A DNA stretch of 64,000 nt, from the NCBI GenBank assembly GCA_004335835.1, contig RWJK01001703.1:32410-96409 (forward strand), given 5' to 3'. Below are positions 1 through 64,000 of the stretch, piece after piece. The notes beneath the pieces were generated by a model, which saw only the letters and a program-made list of their open reading frames with translations, was not told where the DNA came from and made no database searches. Every line of letters starts with the position of its first letter. Position 1 is the first letter of the stretch. The translations under genes and the position numbers were made by a program. The DNA comes from Scenedesmus sp. ARA3 (Eukaryota > Chlorophyta > Chlorophyceae > Sphaeropleales > Scenedesmaceae).

Positions 1-563
1 GCATGTCAGGCATCGTGACACTTGTTGAAGATCATACGCCAACTGCTGCTGTGCTGTGTATTGCAAGATGACGCAACAACAATACCCTACCTCAACACCA
101 GCCAATCCGTGAGTTGCCAGCTTTGTGAGCGCGGTGCTGCTCCTGCAAGCGGCCACACTCTGCACTTCAAATGCATACGCCAACACTTGTGCACATTGCC
201 GGCAACAGCCAGCAGCAGCATCTGCATCAGTCCAAGGCGTCACACTGCGGTGTACCTTTGCACACCGGAAATGTCACGACATACGCCCTGCCACACCCCT
301 CAACCCCTGCTGTGCATGGAAACCCATTGATTTGCATGGGATGTATACCCAAAGCTGAGCTACAATGCACACACATCAGCGTGGCCTTCACACACCACCG
401 CCACCCTCAAAACCTCGCTGCTGCAATTCTGTACAAAATCAAACCAATATGCACTTGCAGCACCACATCACAGCTGCTTTTGCGGCTGAAGGCGCTGCAT
501 GGCAGCAGCAGATCTGGAGCCCTGATAGATGGCACCATCAACCATAAGCCCATCAAGCCAGGC

Positions 564-758
564 GATTACTGTCTTGCGTTGCTGGTCATGTATGTGATCT
601 GCTCGTACACAAACTGCGCCAGGTCAGTCCAAAGCAGATTTGGCATCCTACCGGCATAATCCAGCCCGAGGATTACTGCCCCGCGTTGCTGGTCATGTAC
701 GTAATCTGCTCGTACGCAAACAGCGCCAGGTCAGCAGCCAGGATGAGCGCCACAAACT
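564..758 (-). repeat. Two stop-containing echoes of the rhodanese terminal exon
   Basis: Positions 671-758 and 564-630 repeat the last coding part of exon 4 (793-885), including the MTSNAGQ-stop region. The first copy is nearly identical and the second is more diverged. They lie downstream of the true stop, so they would be 3' UTR or non-genic. Confidence 0.85.
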
Positions 759-792
759 TGACATCGCGCACCAACATAATCCACCCTTGGGA

Positions 793-3385
793 TTACTGCC
801 CTGCGTTGCTGGTCATGTACGTAATCTGCTCGTACGCAAACAGCGCCAGGTCAGCAGCCAGGATGAGCGCCACAAACGACAGGATGCCCGAAACACCGCC
901 CAGGAACTGACCCTCGTTGTACTCCTGCTGCACCTCGGTCCAGCCCAGCGCCTCGCTCAAGCCGCCGATGCCCGCATACCTGCAGACAGATGTAACAATA
1001 TAACAGAAAAGCAACACAGAGTGTAAGAACATATGGCAGTGTTGTGGGTTTGCGGTACTCCTGCTGCACCTCGGTCCAGCCCAGTGCCTCACTCAGGCCG
1101 CCGATGCCAGCATACCTGCAGACAGATGTAACAATGTAACACAAGTAACAGACTGTAAGAACATATGGCAGTGTTGTGGCTTCGCGGTACTCCTGCTGCA
1201 CCTCGGTCCAGCCCAGCGCCTCGCTCAGACCGCCAAAGCCCGCGTACCTGCAGACAGATGTAACAACGTAACAGAAAAGTAACAGAGTGTAAGAACATAT
1301 GGCTGTGTTGTGGCCCTCACGGTACTCCTGCTGCACCTTGGTCCAGCCCAGCGCCTCGCTCAGGCCGCCGATGCCGGCATACCTGCAGACGGATGTAACG
1401 AAGTAACATTGTAACATAAAAGTAAAAATTTGAGTTTTTAGCGGCTTTGTGTCCGCCCTTGCTTCCAAGCACCACACAAGCAACCTACCCGATTCTTGGC
1501 TAGCCCCACCAATCCCTGCGTCGGATTACAACATTGTGTTGCTTCAGCTGCTGTCCTTTCACAAGAGATTCAACTGCTATTGCAGCCAAGCGCACCTCAC
1601 GTCCTTGTTGTCAGTGGTAGGCAGGTCCCCTGGGCGAGCTGTGTCGAATCCACCGTTGATCCAGGCAAGCTTACTGTAGCCGGCTCTTCCAAGCACTACA
1701 CAAGCAACCTACCCAAATCCTTTGCTAGCCCCAACACAACTGCTGCCATTAATCTCTGCGTTGAAATGAATCACAACATTGTGTTGCTTCGGCTGCTGTT
1801 CTTTCATAAACTTCCCTACTGTCGTTGCAGCCAAGCACACCTGACGTCCTTGTTGTCCGTGGTAGGCAGGTCCCCTGGGCGTGCAGTATCGAAGCCACCA
1901 TTGATCCAGGCAAGCTTGCTGTAGCCGGCCCTGCTCAGCTGCTCAGCAGCAGCAAGGCTGCGAAGGCCCTTCTGGCACGCCACCACCACGGGGGTGTCCT
2001 TGGGGATCTGGGCCTGGACCTGTTACATGACACGTTACATTGTTACAAGAGTCTTAGTTGACGGTCACAGTGCCATGGACACGATCTTGGTTGCAGACAC
2101 TGGGTGTGCAGTTGCGGCTAAAGTTGGACACAGCAATAAAAAACGGATTGAGCTGCAGCAGCAGAGAATATCACAAAACAATTAAGTAACAAGATGTAAC
2201 AATCACCTGCGCCAGGAAGTCGTTGTTGGGGATCATGTGCGTGCCGCCCAGCCACCAGCCGCCGGTGCCGATGGTTGCAGACTTCTTGAGCAGGCTTCCA
2301 ATGCTGTTTGAGGGGTCCTCCACATACAGCGGCACCGCCACAGCTCCCACAATGCCAACCTTGGCTGTCTCGCCGGGCGGGCGGATGTCCAGCAGCTTCC
2401 AGCCCTGCTGCATCATCTCGCCTGCAGGGAAATGACGTTACATTTTGTCGATATATGACATGGATGGATAATGCCGACCTTGGCAGTCTCGCCAGGGGGG
2501 CGGATGTCTAGCAGCTTCCAGCCCTGCTGCATCATCTCGCCTGCGGGGAATGTGAGATGTTGTGTAAAACATGTAAAGGACAAAGCTGTGTAAAGGAGGC
2601 TATACGGCTCCTGGGCTTTGAACATGTGTGTTGAGGTCAAGCCCAGATCCCGGAACAGATGTCCAGCCGCACCCAGCCCGGCTGCATCATCTCGTCTGCA
2701 GGGATGGTGTCACGTTTTGCTGAGATGTTATGTGACATGCTACCGCAGTTTCCTTGCACAGGCTGGCACGCTGTATAGACTACATTGTGAGCTGCAGCGC
2801 ATGTGGCAGCAGCTACAGCACATTTGCAGCAAAAGTTGTCCCTGCAATGGCAAGCTCTTGTGGAAAGCAGGTGGCCGCAACATACAAGCGCGTGTCGTGA
2901 CATCAGCCAAAAGCACCAGCACCAGCACCAGGCCCTTCTTCGCCCAGCACTTCCGATGCCCTCAGCTGCTGTGCTGACTGCTCAAGCCCAATCAGTGCAC
3001 CACAGGCTGCTGCTGAAGCCGCACAAGATGATGCTGACTGCATTGACCCATTTCCTGCAAGCGATATAAAAACATACAGCCTGTGATGCGCCTGCCCTGC
3101 TAGCTGTGAAAACACAACAGCAACACGCTCACCTGCAGACTTGTTGGACACGTTCGTCACCACTCCATCCTTCACCTGCTGTGTCCAGCGTGCCTCAGCC
3201 TCCTGCTGCTTCGTGCTGGCTGCACACACCAGCACCGCACTGCCGCGGCTGCTGCTGCTGCTGCCTGGCGCTGCCGCTGCACGTGCCGCAACACGCACGC
3301 AGTGCACTGCACGGACGGGTGCAGCCACGCTGCGGCCGCTGGCAGCAGCTGCTGCGTTGCTGGAGATGCGCTGTGCGAGAGCCAT
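793..3385 (-). CDS. Chloroplast rhodanese-like (sulfurtransferase) domain protein
   Basis: Four exons on the minus strand (3133-3385, 2207-2421, 1841-2019, 793-979) join in phase to 277 aa. The start is the ATG at 3385; residues 1-55 are Ala/Ser/Arg-rich with few acids, like a chloroplast transit peptide. The rhodanese fold is supported by KLLDIRPPGE in exon 2, GGWWLGGTHMIPNN, and the active-site loop CQKGLRS (Cys171) followed by a GYSKLAWINGGF-type end in exon 3. The last exon carries GIGGLSEALGWTEVQQEY and one hydrophobic segment around residues 240-262, then stops. Known family: plant STR/rhodanese-like chloroplast proteins with a C-terminal membrane helix; the exact subfamily is uncertain. 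The catalytic Cys suggests sulfurtransferase capacity, but the substrate is unknown. Every exon after the first has truncated tandem copies beside it, so a gene predictor could easily misplace exon 4. Confidence 0.85.
1059..1382 (-). repeat. Three acceptor-side echoes of rhodanese exon 4
   Basis: Copies with acceptors opening at 1382, 1247 and 1115 repeat the first part of exon 4 (acceptor at 979), spaced 135, 132 and 136 bases. Each keeps a CTGCAG acceptor and the Y-A-G-(I/F)-G-G-L-S-E-A-L-G-W-T motif, is cut off after the codons for Q-Q-E-Y-R, and runs into intron-like sequence with no donor. The first three stay in one open frame. Confidence 0.9.
1463..1840 (-). repeat. Tandem copy of rhodanese exon 3 donor end plus intron
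   Basis: About 225 bases are duplicated: 1463-1690 resembles 1690-1930. The copied part holds the end of exon 3 (INGGF...DNKDV-like) and intron sequence. The inner copy's donor context is changed (cacctcacg against cacctgacg), so it is probably not used. Confidence 0.8.
2471..2700 (-). repeat. Two acceptor-side echoes of rhodanese exon 2
   Basis: Positions about 2471-2545 and 2640-2700 repeat the start of exon 2 (EMMQQGWKLLDIRPPGE at 2421). The first is close to identical. The second has diverged to EMMQPGWVRLDIC. Both sit in intron 1 and lack the rest of the exon. Confidence 0.85.
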
Positions 3386-4757
3386 TGCTGCTTTTGGGCA
3401 AGTGGCCTGCAGGTGCAGTGTTGCAGAGACAGCAGAAGCAGCCAGTGAGGCAGCAGTGGAGCAGCAGTGGTACAGAGGGAGGGTAGGGCCTGCTGCTAAA
3501 TTGCCAAATGCGTTCGCTGCGAGCCGCGCAAGGACATGTACGTGGTTAAACAGTAAAAACGAGGTGGAAGAGCAGCGATTGAGCGAGATCATGCACTGCT
3601 GCAGCGAGATAGCTCTTTGCTGATATTTGAGTTGCTGTCGCCAGCGTCCGCGCTACTGCTGGAGATGCGCACGAACACAAGCTGCTTGAGCAAAACAAGG
3701 CAAATGAAGAGTCTAAGAGTGGCATGATGGGCCCAGCGAGCAAGATGCTGAGATCTCATATGCCGCGCACACGCACCGGCTTGTCGCTGGCGCAAATCTT
3801 TGCGGTTATTTGAGATCCAAGATGTTTGAATGTCTTTCGCTTACGGATCTTAGCATGATATGCACTTGCCAGCGGGCCCGAGTGACATACCTTGGTGTTG
3901 CAGTAGGGTCTACCGGCGAGTGCTGCTATGTCGAGGCCAAACTGGCCTCTCAAAAACATGAGTCTCCTGCAAGAATCGTCGCAATGAGAGTCGCGCGTGC
4001 TGCACTGCCTTTCCATGCTGCCACAGCACAGGGGTTGGCAGCAGTTTGGAGGTGGCCTACTTATTAGGGTGCTTCTTTTGCTTCTGCAGCAGTTGAGTGC
4101 AGGAGAATTCTTTGCTCTGCAGCCATCTGGCTGTGCTTGTGATGCGCTGCATTGCAGTCAGCTTGCGAGCAGGCTAGTGTTGCACGGTCAAGCAAGTGCT
4201 GGGGCAGCAGGGGCACTGCTGGGTGATCCAGTGGGCCACTCACCTTGGAACAAAGCAAACAACCCTCAAACTCTGGCTAGTTTCATAACCATGCAAAAAT
4301 GTTAATTGTCCAGCAACTGCAAGCGAGACCCTGCCACTCCAGCTGGGCCGCAGCCAGCTGGTGACGTCATCAGCTGCAACATGTTCATGTGTACAGCTGC
4401 TGTAGGGACGCACAGCGTCACCTGTGATGGGCAAGGCCTGCAGAAGCCTTATGTGACAGTGCCAATGCTGGTTTGTGTGCTAATTTAACCAACGTTTATA
4501 GCAAGTTGCTGCTGAGGACTGATCAAGCCAAGCCTCGGGTGCTGCAAGTCTTTTTCGAGAGATAGAAGTTGAAGCGTCAGCAGTGGCTGACGAGGCATTC
4601 TCGCAGTTATATCATTCAATGTTCATTGGCAAGAAGGTTGTTTGTCCGTGTTTTTGACTTTCCACTCGCTTGTTTCACGCCCTGTGGACAGGAGCCCGCC
4701 CAGTTCGCTCCGAAAGCAATCAACACATCCACGTTCTTGACCAAAGTGGGGCTCCAA
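3386..4757. other. Intergenic, head-to-head between two genes
   Basis: This lies between the rhodanese ATG (-) and the RING-H2 ATG (+), so it should hold both promoters. I see no convincing ORF, TATA box or RNA gene. Open frames here mostly start at non-ATG codons and resemble no family. Confidence 0.5.
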
Positions 4758-6568
4758 ATGGCTTACACAGTTTTGTATACAATCCTAATAGTCATGATAG
4801 CAGTATTTGCCATCGTGTTCATCTGCTACCGCTCTCGCACAGACCCGCCCGCATCACTCCAGCCTTCCGACATGCAAGCAGCAGCAATAATGTACAGCAG
4901 GCGGGGATTTGCCCCAGCATTAGTGATAACAAGGCCGCATCAGCGCTACAACCGATACAGCGGAAAGGTACCCACGCCCCCCACCATCATTGCGAACCTG
5001 CCCTGCATGAGTTATGAAGCCCCGAGCCAAAACAGCAACGATGGCAAGGAGACAATGACCGAAGACGAGCTGCCGCAGTGTGTCATCTGCTGCTGTGCCT
5101 TCCAGGAGCAAGAGCAGGTCAAGCTGCTGCCCTGCCTGCACATGTAAGCCCACAGGCTGTTGGTGCCTGTTGAACAGTGAACAGTGGCTGACAGCAGTTG
5201 TGCTCCGCAAGAGAACAATCTGTTCTGCACAAGTTACAGATGCTGCTTGTGGCTGATGCATATGCATTGCAGCAGGTCTTGGTACATCAGCACAGTGCCG
5301 CACTGTCACTGTGCCGGGCAGCGGTGACCACGGGTGCCGCCAGCTGCTAATGAAAGACGACTTGGCGCAGTGCCACAATGCGCTGGCAGCTAGTGTGGTG
5401 TATTTTGCCGTTTACGTTGCCCAGTCATGCTTCACAACAGCTGATTGATGCAGATTGCACACCATCACAACATGCAGCAAGCTGTTTTTGGGTCAAATGC
5501 CGCATGCAAACTGTCCCAAGGTTTAACAAACATCCTGCCATCATCCACACATCCACACTTTCCATAACACTATGCATATCTTGCTGCTGTTGCTGTGCAC
5601 CGTGTGCTGTGCAGGTACCATGAAGAGTGCATTGATGCGTGGTGAGTACCGGCTGGCGTCATGCAGCAGCACGCCCTCAGCTTGCTTCCAGCAGTGGTGC
5701 ATCTCACATCGCATACAACAGCAGCTGCATGCAGCATGCGTCAGGAGCATAAAGAGTTACAGCGTGCATGCAAGTCAGACATTACATGCAAGCAGGAGCA
5801 GCTGCACCCATGCTCAGTAGCTCCTTCGCCGCCACCTGCAGAGCAGAAGCAGGTCAAACATTGCTAGTTCTACAGTTGACTGCATAGCTTCTGCAAGTTA
5901 TGCCTTAGCCATGTTCATGCTTACAGCAACGTGCTGTGCACCACACCCTGCAAGTTTTCCCTCCCATTCACGACACTGTGTGCACACACAGCCGGCAGCT
6001 GCCCAAACCCAGTCAGCACATGCGCTGCACTGTCACATGTGTGGCAATATAATCAAGTGCTGCAACTGCATGTGTGTTGGCTCTCCTGATGTCCTGCAGG
6101 CTGCGCAGGGACCACATCTGCCCCATCTGCCAGGCAGACGTCATCCTAGCAGCAGGCCTATCAATAGGCGCCGACTGGTCAGTGCACACAATGGAGGCAG
6201 TCAACACAGTCTCAGGCGCTACGCGCCATGAAACAGCGCACGCAGCAGCACCAGCAGCAGCAACAGCAGCAGCAGCGGGGCGCGGTCATAGTGACGCTGC
6301 AGCAGCAAGCGTACGGCCTGGTAGCGCGCCAGCAGCGGTCAGCAGGCCGGCGCAACAGCAGCAGCAGCAGCATGGTGGCGTGGCTGACGGTGCGGCACCA
6401 GCAGCAGCCGCCGCTCAGGATGTGCCTGCAGGTCAGCTGGCAGCACGGCAATGCAGTGCCAATGATGCTGGCAGTGGCAGGGCTGGGGCTGGATCAGCAG
6501 GCGCAGCGCATGTGGTGCTGACCATCCATCCTGCAGCAGTTACTGCTGCTTCTGCTTCACCTGCTTAG
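4758..6568 (+). CDS. RING-H2 (ATL-like) membrane-anchored E3 ubiquitin ligase
   Basis: Three exons (4758-5143, 5615-5641, 6100-6568) join in phase to 293 aa. The start is the ATG at 4758; the open frame extends upstream but only to a TTG at 4569. Residues about 2-24 form one transmembrane helix (YTVLYTILIVMIAVFAIVF), followed by a basic stretch. The RING-H2 finger is split over all three exons and is complete: C108-x2-C111-x14-C126-x-H128-x2-H131-x2-C134-x10-C145-x2-C148. Exon 2 is a 27-base microexon encoding Y-H-E-E-C-I-D-A. The C-terminal tail after about residue 165 is low-complexity Ala/Gln/Ser. Known family: ATL-type ligases recruit an E2 through the RING and act at a membrane. The substrate is unknown. 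Confidence 0.85.
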
Positions 6569-8430
6569 CTCTTCAGCAGCAGCCAGCAGCCGTGCTGTCT
6601 GTCCCTGTTACCATGGCCAATGGGGTTTCAGGGGAATTTGCACAGCTTCTTGCCGCCCAGCAGCTGCGTGCCTGCAGCTGACAATGGCGTGATGCTGCTG
6701 ATGCACATGTACACAGCTGTCCACCGTTATAGGCACGAGTTCAAAGGTATGAAAGTGTTCTGCATTGTGTTCCTCTCTGCATGCATGTACTTATATTTGA
6801 TACAAGACGCATGACAACTCAATCTTCTACAGCCGGGCGAGCAGCATGCTGTGTGTTGCCACGTGGCGGTTGTGAGAGGCATCACCACACAACCCATTAG
6901 CCTCTGCTGGTCTCACCCAATGACCTACTGTACAGCAGTGCGCACATGAAATGTGCATGCGTACAGATGTACATGCCACACATAACATGTGCATTTGTTT
7001 GCAATTGTTCTGTCAACAGCAGCTTTGACCGTGCTGTCATCACCTGACCAGACCTGCATGACATCGCTGACAGATCTCTCTAGAGTCAACACACATTGCG
7101 TGTGTATGCGTGATTGTACCAGTATGGTGAGAGAGTGTACAAGTGTACCATACCTTACTCCCACACCAGCGTCAGCTTGCCTTGTCTAGCAGTGTGCATG
7201 CAGGTGGTTGCACATGACCAAGGCTTCGGCAGCTTCGTGGATGCAACCATTGCAACATATAGCATGATGCATAATCATCATGATCATTGTTCATGATGAA
7301 TACTGTATGCCGTGCTAACATGTATTCTTGGTGTTGTGCTGGTGAGTCAGCAACTGTCAGCAAGGTTTGTGAGCTTGCTTTGGTGCTGGGATCATGCACA
7401 CGGAATGACAAATCTTTGCTGTGTGGGAAGTGCTGCTGTAGCAGTTGCACTGCCGCAGTTCCAGTACACGCCTTGTGCTGCGACATCTTCACATAGTTGT
7501 TGTGATGCAGCGGCAGTCCACGGGGACTGGCGGCTTCTTTGAGGAAGGAAAAGAGAGAGGAGGTTACTCCAGCCAGATACAAATTGACAGACACATATGC
7601 TGGCCAATGCAGGGTGGGCGTTGTAAGAAGCTGTTAACAGGAAGTGATGTGCCTAGCGCAGTACCAGTGGCTGCGCCCAATCTGTATGTGAGCAGGGTTT
7701 TGGCATGATGCTGCATCTGCGGCAGAATGTGAATCATGCTTGCTGCTCATGAGCACGCACGTTGCGCAGCAGCAGTGCATTGCCGGACAGCCAGAGCACC
7801 AAGAATGATGTGTGCCGAACCTGCTGAGGTGCAGCTCACTTGCCTAATCAGTGCTGCTGGCAGCTTGGCGGTGTTTTGTTCTGTTGCAGCGCTCAAACTT
7901 GCTTTCCCTCTCAAGCGTGTTCAGTTGTCCAAGGTTGCCTGCTGTCCTTCGCAGCGCGCGGCTTGTAAAGTTCCAGTCAATGTGCATGCCAGTGTTGATG
8001 TGGGGCTTTGAAATATGAGTTGCTTGCCAGGCGCCCCTGCTGAAGCTGCAGCAGGCAGCGCCCGTATTCCTACAGCTGCTCAGATGCACTCTGGTCACAA
8101 CAGTGCTGTCGATGTTTGTCTGGCAGCGGCAACACCACATCCCGTGCCTCATTGTACTAAAGACCTAATATCAAGAGTTTGTACTGACCTGGCACGGAAC
8201 GCAAGCCGGCTAGGTCCTATCAGGCAGGGTTCTGCTCGACTTCTGCACCACTGCAAAGTGGTGTGACACACATGTGTCACCGCACTGCAAATTTACCTAC
8301 AAGCATGTCGAAACCGTGAACGGCGCGATAGTTGTTCAAATAATCAAAATTTCAAACATCTATGCGAATCATTGTCGTGAACATGATTGTTTTACAGCTC
8401 AGCAGGGAGGGGGAAGAGCGGTGACACCTC
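6569..8430. other. Intergenic, nothing assignable
   Basis: This stretch holds only short open frames with no recognisable domain or plausible chain of splice sites. It should contain the 3' UTR of the RING-H2 gene and the promoter of the collagen-like gene. Confidence 0.5.
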
Positions 8431-10453
8431 ATGGCATGGCACTGCAGCGTTCCTGCAGCTGTCACGCTATTAGCGCTCCTTTGTTGTGTCACGTTTAGCT
8501 TCTGTTCGAAGGAACGGCCGGAACAGCTCTCGGACTTCAGGCCTGGGCCTGCAGCAGCTTCGGACCGCGTTGTTGCTGCAGATGTAGCTGAACGTAGCGA
8601 TGCAGATGGTTGTGACGAGCCAGCTGAAGCGTATACAGTGCTGGTACCGCTCTATTCGGGTGAGACGGTGCACCCATGCTGCTGCTGCTCACTGCAGAGC
8701 GTTTGAGTGCTTCCATGCTACTGCTGCTGCTGCTGCTGCTGCTGCTTGGGGTGACAAGCAGTTGCTCTCTGTGCTCTACTTGCAGTTGCTTTGCCCTTGC
8801 TGCTGTGGATGCTTGATCATGATGCCCCTGTCAGGGAGGAAAGCCGTGACGATTGCGTTGCTGTTAGATGCTACTTGTACACATGCGTGCCCGCTGCACT
8901 GCTGTGGTGCTGCAGGTGGAAGGCAGCTGCTGCAACAGTGCCAGTGTATAGTAGGTCAGTAAATGTCAAAGCTTACGAACTGAGCGCTGATACAGCAGCA
9001 GCAGCAGCAGCAGCAGGCCATGCCAGCCAGCTCATGAACAGATTTGCCTGGAGGCAAGCAAAAGGCATGTCCGCAGGCATCTGCCGTGCCTGGCGGCACA
9101 TAATGATGACAGGCCTCCAGACAGCATTGGATGTGTCATATCATACGTATACATTGGGTGTGCATTGTAGTGTAACTCATCCAGCATTGGGTGTGCATTG
9201 TAGTGCAACTAAACCTAAACCAGGTGAGCTGTAATAGGCGCTGCCAGCCCACAAGCCTCCCTGCAGCTGCCAGCGCTCCTGCAGCTCACCGTGCTTGTGC
9301 TGCTGCTGTGTTTCAAATGCAGGCGCAAGGGGCCCTCGAGGGCCCGCAGGGCCGCCAGGTGACTCAGCAGCCAAATCTATATTACTGCTGCAGCCATTTT
9401 TATGCAGCCGTTTGAGACAAGGTTTGGGAAAGGAATGCAGCAGGAAGTGACAGGCATGCATGTTATTGGCACAGGAGGTGTAGCTGCAGCCTGGCTTTCT
9501 TCATCGCTTGGTAGGCATGCAGTCAAACTGCAGTGTGCAGCAGCAGCAACTTGATCATTACGATGGTATTCTTTTTCATGTCAAATTTACTGATGTTGTT
9601 ACTTTTGTTACATGCAGGCCCCAAAGGGCGTATCGGTGGTGGGCCACGGGGCCCGACAGGGCAGAAAGGAAAAGGGGCACCGGCAGGACCAGCAGGACCC
9701 CAGGCAAGTGCAGTTTGTAACACCCAGAATAACAAGTTGTAACAGGCGGCTAACAAGTTGTGATACAGCAGCAAGATGCACCTCTATGACTGCACCATGG
9801 TTCATGTTGAAACAATGGCAGCTGCAGCTCACACCCACAATCAGAGCTGTGGTGATTGTGACCGCTCACACTTGGGGCGTTGGTTGGTGAAGGAGCGGTC
9901 ACACACTGCAGTCAATACCAGGGAAACCACCATGTCCAACTTTCGCACTGACAGGCTTGTGTTGTGTTGCTGCTACTGTTGTAACACAACACTGCCACGT
10001 GCGCAGGGTCTCGCCGGGCCCCAGGGGCCAGCAAAAGGACCTACAGGCCCCCAGGTATGAAGCAGTCCATGTGTAGCAAGCCAGCACCGTCGATGTATAA
10101 CATGTACAGCCACAACCACTGGACATGCAGTGTCGCTGTGTCACTGCCATTTGTTGCTGCACCACATCAGCAACATTTGTGCGCTGTTCAGCCTTGCTCG
10201 CTCCAGTGTTGTGCATTCAGCGAATGGCTTTCAGCGCCGGCTGTTGTTGTTGATATGCATGCTGCGTCTGCTGCTGCTGCCGCCCTTGCTGCTGCTGCTG
10301 CTGTTGTGAGCAGGGTCTAAAAGGGGACATTGGGCCAGCAGGGGTCCAAGGGCCCATTGGGCTGCAAGGGCCCCCAGGGGCAGCAGGGCGGACAGGGGCT
10401 AACGGTGAGCAGCAGCAACAGTAGCAGCAGCAGCAGCCGCAATAACAGCAGCC

Positions 10454-10490
<37 letters not shown>

Positions 10491-11745
10491 CCACGCCAGC
10501 AGCAAGGGCCCTGTTGGGCTGCAAGGCCCCCAAGGGGCAGCAGGGCGGATAGGGGCTAATGGTGAGCAGCAGCACCAGCACCAGCAGCGATAGAGACAGC
10601 AGCAGCAACAGCAGCAGCAGCAACAGCAGCAGCTATGGCAGGAGCAAGGGCCCGCTGGGTTGCAAGGCCCCCTTGAGGGCAGCAGGGCCGACAGGGGCAA
10701 ACGACAAGCAGCAGCAGCAACAGCAGCAGCAGCTTCTGATTTGAATTCTGGATTCTGGTGGACCTTCAACACACAGGCACAGCAACACCCTTTTTGTCTC
10801 AAAGTACTACCTGTGCCCTCCGCGATCACCATAAGGCGCTACCTGCTGGAACTCCAGGTGCAGCTTGATGTGCAAATCCAGTGGATGGTTGACTTAGTGG
10901 TTGCCCAATGAGCCTGTCATTGGCTCGAAAACGGGTTGTGTTCCCGTCGTGTTCACACAAATCGTGCGATGCAAGGAAAGCCTCTGCAGCCATCACCTTC
11001 CCAGGCTCATGTTGAAGTCATCTGCAAAGAGAGTGCCCACACAAATCCTGTGCTTTCTGTGCCGCCGCAAACATTTGTCTGCTGGCACAGGAACCACTGG
11101 CGGCTGCCCAAACTGCAACGCCACGGCTTTGGTGGATCAGGTGATAACGCAACTGAATGGCACAGGCCCGGGTAGCGGCGGAGTCGGCACAACTGGGCCG
11201 ACAGGACCCAGGGGAGCAGGTGAGGTGATGGTGCAGGTAGGGGCAGATAGTACAGTCGTGTTGGATTACGTATACAGCCCGGCGGAGTGGGCAAGACTGG
11301 GCCGACAGGACCGAGGGGTGCAGGTGAGGGGTGCTGTGGTTTATGCGGTTGATTTGAAGGCAGAGTGAATCTTTAGGGGGCAAGACTGGGCCAACGGGAC
11401 CAAGGGGTGCAGGTGAGCCACTTACGAGGCAGTTTCTGTTGCAAATTAGCGCAGAGTTCTTGGAAAAGCAAGCCATTGTGCGTTGTCTGGGCTCAAATCC
11501 CCATGGCGCGGTGCAATGCAGCATGATGATGCATGACCTGGGTCTACTGCAGCTGAGCAAGTTGTTCACAAGGTGACTTCCAAGCATGCATGTGCCATGG
11601 GTTCAGTGACGTCACTTGCAACCACTCGCATCACCTGTGTATGACATCGACTGATGTTTACACGAGTTGAACCTGCTTTGAGCTGTTTACGCTGCGGGCG
11701 GCACCCTGAAAGCCTGTACTGGCCTGACAACTGCTCCTGCTGCTG

Positions 11746-11784
<39 letters not shown>

Positions 11785-14403
11785 AGCAGATGCCCCATCT
11801 GCTGGCACCTTCACAGCTGGCCAGAACGGCACTGTGAATGCAACCAAAGGAGGCACTGTGTTTGTGACAGACGGCGTAACTGTTGTGGATGCACGAGGCA
11901 ACTTCAGCAACAGCACAAACTCAACCACCTACTCAGTCCTGAGTAAGTGCCGTCTGCTGCTGCCCTACTTGCACACTACTCATTCTCTAGTTGCTACGCC
12001 TGCAAGATTTTAGCTACTGTGCATGCTGCTTGTTACGCTGTTAAAAAAGCTGCCGCTTTTTCACAACCTGGTAGCTACTAGCCGGGCAGCTGGTCACTGT
12101 TGTGGATGCCCGAGGCAACTTCAGCAACAGCACAAACTCAACCACCTACTCGGTCCTGAGTGAGTGGCCTTTACAGAACAGCGTGTCTGCTGTGTGCATG
12201 CTTGCGCGTGTGCGTGTATGTCTGTGTATGTCTGCACATCCTCTTGTTTATGTGCAAGCTGCGCCGCATCAAGGCACCCCCTTCATACCCCTGCAGCAAA
12301 GCCGCAGCTTTGGCATTAGCGCAGAATGCCTGCAAGCTTTTAGCTTGCCTTGCATGCTGCTGGGCACAATTTCAAAACAGCACCCCCTTTTGAACACCTG
12401 GTAGCCTCAGGCAAATTAATAATCAGCCTGGCAGCTGGTCACTGCAGCCACTCACACACAGCATGCTGCTGCTGTTTGCAGGTTACCGCTGCCGCCAGCT
12501 CTTCCCTGGAACGAATGTAACAGTCAACGTGGGGCTGGGTCAAAACTTGACAAACGGCACAAATGTGACAAACCCTGCACTGGTGGTGGCTGATATGCCG
12601 AGTGCCTGCTGGGTGAACAGCACTTTGGCCAATACCACAAATACAACCACAGGGCTGGTGCTGGTGGGCGGCGGCTGCAACCTCAAGTAAGTGATGTGTT
12701 ATATCTGTCATTGTACATGTTATATGACGGAGTTGTCAATTGCCTCCTGGGTGAACAGCAGCCTGGCCAATACTACAAACACCACAACAGGGCTGGTGCT
12801 AGTGTGCGGCAGCTGCAACCTCAAGTGAGTGTTATTGTTATTGATGTGACACGTTATATAGTTGATATGCCGAGTGCCTGCTGGGTGAACAGCAGTCTGG
12901 CTATACTACAAACACCACAACAGGGCTGGTGCTAGTGTGCGGCGGCTGCAATTTCAAGTGAGTGTCGTGTTATTGTTGGTTGTTGTATGTGTTGCATGAC
13001 AGTTATGCCGAGTGCCTGCTGGGTGAACAGCAGTCTGGTTAACACCACACACAAGACAGCAGGGCTGGTGCTGGTGGGCGGCGGCTGCAACCTCAAGTGA
13101 ATGTCGTGTCACTTATCTTGACGTGACGTGTTCAACAACAGACATGTTGGTTGCCTGCCGGGTGAATAGCAGCTTTGTTAAAACCAAAGATACCACAGGG
13201 CTGGTGCTGGTTGCCATGTGCAACGCCTGGGCAACCAATACCAAATCTGTCGTGCTATTTGCTGTGTTGGTTGCTGCTGCTGCAGCTGCACCGCGGAGGC
13301 TGACTACGCGAGGCTGTTCATCACTCGCCAGAATGTGGTGCCCGGTAACATGCCATACAACAGCAGCAACGCAACACTCTTTGGGCTGCCGCTGACTGGA
13401 AGCGCTGTGGAGTGCGGCATAAGGTATGTGTGCCGTGCGTCTATAGGGTTCTGTGTGTGTTTGTGTGTGTTGTTGCATGGAAGCGTGTGTTGAATCTTTT
13501 GTTGCTCGACAAGCGGCAACAGCAGCAGCAGCAGCAGCACCTGCAGCCTGCTGAGCACTTGCAACAGATCACATTTTGGTGCCAGGCAACGTGCCGTACA
13601 ACAGCAGCAACGCAACGCTCTTTGGGCTGCCGCTGACTGGAAGCGCTGTGGAGTGCGGCATAAGGTATGTGTGCCGTGCGTCTGTAGGGTTTGTGTGTGG
13701 AAGCGTGTGTTAACTCTTTTGTTGCTCGACAAGCGGCGGCAGCAGCAGCAGCAGCACCGGCAACCTGCTGAGCACTTGCGACAGATCACATTTTGGTGCC
13801 AGGCAACGTGCCGTACAACAGCAGCAACGCCACACTCTTAGGGCTGCCGCTGACTGGCAGCGCTGTGGAGTGCGGCATAAGGTGATGTGTGCCAAGCCTC
13901 TTTAGAGTTGTGTGTGTGTTGTTGTGTGAAAGCATGTGTCAACTCTTTTGTTGCTCCACAAGCGGCAGCAGCAGCACAGCATCATCATCATCATCAGCAG
14001 CACCGGCAACCTGCTGAGCACTGGCAACAGATCACATGTTGGTGCCAGGCAACGTGCCGTACAACAGCAGCAACGCCACACTCTTAGGGCTGCCGCTGAC
14101 TNNNNNNNNNNNNNNNNNNNNNNNNNNNNNNNNNNNNNNNNNNNNNNNNNNNNNNNNNNNNNNNNNNNNNNNNNNNNNNNNNNNNNNNNNNNNNNNNNNN
14201 NNNNNNNNNNNNNNNNNNNNNNNNNNNNNNNNNNNNNNNNNNNNNNNNNNNNNNNNNNNNNNNNNNNNNNNNNNNNNNNNNNNNNNNNNNNNNNNNNNCG
14301 GCACGGGTGGCGGGCGGCCCTCGTGCGCCTCATCCCACTCCAGCAGGCACTCGCCCTTGTCGATGGCCTCCAGGATGTAGTCGTACATGCCCAGAGCAGT
14401 CCT

Positions 14404-14445
<42 letters not shown>

Positions 14446-14576
14446 GCGACGGCGGCGGCAGCAGCAGCAGCAGCAGCAGCGGCAGCGGCAGCAGCAGGAT
14501 AAGGAATAGGTTGATGTGTGCTGCATACTGTGCATGGCCTCCTGAATGTAATCGTACTTGCCCAGCGCAGTCCTGC

Positions 14577-14613
<37 letters not shown>

Positions 14614-14619
14614 CCAGAC

Positions 14620-14652
<33 letters not shown>

Positions 14653-14920
14653 CGATGTATGTCAAGCCAACTGACAGGATTTGGCAGTGAAACCAGCAGA
14701 GGTGCAGTTCAAGTCTGTTGTCACGCACCCAACACACAATCCTGCAGGTTGATAGTTGGCTTCAACACATCTTCAGATTTGCAATTTTTGTGCTAGACTG
14801 TCCGTCTTTACATCTTCATCCTCGTTGTCTCATACTGCCCGCAGGTACACACCCCGGGCAGGCAACTTCTCAGGCGTGTGCAACCTGACAGCCATACCCT
14901 TCTGCTGCTTGAGAGTGTGA
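8431..14920 (+). CDS. Secreted collagen-like (Gly-X-Y) N-glycoprotein
   Basis: Ten exons (8431-8659, 9323-9358, 9618-9703, 10007-10054, 10314-10404, 11091-11219, 11787-11942, 12482-12686, 13286-13423, 14845-14920) join in phase to 397 aa. Exon 1 starts at an ATG and encodes a signal peptide (hydrophobic core VTLLALLCCVTF) and a short acidic spacer. Exons 2-5 are nearly pure Gly-X-Y triplets (GPRGPAGPP, GPTGQKGKG, GLKGDIGPAG), about 87 residues. Exon 6 adds GTTGPTGPRG after a C-P-N-C motif. Exons 7-10 form a non-collagenous domain with about ten Cys and roughly sixteen N-x-S/T sequons, ending FCCLRV. Intron 3 has a GC-AG donor (CAG|GCAAGT), required by phase. Likely role: secreted, N-glycosylated cell-wall or matrix trimer (inference). 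The last intron contains the assembly gap, so linkage of exons 9 and 10 rests on phase and repeat content. Confidence 0.75.
10504..10705 (+). repeat. Two donor-side echoes of collagen exon 5
   Basis: Positions 10508-10565 and 10645-10703 repeat the end of exon 5 (GxxGLQGPxGAAGRTGAN). The first keeps the G|GTGAGC donor. The second has lost the GT and carries CKAPLRAAGPTGAN, breaking the Gly-X-Y pattern. No acceptor puts either copy in frame. CAG runs separate the copies. Confidence 0.85.
11270..11420 (+). repeat. Two donor-side echoes of collagen exon 6
   Basis: Positions about 11276-11326 and 11374-11415 repeat the GxxGTTGPTGPRGAG end of exon 6, each with its GTGAG donor. The first follows an AG, but using it would shift frame, so both are probably intronic. 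Confidence 0.85.
12095..12165 (+). repeat. Donor-side echo of exon 7
   Basis: Repeats the codons for VTVVDARGNFSNSTNSTTYS and the donor (CTGA|GTGAGT) of the exon ending at 11942, with two or three synonymous changes. Confidence 0.9.
12735..13225 (+). repeat. Four donor-side echoes of exon 8, glycosylation-rich
   Basis: Copies at about 12739-12826, 12863-12958, 13008-13098 and 13145-13222 repeat the end of exon 8: SACWVNSxLxNTT...GLVLVxxxCNLK. The first three keep the CTCAA|GTGA donor; the fourth is diverged. Period is about 125-145 bases. None has a clear acceptor, so they read as intron 8. Confidence 0.85.
13500..14101 (+). repeat. Three echoes of exon 9, the last running into the gap
   Basis: Copies at about 13561-13664, 13777-13881 and 14023-14101 repeat GNVPYNSSNATLFGLPLTGSAVECGIR (written here as two motifs: GNVPYNSSNATL and GLPLTGSAVECGIR) with the AAG|GTATG-type donor. 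The last copy is cut by the N run. The intervening sequence carries CAG repeats. Confidence 0.85.
14102..14298. other. Assembly gap (197 N)
   Basis: Undetermined bases fall exactly inside a tandem repeat of exon 9. The assembler probably failed on the repeat, so the true gap size is uncertain. Confidence 1.
14299..14578 (-). pseudogene. Antisense exon fragment plus echo, gene unidentified
   Basis: On the minus strand, 14404-14299 reads after a CTGCAG acceptor as T-A-L-G-M-Y-D-Y-I-L-E-A-I-D-K-G-E-C-L-L, then EWDEAHEGRPPPVP, and is cut by the gap. A truncated copy at 14578-14520 reads TALGKYDYIQEAM after the same kind of acceptor. Codon use looks genuine, but I do not recognise the protein. 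It sits inside an intron of the collagen-like gene on the opposite strand, so it is a nested gene fragment, an insertion or a mis-scaffolded contig end. Confidence 0.5.
14403..14652. repeat. CAG/CGG-type triplet microsatellites
   Basis: CAG runs at about 14403-14441, 14460-14495, 14577-14612 and 14620-14652, with interspersed CGG/CGA. They occupy intron-like sequence next to the gap. Confidence 0.9.
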
Positions 14921-15039
14921 GCAGCAAATGCGGCTTGGGATATCCCATTGATGGCACACTGGCGGGCGATGTTCGGCACAGCTTGGCAGCACAAGGCCAC
15001 GCCTACCTTGTGATTCATTTTGGGCACTTCAAGATGGCC

Positions 15040-15240
15040 GTGTGCAACCTGCTGGCCATACCCTTCTGCTGCCTAAGAGTATGAGCAGTAACTGCAGCTG
15101 GGGATGGCAGGCTCTGAGGCGATCCTTGGCACAGCCTGACAGCGCAAGGCCACAAGTACCATGTGATATGATTTGGCGCTTCGAAGTGGCCGCGTGCAAC
15201 TTGACAGCCATACCCTCCTGCTGCCTGAGAGTGTGAGCTG
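15040..15240 (+). repeat. Two echoes of the collagen-gene terminal exon
   Basis: Positions about 15038-15084 and 15190-15236 repeat the end of the last exon: VCNLLAIPFCCLRV-stop and ACNLTAIPSCCLRV-stop. Both keep the stop codon. A further shorter copy lies near 15846-15884. Confidence 0.85.
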
Positions 15241-15375
15241 CAGCGGGAGCCCACGCCATTGCCACAAGGCATTTTGAGCTATGCAGTACTGCACAGCCGG
15301 CTGAAGAGGTTTCGTTGGCGCTGCATGTGACGGCCACACCCTTCCGGAGCTGGCAGCTGGCCTACCTGAGAGTAT

Positions 15376-16390
15376 GAGCTGCAGCGGGAGCACGCCATGC
15401 TGTGAGGCATCACAACCTTCCAAGCATTGCATGCTGAAAGGGAGAGCGCGCCGTGAGGGAGCTTCACGCTATGAGGCAATCTGCCGGCCGTGGCAATACA
15501 AGGCCACGCTTACCCTAGGCCTGTGGCTTTGGGTTGTGTACATTATACATGCCCACAGGAGCGGCTGTGGTCGAATAGTCAGTCACTGTGGTGCCCACAT
15601 GCATGTGGGTGGTGCATATGCCTGGTCTGCAGCATGCTCCACGGTGTTGTTCACTTTCTTACCTATGGTATCAGACTATGCAGAAGGAAGGGGCTGCCTG
15701 CCTGCTTTGTGGCTCATGCTGTCTGACATGCTGCCAGGACCCTATGGTAACTGCCACAGCACTGCTTGCTGTCAAGGCGGCGCTCACACGCGTGCCTCTC
15801 TGTGTGAACTACACAGCTGTGATGTCTCGGATATGGCGTTCACTGACAGGAGAGGCCATACCCTTCTGCTGCTTGAGGGTGTGAGCTGCAGCGGGATCAC
15901 CACAACATATGAGGCTTCACAACCTTCCAAGCATTGCATGCTGAAAGGGAGTTGCGCGCCGTGAGGGAGCTTCACGCTATGAGGCAATCTGCCGGCCGTG
16001 GCAGTACAAGGCCACGCTTACCCTAGGCCTGTGGCTTTGAATTGTGTACATTGTAGATGCCCACAGGAGGGGCTGTGGTCGAATAGTCAGTCACTGTGGG
16101 GCCCAGATGCCTAGTCTGGAGCATGCTTCACGGTGTTCACTTCCTTGGCTCTGGTCTCAGACTTTGCAGCAAAAAAACGGTTTGCCTGCCTGCTGTGTGG
16201 CTCATGCCGTCTGACATGCTGCCAGGGCCCAGTTGTAACTGCCACAGCACTTTGCATATGCCTTTGCTTGACACCAACTGTAACAAGCATTCTTATGCTT
16301 ACACCCTTAACAGCACTGCTTGCTGTCGTGGCGGCGCTCACACGCGTGCCTGTCTGTGTGAACTACACTATGATATCTCGGATATGGCAT
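15376..16390. repeat. Direct tandem duplication of about 505 bp
   Basis: The stretch starting at about 15376 (GTATGAGCTGCAGCGGGA) is repeated from about 15880 (GTGTGAGCTGCAGCGGGA). Both continue through the same ordered blocks: AACCTTCCAAGCATTGCATG, CTGCCGGCCGTGGCA, CCTAGGCCTGTGGCTTTG, GGCGCTCACACGCGTGCCT. The copies differ by substitutions and small indels. Confidence 0.85.
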
Positions 16391-16399
16391 TCAGGAGAG

Positions 16400-18447
16400 G
16401 GTTCTTATGGTACTATGCTTTCAACGGGATCGTTGTCGTGTAGTTGCAGGCTGGATGGCACTGGGCCGTTGCCTCTGGTAACATGATGATGATTGGTTGT
16501 GCCTGTGCAGGACTGACCAGCAGACTTGCAACTGTGCCGGCTATGTACGGCAGTGCAGCATCAATCGCCATTCGCATTGCTTGCATGCCCTTCTTGTACG
16601 ACTGATGTTGATTAAAAGTTACAGCGCACGCGCGACAGGGCAATACAAGATCCTGATTTGGTTCCGTTGCCAACCAACCCGCTGCTCAGAAACAGCCATA
16701 CCAATGCACTTACTAAGGTTTAAGTTTGGGCCGGCCAGCCACACTGCACCTGCCAAGCAGATGCTCTACCATCCACACACAAAAACACCACCCACAAAGC
16801 CACATCAGGCACAACCAAATGCGCAGCTGCAGTCAGCCGCACACCAGAGCTGATTGGTTTCGCAATTGCCGCACTGCTGCTCAGCAGGCGGCAAGTAAAT
16901 CCGTGCTACATACATGCGGAACAGCAGCATGAGCAGCAGGGCGTCTACCTGATGCACATCCATCCAAAACGCACAACTCAATGCCACAACTGCGCCCAAA
17001 ATGCCAAGCAAAAAACCACACATGCATCCTGGGGTGCCAACCAGCCTAAGTCACAACTGCAAAAGCGGCTGATCCTGCATCAATTCCACAACCGACAGGA
17101 TTGCTTTGGTCACCGTCAAACAACAGCCACCCTTCAAACCCTTCGGTCCCGATCAGAATCAAGCGTCTACACACACATGTATGCAAACGCATGTAAACAC
17201 CTGTAAGCAAGAAGCGGCAGCTGCTACGAAGCAACATGCGCTAATGTTGGGACAGCACGCTGCGACCGTGTGTGTCTCACTCATTGGCCTCTGCAGCTTC
17301 AACTGCAGTGCTGTCATGACGCAAGCAACAATGTGACATGCAGCAGCAGCAGCAGCAGCCGTCTGCGCAGCCGCACGCGCGAGCTGCAGCGGCACACACC
17401 GACCGAGTCAGGCAAGCTTGCAAGAAATTGATGGTCAACAACTGTGGTGCTTCGATAATCAACAGCTGAAGGTGTCCAGAATGGCACGCGCAGCACGCCA
17501 GCCTCTGAGAGGAAACCATGGGCAGAAGGCAAGCACAGCATGCGAGTAATGCTGGGATGTACTGCAAGACAACAGCCGCATCAATCAATGGCAGCAACTG
17601 TCTTGCTAGTTTGTCCAGTCCTTGACCTAAAAGCCTTGTCAATACCAGCTGCGTGAAACAGCAACAGCAGGCAAAGCTACTGCCATCCTCACCCTTTCCA
17701 ACACGTGTGAACCATCAGCCCTACAGCATAGAAATGCGTCCTGTATCATACCGGACAACACTGAGCCTGCAGCAAGACACCCTGAAGTGCTACAGCAAAA
17801 CAGAGCGAGGGGCAACCCGCAAATGCTCAAGGACCATCGCACCGGTATACACTGACTGCAAATGCCAGTCCCCTGCCAACCCAGCAGCAGCACTATGCAC
17901 CCAGGCAATGTGTAGCTATACAGATGAGGGAACAAAGAGCACTACATGCCAGCTGCAGAACATGCACGACATGTTGCTCAATGTGAACAAGCTGTGAACC
18001 GCACTGCGCTCCCAGTCATGCACATCACAACAGAAGCTGGCAACCGTCTGCAACACAAGACATCTGGTAGTTAATACAACGCACATAGTGCATGTACACG
18101 GGTGACGCACTGGCAGGCACACCAGAAGCTGCTGCTGCTGCTGCTGCTGCACTTGGGTACAGTTCTATCGGGCTCGTGCTTCGAACAGGGCACATCAGCA
18201 TGCACCAGACTCACTGCAGCCAGCGCAGCCAGGTGCAGCAACAACACACCTCCATACCCGCCATGCTTGCGCAGCACTAACAGCGCAACTATGACCGTTC
18301 CTCCCAAAGCACCCGGGCCAAAGCACAAAAACAGATAGGTAGCATCGGATTGCCGCAGCCAACAACAGCACGGCAGCGAGCTTCACTTGCCGCTCCACCA
18401 AATCACCTGCTAGATGCAGCAGCCCTACTTGCACCGCAAACAGCTCG
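16400..18447. other. Unassigned, possible minus-strand membrane-protein exons
   Basis: Several minus-strand stretches look hydrophobic and protein-like: 16413-16673 (AALPYIAGTVASLLVSP), 16805-17023 (FLLGILGAVVALSCAF) and 18180-18320 (GALGGTVIVALLVLRKHGGY). I could not link them by phase-consistent splice sites or recognise a family. They may belong to one broken or poorly resolved gene, or be chance. Confidence 0.2.
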
Positions 18448-19954
18448 CTAACTGCGCTGTGCACCACTGCTGCCACCTGCTGCTGCTGCTGCTGCTGCTG
18501 TTGCGCTCCCAGCCCCCGCTCCACCCATCTCAACATCCCCTGCCGGCGCAGCAGCAGCAGCAGCCGCAGCACCCTGCTGCTGCTGCTGCTGGCTGCTGCT
18601 GCTGCTGCCGGCCCTGCTGCGGTTTCCACGCAAGCCCGCACCGGAAAAGTGCAGCATGCTTAACCCTGCAAGCTCTAGCAGCTCACTGTGCCGCCTGCGC
18701 CGACCAGAAACTGCCTGCTGCTGCTGCTGGGCCTGCTGCTGCTGCTGCTGGCCACTCTCAGCAGCAGCAGCAGCCGCCTCCCGCTGCTGCCGCCGCATCC
18801 TCCGCTGCTCCTGCGCTGCTGCCGCAGCATCTGCAGCAGCACCGATCCCACCTAACAGCCTCAAGCCACCCCGGTTCCTGCGCCCGCGCTGCTGCTGCTG
18901 CTGCCCCGCCTCACCCTGCTGCTGCTGCTGCTGGTGCTGCCGCCGCATTGCTGCATTCAGCCGGCCAAAGCTAGCCTCCAAAGCAGCAGCAGCTGCGCGC
19001 TGCTGCTCTAGCAGCTCCTCCCCTAGCACTGGCGCTTTGCACAGGGGGCAGGTCACATCCCGGATCAGCCATTCATCGATGCAGCCGCAATGATAAAAGT
19101 GCCGGCAGGGCAGCTGCTTCACATCATCATTGTCCGTGAACTCCTCAAAGCAAATCGCACACAGCTCACCACCACTAGAACTGCTCAGCCCTGCTGCTGC
19201 TGTTATGACGTGAGGCTGCACTGGCCAATCTCTGGCTGTGAATGCTGGAGTATTTGGCAACTGGCAGTGCCTCAATCACACTCTGAGGAGTCCTCTTACT
19301 TAGCATGGAGCCAGCAGCAGTAACTGTCACCCCCAGCTCTGCTGCTTGCCTCATGCGGCGCGCAATGCGGCACATGCGGTAGCAGTGACAGGTCAGCAGT
19401 CCAGCCATGATTGCAAGCAGCATCACAAAAGAGATGAGGTATACGTGTGGTGGCAGCTGAAGGGTGCGGCGCTGTTGCCAGGGGGCCTGCGGACTGTTGG
19501 GGTCGATGGAGGTGCTGCCAGTGGTGCCATCTGCTGTAGGGGGCCGCGTCGTCGCTGCTGCTGCTGCTGCTGCTGCCGCTGTGGCGTCTGCGTCAGGAGC
19601 TGTTGCGCTTGCGGATTGGTTGGCGGGTGGGTTGGCAGCAGCAGCAGCGGCACTTGTAGAGCTGTTGCGTGCGGGAGATGGCCCAGCCTGGCCGATGCTG
19701 CTGCTGCTGCTGCCGGTCTTGTTGTTGGCTGTAGCTGCTGGCATCGGCTCTAGCTGTATGAACACTTGGGATATATCCTGAGCAGGGCGCTCAGCAGTCT
19801 GCTGCTGTAAAGCACGCCTACTGAGCCTCACAAACTTCTGCTGCTGCTGGCCTGCTGCATGGTCCTGCGCTGCTGCAATTGCTGGTGCAAGGCAGCCCAA
19901 GCACAGGAAAACCAGTGCAAGGAGAGCCAGGAAGCTTCGTTGCCGGGCACGCAT
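18448..19954 (-). CDS. RING-H2 membrane protein with apparent frameshift
   Basis: Start is the ATG at 19954 (MRARQRSFLALLALVF, a signal-peptide-like start). A Ser/Ala/Asn-rich lumenal region with N-x-S/T sites follows, then a transmembrane helix (VYLISFVMLLAIMAGLL) and VIEALPVAKY, a motif common before ATL RING fingers. The RING-H2 finger is complete: C-AI-C-x14-C-R-H-FY-H-CG-C-x10-C-PL-C. The tail is Gln/Ala-rich and ends at 18448. The N-terminal half and the RING half lie in different frames that overlap at 19175-19275. The span is one base off a multiple of three, so a single-base error or mutation, or an unusually short intron, is needed to join them. Expected role: membrane ubiquitin ligase (known family behaviour; substrate unknown). 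Confidence 0.7.
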
Positions 19955-22322
19955 CGTGCTGCGGCTGCAGCTGCGCCGGGGTGCTGCTGCTGCTACTGTC
20001 CTGCTGCTGCTGGTAATGCTGGGAGATAGGTCCCGTGGCCCGGTGCACAGCTGCCGCGGAGAGGGCAAAATGAAGTTTTATCTGCCTCGCGATTGCTTTG
20101 GGCTGTGGCTAGCTGGTACTGCGATGTAGGAGATTCCTCCGTCCGGTGGTGAGGACGCTCCGCTCAAGAATTGTCGGTAGCTGGGCCAGCAATAACCTGA
20201 ACGCGGTCACACAACAACAAATATTTGAAAAAAGTAAGATAAAAAGCGGATCGAGACAGGTGTATGGCCAGCTGACACAGGCTTCCTCAGGGCAATCGAA
20301 CTGTCCATTCCTTGCGGCAGTATGCACCAGTACAACTGCAACAAAGCTACCCACCTTCAGTTCCTTGTAGTTGAAAAGTCGAGCTCTGCAGTGGTCTGCG
20401 GGAACTGTTTGGACCAGTGGGTTCGTGAATGGCAAGTAAATTGTACTCGTCGACTTGCTACACAGTGACATCAGGTTGTAAAACACGTGCGCGATCATGC
20501 TTGTTGATGCGCTTGGGCTCAATATTGCAGCGCACAGGTGATCGCCAAGAACACCTGTCACCTGTCACCGTCATTCAGCAGTGCAGGCTCGAGCTGCCGC
20601 ATGTGCGTGAACAAGACTATACAGATATTTTGACCAAATTCAAATGTCTTTGAGGTCAGCTGCTGCTGCGCTGCCTTTACTAGAGTCCACGCTCATGCCT
20701 GACCTGCAGCAGCTGCCCTCTTCACACTCGACTTCAACTCCTGTGCCGGTGTGGATCCCCACCAAGCAAAGAAAACGTTGGTGGAAGAAGTGAATATACA
20801 ACAAAGTATGTTTGAGCAATTGGGCGCTTGCACACGTGCATAGCAGTCCCCATGTTGAACATTAGGCATGGGTGGCCCATAAGAGGCCTCTAATCTAAGA
20901 AGCAGCAGCTTCCATTGACATGAGCCACGGTCAATGGCATTTTTGTTGCTTTTTTTATGGATGAGTATTGCAATACAATACGTAGTATCATGTTGCTGTG
21001 TTGAAGCTGTTACACGCTGGCGCAGCAACGTCTGCACTGCAACTTTGGACTCCGAAATGGTCAACCAGGGTATGATCAGATTGTGCAAACAGTGTGTGCA
21101 CCAAGCCGAGCCTCAGGACAGGTACTCGTCGTGCTTTCACCATGTTACCGGCAGAACGCGCATGGCCACCGCTTCTATGGCTGTTGGGTCAACGCTTGGC
21201 CAGCGGCCGCCAGGCGCCAGCCGGCATAACACAGGCAGCCCTAGCACAGCAGCAGCAGCAGCTGCTATGCGGCACCGTGACATCAGAGACCCACATCACG
21301 TGTGTGCCCACACAAACATGACCACACCATCAGACGACAATCAGCATGCAGAACACTGTGATTGCAAACTGACGGATTCCAAAACCAACACCAATATTAA
21401 AGTATGGGACTGAACCCACCTCAGGCACAAGCCCAGCGAGCCGATTCAGGCCGCCTCAACCTGCGGCATGGTAAATGCATGGCTGCGCTTCCGAATGCAC
21501 TGTACAGCACTCCCGCCCTAGCACGCGCTCGAACGGCACCACAGACTAACTTGCAGCCGAGTGCAGTACAAAAGAATCTGCCCGTAATATAGTACGACGC
21601 ACAGCAGCCATGCAGCACTGGCTGCAGAGGGACACGAAACATGCCAAGCAGGGCCGCAGCAGCAGCATGACGTCATAACGCTGCTATGCAGCCATGCGCC
21701 CACAACATTGGATGCTAATCACAGGGATGCATTGCACACAAGAGGGAAAGAGGTCACAGGCATGACAAGTCAGCACCATATGCCCCTGAAGGCGATCTAA
21801 ACAGGTTAGTAAACGACAGTGACATCTACAGCCGCAACCGTGCAGGTCAAGCCTATGCGTGGTGAAGCCAGCAGGCTTGCTGCGCTCTCACGAAAGAGGA
21901 ACCTTGCACGTCAAACCTATGTGTGCTCAAGCCAATGCGTGGTTAAGCTACCAGGTTTGCTGCGCTCTCACGAAAGAGCAGCAGCCCAGCCGCAGACAGC
22001 CAAAGTGGATGAGCCAAACACAAAAGGCTCTGCCGAGAGACACAACTAAGCCATATGCAGTCTTAAACGCCGGGCAATGCGTGCTGTTAAACTGCTGCAT
22101 GTGATTGAAGGAGTAAGCAGAAGAAGACACAGATTATGGCCATTGTCACAGATCACGCTGAACAGCATGGTGAAAAGGGTTTGTTCGGCAGCAAACTGCT
22201 GCGATCAACCCTGCATACATACCCTCAGGCTGCGCAGCCACACGCTTGCTACACAGTAATACCCTGCTGAGGCAAGCACAGACACAGCAATATATGCACC
22301 AGCTGTGAACAACAACCAGACA
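19955..22322. other. Intergenic, no gene recognised
   Basis: This contains the upstream region of the preceding minus-strand gene and the downstream region of the next one. ORFs here start at non-ATG codons or lack any motif. A short direct repeat (GCTTGCTGCGCTCTCACGAA-type block) occurs at about 21850-21898 and 21932-21979. Confidence 0.4.
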
Positions 22323-22654
22323 TCACACAGCAGCAGCACGAGGACTGCTGGCAAGCGGCTCACTGCTCGCGTCAGCAACAGCACCCAGCTGCAGCCCCTG
22401 CACTGTCCCCACATCGGCCTGCTGCTGCTGCTGCTGCAGGCTGCTGTCATTCGTAGTCAGCCTGCCTGCACAGGGCTGCCACACAGCTGCCTTGCACAGG
22501 GGGCAGTTGCCGCTCCTGGTCAACCACTGGTCAATGCACTGCGCGTGGTAGTAGTGCTGGCAGGGCAGCTGCTTGAGCAGCTCGCCAGGGGCGTAATCGC
22601 AGAAGCAGATTATGCAGGAGTCATCGTGTACTGAGGATGCGTCATCGGCCTCAA

Positions 22655-22710
<56 letters not shown>

Positions 22711-23187
22711 GTTTCGTTTAGATGTTGCTCCTGCAGCATCTGTGGAGGATCCTGCTCCTGCCCCAGTTGCTGGCTGAGCAGTTGACAGCCAATCACTGTG
22801 CTAAGATTGTTACCAGCTTCTCTGCTGCTGCTGCAGAGCAGCTCGCTGCCAGCCTGTTGCTGCAGCAGCTGCAGTGGCGGCTCTTGCTGCTTGCTGCTGG
22901 CAATCAGCTGAGTGATCCAGCTGCAACGGCCATCCTTGCTGGGCTGCTGCTGCTGCTGCTGTGCTGCCTGGTCATTCTGTGCCAGCACATCACTGCCCTG
23001 CTGCTGCTGCTGCTGCTGCTGCTGCAGAGCGGGCCTGCAACAGTCCTCTGCTACTGCTGCCACATCATCTGCAGCATGGCTGCTATCTACGGCACGCACG
23101 CATACTTCACAGCTGCTGCTAGTACTGTTGCTGCGGCTGCTGCTGCAGCTGCCAGCCTCTTGCTCCTTGCCTTGCCACCCTGTCACC

Positions 23188-23221
<34 letters not shown>

Positions 23222-23270
23222 CAGCTTTGCCAGCGTCTGTTACACCAACTGCACCTGCCTCTCCATCTGC

Positions 23271-23319
<49 letters not shown>

Positions 23320-23550
23320 TTGATGCCCTCTGGGTACCTGAACACCGGCAGCCGCCTGATCACAAAAGCTGGCGCTGCTGAGGTGCTGTGGAAGCTGCCA
23401 GAATAGATCTCGCCGGGCAGATGCATTGCCCTGCCGATTTCAACATCAAACTCATCTTGCGGGAGGATGCGCGACAGGATTGCGTTGCGGCAGTGCCACA
23501 GCAGGAACAGCAGCGAGGAGGACAGCAGGAAGATGAAGGCCAGCACGTAC
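22323..23550 (-). CDS. RING-H2 membrane protein, 5' exon not located
   Basis: One large exon opens at a CTGCAG acceptor (23550) and runs 409 codons to the stop at 22323. It begins with a transmembrane helix (YVLAFIFLLSSSLLFLL), then IRRLPVFRY, the conserved segment before ATL-type RING fingers. A long Ala/Gln/Ser-rich spacer holds poly-Ala runs and poly-Gln of about 17 residues. Next comes a complete RING-H2 finger: C-II-C-x14-C-Q-H-YY-H-AQ-C-x10-C-PL-C. The exon enters in phase 2 (xx|G TAC), so at least one upstream exon with the start codon is missing; I could not find it between 23560 and 24300. It is probably a paralogue of the gene at 18448-19954. Confidence 0.75.
22656..22708. repeat. 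CTG triplet run, about 17 repeats, coding poly-Gln
   Basis: An uninterrupted CTG run on the plus strand encodes poly-Gln in the minus-strand RING-H2 gene, about 15 residues before its RING finger. Shorter runs of the same kind lie at about 22999-23027 and 23278-23313. Confidence 0.95.
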
Positions 23551-23603
23551 CTGCAGGAAGGTCAGCGGCAGCGGGTGGGAAGGTCAGCAGCAGTGGGTGA
23601 GAA

Positions 23604-23790
23604 GGTCACAGCAGGAACAGCAGCGAGGAGGACAGCAGGAAGATGAAGGCCAGCACGTACCTGCAGGAAGGTCAGCGGCAGCGGGTGGGAAGGTCAGCAG
23701 CAGCGGGCGAGAAGGTCACAGCAGGAACAGCAGCGAGCTGGACAGCAGGAGGATGAGTTGCATGTGCCAGCAATGCAAGGTGAGCGGCAG
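23604..23790 (-). repeat. Acceptor-side echoes of the RING-H2 membrane-helix exon
   Basis: The stretch 23607-23660 repeats 23498-23550, including the acceptor and VLAFIFLLSSSLLFLL codons, offset 110 bases. A third, diverged copy lies at about 23717-23775. The copies alternate with AGGTCAGCGGCAGCGGGTGG-type intron sequence. Confidence 0.85.
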
Positions 23791-23799
23791 CGGGTGGGA

Positions 23800-26109
23800 A
23801 GGTGAGGTCACAGCAGCAACAGCAGTGGATGAGGTCACCGCAGGAACAGCAGTGCCAACGTCTAACAGGACAGTTCTACACAGTCAATGCAAAGCTGCGC
23901 ACTTTCAAGCAAAGCTAGACCAGGAGACCCTCGCCCAATGTACATGGCAGGAGGTTATGCAAGATTAAAAAGGTAGTGAGGATACCTTTCCTTCCCAGCA
24001 GGCGAGGTGGACCGCCCCTCTAATGTTTACTGCGTAGCTCAATGCACTTGTCAGACGTGTGTGCACGCGCAAACATGACAGCTGTGCAGACAGAGGCGGC
24101 CATTGCACAGCTGTGATTGAGTAACCTGTGCTGAGCATGCAGTGCTGAGCATGCAGTGCTGCTGGGCGTGAGCTGTTAAAAGAGAGTTTAGATCGTACAT
24201 GTAGGGATTGAACTGCAGTGTGCGTCGAAAAGATGTTTACCTTAAGATCAAAGGTTGATGACATGCATGGCCTGAGTACCCTGCGTGCTCTGTTACCTGG
24301 AAGCATACACTTACATTGGAGTCAGGTTCATGGGCTTGAGCTGGCTCCTGGCGCGTGGTGATATGCTGTGCTGTGGTGCGCCAGTGGCAGCTGTGACTGG
24401 AGTGTGCCAGTGCTGCAGATCGTGCTGCTGCTGCTGCTGCTGCCGTCGACTGCAGCTGAGCGGCTGCAGGTGTAGATACCGCTCACAACAGGTTTGCCTA
24501 GTGCCAGATTCTGCTGTAGCTGTGGCTTTGTATGCTGTTGTTGCTGCAGCTTGCTGCCTTGGCCTGTGATGAGCTGCTGGTGCTTTCCCTTCTGGTGCTG
24601 TGGAAGGCGTGCCGTCTTCACTGCTTTTCCAGTTGTGTGTTCACCAATTTGCTAAGGCATCCAGGCCAGATGCGCCTGCATATAAAAGTGAAAGCGAGCG
24701 GGGTGATAGCCTGGTGACCCAGCTTTGCTGTGCAGTAAGGTTGAAAGCACGAGCACACCCCGCTGGCCAGCAGGTGCGCAGGTCTAATTGATTGTCCTGC
24801 TTAGCTTATGTTGCAGGCATACGGGCTCGTGCTGAGCTGTTCGTGCAAATCCTTTGCAGAGAAGGACGACAGAGTGCAATTTGCAGCAAGCCCAGCGATC
24901 GCCTTTGACTCCTTGACAAAAGCTGCGATAAGAATGCCAGAAATGATTACCTGATGGCAAGAGCACAAGCCAGCAGTCCACCGTCAAGGCCCTTCTCCGA
25001 ATGTCGACATCAAGTGCTTTGGAGGCCGTGTCCCACCTTAGAAAGCCACATAAAAAGACTCCGCAAAATATCAGGTTTCGATGCATGCAACCATTTGCTG
25101 GCTCACCACGATTTGAAGTGACCGACATAACGGGGCAGTTCTGACTTGTCAGAAGCACGATGATTCCCGATACATTGGTTCAAATCAAAGATGTCTGCTT
25201 CTTTGCTGATTAACCACATGGCATCGTCAACGCTTTTTCAAATGTGCTGTCACTGTAGTGTGCCAGCTACTTGATTCTGCGCTCTTGCGTTGTTTTGTTC
25301 TTCTTTGCCTGAAACATAACGTTTGCAGCGCAGTTTAAGCACAGGGGATGTCAGGGGACTGGTTGTGCAGTGGCAGAGCCTCAACAGTGCCGCAGGCTGG
25401 ACTGTTCACAACAGCGACGTAGCAAACATCACCCTGGAAAAACCAGCAGCAGGAACGATACAATTTCCGTGTCCCTGCTGTCATGCCACAAATGCGCTGC
25501 TTAACAGCACATACGGGTTGCGCAGGTTGGCACATGCTGACTTCATTGGCGAACTTCGCTAGGCTTGAAGGCTGGCCTGCAGGCCAGGCTGTATCTCGTT
25601 GCAACAGGATAACCCAATCACCTGCGAAGAGAAGTAAAATTTGATATTTTTGTTAGACTACTGAAGCACCGACAGTGGCTGCGCTCTTGTGTTGCTGTCC
25701 TGCACTGGACCGTGTCTCCTGCTCTGCCACAGAAGATGGAAGTCCAACAGCCAAGGTGTTGGGTCTTGTGCCATGCACAGCCAGCTCACCTGTAGCTGAG
25801 TTATCGGCTCGTATCTACAGTCATTCCAATCTTGCCTGAAAAGCGAATGCGCAGCTGCACGGCAAGCACTACCTTCGAGCTTTCACCAACCTTGTTCCAG
25901 CAGAAGTGCCCACTTGACCGCCTCACAGCAGGTTCATCGTTCTGTCTGCTCTTTATTCAGCTGAATACAAAAACCACGACCTCTAGGCATGAGTGCTGCG
26001 CTGGGCTGCAGACGATCACACGCCATAACTTGCCAGGTGGACAAGCCTCGACCTTTCCCATACTCCGTGTTGTTTCCAATCCCACAAACATCAACAACGT
26101 AATCCTAAC
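23800..26109. other. Mostly unassigned
   Basis: The only notable stretch is a possible terminal exon at 25329-25562, listed separately. The remainder holds short frames without motifs. Confidence 0.4.
25329..25562 (+). CDS. Possible terminal exon of an unidentified gene
   Basis: A pyrimidine-rich tract and a TTTGCAG acceptor precede a 78-codon frame ending in TAG. It reads TGDVRGLVVQWQSLN, then NITLEKPAAGTIQFPCPCC and ends FIGELR. The C-P-C-C...C spacing could bind metal, but I recognise no family. No upstream exon could be linked. Confidence 0.3.
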   Translation, partial: RSLSTGDVRGLVVQWQSLNSAAGWTVHNSDVANITLEKPAAGTIQFPCPCCHATNALLNSTYGLRRLAHADFIGELR

Positions 26110-27833
26110 ATGCTGATGCAGGCGGGAGCAGCGCCCGCACGGCCAGGGCTTCGAAACTGTCGAATCAGCAGCAGAGCAGGTGTGTCTCAGAGCAGCAGGG
26201 AGGCCCAGCTGACTGATCTGCCCTCCTCGCTCACAAGCAACTGCTGCTGCAGGTGTAGCAGCAAAGTCGAGCACGTTTGGCAGGCAGCTGCCTGTGCATG
26301 CAAGCAATGGCTACAGATGGAGCATGGGCAGGTGGCTAGACAACAGGTGCGGCACTGTCAGCAGTACCGTGATGCTGCTTGGTGTAGTTTGTTTAATAGC
26401 ATGGTGACTAAATCGCACCATGCGATTGCACTTCTTGACTACAGCTAAGTTAACTAAGGATGCATCGTGCAGCAGTCGGCAATCAGACAGCCTTTCTGTT
26501 GTTGGCCTGGTTTGACAGCACTTAAAGCTGCAGCAGGGCAGAAAGCAGCAGCTATATGTTGTGGTGTGGCTGGGTGCTGTGGGCATGAAGACGCTGAGTG
26601 ATGCTGACGGTAGCATCTAAACCATGCAGCGCGGCTAGTAAAGCTGCCGAGCAAGTGATTGCAGCAGAGCAAAAAGGGTTGTGGCTGACTCGCTGGCTGT
26701 AGACCTATTTTTTTACAGCTCAAGCAGATGTATCCTTGCTCACGATCACGGGTTGTGCACGGTGTTGTTGCAACAAGTATATGTAGCATGTTACTTTTGC
26801 ACAGCAAACGTGAAGGTGGCGGTGCCGCTGGAGGTTTGCTGGTCGCTGTGGGTGGCCCGGGAGCGCATCCCGCTGCGATCACATGTCATATTGTCATGTA
26901 ACATGTTACTTTCCTGTGTGACTTTTGCAGGGCTGACGTGGAGGTGGCGGTGCCGCTAGAGGTGTGCTGGACACTGTGGGAAGATCGGCAGCGGATCCCC
27001 CTCTGGATGCCATGGATCAAAAGTGTGACGGTGCAGCAAGACAACCCGGCACTGTCGCGCTGGACACTCTCCACACACCAGTTTGGCAGGTGTGCTTGCT
27101 GCATGGTTGGTCTTGCATGTTGCTGTAGATCTTTGGATCAAAACTGTGACAGTGCAGCAGGACAACCCTGCTCTCTCACACTGAACACTCTCCACACTCC
27201 AATTTGGCAGGTAAGCTGGGTAAGTTGCTGAGCTTGCATGCGGCTGGCGCGGAACATGCCGCCAATCGGGGACCAGACGACGTACACAGCAATGGTTTGC
27301 CCTAAAGTCATGACCCTGCTGCCTTTGTTTGTTTGCTGGTTAGCATAAGGACTGGGAGCTCTCGTGGCTGGCGCGCAACCTGGCTACATGCAGGAATTAA
27401 CGATGCACTGGATCAGCACCACAAAAGGGTTGTTTGCTGTAATCCACCTTGCTTTGCTTTCTACGTGCTTTCGCAGGGACTGGGAGTTTTCGTGGCTGGC
27501 GCGCAACCTTGCCCCCATCAAGAACCAGAAGATCCACTGGGTCAGCGAGCCAGGCAGCGCCAGCATGGGCCTCAACATCAACAACAGGGGGCAGATACGG
27601 TGCGGCACTCTTGATCTTGAATACTGTGTTAATGCATCTTGATATGTGTATAGATCTTGATCTTGATCTCAGTTCAGCACAGAGGCAGCGCCAGCATGGG
27701 CCTCAACATCAACACCAGGGGCCAGATACGGTGCGTGGTTGTGGCTTGGCGCCTTTTGTATTAGCGCATCTTAGGTTAGTGGCAGCGCCAACATGGGGCT
27801 GAACATCAACAACAGGGGCCAGATACAATGAGG

Positions 27834-27884
<51 letters not shown>

Positions 27885-29199
27885 CTTTACTTGACCTGAT
27901 CATCCTCTATCTATGTGTTTGTGCAGAGGAGCTGCTGCAGCCTGCATGGGTTGCGGTTCGTGAGTGGCACAAGAGCCTGCAAGCAGCTGGGGTGTAATGC
28001 GGGCAGTTGCTTTGATCTGCAGTGGGGGTTGAGCTGCCCCTTGTACATCAAGTCCTAGGTTGCACTCAAGTAAAGCTGTCATGCCTGCATGCTCCAAGTG
28101 GATGCCGCCTTGCTGCCATGCTGCACATGTGCAGGTTCATCCGGCGCGCTGGCAGCTGCAACGTGGGTCTCACCCACACACGTTTTTAGGATGTTCAGCA
28201 GGATGATTTCCTGAGAAACTGGATGTTGCTCGACGTATGTTGTTGTGCAGGTTCATCCGGCGCGCTGGCGGCTGCAACGTGAGCCTCAGCATCAGCTACG
28301 AGGTGCCCGAGGTGCTGGCGCCCTTCGCAAACGTGAGTACGATTTGAAGTATTTGAAGTATTTGTTGCTTGATTGCTTGCTTGCTGATGATGTAGTAGGA
28401 CTTGGATTTGGTTTTTGCATCAGCTAGGAGGTGCCTGAAGTGCTGGCGCCCTTTGCAAACGTGAGTCATGATTGCACAAGCCATCAGAACGCATGTAAAG
28501 GGTAGGGCTTGCGGCGGCAGCATTATGATATTCAGGATCAGCTACGAGGTGCTGGCGCCGAGGTGCTGGCGCCCTTTGCGGATGTGAGTGGTGATTGTAC
28601 AGCACAAATATATGCATTGTTGTAGTGGGACCTGCAGTCACAGCTTGTAAAAGCAGCATCAGCTATGAGGTGCCCGAGGTGCTGGCGCCCTTTGCAAACG
28701 TGAGTACAATCATTGACGGTAAGATGCTTAGGTGCTGATGAAGCAGCATGACTTGAGGTTGACACGAGCATCAGCTACGAGGTGCCTGAGGTGCTGGCGC
28801 CCTTTGTGAATTTGAGCAACTTGTTCATTGCTTGCTTGCTACCAACACAGAAGGACTTGGTGTTGCAGCAGCACTTGAAGCAGCATGAGCTATTAGGCGC
28901 TCGAGGTGCTGGTGCACTGTGCAAACATGGGTGATCTGAAGTCACAACAGCATTTAGCAGCAGCAGCAGCACTGCTTGCATGCGCCTGGTAGAGTCTGCA
29001 TTCATTGCAGCTGCAGCACTGGTGTTGACATGCTCAAGAAGGTGCCTGAGTACTCCGTGCACCGCTGCTGCAGGCGCTGACTCCTGTTGTGGAGGGCATC
29101 ATCGGGCAAGACATGCTGCGCTTCAAGGACTATGCGACAGCATATGCAAAAGCGCAGGCATCATCACAGCAGCAGCAGCAGCAGGTTCCCAAGTTGTAG
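26110..29199 (+). CDS. SRPBCC / polyketide cyclase-dehydrase-like protein, probably chloroplast
   Basis: Five exons (26110-26252, 26931-27089, 27477-27599, 28251-28332, 29074-29199) join in phase to 210 aa. Exon 1 encodes a basic, Ser/Arg-rich start like a transit peptide; it is the least certain exon because it is chosen by phase and position. The rest matches the START/SRPBCC pattern: ADVEVAVPLEVCWTLWED, then IPLWMPWIKSVTV, NINNRGQIRF, SISYEVPEVLAPF and the C-terminal helix VVEGIIGQDMLRFKDYA. Known family: plant and algal plastid polyketide-cyclase/lipid-transport-like proteins that bind hydrophobic ligands; the ligand here is unknown. Every exon except the first has echoes. A TGTAA at 29237-29241, 38 bases after the stop, could be the polyadenylation signal. 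Confidence 0.75.
26806..26880 (+). repeat. Acceptor-side echo of SRPBCC exon 2
   Basis: Repeats VKVAVPLEVCWSLWVAR...IPL from exon 2 with substitutions, after a cagcaaacg acceptor-like site. It is truncated before MPWIKS. Confidence 0.85.
27129..27212 (+). repeat. Donor-side echo of SRPBCC exon 2
   Basis: Repeats the WIKSVTVQQDNPALS...LSTHQFG portion with a GGCAG|GTAAGC donor. It contains an in-frame TGA where the true exon has the codon for Trp. Confidence 0.85.
27344..27830 (+). repeat. Echoes of SRPBCC exon 3, both ends
   Basis: An acceptor-side copy at about 27344-27385 (DWELSWLARNLA) lies upstream of exon 3. Donor-side copies at about 27684-27730 and 27778-27830 (GSASMGLNINxRGQI) lie downstream; the first keeps ATACG|GTGCG, and the second has lost the donor (ACAATGAGG). 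Confidence 0.85.
27836..27881. repeat. CTG triplet run, about 15 repeats, intronic
   Basis: Near-perfect CTG/GCT run inside intron 3 of the SRPBCC-like gene. Confidence 0.95.
28134..28930 (+). repeat. Ladder of SRPBCC exon 4 echoes
   Basis: One acceptor-side copy lies at about 28134-28175 (FIRRAGSCNVGL). After the true exon (28251-28332), donor-side copies of SISYEVPEVLAPFAN end at 28460, 28583 and 28699 with GTGAGT donors. A further copy near 28767-28810 lacks the donor, and a decayed one lies near 28890-28930. Spacing is about 115-125 bases. Confidence 0.9.
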
Positions 29200-29254
29200 C
29201 ACAGCCGTGAGTTGTCAGATGACCTGAGCTGGGCTGTGTAATGAAATGTTCAGC

Positions 29255-29322
29255 GGCAGGCAAAGGCGCAGGCCTTATTGCAGCAGCTGCTGCAGCAGCA
29301 GGTCCCTATTTTGTAGCATGGC
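29255..29322 (+). repeat. Stop-containing echo of the SRPBCC terminal exon
   Basis: Repeats AKAQAxxQQxxQQQVPxL-stop from the last exon, with a poly-Gln/Leu variant, just after the true stop at 29199. Confidence 0.85.
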
Positions 29323-30587
29323 AAGGCTTCATTGCCTCCTCTGAACTGGGCGCCCGTACTACAGAGAGAGTACAGTAGCAGGGTGCGCACTGCTGGTGCT
29401 GCCAGCACGATGGATCTGAGAGCAGCTGTATCTGAGGGCTGTTCCTAGCCTCGTGCGCACCCGGTCGTGAATGCGGACGTGTGTGCTTTGTCAGTGCTTA
29501 TGTATGTCCATGGCATCCCCATCACATCAGAGCCGCGGAGTTCCTGGTTTGTTTTGGTGATGTTTGCTTTACTCAACTGCGGTCAAAGTGTTGACCCGGG
29601 CTGAATCTGCAGGCTGTGATGGAACCAGCAGCCAATTGCACCTTGCTGCAGGAGTGGCAGAGTGCGAGCATCATATCTCTGGCACTGTCTGTGGATGCCT
29701 TGCCGCGCATGTGCGGACTGTGCTATTCAGTGTTGCCTTGTACAGGGTGGCAGGCGTGCGCGCCCGGGCGTTTTGTTTGTGCTGCAAAGCTCGCGTATGA
29801 TGAGGCTCAGCATGTTGCCATCATCCCATCACGATTCGAGCGGCAAATGAGCGGCTCAGAGCGAGGCGGACGCTGCTGCCTTTTGCTGTTCCCTGGGCAT
29901 TGCTTGAGCTCAGTGCTGGGCTTGTTATAACATTTCATCATTGGCTTCACAAGCGCTGACAGTTTGCGTGAGGCGTTGCACCTTTTGTTGCTTGCCAGCA
30001 CTATGCCTGTCAGCCGGGCTGGAACCAGTGATGTAACACACAAATGGTGATGTGGCTCAGACTGTGATGGCCGTGCCTACCTGATGTTATTCGTTCACCT
30101 CAGACACACCCCTGGCTCAGCATTGCTTGAAGGTGCGCAGCTGTGCATGACCAGCGTACTTCGGTATCCTGGCTTTGTATAGAATTCGTCATTTTACACC
30201 TCTGCAGACGGTTACAGCTGTAACAGACTGTAATCAACTGCTCCATGCGTATGCTCAATGAGCCTCAGAACTCACTGCCAGGCTCTGCAATCGAGCTGGT
30301 AGCAGCACGTGTAAACAGGCGTCCAGAACATCAACGTGGGTGGCAGTACCATTTCTTGCACACTCCAGACTGCGTGTACGCACTGTGTCTCAGACGTGCG
30401 GCACGCATACGCATCAGCCCTTGTCCCACACTCCATCACAGCCAGACACCCTGTTGACTTGTAACTTCCAAAATGTGACTGCCCTGAGTCCACCTGCTGC
30501 TGCAGTGGCACTTGAGCAACAGCTGTACTTGCTTGCTGTGCACGAAACACACTGCCTTGCTGCTGCTGCTGTTACGTGGCTGCTTGA
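29323..30587. other. Intergenic between convergent 3' ends
   Basis: Two genes end here from opposite sides. No supported ORF, RNA gene or terminal structure is seen. Confidence 0.5.
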
Positions 30588-32701
30588 TCACATCACAACT
30601 CCAGCCTCCTGAAACAGCCGCATCAGGTACTGCTGCTGGCGCTGCGCATCGCCCCGCAGCTTGGCCCACTCCTGCCAAGGCACACTGACCAGCCTGTAAC
30701 CCCGCACTGCCAGGGCCCTGTTCCTGTACTGCGTTGGGCCGTTCAGCCCCCCATCAGGCTGCCTGAAGTGGGTGGGGCCATCCGCCTCTACTGCCACCAG
30801 CATACTGGATGCTGTCCTGCCAGCAATGTCCAGCAGCAGGGCACCATCAGAGGTTACACCATCCCTGCCCACACTCAGCTGCTCCATCTGCGGCTGCTGC
30901 TGCCAGGCAATGAGCATCTGTTGCACTGCTGCAAACACTGAACGCTGAAAATTAGTGTGCTGCTGTTCTGATGTGTGCTGCATCTGCTGCTGCCATGCTG
31001 CCCTGCATTGCTGCAGCTGCTGCTCTGTTAGGCTGCCCTGCAGGCCCTGGCCCCCTGCCAGCTGGAAGTCAAGCATCCAGGAGTGCACCTGCCATAACTG
31101 CTGCTGTTCCTCTTCCTCTGTACTGCTCCACATGCTGCTGCAGGCCTGTGCCAGCTGCAGCACCTGCTGAGCATGCTGCTGCAGGTCCAGCACTGCCACA
31201 GCCCAGCACACCTGGCAGAGATCTTGGCTGTTGCAGCCCTTGCTGTGCCTGCTTTTCGCAGGCTCTGTACTCAGCCACTGCTTTGTCTCGGCCAGCAATG
31301 CTGACATAAGCTGCTCATCCCTGTGGCCCAGCTGACCGCAAGCCCAGGCTGCATTGGCTACTTCCTGAGGGGTGCCAGTTTGCAGCAGCCCTATCAGCCC
31401 CGGTGCTGCAAGCAGCTGCTGAGGAAGGAAACCCAGCTTGGCACAGGCCCAAAGTGTGTTGGACACAGCCTGGGGTTTGGCCTGCTGCAGCATGCTAGCA
31501 AACGCCCCCAGCAGCTGCTGCAGCTGCCCAGCTGGCACTGTCTGCTGCAAAGTTGCCACTGCCCACAGCGTGTTGGACACTGCTTGTGGCCCGGCTTGCT
31601 GCAGCATGCTGACAAACGCACCCAGAAGCTGCTGCAGCTGCCCAGCTGGCACTGTCTGCTCCATGGTTGCCACCGCCCAAAGTGTGTTGGACACCTCCTG
31701 TGGTTTGGCCTGCTGCAGCATGGTGATAAACGCACCCAGCAACTGCTCCAGCTGCCCAGCTGGCACTGTCTGCTCCATGGTTGCCACCGCCCAAAGTGTG
31801 TTTGACACACCCTGATTGATTTGGCCTGCTGCAGCATGCTGACAAACGCTCTCAGCAACTGCTGCAGCAGGCCAGCTGGCACTGTCTGCTCCATGGTTGC
31901 TACTGCCCACAGCGTGTTGGACACTGCTTGTGGCTCAGCTTGATGCAGCTGACCTGTAAATGCCATGAGCATCTGCTGCACAGATTCCTTCGATAAAGGC
32001 TGCTTGCTGCGAGCCATGCCATACAGCACAATGCTGATGTTCTGCGCCCCAGCAGATGCAAGCTTAGCTATGAATGCAGGCAATAGCTGCTGCTGCACTG
32101 CTGCTTGCTGCTGCTGCAAGACTTTTGGTGAAGCCGTGCAAAGTGCGTACACCACATTGGACAGGCCGCGGGCAGTGTCGTCCGCTGCAAACTGCAGGTA
32201 GCGCTGCACACAGGCTGCATACAGCTGTGGGTCATTGCACCTAAGTCTCGACAGCTTCACAATGGCTGCTGACAGGTTGATGGCGTTCATGCTGTCAAGG
32301 AGCTGCCAAATCACCGCAGCCAACTGCGGCAACGTGCTGCTGCTGCTGATGGCTGCAGTGATCTGCCGGGGACCCAAAGGGCCGCTGCTGTTGCCTGCAG
32401 TAGCGGCGGGCAGATGCAGCAGGCGCCGCCGGCACTGCAGCAGCCAGGGGCTGCTGCTGCTGCTGCCGCTGCTGAGCTGCCGCCTGTTACTGCCATCCCT
32501 CAAGCAGCCTGCAGCAGCCGAGGCTGCGGCTGAAGCCCTGCTGACAACAGCTCTGCACTGGCGTGTAGGAGAGCTGTGCAGCAGGAGGCGTGTAGCACTG
32601 CTGCCGCTGCTGCTGCGTTGGTGCGAGAGCGTTGGTGCCTGCACACGCGTGCTGCAGGCTTGCCGCAGCTGATGCCGCTGGCTGCAGCTTTGCAGCAGCA
32701 T
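30588..32701 (-). CDS. OPR-repeat / RAP-domain organelle RNA factor, frameshifted
   Basis: A single long coding stretch runs from the ATG at 32701 to the stop at 30588. Residues 1-45 are Ser/Arg-rich, like an organelle transit peptide. The middle holds helical repeats of about 38 residues with the core VSNTLWAVATMEQTVPAGQL, four of them nearly identical, followed by more typical ones (TPQEVANAAWACGQLG). The C-terminus is a RAP domain (SMLVAVEADGPTHF, then GYRLVSVPWQEW). Known family: OPR and RAP proteins of green algae bind specific chloroplast or mitochondrial RNAs. The RNA target is unknown. Near 31808-31830 one repeat carries two extra bases against its neighbours, which shifts frame; the whole span (2114 bases) is likewise two over a multiple of three. 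This is either an error or a real lesion. Confidence 0.75.
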
Positions 32702-33700
32702 CTTGGCACCACTGCTCTGCTGCTGCTGACGTGCTGCTGGCTAGTGCGCTGCTGTTGGGTGCAGCGCTGGGCTGCGCTCAAGCCTGAGGACAGACTGGGG
32801 TGCCTGGCAAGCAAACAGCAGTAGCAGCAGCAGCTCAACGTCAGATGCAGCACATGGTACGAGCTGCTGGCCACAGCATCCCAAGCCATCGAGCCAATGA
32901 TCGAGACGCACTTCAGCCATGCGGGTATGCTTCAGCCATGTTGACAGTAAAGATGAAGCAGCAACAGCAGCAGCTACTTACTGCCCCAGACGTGCAGCAC
33001 AACCGCTGCCTCAGCACACAGCTTGATATAGCTTGCTGCTACCGGCTCAATATGTATTGGCAGTACTTGTGCGCTCAATGCGCGTGTATACGCTGATCAG
33101 ATGCTGATGGAGCGTTTACTGAGGACGTGCAGTGCAGGAGGTCGTTGGACAGCATTCGTGTTTATACAAGAAAGATGCTACCAGTGACATCGATTTACAA
33201 CGTTGTGTTGAGTGCGAGCGTTGAACTCGCTGCAACCCCGGACACACAGCCCTTGACGCCCCGCGCCTGTCCTTTCTGGTGAGGCTGACAGCCATGTGCT
33301 CGACCAACGCGATTCATATGCATTATATATCATTGTAACGGCCGTGTAACACTGCAGACAGCTCAGACTGAGGTCCAGGCCAACCTGTCATGGCTGTCTG
33401 TGTCCTCTTTGGAGGAAACTCCTGAACTTGTGCTTGTTGCTCAGCACAGGTGCATACCAGGTGCACTGCCAGCCCCACCAATTATTCAATCGTGCTCGAA
33501 GCTATGATCATGCTGCTGAACTGAGATTTAGGCAGAGTGGCTGTGGCAGCCGCTGCTTGACGTTCCTGCAGTGCAACTAGTCATCCCTCAGCAGCGAATT
33601 TTTTTGGGGGGACTGATCAGGGAGAGGGTTAAAAAAAAAATTGAGGGGCGCGCAGTGCCCCTGCTATCACACTGCTAGCAGTTCCCGACCCACATAATGT
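32702..33700. other. Upstream region of the OPR/RAP gene, unassigned
   Basis: It should hold the promoter of the OPR/RAP gene. It contains an A-rich run near 33631 and no convincing gene. Confidence 0.4.
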
Positions 33701-33709
33701 GTTTGCATA

Positions 33710-34665
33710 GTCTGGCAACCAACATCAAACTTTCCGTGCTCTCCAGCAACTGCACAGTGAGTGCCAACCCTGGTGACATGCACACACATCACAGCAGCAC
33801 CAACCAAGGTCAACTGTAACTGCACCATATACATGTATATAAATGTGCTGTGCTGTTCAGAACATATTGCAGCTGATTCCACACAGCAGGCAGGCAGCTT
33901 GCAGCAGCACTGGCACTGGTGCACATTGGACAGCTGGCCTGAAACTTGTCAGCCCCTGGTGACACGCATACACAGCGCAACAACACCAACCAAGGTCAAC
34001 TGTAAATGCACCTTACACATGTGTACAAGATGTGCTGTGCTGCTGTGAACTGGGGCCAGCCAGATGCATACAGTAGGCAGGCAGCTTGCAGCAGCACTGG
34101 CACCAGCAAACACCGGACATCTAGCCTGAAACTTGCAACCCCTGGTGACATGCACACGCAACGCAGTAGCCACAGCCAAGGCCAGCAGTAAATGCACCAT
34201 ATACATGATTATAAGATGTGCTGTGCTGCTGTGAATTGGGGCCAGCTGAAATCACACAGCAGGCAGGCGTCTTGCAGCAGCACTGGCACCACCAAACACC
34301 GGACATCTAGCCTGAAACTTGCAACCCCTGGTGACATGCACACGCAGCGCAGCAGCACCAGCCAAGGCCAGCAGTAGATGCACCATATACATGTGTATAA
34401 GCTGTGCTGTGCTGCTCTGAACTGGGTGCAGCCAGATGCACACAGCAGGCAGACAGCTTGCAGCAACACTGGCACTAGCAAACACGGACATCTAGGCTGA
34501 AACTTGCCAACCCCTGGTGACATGCACACACAGCGCAGCAACACCAGCCAAGGCCAACAGTAGATGCACCATATACATGTGTATAAGATGTGCTGTGCTG
34601 CTGTGAACTGGGTGCAACCAGATGCACACAGACGGTAGGCAGCTTGCAGCACTGAAACTGAATTA
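33710..34665. repeat. Satellite-like tandem repeat, about 186-bp unit, five copies
   Basis: The anchor CCTGGTGACATGCACAC and its variants recur near 33768, 33955, 34141, 34327 and 34514. Each copy also contains GCAGGCAGGCAGCTTGCAGC-like, CACCATATACATG and TGTGCTGTGCTGCTGTGAA blocks in the same order. The last copy is partial. Short open frames across it are simply the repeat read in phase (186 = 3 x 62) and are not treated as genes. Confidence 0.9.
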
Positions 34666-35613
34666 CAAAGCATTACAGCATGTCAGTCAGACGTTGTGTA
34701 AGTCGGTGTGCACCACATGTCATAAGAGTATAGCACACAAAAGCTAAAGATGTGCCTTTGTGATGGCTTTGCAGTCCGCAACTCTACAGATATGACGGTG
34801 TATGCGTGACAAATTGTACATACAACAAGCATTATGCTTGTTGAAGGGTGACTCAAGGCATCAGAAAGAAACCTAAATCTGACAGCAGGCTGAATTTGTC
34901 AGAGCAATTTCATGATGAAATCAGCTACTTAAACATGCATATTTGACGAAATTCTGGCGGCTGCAGCAGCGGCTGCGCCGCCCCTACTGCACATATAACC
35001 AGCAAAAGGAGCCCCTTACCTGATTAAACCCAAGGTTGCATCTGCAGTCGTTATAGTCCTCAGCGGGTGCAGGCCGCACATCACAAAACTGTTCAAAGGT
35101 AGACAGCCTTTGGAGCATGCGGTGCAGCTTGCGGAGATCCCTCCTTGCCTTCATACTTCTCTACTGTACTACTGTCTCACACCCGCCCTGCTGTCTGGCA
35201 CCAAGAAGCGCCTATACAGAATCCTCCCCCTCTGTTTTCGATTAAGAAAGTAAAAGACACATACGTGAGGTGCCTGGCACCGTATCAGCCGTGTAATCGA
35301 GCGTGACTTGGGCAACAACACGGAGCTGGGGGTGCTGACGCTGTGTGCTACGATGAGCCAAAAGCAGCGAGGATAGTCTTAATAGTGATATTATAAAACG
35401 TTCAACGGGCCGCAGTAGTCGCTGCGCTGCAAAAATCCATCCAAAAAAATCGGTCAGTAGGGGAGTATCAAGTCCGGTCACCATCTGCCCCCGAAGCCAG
35501 CCTGCCAGCAGCAGCAGGAACTGCTCTGCACTGCACCCCATGTCACCAGCCATACAAAGTTACAACACTTCTGACCTCTCTCAAGTGGGGAGCCAATGGC
35601 AGGCTCACAGGCC
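34666..35613. other. Unassigned, with one possible minus-strand exon
   Basis: On the minus strand an ATG at 35154 opens MKARRDLRKLHRMLQRLSTF and continues to NLGFNQ, where CAG|GTAAGG forms a strong donor at 35020. A second minus ATG frame (35553-35242) contains GWLRGQMVTGLDTPLL. Neither could be joined to another exon or matched to a family. Confidence 0.25.
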
Positions 35614-36828
35614 TCATTTCACAGCTGGCTTACTGCCAGCACCAGCAGCAGCAGGCCCTGGGATTGCTCCACCACCCGCAGCACCAGCAGCTGCTGCTGC
35701 CTGAACACCTGGCACCCCTCCTCCTCCTCCTGCTGCTGCTGCTGCTGGCGGCACCACCACCACGCACTTGCACACCACCTTGAACCTCCTCACTCCATCA
35801 CTGCCCACTGCCACTGCCCCTGCTCCAGCCGCCCCTGCTGCCGCCTGGCAGCCTCCCTTCATGCTGCAGCTCAGCACCAGCTGCTGCTGCAGCGGCAGCC
35901 CTGCCTCTGCCAGTGAGCCCTGGCTGCTGCCCTGAAGCTTCGCTACAGCTGGTGCAGTGTACCTCACAAGCAGCGGCCGCTTCTCCCCTGCTGGTACTGA
36001 CAGCTTGAGGCTGTCTACTGACCAGCCGGCTTCCTTTGCTGCTGCAGGGATATCTTCAATCACCAGCTCCCCAGCAGCAGCACCAGCTGAGGCCTTGATG
36101 GCCCCAAATTCAAGAGTGGCTGATGTGGACTGGCCAGGCGCAACTGGCCCGGGTAAGCTGACAGAGCCTTGGCTGAAGCTGCAGTAGCCGGCAGCATCTA
36201 AAGCAGCAGGCAGCTGCAGCAGTGTTACGTGCTGCTGCTGTTGCGGAAGCATTTCAGAAGGTTGGCTGCTGCTAGCTGCTGCTGGCGCCGGCTTCCCCTT
36301 GGCAGGTGCAGCAGATGCGGCAGCTGCTGAAGATGCTGACGCAGCTGCTGCAGCTGCTGCCGCTGCCACGGCAGCTGCAAACAGATCGGGCGCTGCTGCT
36401 GCTCCTGCAATCGCCAGCCCTCCTGCATCCGCTGCTGCCATAGCCCCTGCGGGCCCCTGACTGCCGCCGCTGCCGCTGCTGTATGTCACGCCTGACAGAA
36501 ACAGCCCATCAGGCCACACACCAGCCTGCAGGGGTATCACCACATCCTGCTGCTGGTATGCAACACACACCTTCAGCCTGTCTGTCACATAGGGGCTGCG
36601 GGGACCTAAGCTGCTGCCACCTACCCCTGCAGGTGCCAGCACCACTGTGAGCTCCTGACTCTTGCCTGCTTCCAGCACTCCACCACACGGCTTGCAGTAG
36701 AAGCAGCCAGAAGGAGCAGCAGGGGCCTCTGCTGTGGCCTGCGCTGCTGCTGCTGCTGCTGCTGCTGGTGGTGGTGGTGGTGTGGCAGCTGCTGCTGGCG
36801 CCCCTGCTGCAGACTTGCGCAGCTGCTG

Positions 36829-36861
<33 letters not shown>

Positions 36862-38000
36862 AGTACCTGCCCCACCACCACCAGCTGCACCCGCTGCTGC
36901 TTGGGGTTGTGTCACCCCCACTGCTGCTGCTGCTACATGAGCTGGAGCTGGTCCAATGAACCGGGTGCTGTACGTCACTGTGAACGGGCACGTGTTAGTA
37001 ACTGTTACTTTCATCTCCTTGTGCACCGGGTCCGACAGCAGCACATCACCAAAGACCAGGCCTCCGCTGCTGCTGGTGGCGGCAGCTGGGCTGATGGCCA
37101 GGCTTGGGGTGATGCCCTGGCCTTTGAGCGCAATGCGCAGGCGGCTCTTGGCAGACCTACAGAAAAGCGAGGGAAAGTGGCACAGGGGGCTGAGCAAAGC
37201 ATTGATATCAGCCTGGGGTGATGTCCCGACCTTTGAGCGCAATGCACAGCGCCTCTCGGCAGACCTGCACGCACAGGAATACCAGATGCACAGGGAGTGA
37301 ACAGGACACACAGTTTGAGGTCCTCTGACAGCGTTGCAGGGCACTACTGCATCATTGGGATTGCAGCAAGGCTGATGGCCAGGCTTGGGGTCGATGCCAT
37401 GGCCTTTGAGCGCAATGCGCAGGTGGCTCTTGGCAGACCTACATGAGACAAGGGCAAAGTGCACAGGGGGTTAGCAACAGCGCTTAGTTATGTCACATGA
37501 AATAAATACCCACTTCACTACTGCTGTTGAGGTGATGCCCTGGCCTTTGAGCGCAATGCGCAGGCGGCTCTTGGCATACTTGCACAAAAAGACAAACACA
37601 TTGTACAGAGGGGGTTAGAGAAAGCGCTAAGTTGCATCACATGACGTACTCCACTTAGCTACTGCTGTTGAAGTGATGCCCTAGCCTTTGAGCACAATGC
37701 GCAGGCGGCTCTTGGCATACCTGTACACCCAGAGGATGGCGAGATGCACAGAAGAGTGAGCAGGGCTTGTGACCTAGTGGTATGTGGCAGTGGCTAGATC
37801 CCAGCTCTTCAATGCAAGCCCAGCAACACACCTGATGGTGAGCACTTCGTAGTATTCTTTGCACGCACGCGGCGCAAACGCCAGCAGCACTTTGGCGCTG
37901 CCGCCCCGCCCCTCCACGGGCCGCAGCGCATTCACAATGCCAAAGATGCCCTCCGGGTCTAGCGGGCTGCTGGACAGGGGTGCAACATCAGGGCCTGGCA

Positions 38001-38033
<33 letters not shown>

Positions 38034-38132
38034 CCAGCAGCAGCAGCATGTCAAGACGCAGTGCGTTGACGGTGGCAAAGATGCCCTCCGGGTCTAGCGG
38101 GCTGCATGAGAGAGGCGCACCGTCAGGGCCTG

Positions 38133-38165
<33 letters not shown>

Positions 38166-41100
38166 TGACATTGACAATGTCAATGAGGCTCCAGCACGAT
38201 GCTGGCCAATGGCGCCGCACGGGGGCTGTACGCAACAAAGCATACAACAAGTAGCGACGACATCTTTGTGTCATGCACAGCAGGTGAAAGACAGCAGGGT
38301 GCCTAGGACAACATATCATGTGCTTGCTGCAGTAGTTTGACGAGGAAAAGGCACACAGGGGTGCACAACCATAACAGCTGTCAAATGGTTTGCACAACAG
38401 GCACATGCGTATGTGCCTCACCTGTGTTACTGAGCATCAGCTGCCGTGTGCAGCGTTCCCCAACCGGCAGTGCGCCAAAATCAAGCACCCAGTAGCTCTT
38501 GCCAGCCGGCTTTGGCAGCACTGGAGAAGCTAGCTGCAGCTCCGGCGCAACTGCACACGTTGTGACTGCCAAATGCAGCACGTTTGCATCACTGCTGCTG
38601 CTAGCGCTTCTGCTGCTGGCACCGGCTGCTGCAAGTTTGCTGGCTGCGATTATCACGTCTTCTTCTCCTGTTGCAGCTGGCCTGGTGTAGCATGGCAGCA
38701 GCCACTCCTTGTACCACATCCACCTGCCATCTGCACTGCTGCTGCTGCTGTTATTATCCCCTGCTCCTGCTGGTGCTGGCGATGCAGTGGCTGCTGCTGC
38801 ACCTGCAGTCTGCACTGGCTGCTGCTGCTGTTGCCCTGATGGGCTAGCAGCAGCAGCGCTCTTGGCGGATCCACCTGCCGCTGCGGCTGCCGCTTTTGGT
38901 GGACTGGCAGCAGGTGCTGCTGTGCCAGCGGACCCAGACCCAGCAGCTGCTGTAGAGGCAGTTGCAGGCGCGCTGGCGACCTTATCATCGGGCACGATAA
39001 ATGACAGCGGTGGTGCAAAGTCCAGCTGCACCCTCAGGCTGCTGCTGGGCTTCAAGCAGCCCACGCGTGGTGTCACCTGCAGCCAGCAGCACAGCAAGAG
39101 TGTGTACAAGAGTGTACACGTGTGCTTGTCATTAGCCGAAGTACTCTGGTATTTCAGCATGAGCATGAATCACTAACAGCGTTTGAAAACGCAGCCTCTT
39201 TCCAATATGCTGCCGGCTGCCAGGAAGCAAAATGCCATGACGCTGCACACTCAAGTAAAAGTTTCAAGGCTGTCCTGCTGGCTGTGAGCCTTTCTGTCAC
39301 CGGCATTGTGGGCGCATGCGCGTCAAAACAGCATGCAACTTCCATACCACTAACTCAGCGCACCTGCAGCCAGCTGCCAGCTGGCACGCCAAACTCAAAC
39401 AGCTGCGAGGTGGTGGTGCTGCTGTTGCGCAGGATGACAGAGGCGCTGGCTGCATCACCCACGGCAGTGGCTGGGAACTGCATGCAGCACAGGCAGCACA
39501 TAGCAGATCAAAAAATGGTGTTTTTTAAATCCAATGGCAGCCTGCTGATTTGTAGATACAAACACCATAGAACGTGCCAAGGAGCATGCAAAAAGGCAGT
39601 TGTTCGGGTCATGCTTGATGCTTGCACCAGCAGGTAGGTCTTGCATGCTGCACTTCCTCCCTCCCCTGGAGGAGCAACCAGCCGCCTGGCACACACTAAC
39701 AATGAAGTGCAAAGCGCCTCTTGGCTGTCAGGAAGAGTGTTCCCCTGAAGACATATAAGCCGTACTCTGCTTGCCGGCTGTTACTTGCAGCAGCAGCTGT
39801 CTTTGTACAGTCTGTTCAATCTGCTGAGGCACCTGCCCACCTTGATGCTGTTGTGTGACAGCACCAGCTGCAGCTGCAGCCCCTCACACTTCCCCTGCAG
39901 CTTGAACACCCTTCCTGCAAGCGTCCTGCAAGCCATGCTGAAGAACTGCAGCCCGGGAATCGGTGGCTGGAAGCGCATCAGCAGCTGCAGCGTCTCCCCT
40001 GGCAGTACACTGCCATAACCCCCTCCAGGGGTTATGGTCAAACCCAGTGGCAGCTTCGGACCGAACGAGAAGGTCTGCGGTAATCTGGAGGGGTTGGTTA
40101 TGCTGAGGTAGGCGCCGGCTTGCTCACTGAGGGGTACCCTGCCAAAGTCTAAGGTGGCAGGGCTCAGCAGCAGGTCTGTTGTGGTGGGCTGGAAGCGCAG
40201 CTTGAAGGGCACAGGCATGGTCTGACCTGGCACACTGACCAGCAGCGGCACCTCAAACACGGCCTGCATAAAACAGCACAGCAGGCAAGGATAAGAGCAG
40301 CAGGTCTGTTGTGGTGGGCTGGAAGCGCAGCTTGAAGGGCACAGGCATGGTCTGGCCTGGCACACTGACCAGCAGCGGCACCTCAAGGATTGCCTGCACG
40401 GCACAGCAGGCAACTAACTGTACAGCATGGCTGGAAAGTAGATCTTGTGACAAATTCGGACTGCAAATGCTGACTTAATGTGGCACAAGCTACAATTGTG
40501 AGACAAAACAGCAAGAAGCAAGTATGATGTGTAGTTGTGCTGCCGCTTGGTGATTCATCGGCCCTGGTAGGGATATCACAAAGGCCTGCTCACCTCTGCC
40601 TCATCACTGCCGTCTCCATTCTCACATCCAGCAGCAGCAGCACCCTCTGCAGCACTGCCAGCAGCAGCGGTTGCCACCAGGTACTTGGCCAAGCGGTGCA
40701 CCATGTCTGTGGTGGGCTTCAAGCTCACACTGACTGACAGCGTGTCGCCAGCCTGCAGCAGCAATGACGGCAGCAACAGCATAAGCAGTACAAAATCAGC
40801 TGCTCAGCTTATGTGAAAACCTGCTTTCAGCTGCGAACTGTTTACCAGCTGTGTGCAGAGAGTCGTGATGAACTGTGCTGCACGGTGCATGCAGCTGCAG
40901 CATTCACTCATGCACCAGGGCAACCTCACACCTGTTTCTTGAAACATGCAGCTTAATATATCAGATGTGCGCGAATCCCGCCCAGTTTTAAGCTTGTTCA
41001 TTGCAGTTGGGATGGCCATCCACGCTGCATGTGTCAGCGCAGCAAGACCATGCACAAGCACTTGGTGAGCAGCCATACAACACCATTGGCCCATCCTTAT

Positions 41101-44100
41101 GCAGGACAGCCACCTGCAGCCACACCAAAACTTACCTGTATGAACCCAAAGTCCGGGGTGAAGGTGATACAGTCGGCCAGCTCAGGCCTGCTTCCAATGA
41201 GCGCCTTCATGACAGACTTGCCGGCGTTGGCCAGCAGCAGCGCTGCAGCGTACTGCCGCCCAAACATGACACACCTGGAGCCAGCAGCAGCAGCAGTGAA
41301 GCGCGCACACCGCGCATCAGGACTGGTACCGAAACAGCTGCTGCAAACCCAACAAGTGAAGTACAGGTGACAGACATACGAGGAGCGATGCACGAGAGTG
41401 AAACACAGTGGGGCTGGTGCACTACATTTCTGCAGGGCCTGCACCAGACCCAGAAAACTGTGAACATTTTGACCATGCCTGCTGCAGCATCATGCAGCAT
41501 AATGCTGCCACAGCTCACTTGAAGTCCACTAGTGGTGTCAGCGTTGACACAGGCAGCTCTCGTCCAGTAGCTGTCAGGCTCAGCTGCACCGGCTGCAGCT
41601 GCAGCACCCTATTTTCCGGTGCAGCGAAGCGCACCAGCAGCGGCACCTCCACGTCACCTGCATGGCACACAGCAGCACAAATACTTGTACAAGTTGATGT
41701 GAATGCTGTCCAGCTAGCAGCCAGTAGCACTTTGTGCAAAGAAACAAATAGCAGCGGCACCTCTGCGTCACCTGCATGGCACACAGCAGAATCATTTTTT
41801 CACATCATTTGAGATATGGCTGTAGCCCTTCACAGCGGCGTTGCTGTCTTGCAACCTAGAGCCAGCCCTTCCACCCGTTGCACCCTGCAGCCGCCCGTTG
41901 CACCCTGAAGCCACCCTCCAGCCAACCTGAGGTTTTATGGTAGCATACTTCAAAGCAGCCGGCAGCGACAAGCTCACCTGCCACGCGTGGTGTGAACCCC
42001 ACGGGCAAAACCATAGAGCTGTAATTCGTCGCGGTGCACTTGCTGCCCTGCACCTTGGAGCCGCCTCTTGCACCCTAAAGCCACCTTAGACGCTTCCAAA
42101 AAACAGCAAATCAGCATACTCAACCAACTCACCTGCCACACGTGGCGTGAACTCCACTGGCAGCGTCATACTGCTGTAGCCCTTGACAGTGCCCTTGATG
42201 CCTTGCACTCTAAAGCCAGCCACTGACAAGCTGGTGGCTGCACATGCCTTGGCTTGCAGCTCTGCCATGTCTTCAGGCGTTGCGTTGGGTGGCGGCATGG
42301 GAGGGTCGGGCTCTTCATACTCTGATGTGGCAGCCAGTGCGCCTGTGACCTGCAAAAACAGCGCACAGACGGGTCACAAGTGATGAGAGTCAAAACTAAA
42401 TTAGCTGTGTTGGTTGGCGGCATGGGAGGGTCTGGCTCTTCATATTCTGTTGCTGCCAGTGCGCCTGTGAATTCGAACTGCATGAGCAATGCAAAGACAG
42501 AAAATTTGTACAAACAGCACAGCAGTTTTAAGGATAGGGCTGCACTGCGGCTTGCTGCAAAGGCGCTGCAGGACTGATGTTATTCATTACATTACATTAC
42601 ATTACATGCTCCACTCAACGAGGAGTGGGAACCCCAGTCAGGAGCCAACGAGAGGCTCAGAGGGGGAGGAAACATCGAAGAACAACTCATCATCGTCCAA
42701 ACCGTCAGACGAAAACGCAGAAAAAAACTCATCAGCATCATCAATAGCTTATTCATGTCAACAACTTCCAACAGTTTGAAGTTGAGTTCTCACCAGCAGT
42801 TGTATGTATCTGGTCTTTCAGTTTGATGGGTCACAGCTGCTGCAATGCATCTACAGCCTGCAAATATGTGACGAACCATACCTTGACGTCATACGCCACT
42901 GCAAGCGCGCCCGCATTGCTGATGGTGATGCTCCTGCTGCCGGTAGCTGCCAGCATGACTCCGCCAGCCCTGCCGTTGAGGCACACCACGGGGCAGGGCT
43001 CCACTGAGGGCAGCGCCCGGCGTGCCAGGCATGACAGCTGCACTGCCAGCGGCCCCGTCTCAGCCAGCAGCGAGATTGATGCTGACAGGTCTGCTTCCGC
43101 CTGTTGCAGCAGCATTGACAGGGACATAATGCATTAGCTGCAGGCTACCTGAAGGCAGGGCCCGTCGGGCCAGGCAGGACAACTGCACTGCCAGCGGCCC
43201 CGTCTCAGCCAGCAGGGGGATTGATGCTGACAGGTCTGCTTCCGCCTGTTGCAGCAGCACCAAACATGCAAACGCCATTGGATGCATGCCAGCTGAGACG
43301 GCTGTTGAGATGGCCACCTCAAGATCGGTAGGCCAACCATTTGCACAAGTCCAGCAGGTGATACGGGGTTGTGTAAGAGCGCTGTTGCTCAGCTGTTCGT
43401 CTGCACCTGTCAGCTGCCACATGCACTGCCAGTGTGCAGATCACGTATGGATGGCGCCTGTCTGCTGGCTGACAGCACACACCTTGGGGGTGAAGGTGAC
43501 CTTCAAAGTGGCTGCTGCGCCTGGTGCTAGGCAGCCAGAGGGTGGCATGTCCAGCTCAATCACATCCACCACCTGCAGTGCATGCATAGGCAAAAAGAAT
43601 GTGAGGAAACTTCATGGTCGTTAAATGAAAGACATCCTGCAGCATGTCCAGCTCAATCACAGCGCAACCACCCGAACACAAAACTTGGGTAACAACAATG
43701 TCATTGAACAAGAAAATGAACACAGGTGTGCTGTTTTGATCAAGAGTGTAAGGACACCCTCTGATCTGCCGCTTTGACCTGCTGGATATCAGCCGCAAAG
43801 CTGGAGAGCTGCAGTCCAATGCAGCCATGCACACTGTACCGCCTACAAACACCCCATTCTACTGGCCGCGCAATGCACGACAACAGCACAATGGCAGCAG
43901 TCTCAGCTGGCCTCACGCACCTCTGCCGGCACCTCCAGCAGCCGGATGCTGTTCTTGATGAAGCCAGCCACCGCAATTGCACAAGCAAATGAACAGCCAA
44001 GGCAACACAGACAGCTGCATCAGGCCTCCACGCACCTCTGCCGGCACCTCCAGCAGCCGGATGCTGTTCTTGGTGAAGCTCCTGTTGATGAGCTGCAGGC

Positions 44101-47100
44101 TGGCCCGGTACACCTGCCCAGGCACAAAGTCCCTGAACAGCAGCTCCGGCGGCTCTGCGATGAACGCGTCGCCAGCAAAGGTGCGACCAAAGGAGGTCTG
44201 CGCGGCGCAGCACCAGCAGCAGGGAGTCGGCTGGGGCAATTGAGTTGTGCAAAACCTTAGGAACCAACTCATATGATCGCACTGCTTATTCCACTCAGCA
44301 GGCTGTTGGCTGGAATCTGCGGCAGGCTTCTGTAGCTGTTGTTATGAGGCCTGCTTACCTTTGGATGTGCAACCAGCGCCTTGTGCTGCGCCTTCCTCTG
44401 CTGCAGCCTATCCGCCTCAAACTTGCTGAGCTGCACAACAGGCAGCTGACCCTTGCTGCTGCTGCTGCTGCTGCTGATGCTGCTGCTGCCGCCTCGCTCC
44501 CTTGCTTTCCCGGCCCTGCCTGCAGCGCGCTGTTCACCATCATCTGCTGCGCTGCCGCTGCCGTCTGATGCTGCATCATCATCCACATCCTCCTCATCAG
44601 CACCGGCATCATCATCGCTTTCAAAACGCTCGTCAGTATCATCTTCAGCGGCTTCAGCTGCAGAGGCATCTGCTCCGCCAGTCCACGCAGAAGCTGACTG
44701 TTGAGAGCTCCTGCCATTGTGCACAAACACATTCCGGCAATTTGATACCTTCTACTCCTACAAATACTCCAATGCGTTGCTGATCAGGTCCGCGTTGCAA
44801 AGCTGGGAGCAAGTTCAGCGCAGGCTCCTGCGCTGCAGCACCTGCTAGTTCCATACATTCCCGCCCAACAAAGCAACCGCAGCACCCATGTCCCTTTGCT
44901 CACCTAAGCTTGCTGGGCAGCAGCACGCTGCTCTGCAAGCCACTATCTGCGCCCGGGTGCCTCCTCGCCACCTTGGACACAGCCTCAGGGCTGCTGCGCC
45001 CCAAGCCAAACCCTGCTGGCTTGATCAGAATGCTGTCCGAGGGATAGGGGTGCAGGCGGCTGGTGGGATCTAGCAGAGCCTGGCCAGACAATGTGTGGCT
45101 GCGCATGTATGCGTCGGTGCGCAGCTGCTGCGCTGCAATGCCCATCTCCCGCTGGTACTGCTCCTCGACCTGTGAGAGGAACAACATGAGGCAGGCAGGC
45201 AGCGTCAGCAAATGCATATGCAGTGCAGACGGTGTGTGGGCTGCCATGTTGCTCCTGCTTTTGTTCCTTTACAATGCGTGCATGCACTCTGTTGTTTGTG
45301 GCGGATTGGATGTTGCTGCACTACCAAAGCATATGCAAAGTGCACAGCGAGCTGACACCTCCAATCAGAAGACGCAAAGAACATGCTGCATGCTGACGCA
45401 TGCAGATTCTCAAGCAACTGACTTCACCCCACCTGCCGGTCAAACTCCTGCCTTGCCAGCTGCTTCTGGTACTCCTTCTCCTCGCTGTCCAGCACAGCAG
45501 CAATGCCGCGCATGCGAGCAGCCTGCTGCTGTGACAGCTCGGCAGCAGCCTTGGCAGCAGCGGCCTCAGCATCCCTCAGCCTGCAAACAAGAAAGTTGTC
45601 ACACGTGAGCATGTGCAAGAAGTTAGGAGGTGTGTGTATGGCACAGAGGCCTGCCGGCTGCTGTTGAAACATGTCTGCCAGCAGACAGCGGCCTCCGCAC
45701 CCCTCAGCCTGCAGGATTATAACAGCAGGGGAGTGGCAAGGATATGGTGGTGAAGGCAGATGTTGCTGCCAGGTCGGCTGCTGCTACCGTGCGGCTTGGC
45801 AGTGGGAGGTGCGCAACCAACTGCTGATCTTGCGGTGGCTCACAAGAAACAGGCGAGCACGCCAGCGGCTTCAACATGTGTGCATCAGTCTTAGCAAGGA
45901 TGCAGAGCACAGTGCAGACCAGCACCAGCAACCACATTTGTAAGCTGAGTGCGGCATATGCCTGCATGTGGGCACACACCTGTACACCTCATATGGGTTG
46001 AGCCCTTGCTCCTGCAAAGCCTCAAACTCCCGCCGCTCCTGGTCACGCTTCTGCTTCTGCAGCTGCCTGCAGGGCATCGAGGAACAGGAAGCACATGTTG
46101 CATCTTTGTGGGATGTTGCTCGCGGCACAGCAAACTACACTACTGCTGATGATCACCAGATGCAAGGTGCCATTATGCCACAGCAGTACCCAGCCATACA
46201 GCTCAATACCGCATAGCTCTGCTTCTATAATCATGCACCAAGCAGAGTCAGACTCGGTCAACCTCCTGCTCTGCCCCCACTCTCTCCCCACGCACCTGAA
46301 CCTATCCGCTTTCTGCCCCACATTCTCCCTGACCTCGTCTATCTTTGACTTCAAAGACATCAGCGCCTGCCGCCGCCGCTCCTGCTCTGCTGCTGCTGCC
46401 TGCGCCAGCTCCTCTGCATTGGCTCGGATGGCTGCCTGGCTTGCTGCAAGGCGGCGCTTTGCTGCAGCATGCCCTTCCTGAGCAGCCCTACATATAGGCA
46501 ACAGAAGTGATTTGTGAGGTATTATGCTTTATATTGTGGGAAAAATGATGCATGCTGCGAGTGATGCTGTGTGTGCAATGCTGCGGGTCCAGCAGACTCT
46601 GCAGGAACACCGGCAGAGCACCATAAGGTAGCTGTGTGCAAGGAACGATCCTGCAGGCCCCCAGTTGCACTGCAGCAGCTGCATCAACTGCTGCAACCTG
46701 GAAACATGAATACTTCAGCAGACAAGAGAATATGTTGAGCAACAGCACAACACATCTCCGCTGCTCGCACCTGATGCGCTGTTGTGCATCTGCCTGCTGG
46801 GCAGCTTCCTCCTGCACAGCACGCTGCTCTGCTGCCTGCACCTGCCGCAGCTGCTTGTTGGCGGCTGCAACCTCTGCATTATGCGCTGCTGCTGCGCCGC
46901 GCACGGCTGCAGCTGCTGTGCGGGCTGCAGCAGAGCTCAGGCTGCCAGCTGCCTCTGCCAGCAAGTCTGCTTCGGTCTCCCTGGCACGCAGCTGAGATTC
47001 TGTCTTGAGCAGTGCCTGCAGGTGAACAACAGCGTGTGCAGCAGGAGCGACTCAGTTGTAACGCACGCCCACAGCATCACCACATGGAATGGGGCACTGG

Positions 47101-48231
47101 TGCGGCAGCTGCAACCATGTGCCATGTGCGTACTTGCAACATCACTGCATTCCTGCAAGTCGAGACTCTTTAGTGGTGGTGGCTGCGCCATACCTTATCT
47201 GCCTGCAACTGCTGCTGGTCATCTGCCTCACGTGCACAGACACATCACACAGCCAAATGCTACATGCTGTCTGCACAACATTACTGCTGCACGCAACTGC
47301 TGCTGTGTTGCATTCTCAAGCCCCGCTGTATGGATAGAACAGCTGCAGTTGCAGAGCTGCTGCTGTTGACAGCGCTCACCATTTGCTTGCCATCCAGGGC
47401 TGCCTTCTCTGCTTCTAGTGCTGCAGAGCGCTCCTTCAGCCACTGCTGCACTCTGATCAGCCGGTTCACTGGCAGCGGCACTTTGGCTGACAGCTGTTGC
47501 TCCTCTTCTTGCAAGGACCTGCAGACAGAGCAGTGGCCCACATCACTTGAATCGTGCAACATACTCCAAACACGACAAGGCGCTGACAAGGATAAGCCAA
47601 AGTGCACGCTGTTGTGATTCTGAGCTATGGAACAGCGCTTGAATGCAGGCAGCTTGTACTTCTGCAGGCAAGCCCCGGTTGTACGCAGGAGCACTGCAAC
47701 TAACAGGGTTGTGCACACAGTCAACTCAGATGCACTGCGGCCAAGCAGCGCTCACCCGCTTTGCTGCTCCAGCTGCTGTATCCGCTGCATGCACCTTGTT
47801 ACATCAGCGCGCGCCTTGGTGAACGCTGCTTGGCAGGCACCAACAGCATTCTGCACCAGCTGAACTTGAGCCTGCAGGGCATCTGCACTGGCTGCCTCAT
47901 ACTGTGACACTGAAAGTGTGTCTTGCCCTGCTGCTGATGCCCCAGCGCTTCTGGCACGGGAGCTGCCTGTGGGGCTGCTTCTGGCTCTGCTGCTGCCTTT
48001 GACACCATCGCTGCTGCCATTGCCACTGTTGCTTGACCAGCCTGACAATGCTCGAGGCTGCGCCGGAGGTGTGCGTGGTTTGTTGCTGCTGTTGGCAGTG
48101 CTGCCCGGATGGTTAGCCACAGCTGCTTTGGGGCTGGTGCTGCTGGCTCCTGCGCTGAGGGATCTCCCGGATACAGGCGGTAGTGTGCCTGCAGGACTCT
48201 TGCTGCCCCGCTGCGATGCACCGCCTGTCAT
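35614..48231 (-). CDS. CFAP74: CFAP74-like flagellar central-apparatus protein
   Basis: Twenty exons join in phase to 1975 aa: 47756-48231, 47380-47518, 46771-47015, 46296-46487, 45980-46066, 45433-45580, 44904-45169, 44359-44710, 44036-44197, 43483-43572, 42882-43100, 42133-42349, 41519-41657, 41136-41274, 40594-40752, 39841-40263, 39364-39477, 38422-39076, 37832-37994, 35614-37156. Residues 1-100 are Ser-rich; about 110-500 are coiled coil (QEEEQQLSAK, KSKIDEVRENVGQKADRF, GLNPYEVYR); then SRLHPYPSDSILIKPAGFGLG and an acidic stretch. The rest is a series of ASH/MSP-like beta domains (LLFRDFVPGQVYRASLQLIN, TLDFGRVPLSEQAGAYLSI, IKFPATAVGD, YWVLDFGALPVGE). Known: CFAP74 belongs to the C1d projection of the ciliary central pair. 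Coiled coil followed by ASH domains, and the length, fit CFAP74; another ASH-rich axonemal protein is the alternative. Possible TGTAA polyadenylation signal at 35560-35564 (minus strand). Confidence 0.75.
37210..37735 (-). repeat. Four acceptor-side echoes of the CFAP74 last exon
   Basis: Copies of (S/Y)AKSRLRIALKGxGI open at 37720, about 37580, 37438 and 37264, before the true acceptor at 37156. The copies at 37438 and 37264 have TAG/CAG acceptors in the same phase as the true one, and the frame is open from 37438 to 37156 (94 codons). The copy at 37720 hits a stop after LKG, and that near 37580 lacks the first G. Confidence 0.9.
38045..38133 (-). repeat. Acceptor-side echo of CFAP74 exon 19
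   Basis: Repeats GPDxAPLSxSPLDPEGIF and xxVNALR with the CCAG acceptor, 137-140 bases upstream of the true exon at 37994. CAG runs separate the copies. Confidence 0.9.
40297..40396 (-). repeat. Acceptor-side echo of CFAP74 exon 16
   Basis: Repeats (A)xxEVPLLVSVPGQTMPVPF and KLRFQPTTTDLLL with almost no change, 133 bases upstream of the true acceptor at 40263. It has its own GTGCAG acceptor but no donor. Confidence 0.9.
41740..42060 (-). repeat. Echoes of CFAP74 exons 12 and 13
   Basis: A short acceptor-side copy of exon 13 (GDAEVPLL) lies at about 41750-41775. A diverged donor-side copy of exon 12 (NYSSMVLPVGFTPRVAG, GTGAGC donor) lies at about 41975-42040, between exons 12 and 13. Confidence 0.8.
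42420..42482 (-). repeat. Acceptor-side echo of CFAP74 exon 12
   Basis: Repeats FTGALAATEYEEPDPPMP with the acceptor region altered (GAATTCGAA), about 130 bases upstream of the true exon at 42349. Confidence 0.85.
42577..42745 (-). mobile_element. Truncated retroelement 3' end with (TGTAA)n tail
   Basis: Read on the minus strand, the body holds CCTCTCGTTGGCTCCTGACT and CCACTCCTCGTTGAGTGGAG, then ends in a run of TGTAA/TGTAATG units. A second copy of the same body is at 63545-63660. A dispersed body plus a short tandem tail is typical of a 5'-truncated non-LTR element or a SINE; the family cannot be named. It sits in an intron of the CFAP74-like gene. Confidence 0.7.
43145..43258 (-). repeat. 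Acceptor-side echo of CFAP74 exon 11
   Basis: Repeats AEADLSASIPLLAETGPLAV and QLSCLARRALPS with the CAACAG acceptor, about 155 bases upstream of the true exon start at 43100. Confidence 0.9.
43915..43975 (-). repeat. Donor-side echo of CFAP74 exon 9
   Basis: Repeats FxKNSIRLLEVPAE and the GAG|GTGCGTG donor of exon 9 (true end 44036), 120 bases further into the intron. Confidence 0.9.
45675..45720 (-). repeat. Short acceptor-side echo of CFAP74 exon 6
   Basis: The stretch around 45683-45712 repeats the CTGCAGGCTGAGGG acceptor and first codons of exon 6 (true start 45580), then diverges. Confidence 0.6.
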
Positions 48232-49059
48232 GCTGCTGCAATGCCTAAACGCCACTTAGAGCAAGTAGGAGGTAGCAGAAGCAACTCATAACTGCGTACA
48301 TAGTTGTTACATGCAGCTTGCACGTTGCAAACGCCTGCTGACGTATGATCCTACAGCCAGCCTGAAACTGCTTCTGCTTCTAATTGCAGCTGCAGATACG
48401 CGAAGCCGTACTAGATGCAGTTTGCAGCCCAAAAAACAATGTTTAATTACAGGTTTGTCTGAATCGGAGTGCTCCTTTCAGCCATCGGACGATTGACTGA
48501 TGCCTGCACATGAAGCTGCCGCTGATACACAAACACGACGCCACAAATACTCGATTGACAGTTGTAATATACGTTTAACGCAACAGGCGCTCCTCAGCTG
48601 TCCGTCTGCTTACTGATTTCAAACCACAACCCTGGCAGCAGCAGGTCGAAGTAATGAAAGCAGCAATGTAAAACGCACGGCAGTTGAAGACATGTACAAC
48701 TTTGCTCTGTTGTAATGTTTGTGTGTGCTTAGAGGCTTGCCAAGCCACATCCCAGGGGTGTACTATAGACTAGATGGGCATGACCTGTCAGGCAGCTGGT
48801 GAGACCTCACCACCCCAGGAGTAGTAACCATTCAAGCTATATCACGACTTCAACTATTGATGCAACGACTTCACCGATTTATGACGATCAAACGTGCATA
48901 GGTGGCTCACACACTAGCGAGCACACCACACAGCGTGAGGCACCACACTCCGAACACCGCTAGTCGTATATTTCTGCACCGCTCCTCAACCATTCCAATA
49001 TTTCTTGCCCTCGGTTGATTCAGTTTGCTGCAAAGGCTGCAGCAGGCACCAGCATCACA
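48232..49059. promoter_or_regulatory. Shared divergent promoter region, CFAP74-like and TrpRS genes
   Basis: The 828 bases between the two start codons must hold both promoters and 5' UTRs. I see no clear TATA box or named element. Confidence 0.5.
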
Positions 49060-54469
<5,410 letters not shown>

Positions 54470-54544
54470 GTGTGTCCGGCATGCTCAGCACTCCACCAGC
54501 GGGCCCTGGTGAAGGATAGGGTGGGCTTTGGTGCGTGTGTCAAG

Positions 54545-54580
<36 letters not shown>

Positions 54581-57500
54581 AGCTGCTGCTGCAACGGCAG
54601 CTTGCCGCGGCTGACCGTGCGACGGTGTGGTTCGGCATTGCATCTGTTCGCATGTGAGCGTGCGCAGAGTTGCCTGTGCCAGCTGCAAGATGCATGTTGC
54701 AGGACCATGCCTAGCCATATGGCCCAGCAGCTGTGCCTTGCATGGCTGTGCGCGATCAAATGCGTGTTTTTCTGCAGAACCAAACACGTGCATCCTGACA
54801 CATGGAGTGTTTGCTCTGGTCATCAGACATGTGCCAGCGCATTCAGCATGCAACCTCCGCAGCGTGTTGGCCCCAGCACACGAGGCTGCAGCAGCACTGG
54901 TGCAGCTGCATAATGAATCGTGCTGCTGCATTACATTTTACCGACCTGGTGGGCCAGTGCAATGGTCGGTCAAAGTCGAATTAGGACTTGGAACTGCAGG
55001 TCCAGCTGTATGCTTGGCTCGCTGTGTGTGTGGATGGCGCCAGCCACATGTGCTGTCGACTGGGCAACTGCCGTAAGCCATGTATGCATCTCTGGCATGT
55101 TGGTGGGCTCAAGTCACTCAGTCCTGACTGTGCAGGCCAGTTGGGCAACTGGCGCACGCGTGCGTGTGGCCCCCACACGGTGTGGTCCTTGTGTACCATA
55201 TAGTTGTGGCGTCCCTGCCTGATGAGCCTGTCATTGGCTCCCCAACGGGCGAGGTAACCTGTGCGGCTCTGATACGGCGTCTGGCACAAACATACACATA
55301 GCATTGCGTTGCTATGGCAAATTGCACTCAGCCACAGCAGCCGCTGTTTTATGGTGTGGCTTATAGTGAAATTCTAGACATGTGCATACGCACTATGTTG
55401 CGTTGTGTTGCTGCACTGTGTGTTACGTGCAACTTTTTACAGGCCTGTATGCTGTGCAGCAGCAACGCCAACAGCACCCACTACAAGTGGGCCACTTGAG
55501 TTGCCTGGGGTGAGCGTGCGACGATATCGATCCCACCTAAAAAAAATGCACACAGAAACGCGGTTTACTGTCGTCTGCTCAAATGTTTTACATCAGGCCT
55601 GTTTAGATCACGGTCAAGATCACGAGCCCCATAGGTATTGATGGCAGGGGCCAATGGGCTTAACCCTTGAGAACTTCCACCAGGTCACAGGGTGCCGGGC
55701 CGAGCAGAGGGCCAGTACCACGGGAAACTCTCGCGCAATTTTACCAAACCTACTAGGAGCATTCCGTACCTCCATAGAATTCCACGGTTTTGCGGAACCC
55801 CGCCTGTCATTGTTGACCAGTCAACCTGACAGTGCCATTTAAACGACGTCGTACATGTCTACCCATGTATCATTGTCGTCAAGCCTCAGTGACCGTCACT
55901 GTGAGTGACTCAACATTGGTCGGTCGTTAAGGACGCCAATGTTGGCTGCAGCTGACCGTCATTGAATGTTTCACTGTAGCCGCTGCAGTGCAGCACCACA
56001 CCAGACCAGATAGAAGCGACGCAAAAGAATCTGGGAGCCATACGTATTTGTCCTTTTACATGTACACTTACATGTTGGTTCACGTCCACAAACCTAAGCA
56101 AAACAATCCCAGCTGGCACTACCACTGGTACCACTACCGGTAGTGACTGAGTCATTGAGCGGCCGTAGCATTGCAGATGCTGGCTTTTTGGTGGCAACTG
56201 CAGCGCTGCTCAGGCTGAGCGGGTAGCAGCATGCATTCCAACGTGGGTATTGAATACGATCTCAGGGAAGAGCTCTCCAACAAAACTTTTTTCCATGATA
56301 GATGACCCCAGTGGCTTAAAAGCCACTGTTTTAGCCGCTAAATTGCTGTTGAACAGCTGCAAGCAACCAGCAGAACATGTAATACTAACAGCCCTGCAGA
56401 ATGATCATTGTCATTGCCTACACTCATTAAACTAGTATCTAAATTCAAGATGTAGTAATGGCGCCCACATAACATGACTAGATGTGTCACTAGCGCAACG
56501 TTGCTGGCAGGCCGAACCCTCTATATGCTGGCAGGCCAGACCCATCCATGCATGCATGCAGCCAATTCCCCACTGCCTGCTACAGAGCAACAGCACAAAC
56601 GCAGCTGGGGACCCTTCTGTATACTATGGACGCAGTGCTGATAGCTGTTGCACAATTCTGGTACCGGTCGCACCACATGGCAAGCCAGAGAGTGCATACT
56701 ACTACAACGAGGTGATATAGCTACACCCAACTATACGCGCGCTGCGCCCACTCGCAACAAATGTGGCTTGTCCCGGTGCAAGGCCACCATGAGTGTACTG
56801 TCAGCACTGCTATGCAGTGGCACAACACATCACACGTTGTGAAACGCCTTGCCGGCCCGGCTGGCCTTGATGGCTCAGACGAACGCTACACGTCTCATGC
56901 ACGTAAGATCATGCATGCAGAAGCAATTTCCGCATGTTTGACAGCCAATACGCCACATGTGTACAGACTGAGTGTGCTGACCTCTGGAGGCCGTGAATGC
57001 GTTGCAGCTCAGCAGCTGCGAAGCATAGTTTACTACCCAACTCAAGTGTCGCCCAGTAAGGGCAACATCTCTATATCAACAGCCACCATACGCCACAGCA
57101 TGCGGCAATCTGGCACTCAAGCAGCCAAGCAGAACATATACATACTGCAAACATTGCAATCGGTAATACGCAAGTTTGCTACGAACCTTGTAATAAGACA
57201 GCGGGAACGCTGGTAATACCATCTCAAAGCGGCATTGCGCTGCTGCCACATGCGCTGGCTGCATGCATGGAGGACAAACGACCTTTACACATAGGCATGC
57301 CATGAGTCAGACTAGGCTGACGTTGCCACTGTCTGTGTACCAGCCACGCCACCGCAGTGTGCCACAAACAGTGTGAGCAGTGTCGCGAATGTTGCTGCGT
57401 CTGGAGACATCACCGCTCCTACTGCACCACACCAGCCCACTTTTGTTGTAACCCAACAGAACATACACGGCACAGTGTCACTGCGTTGTGTGATGCGGCT

Positions 57501-58303
57501 AGTTATCACGGGCCTCAACACCGCATGAGGCTTCGGAACCCTCGTCATGCGCAAATGACAACTGATATGTATGCATGCTGCGGGGACATGATGCCACAAG
57601 CGCTAAGCATCACCAATTGCTTTGTTGGCACAACAATCACACCATCATCACTGCAGCGCACGCTAATGCCTGGCCAACAGTTGTTCACCATGGCAGGCCC
57701 TAGGGTTGTGCAGCACGTATGCAGGAGCATGCTGTACTCTTGCACAGCGCAATGATTAGAGACGGCTGTGCATCCCCTATCAGCCTGTGGTGGGCTCCTG
57801 GTTGGAGCTCTCACTCTGCGCAGCCCAAAGCACCTACATATATGTACGTATATACGTACCACAAAGGGACACAACACCACAGTACAGCGTACTACACCTG
57901 TGCTCGAAGCTCAGCAAGGAAGGCATAAGAGATGCAACTATATGCAATATGTAACATAAAGTAAACAACACAGCAGTGTGCCGTACTGGGCCTATGCTCC
58001 AAGAAAGGAACCAAAGAGACAAGGCATGTCGTACGCAAGATATGGCTCAAGATAGAAACAATCGCTGGCATGCATACAGGCTCATGTGCACGTGTGCCTT
58101 TCAGCTGTACCCGGGGCAGGCTGCGGGCATGTTCAGCAGGCGCTCAAGTCTGCAGCAAGGCATCTTTGTGTGAGCAGAGCCAAGTGCAACTCCCCACATC
58201 ATTGATTGGGGAGCTGGCTGCCCTGTGGCTGAATGTGCCGTGCCTACTCCTCAATCAGGAAATCCAAAGGGCAAGCTTTGACGCATCCCGGAATAGGAAT
58301 GTT
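54470..58303. other. Unassigned intergenic stretch
   Basis: A short decayed copy of the TrpRS last exon (GGTGAAGGATAGGGTGGGCT) lies near 54510. The rest holds a CTG run at about 54546-54582 and short frames without motifs. Both flanking genes end here (convergent). Confidence 0.5.
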
Positions 58304-61300
58304 TCAAGTTGGGCAAGCAATCATCTCGACCGTCACGTAGCCTGTGAATGCTGTGTCAGACAACACTGGCACTGTCTGTACGGCGTCTCCAGGGATATCG
58401 CGGTTGCTTGCAGGTTGGCGCGACCACATGAAGTGGCTGATCGGAGGCAGCCGGAGTGGGTTTGACAGCGAGCTGTCTGTTCCCATGTACAACATGTACT
58501 GCAGGCAAAAGCAATTGCACAAGAACTCAGGGTCTCAGGATTGAGGATGCTGCTGCCTGTTTACAGGCACATAAGCACACGCTAGCACTGCAGGCAGCTA
58601 TCGTTGGAGGTGGAGATTATAATGATGCTCAGCGCGCAGTGCACATGCACCAGATATCTATATCCCAGTGGGCTTGTGCGCTGCGCGCTGAGCACAACAC
58701 CACTTCACACCTGCTAAACACCGCCTGGGGTGAGGCTGTAGGAGCGAGTGCCAATGTAACAGCTAATGCACAGGCTGGCAATTGGATGCGTGTTGCTGGC
58801 CACCATGGGTCAAAGCAGCAGCAGTGACACCATCATTGAACACGTGATGTGTATGCAGGCACAGCGCAAAGCATTGGGGCTGCTCAAGCTGGATATGATC
58901 AAAAGGCTCATGAGCCCTAAATGGGGTTGCACAGCACCCAAGTCACCAGTTACAAGTCCTACGCATCAGGAGCAAGCAAACCTGGCCCATACCAGGCCTG
59001 TCCTTGTCCTTCTCTAAGTTACACGCGGAAGAGCATAGGCTCAAGCAGGCTTGCCTGCTTCTGATGCGTAGGACTTGTAACTTGTAACAAGCAAGCAAAC
59101 CTGCTTGCGCCTATGATGTTCGATGCGTAAATCAGAGAAGGACAAGGGCGGGCCTGGTATGGGCCTGAGAGGCAGTCAGAAGGCCCCATGTGTGCACAGC
59201 AGCCACTCACCGTGCCGCCACTGCCCAAGCTGCCTGAGGATTGGGTCCATTCAAGCTTCAAGTCTGCCTTGCTGACTGCTGCGCCCGCGGCTGGGAAGGT
59301 GAACACATGGCGAGAAGGTCCGTCCGGGTTCTGCAGATATTTCACGTGCTTCGCTGCATCAGTCCAGATGGCCCAGGGGTGGTAGGTTGCGCCGTTCCCC
59401 TTGAACAGCAGTGCAAGGCCGGATTTGAGCTTCTGCTCCCTTTCGCTGAACGTGTTGTAAGACCTCACTCCACTAACAGGCGGGCCGGAGATGCCTGCAC
59501 TTGCAAAGCAACGGAAGTTAATAATTAAGTGCAAGGCAATTGCAAGCTTGAGGAGGGTATGTAGATGCATCCAGTCACCATTGATCATGGCACAACCAGC
59601 CATTGCCATTTTGTTGAAAGCACGTAAGCATTGACTGGCCTTGGTAGGGTCCAACAGGTTGGAGCAGCAAACTGTAATATAAACCAGCAAGTGGCAAGTA
59701 GCAGAGGTGCTGACGTAGCAGTGCTGTCACATGTACATCAAACTTGTTTAAACACTTACACGAAGAGACACGCAGGGACATGCATGTCCATATTGTCGTG
59801 AGACCCACCTATGATAGCATCTCTGCCCTTTGACTGAGGCCAAGCGTAGACGCTGTTGTAGATGAATCCAATGTCTCCGTTGTTGAATATGTTCATCTGG
59901 AACTGACCAAAGAGCCAGTTTCTGTTGAAGACGAAATTGTTTGTCCATTGTATGACTACATACGGGTTGTTTGGATCCTCGGCGTTTGTTGAAGAGTAAG
60001 CCAGAATGGAGTCGGATGTTAGATCTGCAAGCATCATTGGAAGCAGGTGAGCATCGTGAATTGTGAGTTGTGTTGAAGCCTTGTTCGCATGTTATGCATG
60101 CTGTTCCGCAGCACACGGTGTGCACCCATACAAAGGGAAGCAAATGGAGCGCGTACCCACGTGGTTGGGAATCACCCATCAATCCAGCGCAGCAAATATT
60201 CCGTTGTATGTATCTGCTTGCCAAGCATGCAGGATATGCGACTGCATGAGCCTTGTTTGGCTCCCGACTGTTGGCCTGTGGCCCTACTTTGGTTCCTGGT
60301 GATCGGTAACTGGTAGTTACGGGAAGACGTCCGTGCCATTGCTGCTCATTATTGCGTCCAGCACAGTCGCACAGTTGTGCGGGCTCACGTGAGCTGGTGC
60401 ACTTACAACTGCTTCCCCTGGTGCACCCTGACAAGCATGGATGCTACTGTGGCAGGGTGTCAACACTAATGGTGCCAGCAAGATGGCATCACTTTGCTAG
60501 AGGCTCGCAGCCCCTCAATGGCATCTGCTGGGCTTCGCGCTCTTCTGTAGTGTGAAGTATGTGACACAATCACTCAGTTGCACTTTTCCCCAGCAAGAGG
60601 TGAAGCCTGAAGAGGGAGCCACTCACAAACCGCCGTATGTGCATATGACACACACACATGTGATTCATACCAGCAGAGAATAATACACAAACCAACCGTG
60701 CTCACCTGCATAAAAGACTGCCGCAGCTGGAAGTCCAGAGTTGCCGCGGTCTTGCAAGCAGTACGAATTCACGTTGTACCACACCGCGTTGTCTCGGCAG
60801 TCGCCGCCTACGTCCGGGAGGGTGCTCAGCCGGCCAAACTTGACGAATCCTTCAGAAGACACTCCCAGTTTGTCGTAGGTAATTCCAAATGAAGGGAAGC
60901 CAAACGGCATGTTGTAGCCAGCCCACCCGTTATCAGCTCGGCGCAACAGGATCGTGTCTGCAAGCACGTCTCGCCCTGGTGTGCCGCAGTCAAGGAGCGC
61001 CGCGTCTGCAACCTCTGCATGCAGCAAAGCAAACACAAACGCACACATACACATCCCGTTCAATGGGTCAGTCGGACCCAAGCTGTTACCTAGTTGCTAG
61101 TCTAGAGCCATTCTAGCTTCCACGCTATTGCCAAGAAGCTTCAAGGAAACAGCAGAGCTGACTCAGCTGGGTATTAATACCCAATATTGTCCATCACGGT
61201 GACGCTCTACGTTCAACGTGAGAGTGATATAAACTAAACAATATGGATACGCTTGGTCATTCTATGACATTGTATGAGTGCGTGAGGCCCTCCATCTGAC

Positions 61301-63365
61301 TGCGATCAATCACTGGACATGCTACGCCAAACAAAGGTCGAGGACTAGACCCGTCTCTTTGGATTGGACGGCGCACCTACCTGGGTTGGGTGGGCGAGGG
61401 TCCAGGGTGCAGCTGCCTTGTGTGATGCCTCCCCACACGCCATTGGTGCATGTGGCGGACAGGGTCCCAGACAGTGTGAAGCGGCTTTTGCAAGTGGCCA
61501 CACAGGTCCGGCCATCTGATGCAAGGCGGTGAGAGGAGAGACAAGCAGCAGGGCGGTGGCAGGTGGAAGCACGGAGTGTTGTAAACTTCCCTTGTGACAA
61601 TCAGGGAACTGCATTGGTTATGCTGCCAGCCAGGCCATAGGTTGCAGCAGCTGACATGTGAGCACTTGCTTAGGAGACACACACGAGGAGGATTACGGTG
61701 TAACAACTTACACACAGTTGGGCGGCAAAGTGCGTACGACTCAAATGTGATACCCAGAGAATGCAGCGTAACTGGGACAGTTTCATCAGCCTGCCTGCAG
61801 AACCAAGATGGCTCACGTGCTGTTCTTGCTCCACAGCCCCAGACTGCGCCTTTCGGTGTAGCAGGTGGCTGCCCCACACAGTCCTGTGTTGCCGGTGGCG
61901 GCGGTGGCGGCACTGCGAGCACAACAGCAGCAGCACGTCATAATGTGAATACGAGGCTGGTTGTCAATGGCAGGTGAAGCAGAGCCTGCAGCTGTTGGCT
62001 TGCGGCTGTGCGTGGCTTGCGTGGCACATGTGCTGGCGTGTTGTTGTGCTGAGTGCAGCGCATGCAATGACCATGGTACGCTGGTTTATCTGTTTGAGAT
62101 GGTGTCTCAAACATGCGTGATGTTTGCCAGCTGTCGGCACAGCTGGCATGCCAGCTGAGCAGCCTCAACATCCACCCTCGCAGTGAAGATCAGAACCAAA
62201 TCAAACAAAAAATGCGTCATCAACGTGCTCAGCACCAAAGGTCAGAGGCGATAAGAATCTGCAGTTGCTGAATTGGCAGCCTACTGCTATGTAGCGCCAT
62301 CATATACACATGGCTGCGAGCTGATTCTCACACACCTATGTATAACTTGCAGCACTGCTGCGGCAGTTGCATCACATGGCAGCACGACATGCTGCAGATG
62401 CCACATGCACATTCCGCAGCGATGTGGATGCTCACCTAGCTCGCAGCCATGTGTGTATAAACGCTGTAACTGTTTTCAGGCTCGACCATAAGGAAATTTC
62501 TGAACTGGCCGTCGCCAGTAGCATCAGTCGATCGAACATAACATAACATCTTATTTTCATATTGTGAATGCTCACCTAGCTCGCAGCTGCCTACGGGCTC
62601 ACTCCATGCCAGGCCCCTTGCGGGGTGAACGGTACAAGCAGATGTTGGTGGCCCACCGCTGCCTGGCTGGTACTGGTCCGGGCACGTCGCTGTGCAGTTC
62701 TGACCGATGGGTGTGTAGAGGCAGGTGTCGTTCCAGGCACCCTGCTTGAGGGCAGGAGGGAGGCCGAGCCCGTAGCAATTGCCTGCACGATGAAAAAGTG
62801 ACAGCACATATGATGAGCATACTTGGCAGGAGGCTCTACTAGTGTTTTTGTTGCGCGGGTGATTTTGAAACTTGCACTGTGGCCTTCGCCTGGCTCCCAG
62901 CCAACACACAGCTGTGACAATTAAACAGAAGGCGTTGTTGCCACAGGACGTGCACACCTAGAGGGAGGTTGTAAATACATTGATAAGTGATGTGCAGCAC
63001 CTGCCATCTTGCTCATGGAAGGCAATCACCGCCACACATGATCATGTGGTGCCAGCAGATGGCAAAAACGGTCCATGCTAGCACATCTCCCGCTCTATGT
63101 CAGTATTTAGTTGATGTACATCATCATCACATGGCCATGGGCTTGCTGTTGTGGACAACAGGGCGGCTCTGTGCCTGCTCGACGCTGTACACTCACGTGC
63201 TTCCGGGAACGGCACGCAGATGCCGACCTCAACGAAGCTCTGAGTGCCAAACATGCACTGAGACCTGGAGGAGCACCTGAGCTCGCAGACACCTTCCCAG
63301 CCGTCCTTCACTGCCGGCCCGCAGCCGCCATACGGCTCAACCTCTGACTTGCTTGTGCAGGTGGG
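58304..63365 (-). CDS. Secreted Cys-rich protein with sushi-like modules, 5' end not found
   Basis: Eight exons (63197-63365, 62576-62782, 61712-61912, 61381-61515, 60706-61014, 59809-60024, 59211-59494, 58304-58498) join in phase to 571 aa. The start codon and signal peptide were not found and may lie beyond the window. The N-terminal part is Cys-rich, with repeated modules of the pattern C...W...G.C (EVEPYGGCGPAVKDGWEG; PDQYQPGSGG; SATCTNGVWGGITQGSC), like sushi/CCP domains, and a PPPPPP linker. The centre is a beta-rich domain: SSEGFVKFGRLS, then PNNPYVVIQWTNNFVFNRN and FQMNIFNNGDIGFIYNSV, resembling nidogen-like or similar extracellular beta-sandwiches. The last exon ends TVEMIACPT. An extracellular or cell-surface role is inferred; the ligand is unknown. 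The nearest known homologue cannot be determined without a search. Confidence 0.7.
58949..59166. repeat. Nested inverted repeats in the last intron
   Basis: Outer arms of about 33 bases at 58983-59015 and 59134-59166 are inverted copies with about three mismatches. A second pair, GTTACAAGTCCTACGCATCAG at 58949-58969 and its inverse at about 59061-59081, overlaps it. A third weaker pair (GCATAGGC/GCCTATG) is inside. Confidence 0.85.
62430..62456 (-). repeat. Short donor-side echo of the sushi-like exon
   Basis: GCTCACCTAGCTCGCAGC at about 62430-62448 repeats the end and donor of the exon finishing at 62576 (CELG). Confidence 0.75.
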
Positions 63366-63439
63366 CTGCGGGGCAGGCGGGAAAGCATACACATGTGTAT
63401 ATAGTTGGCAGCTGCAGGAAAGATGCGTGTGTGCGATGA

Positions 63440-63815
63440 AGACACATTGCATTTCATGCCAGCCGTCCTTCACTGCCGAAGTGCAGCCGCCAAGCGGCTC
63501 AACCTCTGACTTGCCTGTGCAGGTGGGCTGCAGGGCAGGCGGGACAGCATTACATTTCAGTCTATTACAAGCTCCACTCAAACAAGGAGTGGGATCCCCA
63601 GTCAGGAGCCAACGAGAGGCTCATAAGGGGAGGAAACATCGAAGAACAACAAAAAGCCAAAAAAAGAAAGCGTACAAATGTTTTTATAGTTAGCAGCTGC
63701 TGGAAAGATGCGTGTGCTCGATGAAGACACATTGCATTTCATGCCAACCGTCCTGCACTGCCGAAGTGCAGCCGCCAAGCGGCTCCGCGCGAGAGGTGCT
63801 GGTGCAGGTGGGCTG
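63440..63815 (-). repeat. Two acceptor-side echoes of the first visible secreted-protein exon
   Basis: Copies opening at about 63527 and 63810 repeat PTCTxxSxxEPLGGCTSAVx and DGWHEM after CTGCAG acceptors; the true exon opens at 63365. Both are truncated at DGWHEMQC. The mobile-element copy lies between them. Confidence 0.9.
63545..63665 (-). mobile_element. Second copy of the (TGTAA)-tail retroelement
   Basis: Shares about 85 bases with 42577-42745, including AGTCAGGAGCCAACGAGAGG and AGGAAACATCGAAGAACAAC. The tail here is shorter and diverged (TGTAATAGACTGAAATGTAA on the minus strand). Confidence 0.7.
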
Positions 63816-63951
63816 CAGGCATAATAACACAAATTTCCTTGCAAGGGAAGGAGATAAGTCAGCAGCTTTAAACAACAGTAGATCTGAATGAATTAATGAA
63901 CGAGCTACGCGTGGTGTGTTAATACTCGCCACCCGCGTAAGTCAAGGGAGG

Positions 63952-63952
<1 letters not shown>

Positions 63953-64000
<48 letters not shown>
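63953..64000. repeat. GT dinucleotide microsatellite at the window edge
   Basis: A pure TG/GT run of about 24 units reaches the end of the window. Confidence 1.

Follow-up and report, generated by a model that had tools for sequence, protein, structure and literature searches.

Tandem arrays in the genome of a Tetradesmus-like green alga are placed on exon edges far more often than chance would allow: 89 of 108 arrays cross such an edge, compared with 53.1 +/- 4.4 under shifted placement (maximum 66 in 1000 shifts). This strong excess excludes chance as the cause of the placement. It bears out an earlier note that had proposed a genome-wide process tied to exon edges and had suggested such a comparison. 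Parent and copy have diverged with fewer amino acid changes than free decay permits, and the copies are decaying now. The inner copies may be former active exon edges, produced by unequal recombination between divergent alleles; we put the probability of this at about 0.4.

Location and structure of the arrays

The DNA comes from an 87-Mb assembly, and the sample consists of one stretch of 64,000 nucleotides (the window), 19 other stretches and 20 kinesin loci. Contigs were picked by round numbers, except C5 and C29, which were known beforehand; locus L024 lies on the window's own contig. Locus L020, which contains long near-identical repeats, is kept in the 89/108, donor/acceptor and splice-dinucleotide counts. 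It is left out of the sensitive scan and of the codon-position, base-composition, indel, satellite-exon, private-change, pair, period, exon-part, intron-homology, edge-array-per-intron, intron-only, G+C and heterogeneity analyses. Exons were predicted with a program trained on kinesin exons, and its quoted recovery was measured on the same exons.

Comparison of the window with itself yielded 90 off-diagonal matches: 85 direct repeats separated by under 1 kb (49 of them by under 250 bases), two matches far apart and three palindromes. From these, 35 local tandem arrays were built (Table 1). A predicted exon-intron junction lies inside 24 of them, seven have no predicted exon, and four are of other kinds; copies of exon edges are thus pervasive in the window, as had been claimed. 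Six of the seven arrays without predicted exons were aligned by eye. Four have a donor-like motif after a common tail, and arrays 14875-16393 and 33762-34651 show no clear edge; array 10334-10703 lies outside these alignments. The array at 13336-14101 adjoins an assembly gap. The figure of seven genes given previously is about right, although two lack any Pfam match and the evidence for one consists of open frames and motifs only. The repeats at 31447-31980 are no exon edge but coding repeats of a RAP-domain protein.

Table 1. Repeats of the window, in window coordinates; a slash marks an exon-intron junction
Feature	Position	Strand	Remark
Rhodanese-domain gene, tandem copy near last exon, period 107	552..877	-	not classed as edge array
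Acceptor-side array of exon 796-979, 3 extra copies, period about 132-136	908..1408	-	same rhodanese-domain gene (Rhodanese domain match)
Donor-side copy of exon 1841-2013	1462..1932	-	31 codons: 9 synonymous, 0 amino acid changes
Acceptor-side copies of exon 2207-2404	2351..2719	-	
Four exon-tail arrays: 11176-11417, 11876-12166, 12591-13211, 13336-14101	11176..14101	+	edges by motif only, no predicted exon
Array classed as edge, CAG-rich, frame doubtful	23497..23852	+	omitted from codon-position and private-change tests
Arrays at predicted edges: 26789-27002, 27013-27246, 27349-27546, 27552-27834, 28128-28932	26789..28932	+	gene without family match
In-frame coding repeats, 114 bases / 38 residues, RAP-domain protein	31447..31980	-	outside the phenomenon
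CFAP74-like gene, arrays on exons 37027-37156 and 37832-37994	37082..38132	-	CFAP74 domains in other exons
CFAP74-like gene, more edge arrays: 40166-40413, 41636-41789, 41819-42221, 42281-42470, 43004-43259, 43909-44079	40166..44079	-	
TrpRS donor-side array, exon ending ...DILLYQ/gtgagc, 4 extra copies	50569..51456	+	
TrpRS donor-side copy of exon 51641-51704	51670..51830	+	
TrpRS donor-side array, exon ending ...IMSLQ/gtgcg, 2 extra copies, period 241	52029..52578	+	
TrpRS acceptor-side copy (CTG)nCCAG/GTGAAGCGC, period 110	53258..53421	+	98% identical
TrpRS donor-side copy of ...LSTGKTK/gtgtg	53434..53626	+	
TrpRS acceptor-side array CAG/GAGGAGGTGCTG, 3 extra copies	53843..54298	+	two outer copies degenerate
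Acceptor-side array of exon 63197-63365	63297..63819	-	gene without family match; 23 codons: 0 synonymous, 4 amino acid changes

Exons of the tryptophanyl-tRNA synthetase (TrpRS) gene at 49.0-54.5 kb match proteins of Tetradesmus obliquus, and six arrays sit on its exon edges. No repeated segment occurs in 11 TrpRS proteins of relatives (11 of 120 listed). TrpRS and NDUFS2 are represented by one locus each. When 3.1 kb of TrpRS were compared with the genome, all of the matches listed on other contigs (40 of 72 candidates scored) were at CAG/CTG repeats (query 408-538, 1322-1392, 2593-2650).

Over all loci 41 acceptor and 33 donor edges are involved, in agreement with the earlier statement that both sides are affected. 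An edge array is present in 43 of 217 introns of the other stretches and in 5 of 105 introns of the kinesin loci. No clear relation to G+C content emerges: rho is -0.51 (p 0.03) in the 10-kb loci and -0.12 over all.

Intergenic and intron-only arrays are rare. A sensitive scan for tandem similarity was positive in 91 of 477 edge-straddling, 73 of 742 intron and 6 of 365 intergenic scan windows, with 67 scan windows without predicted exons (10.2-16.6 and 33.6-34.8 kb; 25 positive) set aside, which if counted as intergenic would give 31/432. The repeats are not equally common between genes; equal frequency there is the outcome that the earlier note had named as telling against its claim. Of the positive intron windows, 66 lie inside edge arrays. 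Four arrays are fully contained in one intron, where uniform placement predicts 41%; this count omits L020, which the 89 edge arrays include, and if all nine arrays classed as intron or other were intron-only there would be nine beside the 89. Detection bias was considered and rejected, as the same scan does find the intron parts of the same arrays.

Of 153 neighbouring pairs, 139 have a period of 80-300 bases; periods that are multiples of three (49/153) are not preferred. The exon part common to parent and copy has a median length of 53 bases. In 62 of 91 copies the homology continues for over 15 bases on the intron side; in the other 29 similarity is unclear past the splice motif. The exon part and the homology on the intron side indicate that the unit crosses the junction and does not stop at it, so that an exon part, one splice site and an intron part stand in direct tandem. 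Whole-exon duplication and mutually exclusive exons were rejected, since the copies are truncated and a good far splice site is mostly absent.

This structure can be compared with several known systems. In the model of Rogers (1989) and Hellsten (2011), as outlined in the cited part of PMC4974935, an exonic AGGT segment is duplicated. Tandem duplication and CAG/GT-like splice sites are common to both cases, but the units described here hold true intron sequence, not duplicated exon only, and the intron pre-existed. Introners (PMC9860276) also change introns genome-wide, but they are dispersed copies of one element, whereas each array here is built from its own host exon edge. No single sequence is spread over many introns in the window, where two of the 90 matches are far apart. 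Among open-licence papers we recognised none describing genome-wide exon-edge arrays in green algae.

Direct tandem units with intron homology are also what short duplications on one chromosome would leave. They would arise by break repair or replication slippage, evolve neutrally afterwards, and be seen at edges because splicing tolerates them there, introns being short. Mechanisms making such duplications are already known, and the units of those that depend on CST and polymerase alpha-primase are likewise direct, tandem and modest in size (PMC8355091, cited part). However, exon-edge specificity and coding-like divergence would not, in our view, be expected from the process as that part presents it, and the scarcity of intergenic and intron-only duplications argues against it, the scan being able to catch diverged intron parts.

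Divergence and decay of the copies

In 91 copies at 61 edges the mismatch is 4.9% at codon positions 1 and 2, 17.3% at position 3 and 17.5% in the intron. The ratio of positions 1/2 to position 3 is 0.28 (CI 0.22-0.35), and 0.24 (0.15-0.36) in named genes (37 copies, 23 edges). The chaperonin genes have the same pattern (4.4, 2.4 and 18.1%; 88 synonymous and 27 other changes in 23 copies), but this set favours conserved copies, because its stretches were picked for protein-profile matches to copies in them, and five of the 23 copies fall short of an exon edge. Two exons, 9582 of L021, whose frame is doubtful, and 23467 of the window, were excluded from the ratio, from the synonymous-uniformity and private-change tests, and from parts of the analysis of third positions against introns and of correlation with amino acid change. 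Copies shorter than 10 codons were excluded from the uniformity test, and those shorter than 12 from the comparisons of synonymous/non-synonymous mix and of donor and acceptor sides. Base composition was rejected as the cause of the third-position excess, as intron rates by base class predict none.

Neutral duplication by slippage or repair predicts a ratio of at least 0.5. Exon-limited gene conversion, itself rejected, cannot rescue it, because third positions and introns are equally diverged. Nor do the copies look newly made: neutral-site divergence is about 17%, and none of the 52 nearest copies is below 2.5%. The copies can thus be called recent in a minority of cases only: 19 of the 153 neighbouring pairs are below 6% raw divergence, and one L021 array has two identical units. 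These few young pairs, and some copies that look neutral from birth, are in favour of slippage or repair; copies with no synonymous and three or four amino acid changes look slippage-born. As a general explanation it seems unlikely, and the specific suggestion of slippage or template switching at CAG/GT junctions conflicts both with the ratio and with units that cross the junction.

Synonymous divergence is uniform in 85 copies (chi-square 91.6 against 84.9 expected, p 0.30) and does not rise with amino acid change (rho -0.24, p 0.025). The synonymous/non-synonymous mix, in contrast, differs among copies beyond chance (chi-square 153 against 79 expected, the two doubtful exons included), which makes it likely that the copies fall into at least two classes. 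Constraint is weaker in acceptor than in donor copies (ratios 0.36 and 0.22, given without interval). An earlier comparison of the sides by counts of synonymous and non-synonymous changes (144/66 against 98/91) was rejected as a measure of selection, since one misframed exon, the source of 18 of the 91, accounts for part of it; the difference of 0.22 and 0.36 remains.

In 20 arrays private changes number 46 synonymous and 40 non-synonymous in the copies, and 21 and 1 in the parents. Exon-part indels shift the frame in 26 of 33 cases, similarly to introns (272/323), and their density is about 15% of that in introns. In addition to frameshifts and extra amino acid changes, the copies have stops beyond those of the parents. 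The splice dinucleotide is kept in 63 of 71 copies and lost in eight. By our reckoning, release from constraint falls at about 0.03-0.06 of the 0.17 changes per site. Taken alone, the copy-private changes are compatible with slippage followed by staggered shedding (synonymous share 0.535, limit 0.457, p 0.09).

Copies that are still spliced into some mRNAs, their coding capacity being kept by selection, would account for the retained dinucleotides and for the many copies in which amino acid changes are few and synonymous ones numerous. Of the copies that the predictor calls exons, 44 of 59 have lengths divisible by three, compared with 188 of 410 other exons, but the predictor's phase rule favours such lengths. 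However, these 59 satellite exons have acceptor scores with a median of 4.3, against 6.6 for other predicted exons, and several far donors of acceptor copies score near or below zero, although some far acceptors reach 6-7. With a frameshift share equal to that of introns, far more amino acid changes than in parents, and TrpRS proteins of relatives lacking the repeat in the set given above, continued use is improbable.

In heterotype false duplication an assembly acquires tandem copies that differ as alleles do. A concatenation of two or more haplotypes or strains at exon-intron boundaries would fit the uniform synonymous divergence, the constrained pattern and the small number of young copies, and assembly gaps adjoin or fall within some arrays. 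But the copies are decayed relative to their parents, with excess amino acid changes (in the 20 arrays), stops and frameshifts, and some arrays are regular, with four to six units. Neither TrpRS nor NDUFS2 has a second locus, and the 20 kinesin loci include no near-identical pair (best 89% over 65 bases). Joins would also be expected within exons and between genes, where arrays are rare. An assembly artefact is therefore quite improbable as the general cause.

Possible origin of the arrays

A close likeness is to the potato RdRp gene, which gained an intron when a segment spanning an intron-exon boundary was duplicated in tandem (Ma, Lan and Niu 2016, PMC4974935); this segment held a single splice site together with portions of the exon and of the intron. 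That case, as far as the cited part describes it, concerns one gene, with the exon part in the mRNA and a new intron, whereas here many introns are affected, on both sides and with several units, and the copies are apparently silent. Early steps of such gain, leading to new introns and longer proteins, would involve the same type of duplication; however, far donor sites are mostly weak, periods are not preferentially multiples of three, and the 11 TrpRS proteins (of 120 listed) lack the repeat. We consider this origin very improbable.

The origin from former active edges would require that divergent homologous alleles pair in exons and fail to pair in fast-diverging introns. Unequal recombination would then attach an exon edge from one allele to the other allele's intron. 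As the outermost splice sites would still define the exon, the inner edge would turn into invisible intron, the array would stay, and the intron would lengthen; repeats in exon interiors would break the frame and be purged by selection. The specificity for edges and the rarity of intron-only arrays and positive intergenic scan windows count for this origin. The ratio of 0.28, its recurrence in chaperonin genes and the non-synonymous excess of copy-private changes count for past constraint followed by release. Uniform synonymous divergence that does not rise with amino acid change is as expected of copies born already diverged.

Other observations weigh against former edges. Neutral divergence at birth, which we estimate at near 0.12, would be unusually high, and the uniform synonymous divergence is at odds with alleles at coalescent equilibrium unless further assumptions are made. 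No second allele is readable. TrpRS and NDUFS2 are single loci, and arrays of four to six mostly mutually diverged units would need several captures. The weaker constraint of acceptor copies is not predicted by allele capture, and the young pairs and the heterogeneous mix of changes also weigh against it. Still more tentatively, introns may grow by taking up exon edges; the arrays would then be a fossil record of earlier alleles, and also a reservoir that could give back an edge on contraction of an array.

Both the growth of introns and the differences in intron length among lineages await explanation, and edge-tied duplication would be one route of growth. In the cited table of PMC5966456 the introns of T. 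obliquus have a mean of 462 bases, and those of three other Sphaeropleales 230-302. For gene prediction the arrays are a warning, as buried edges can be called as exons; the predictor used here gave 59 such satellite exons. If the copies are indeed former edges, a codon-position clock would date, gene by gene, how long each was active before burial, and the arrays would reveal a cost of very high allelic divergence.

Exon-edge copies in the window

The window lies at the end of a contig, in an assembly of 87.27 Mb and 1567 contigs. The earlier note described truncated exon-edge copies, over 30 of them, spread across seven genes; these were confirmed, and in the loci sampled from the genome (the window, 19 other stretches and 20 kinesin loci) 89 of 108 tandem arrays span exon edges. 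The exon edge in use is called here the parent, and the inner units within the intron are called copies. Comparison of the window with itself produced 90 off-diagonal matches: 85 direct local matches, two far ones and three palindromes.

The anatomy is clearest in the tryptophanyl-tRNA synthetase gene (TrpRS), whose protein is closest to that of Tetradesmus obliquus (92%, with an intron stretch still included in the query). The host is therefore probably a member of the Scenedesmaceae related closely to Tetradesmus. After the exon that ends in DILLYQ, its tail recurs in four more copies, every one carrying a separate CAG|GTGA.., and the exon starting with EEVLSD is preceded by three more copies of its head, with an acceptor ahead of each. 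In a search of the genome with the TrpRS protein, the copies appear as extra partial matches with one common end, and 13 of 13 matches fall on a single contig. The alga, whose vegetative cells are not known to bear flagella, has a CFAP74-like gene.

Features of the window (positions without prefix) and of further stretches of the same genome (L019, L021, L024)
Feature	Location	Observation
Rhodanese	0.8-2.4 kb	Pfam match
Region free of predicted exons	10.3-16.4 kb	gene probably present
Predicted exons	27.5-29.2 and 59.2-62.8 kb	no Pfam match
RAP domain	30.6-31.8 kb	Pfam match; the 114-base repeats are coding
Repeats of RAP-domain protein	31447-31980	coding, 38 residues; presumably OPR-type
Flagellar gene, CFAP74-like	35600-48000	
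CFAP74 Ig-like domains	exons at 39.8-44.2 kb	Pfam match
Dispersed direct match	42585-42686 and 63548-63650	103 bases, 90% identity, 21 kb apart; stronger of two dispersed pairs
TrpRS	49-54.5 kb	
CAG/CTG runs	49424-53380	plentiful; some form the stretch before an acceptor, e.g. (CTG)nCCAG at 53230-53260
Palindromic repeats	58626-59165	three, imperfect
(TG)24 run	63953-64000	contig end falls inside the run
Complex1_49kDa and ADH_N	L021	Pfam match
Helicase_C	L019	Pfam match
DUF3337	L024	Pfam match

Distribution over the genome and preference for exon edges

Twenty kinesin loci, located by profile, and 19 other stretches were added to the sample. Eighteen of the stretches measure 10 kb and one 6.9 kb; round contig numbers decided most of the choices, and one stretch, L024, is on the window's own contig. 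Local pairs were observed in 14 of the 19 stretches and four of the 20 kinesin loci. Exons were predicted with a small predictor trained on kinesin exons; it recovers 86 of the 91 kinesin exons of its training set, and in TrpRS seven of the nine exons that we read. The arrays not spanning edges lie within exons (3), where no exon is predicted (7) or elsewhere (9). In 1000 circular shifts, 53.1 +/- 4.4 edge arrays (maximum 66) were obtained against the 89 observed. Edge arrays occur in 68 of 376 predicted introns, at both ends in 21 of these. The affected introns are unevenly distributed over loci (chi-square 105, 38 df): the window has 20 among 54, the kinesins five among 105 and the other stretches 43 among 217, six of the 43 in L024.

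With the chaperonin profile PF00118, runs of partial matches with one common end were recognised by eye on four of the 12 contigs having matches (C1492, C1032, C1016, C1184); on C1492, four matches end at 375-376 and four start at 42-45. Profile PF00346 gives the same picture in NDUFS2.

If arrays were placed uniformly, given the observed periods and introns at their collapsed lengths, 41% of tolerated arrays should be confined to introns; four were observed beside the 89 edge arrays. When 100-base windows were locally aligned to the following 400 bases, similarity was found in 6/365 intergenic windows, 73/742 intron windows (66 of the 73 inside edge arrays), 91/477 mixed intron/exon windows (82 of 91) and 32/336 exon windows (11 of 32). 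These counts omit 67 windows (25 of them with a match) in which no exon was predicted; assigning them to intergenic sequence would give 31/432. Unrelated partners gave six matches in 1986 windows at equal score. Thus the exon edge is special, given intergenic sequence as set by the exon predictor.

Divergence and present state of the copies

For 91 copies at 61 edges, codon positions 1 and 2 differ from the parent by 4.9%, position 3 by 17.3% and intron parts by 17.5%. The ratio of the first of these values to the second is 0.28 (bootstrap 0.22-0.35); donor copies alone give 0.22, acceptor copies 0.36, and the nameable genes 0.24 (0.15-0.36; 23 edges, 37 copies). Among these genes is that of L014, which we take to be a kinase. 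Base composition fails to explain the gap. In 23 chaperonin copies, from six short stretches picked by profile and thus favouring conserved copies, the three positions differ by 4.4, 2.4 and 18.1%, with 88 synonymous and 27 other changes. Striking single copies have nine synonymous and no amino-acid changes in 31 codons, and ten and none in 34 codons (a chaperonin); a 23-codon copy has none and four, respectively. This mix varies beyond chance (chi-square 153 against 79, two doubtful exons included).

Synonymous distance is uniform over 85 copies (chi-square 91.6, p 0.30) and has no positive relation to amino-acid change (rho -0.24). None of 52 nearest copies is below 2.5% divergence, and 19 of 153 neighbouring pairs are below 6% raw divergence. 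Some arrays have four to six units, and one in L021 has two identical units. L020 stands apart from most of the diverged edge copies in having long, nearly identical tandem repeats; at one of its edges all 717 exon-part bases agree.

Private changes, indels, stops, splice dinucleotides and far splice sites gave no sign that copies work now. In 20 arrays of at least three units, private changes are 21 synonymous to 1 in parents and 46 to 40 in copies. Of the exon-part indels in 94 copies, 26 of 33 shift the frame, a proportion matched in introns (272 of 323), where indels are about seven times as dense. Stops occupy five of 1783 codons, and eight of 71 splice dinucleotides are lost. Opposite the common edge a good splice site is mostly absent, although some far acceptors score well; satellite exon lengths are divisible by three in 44 of 59 cases. 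The copies are therefore being lost slowly, after a longer period under selection.

Uniform, constrained divergence is also what a mixture of haplotypes in the assembly would produce. However, such a mixture leaves unexplained why copies are richer in amino-acid changes, frameshifts and stops, why there are regular multi-unit arrays and why placement is restricted to exon edges. Assembly gaps do adjoin or fall within arrays (14102-14298 in the window, L021:1-2128, L011:5510-5634); the arrays may thus interrupt the assembly, and true copy numbers may exceed those counted.

Candidate origin of the copies

The earlier note suggested slippage at CAG|GT junctions. In a copy born identical and then free, changes in its own lineage would by themselves bring positions 1 and 2 to half the neutral divergence, and the ratio of 0.28 argues against this origin.

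A unit that had always been inside an array could not have faced protein selection, and so would have been an active edge elsewhere until recently. The inner unit may formerly have been the active edge of another allele, on the homologous chromosome, away from the present parent. Unequal exchange between diverged alleles would place the edge of one inside the intron of the other; the copy would be diverged at birth by the allele difference, and pairing possible in exons only would produce the edge preference. Divergence at birth agrees with the evenness of synonymous distances, with the rarity of young copies and with synonymous change not rising alongside amino-acid change.

On the other hand, exchange between alleles requires an allele divergence estimated at about 0.12 at neutral sites, which is high. 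A second allele did not show up: TrpRS and NDUFS2 occupy one locus apiece, and no pair among the 20 kinesin loci matches better than 89% over 65 bases. The young pairs, including the identical L021 units, count against it, arrays of four to six units need repeated capture, and the acceptor-donor difference is not among its predictions. Some copies, a minority, seem to have been neutral since birth, and the copy-private changes by themselves do not reject slippage with staggered shedding (p 0.09). Judging from the numbers, it is the best fit but unproven.

In potato, tandem duplication across a boundary created a new intron in a single gene (PMC4974935), whereas the pattern in the alga is genome-wide; our search of open-licence papers found no published account of such a pattern. 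The mean intron of T. obliquus is 462 bases, compared with 230-302 in three other Sphaeropleales (PMC5966456). Tandem duplication here is real, genome-wide and edge-linked, and many of the copies have the appearance of formerly active, since buried exon edges.
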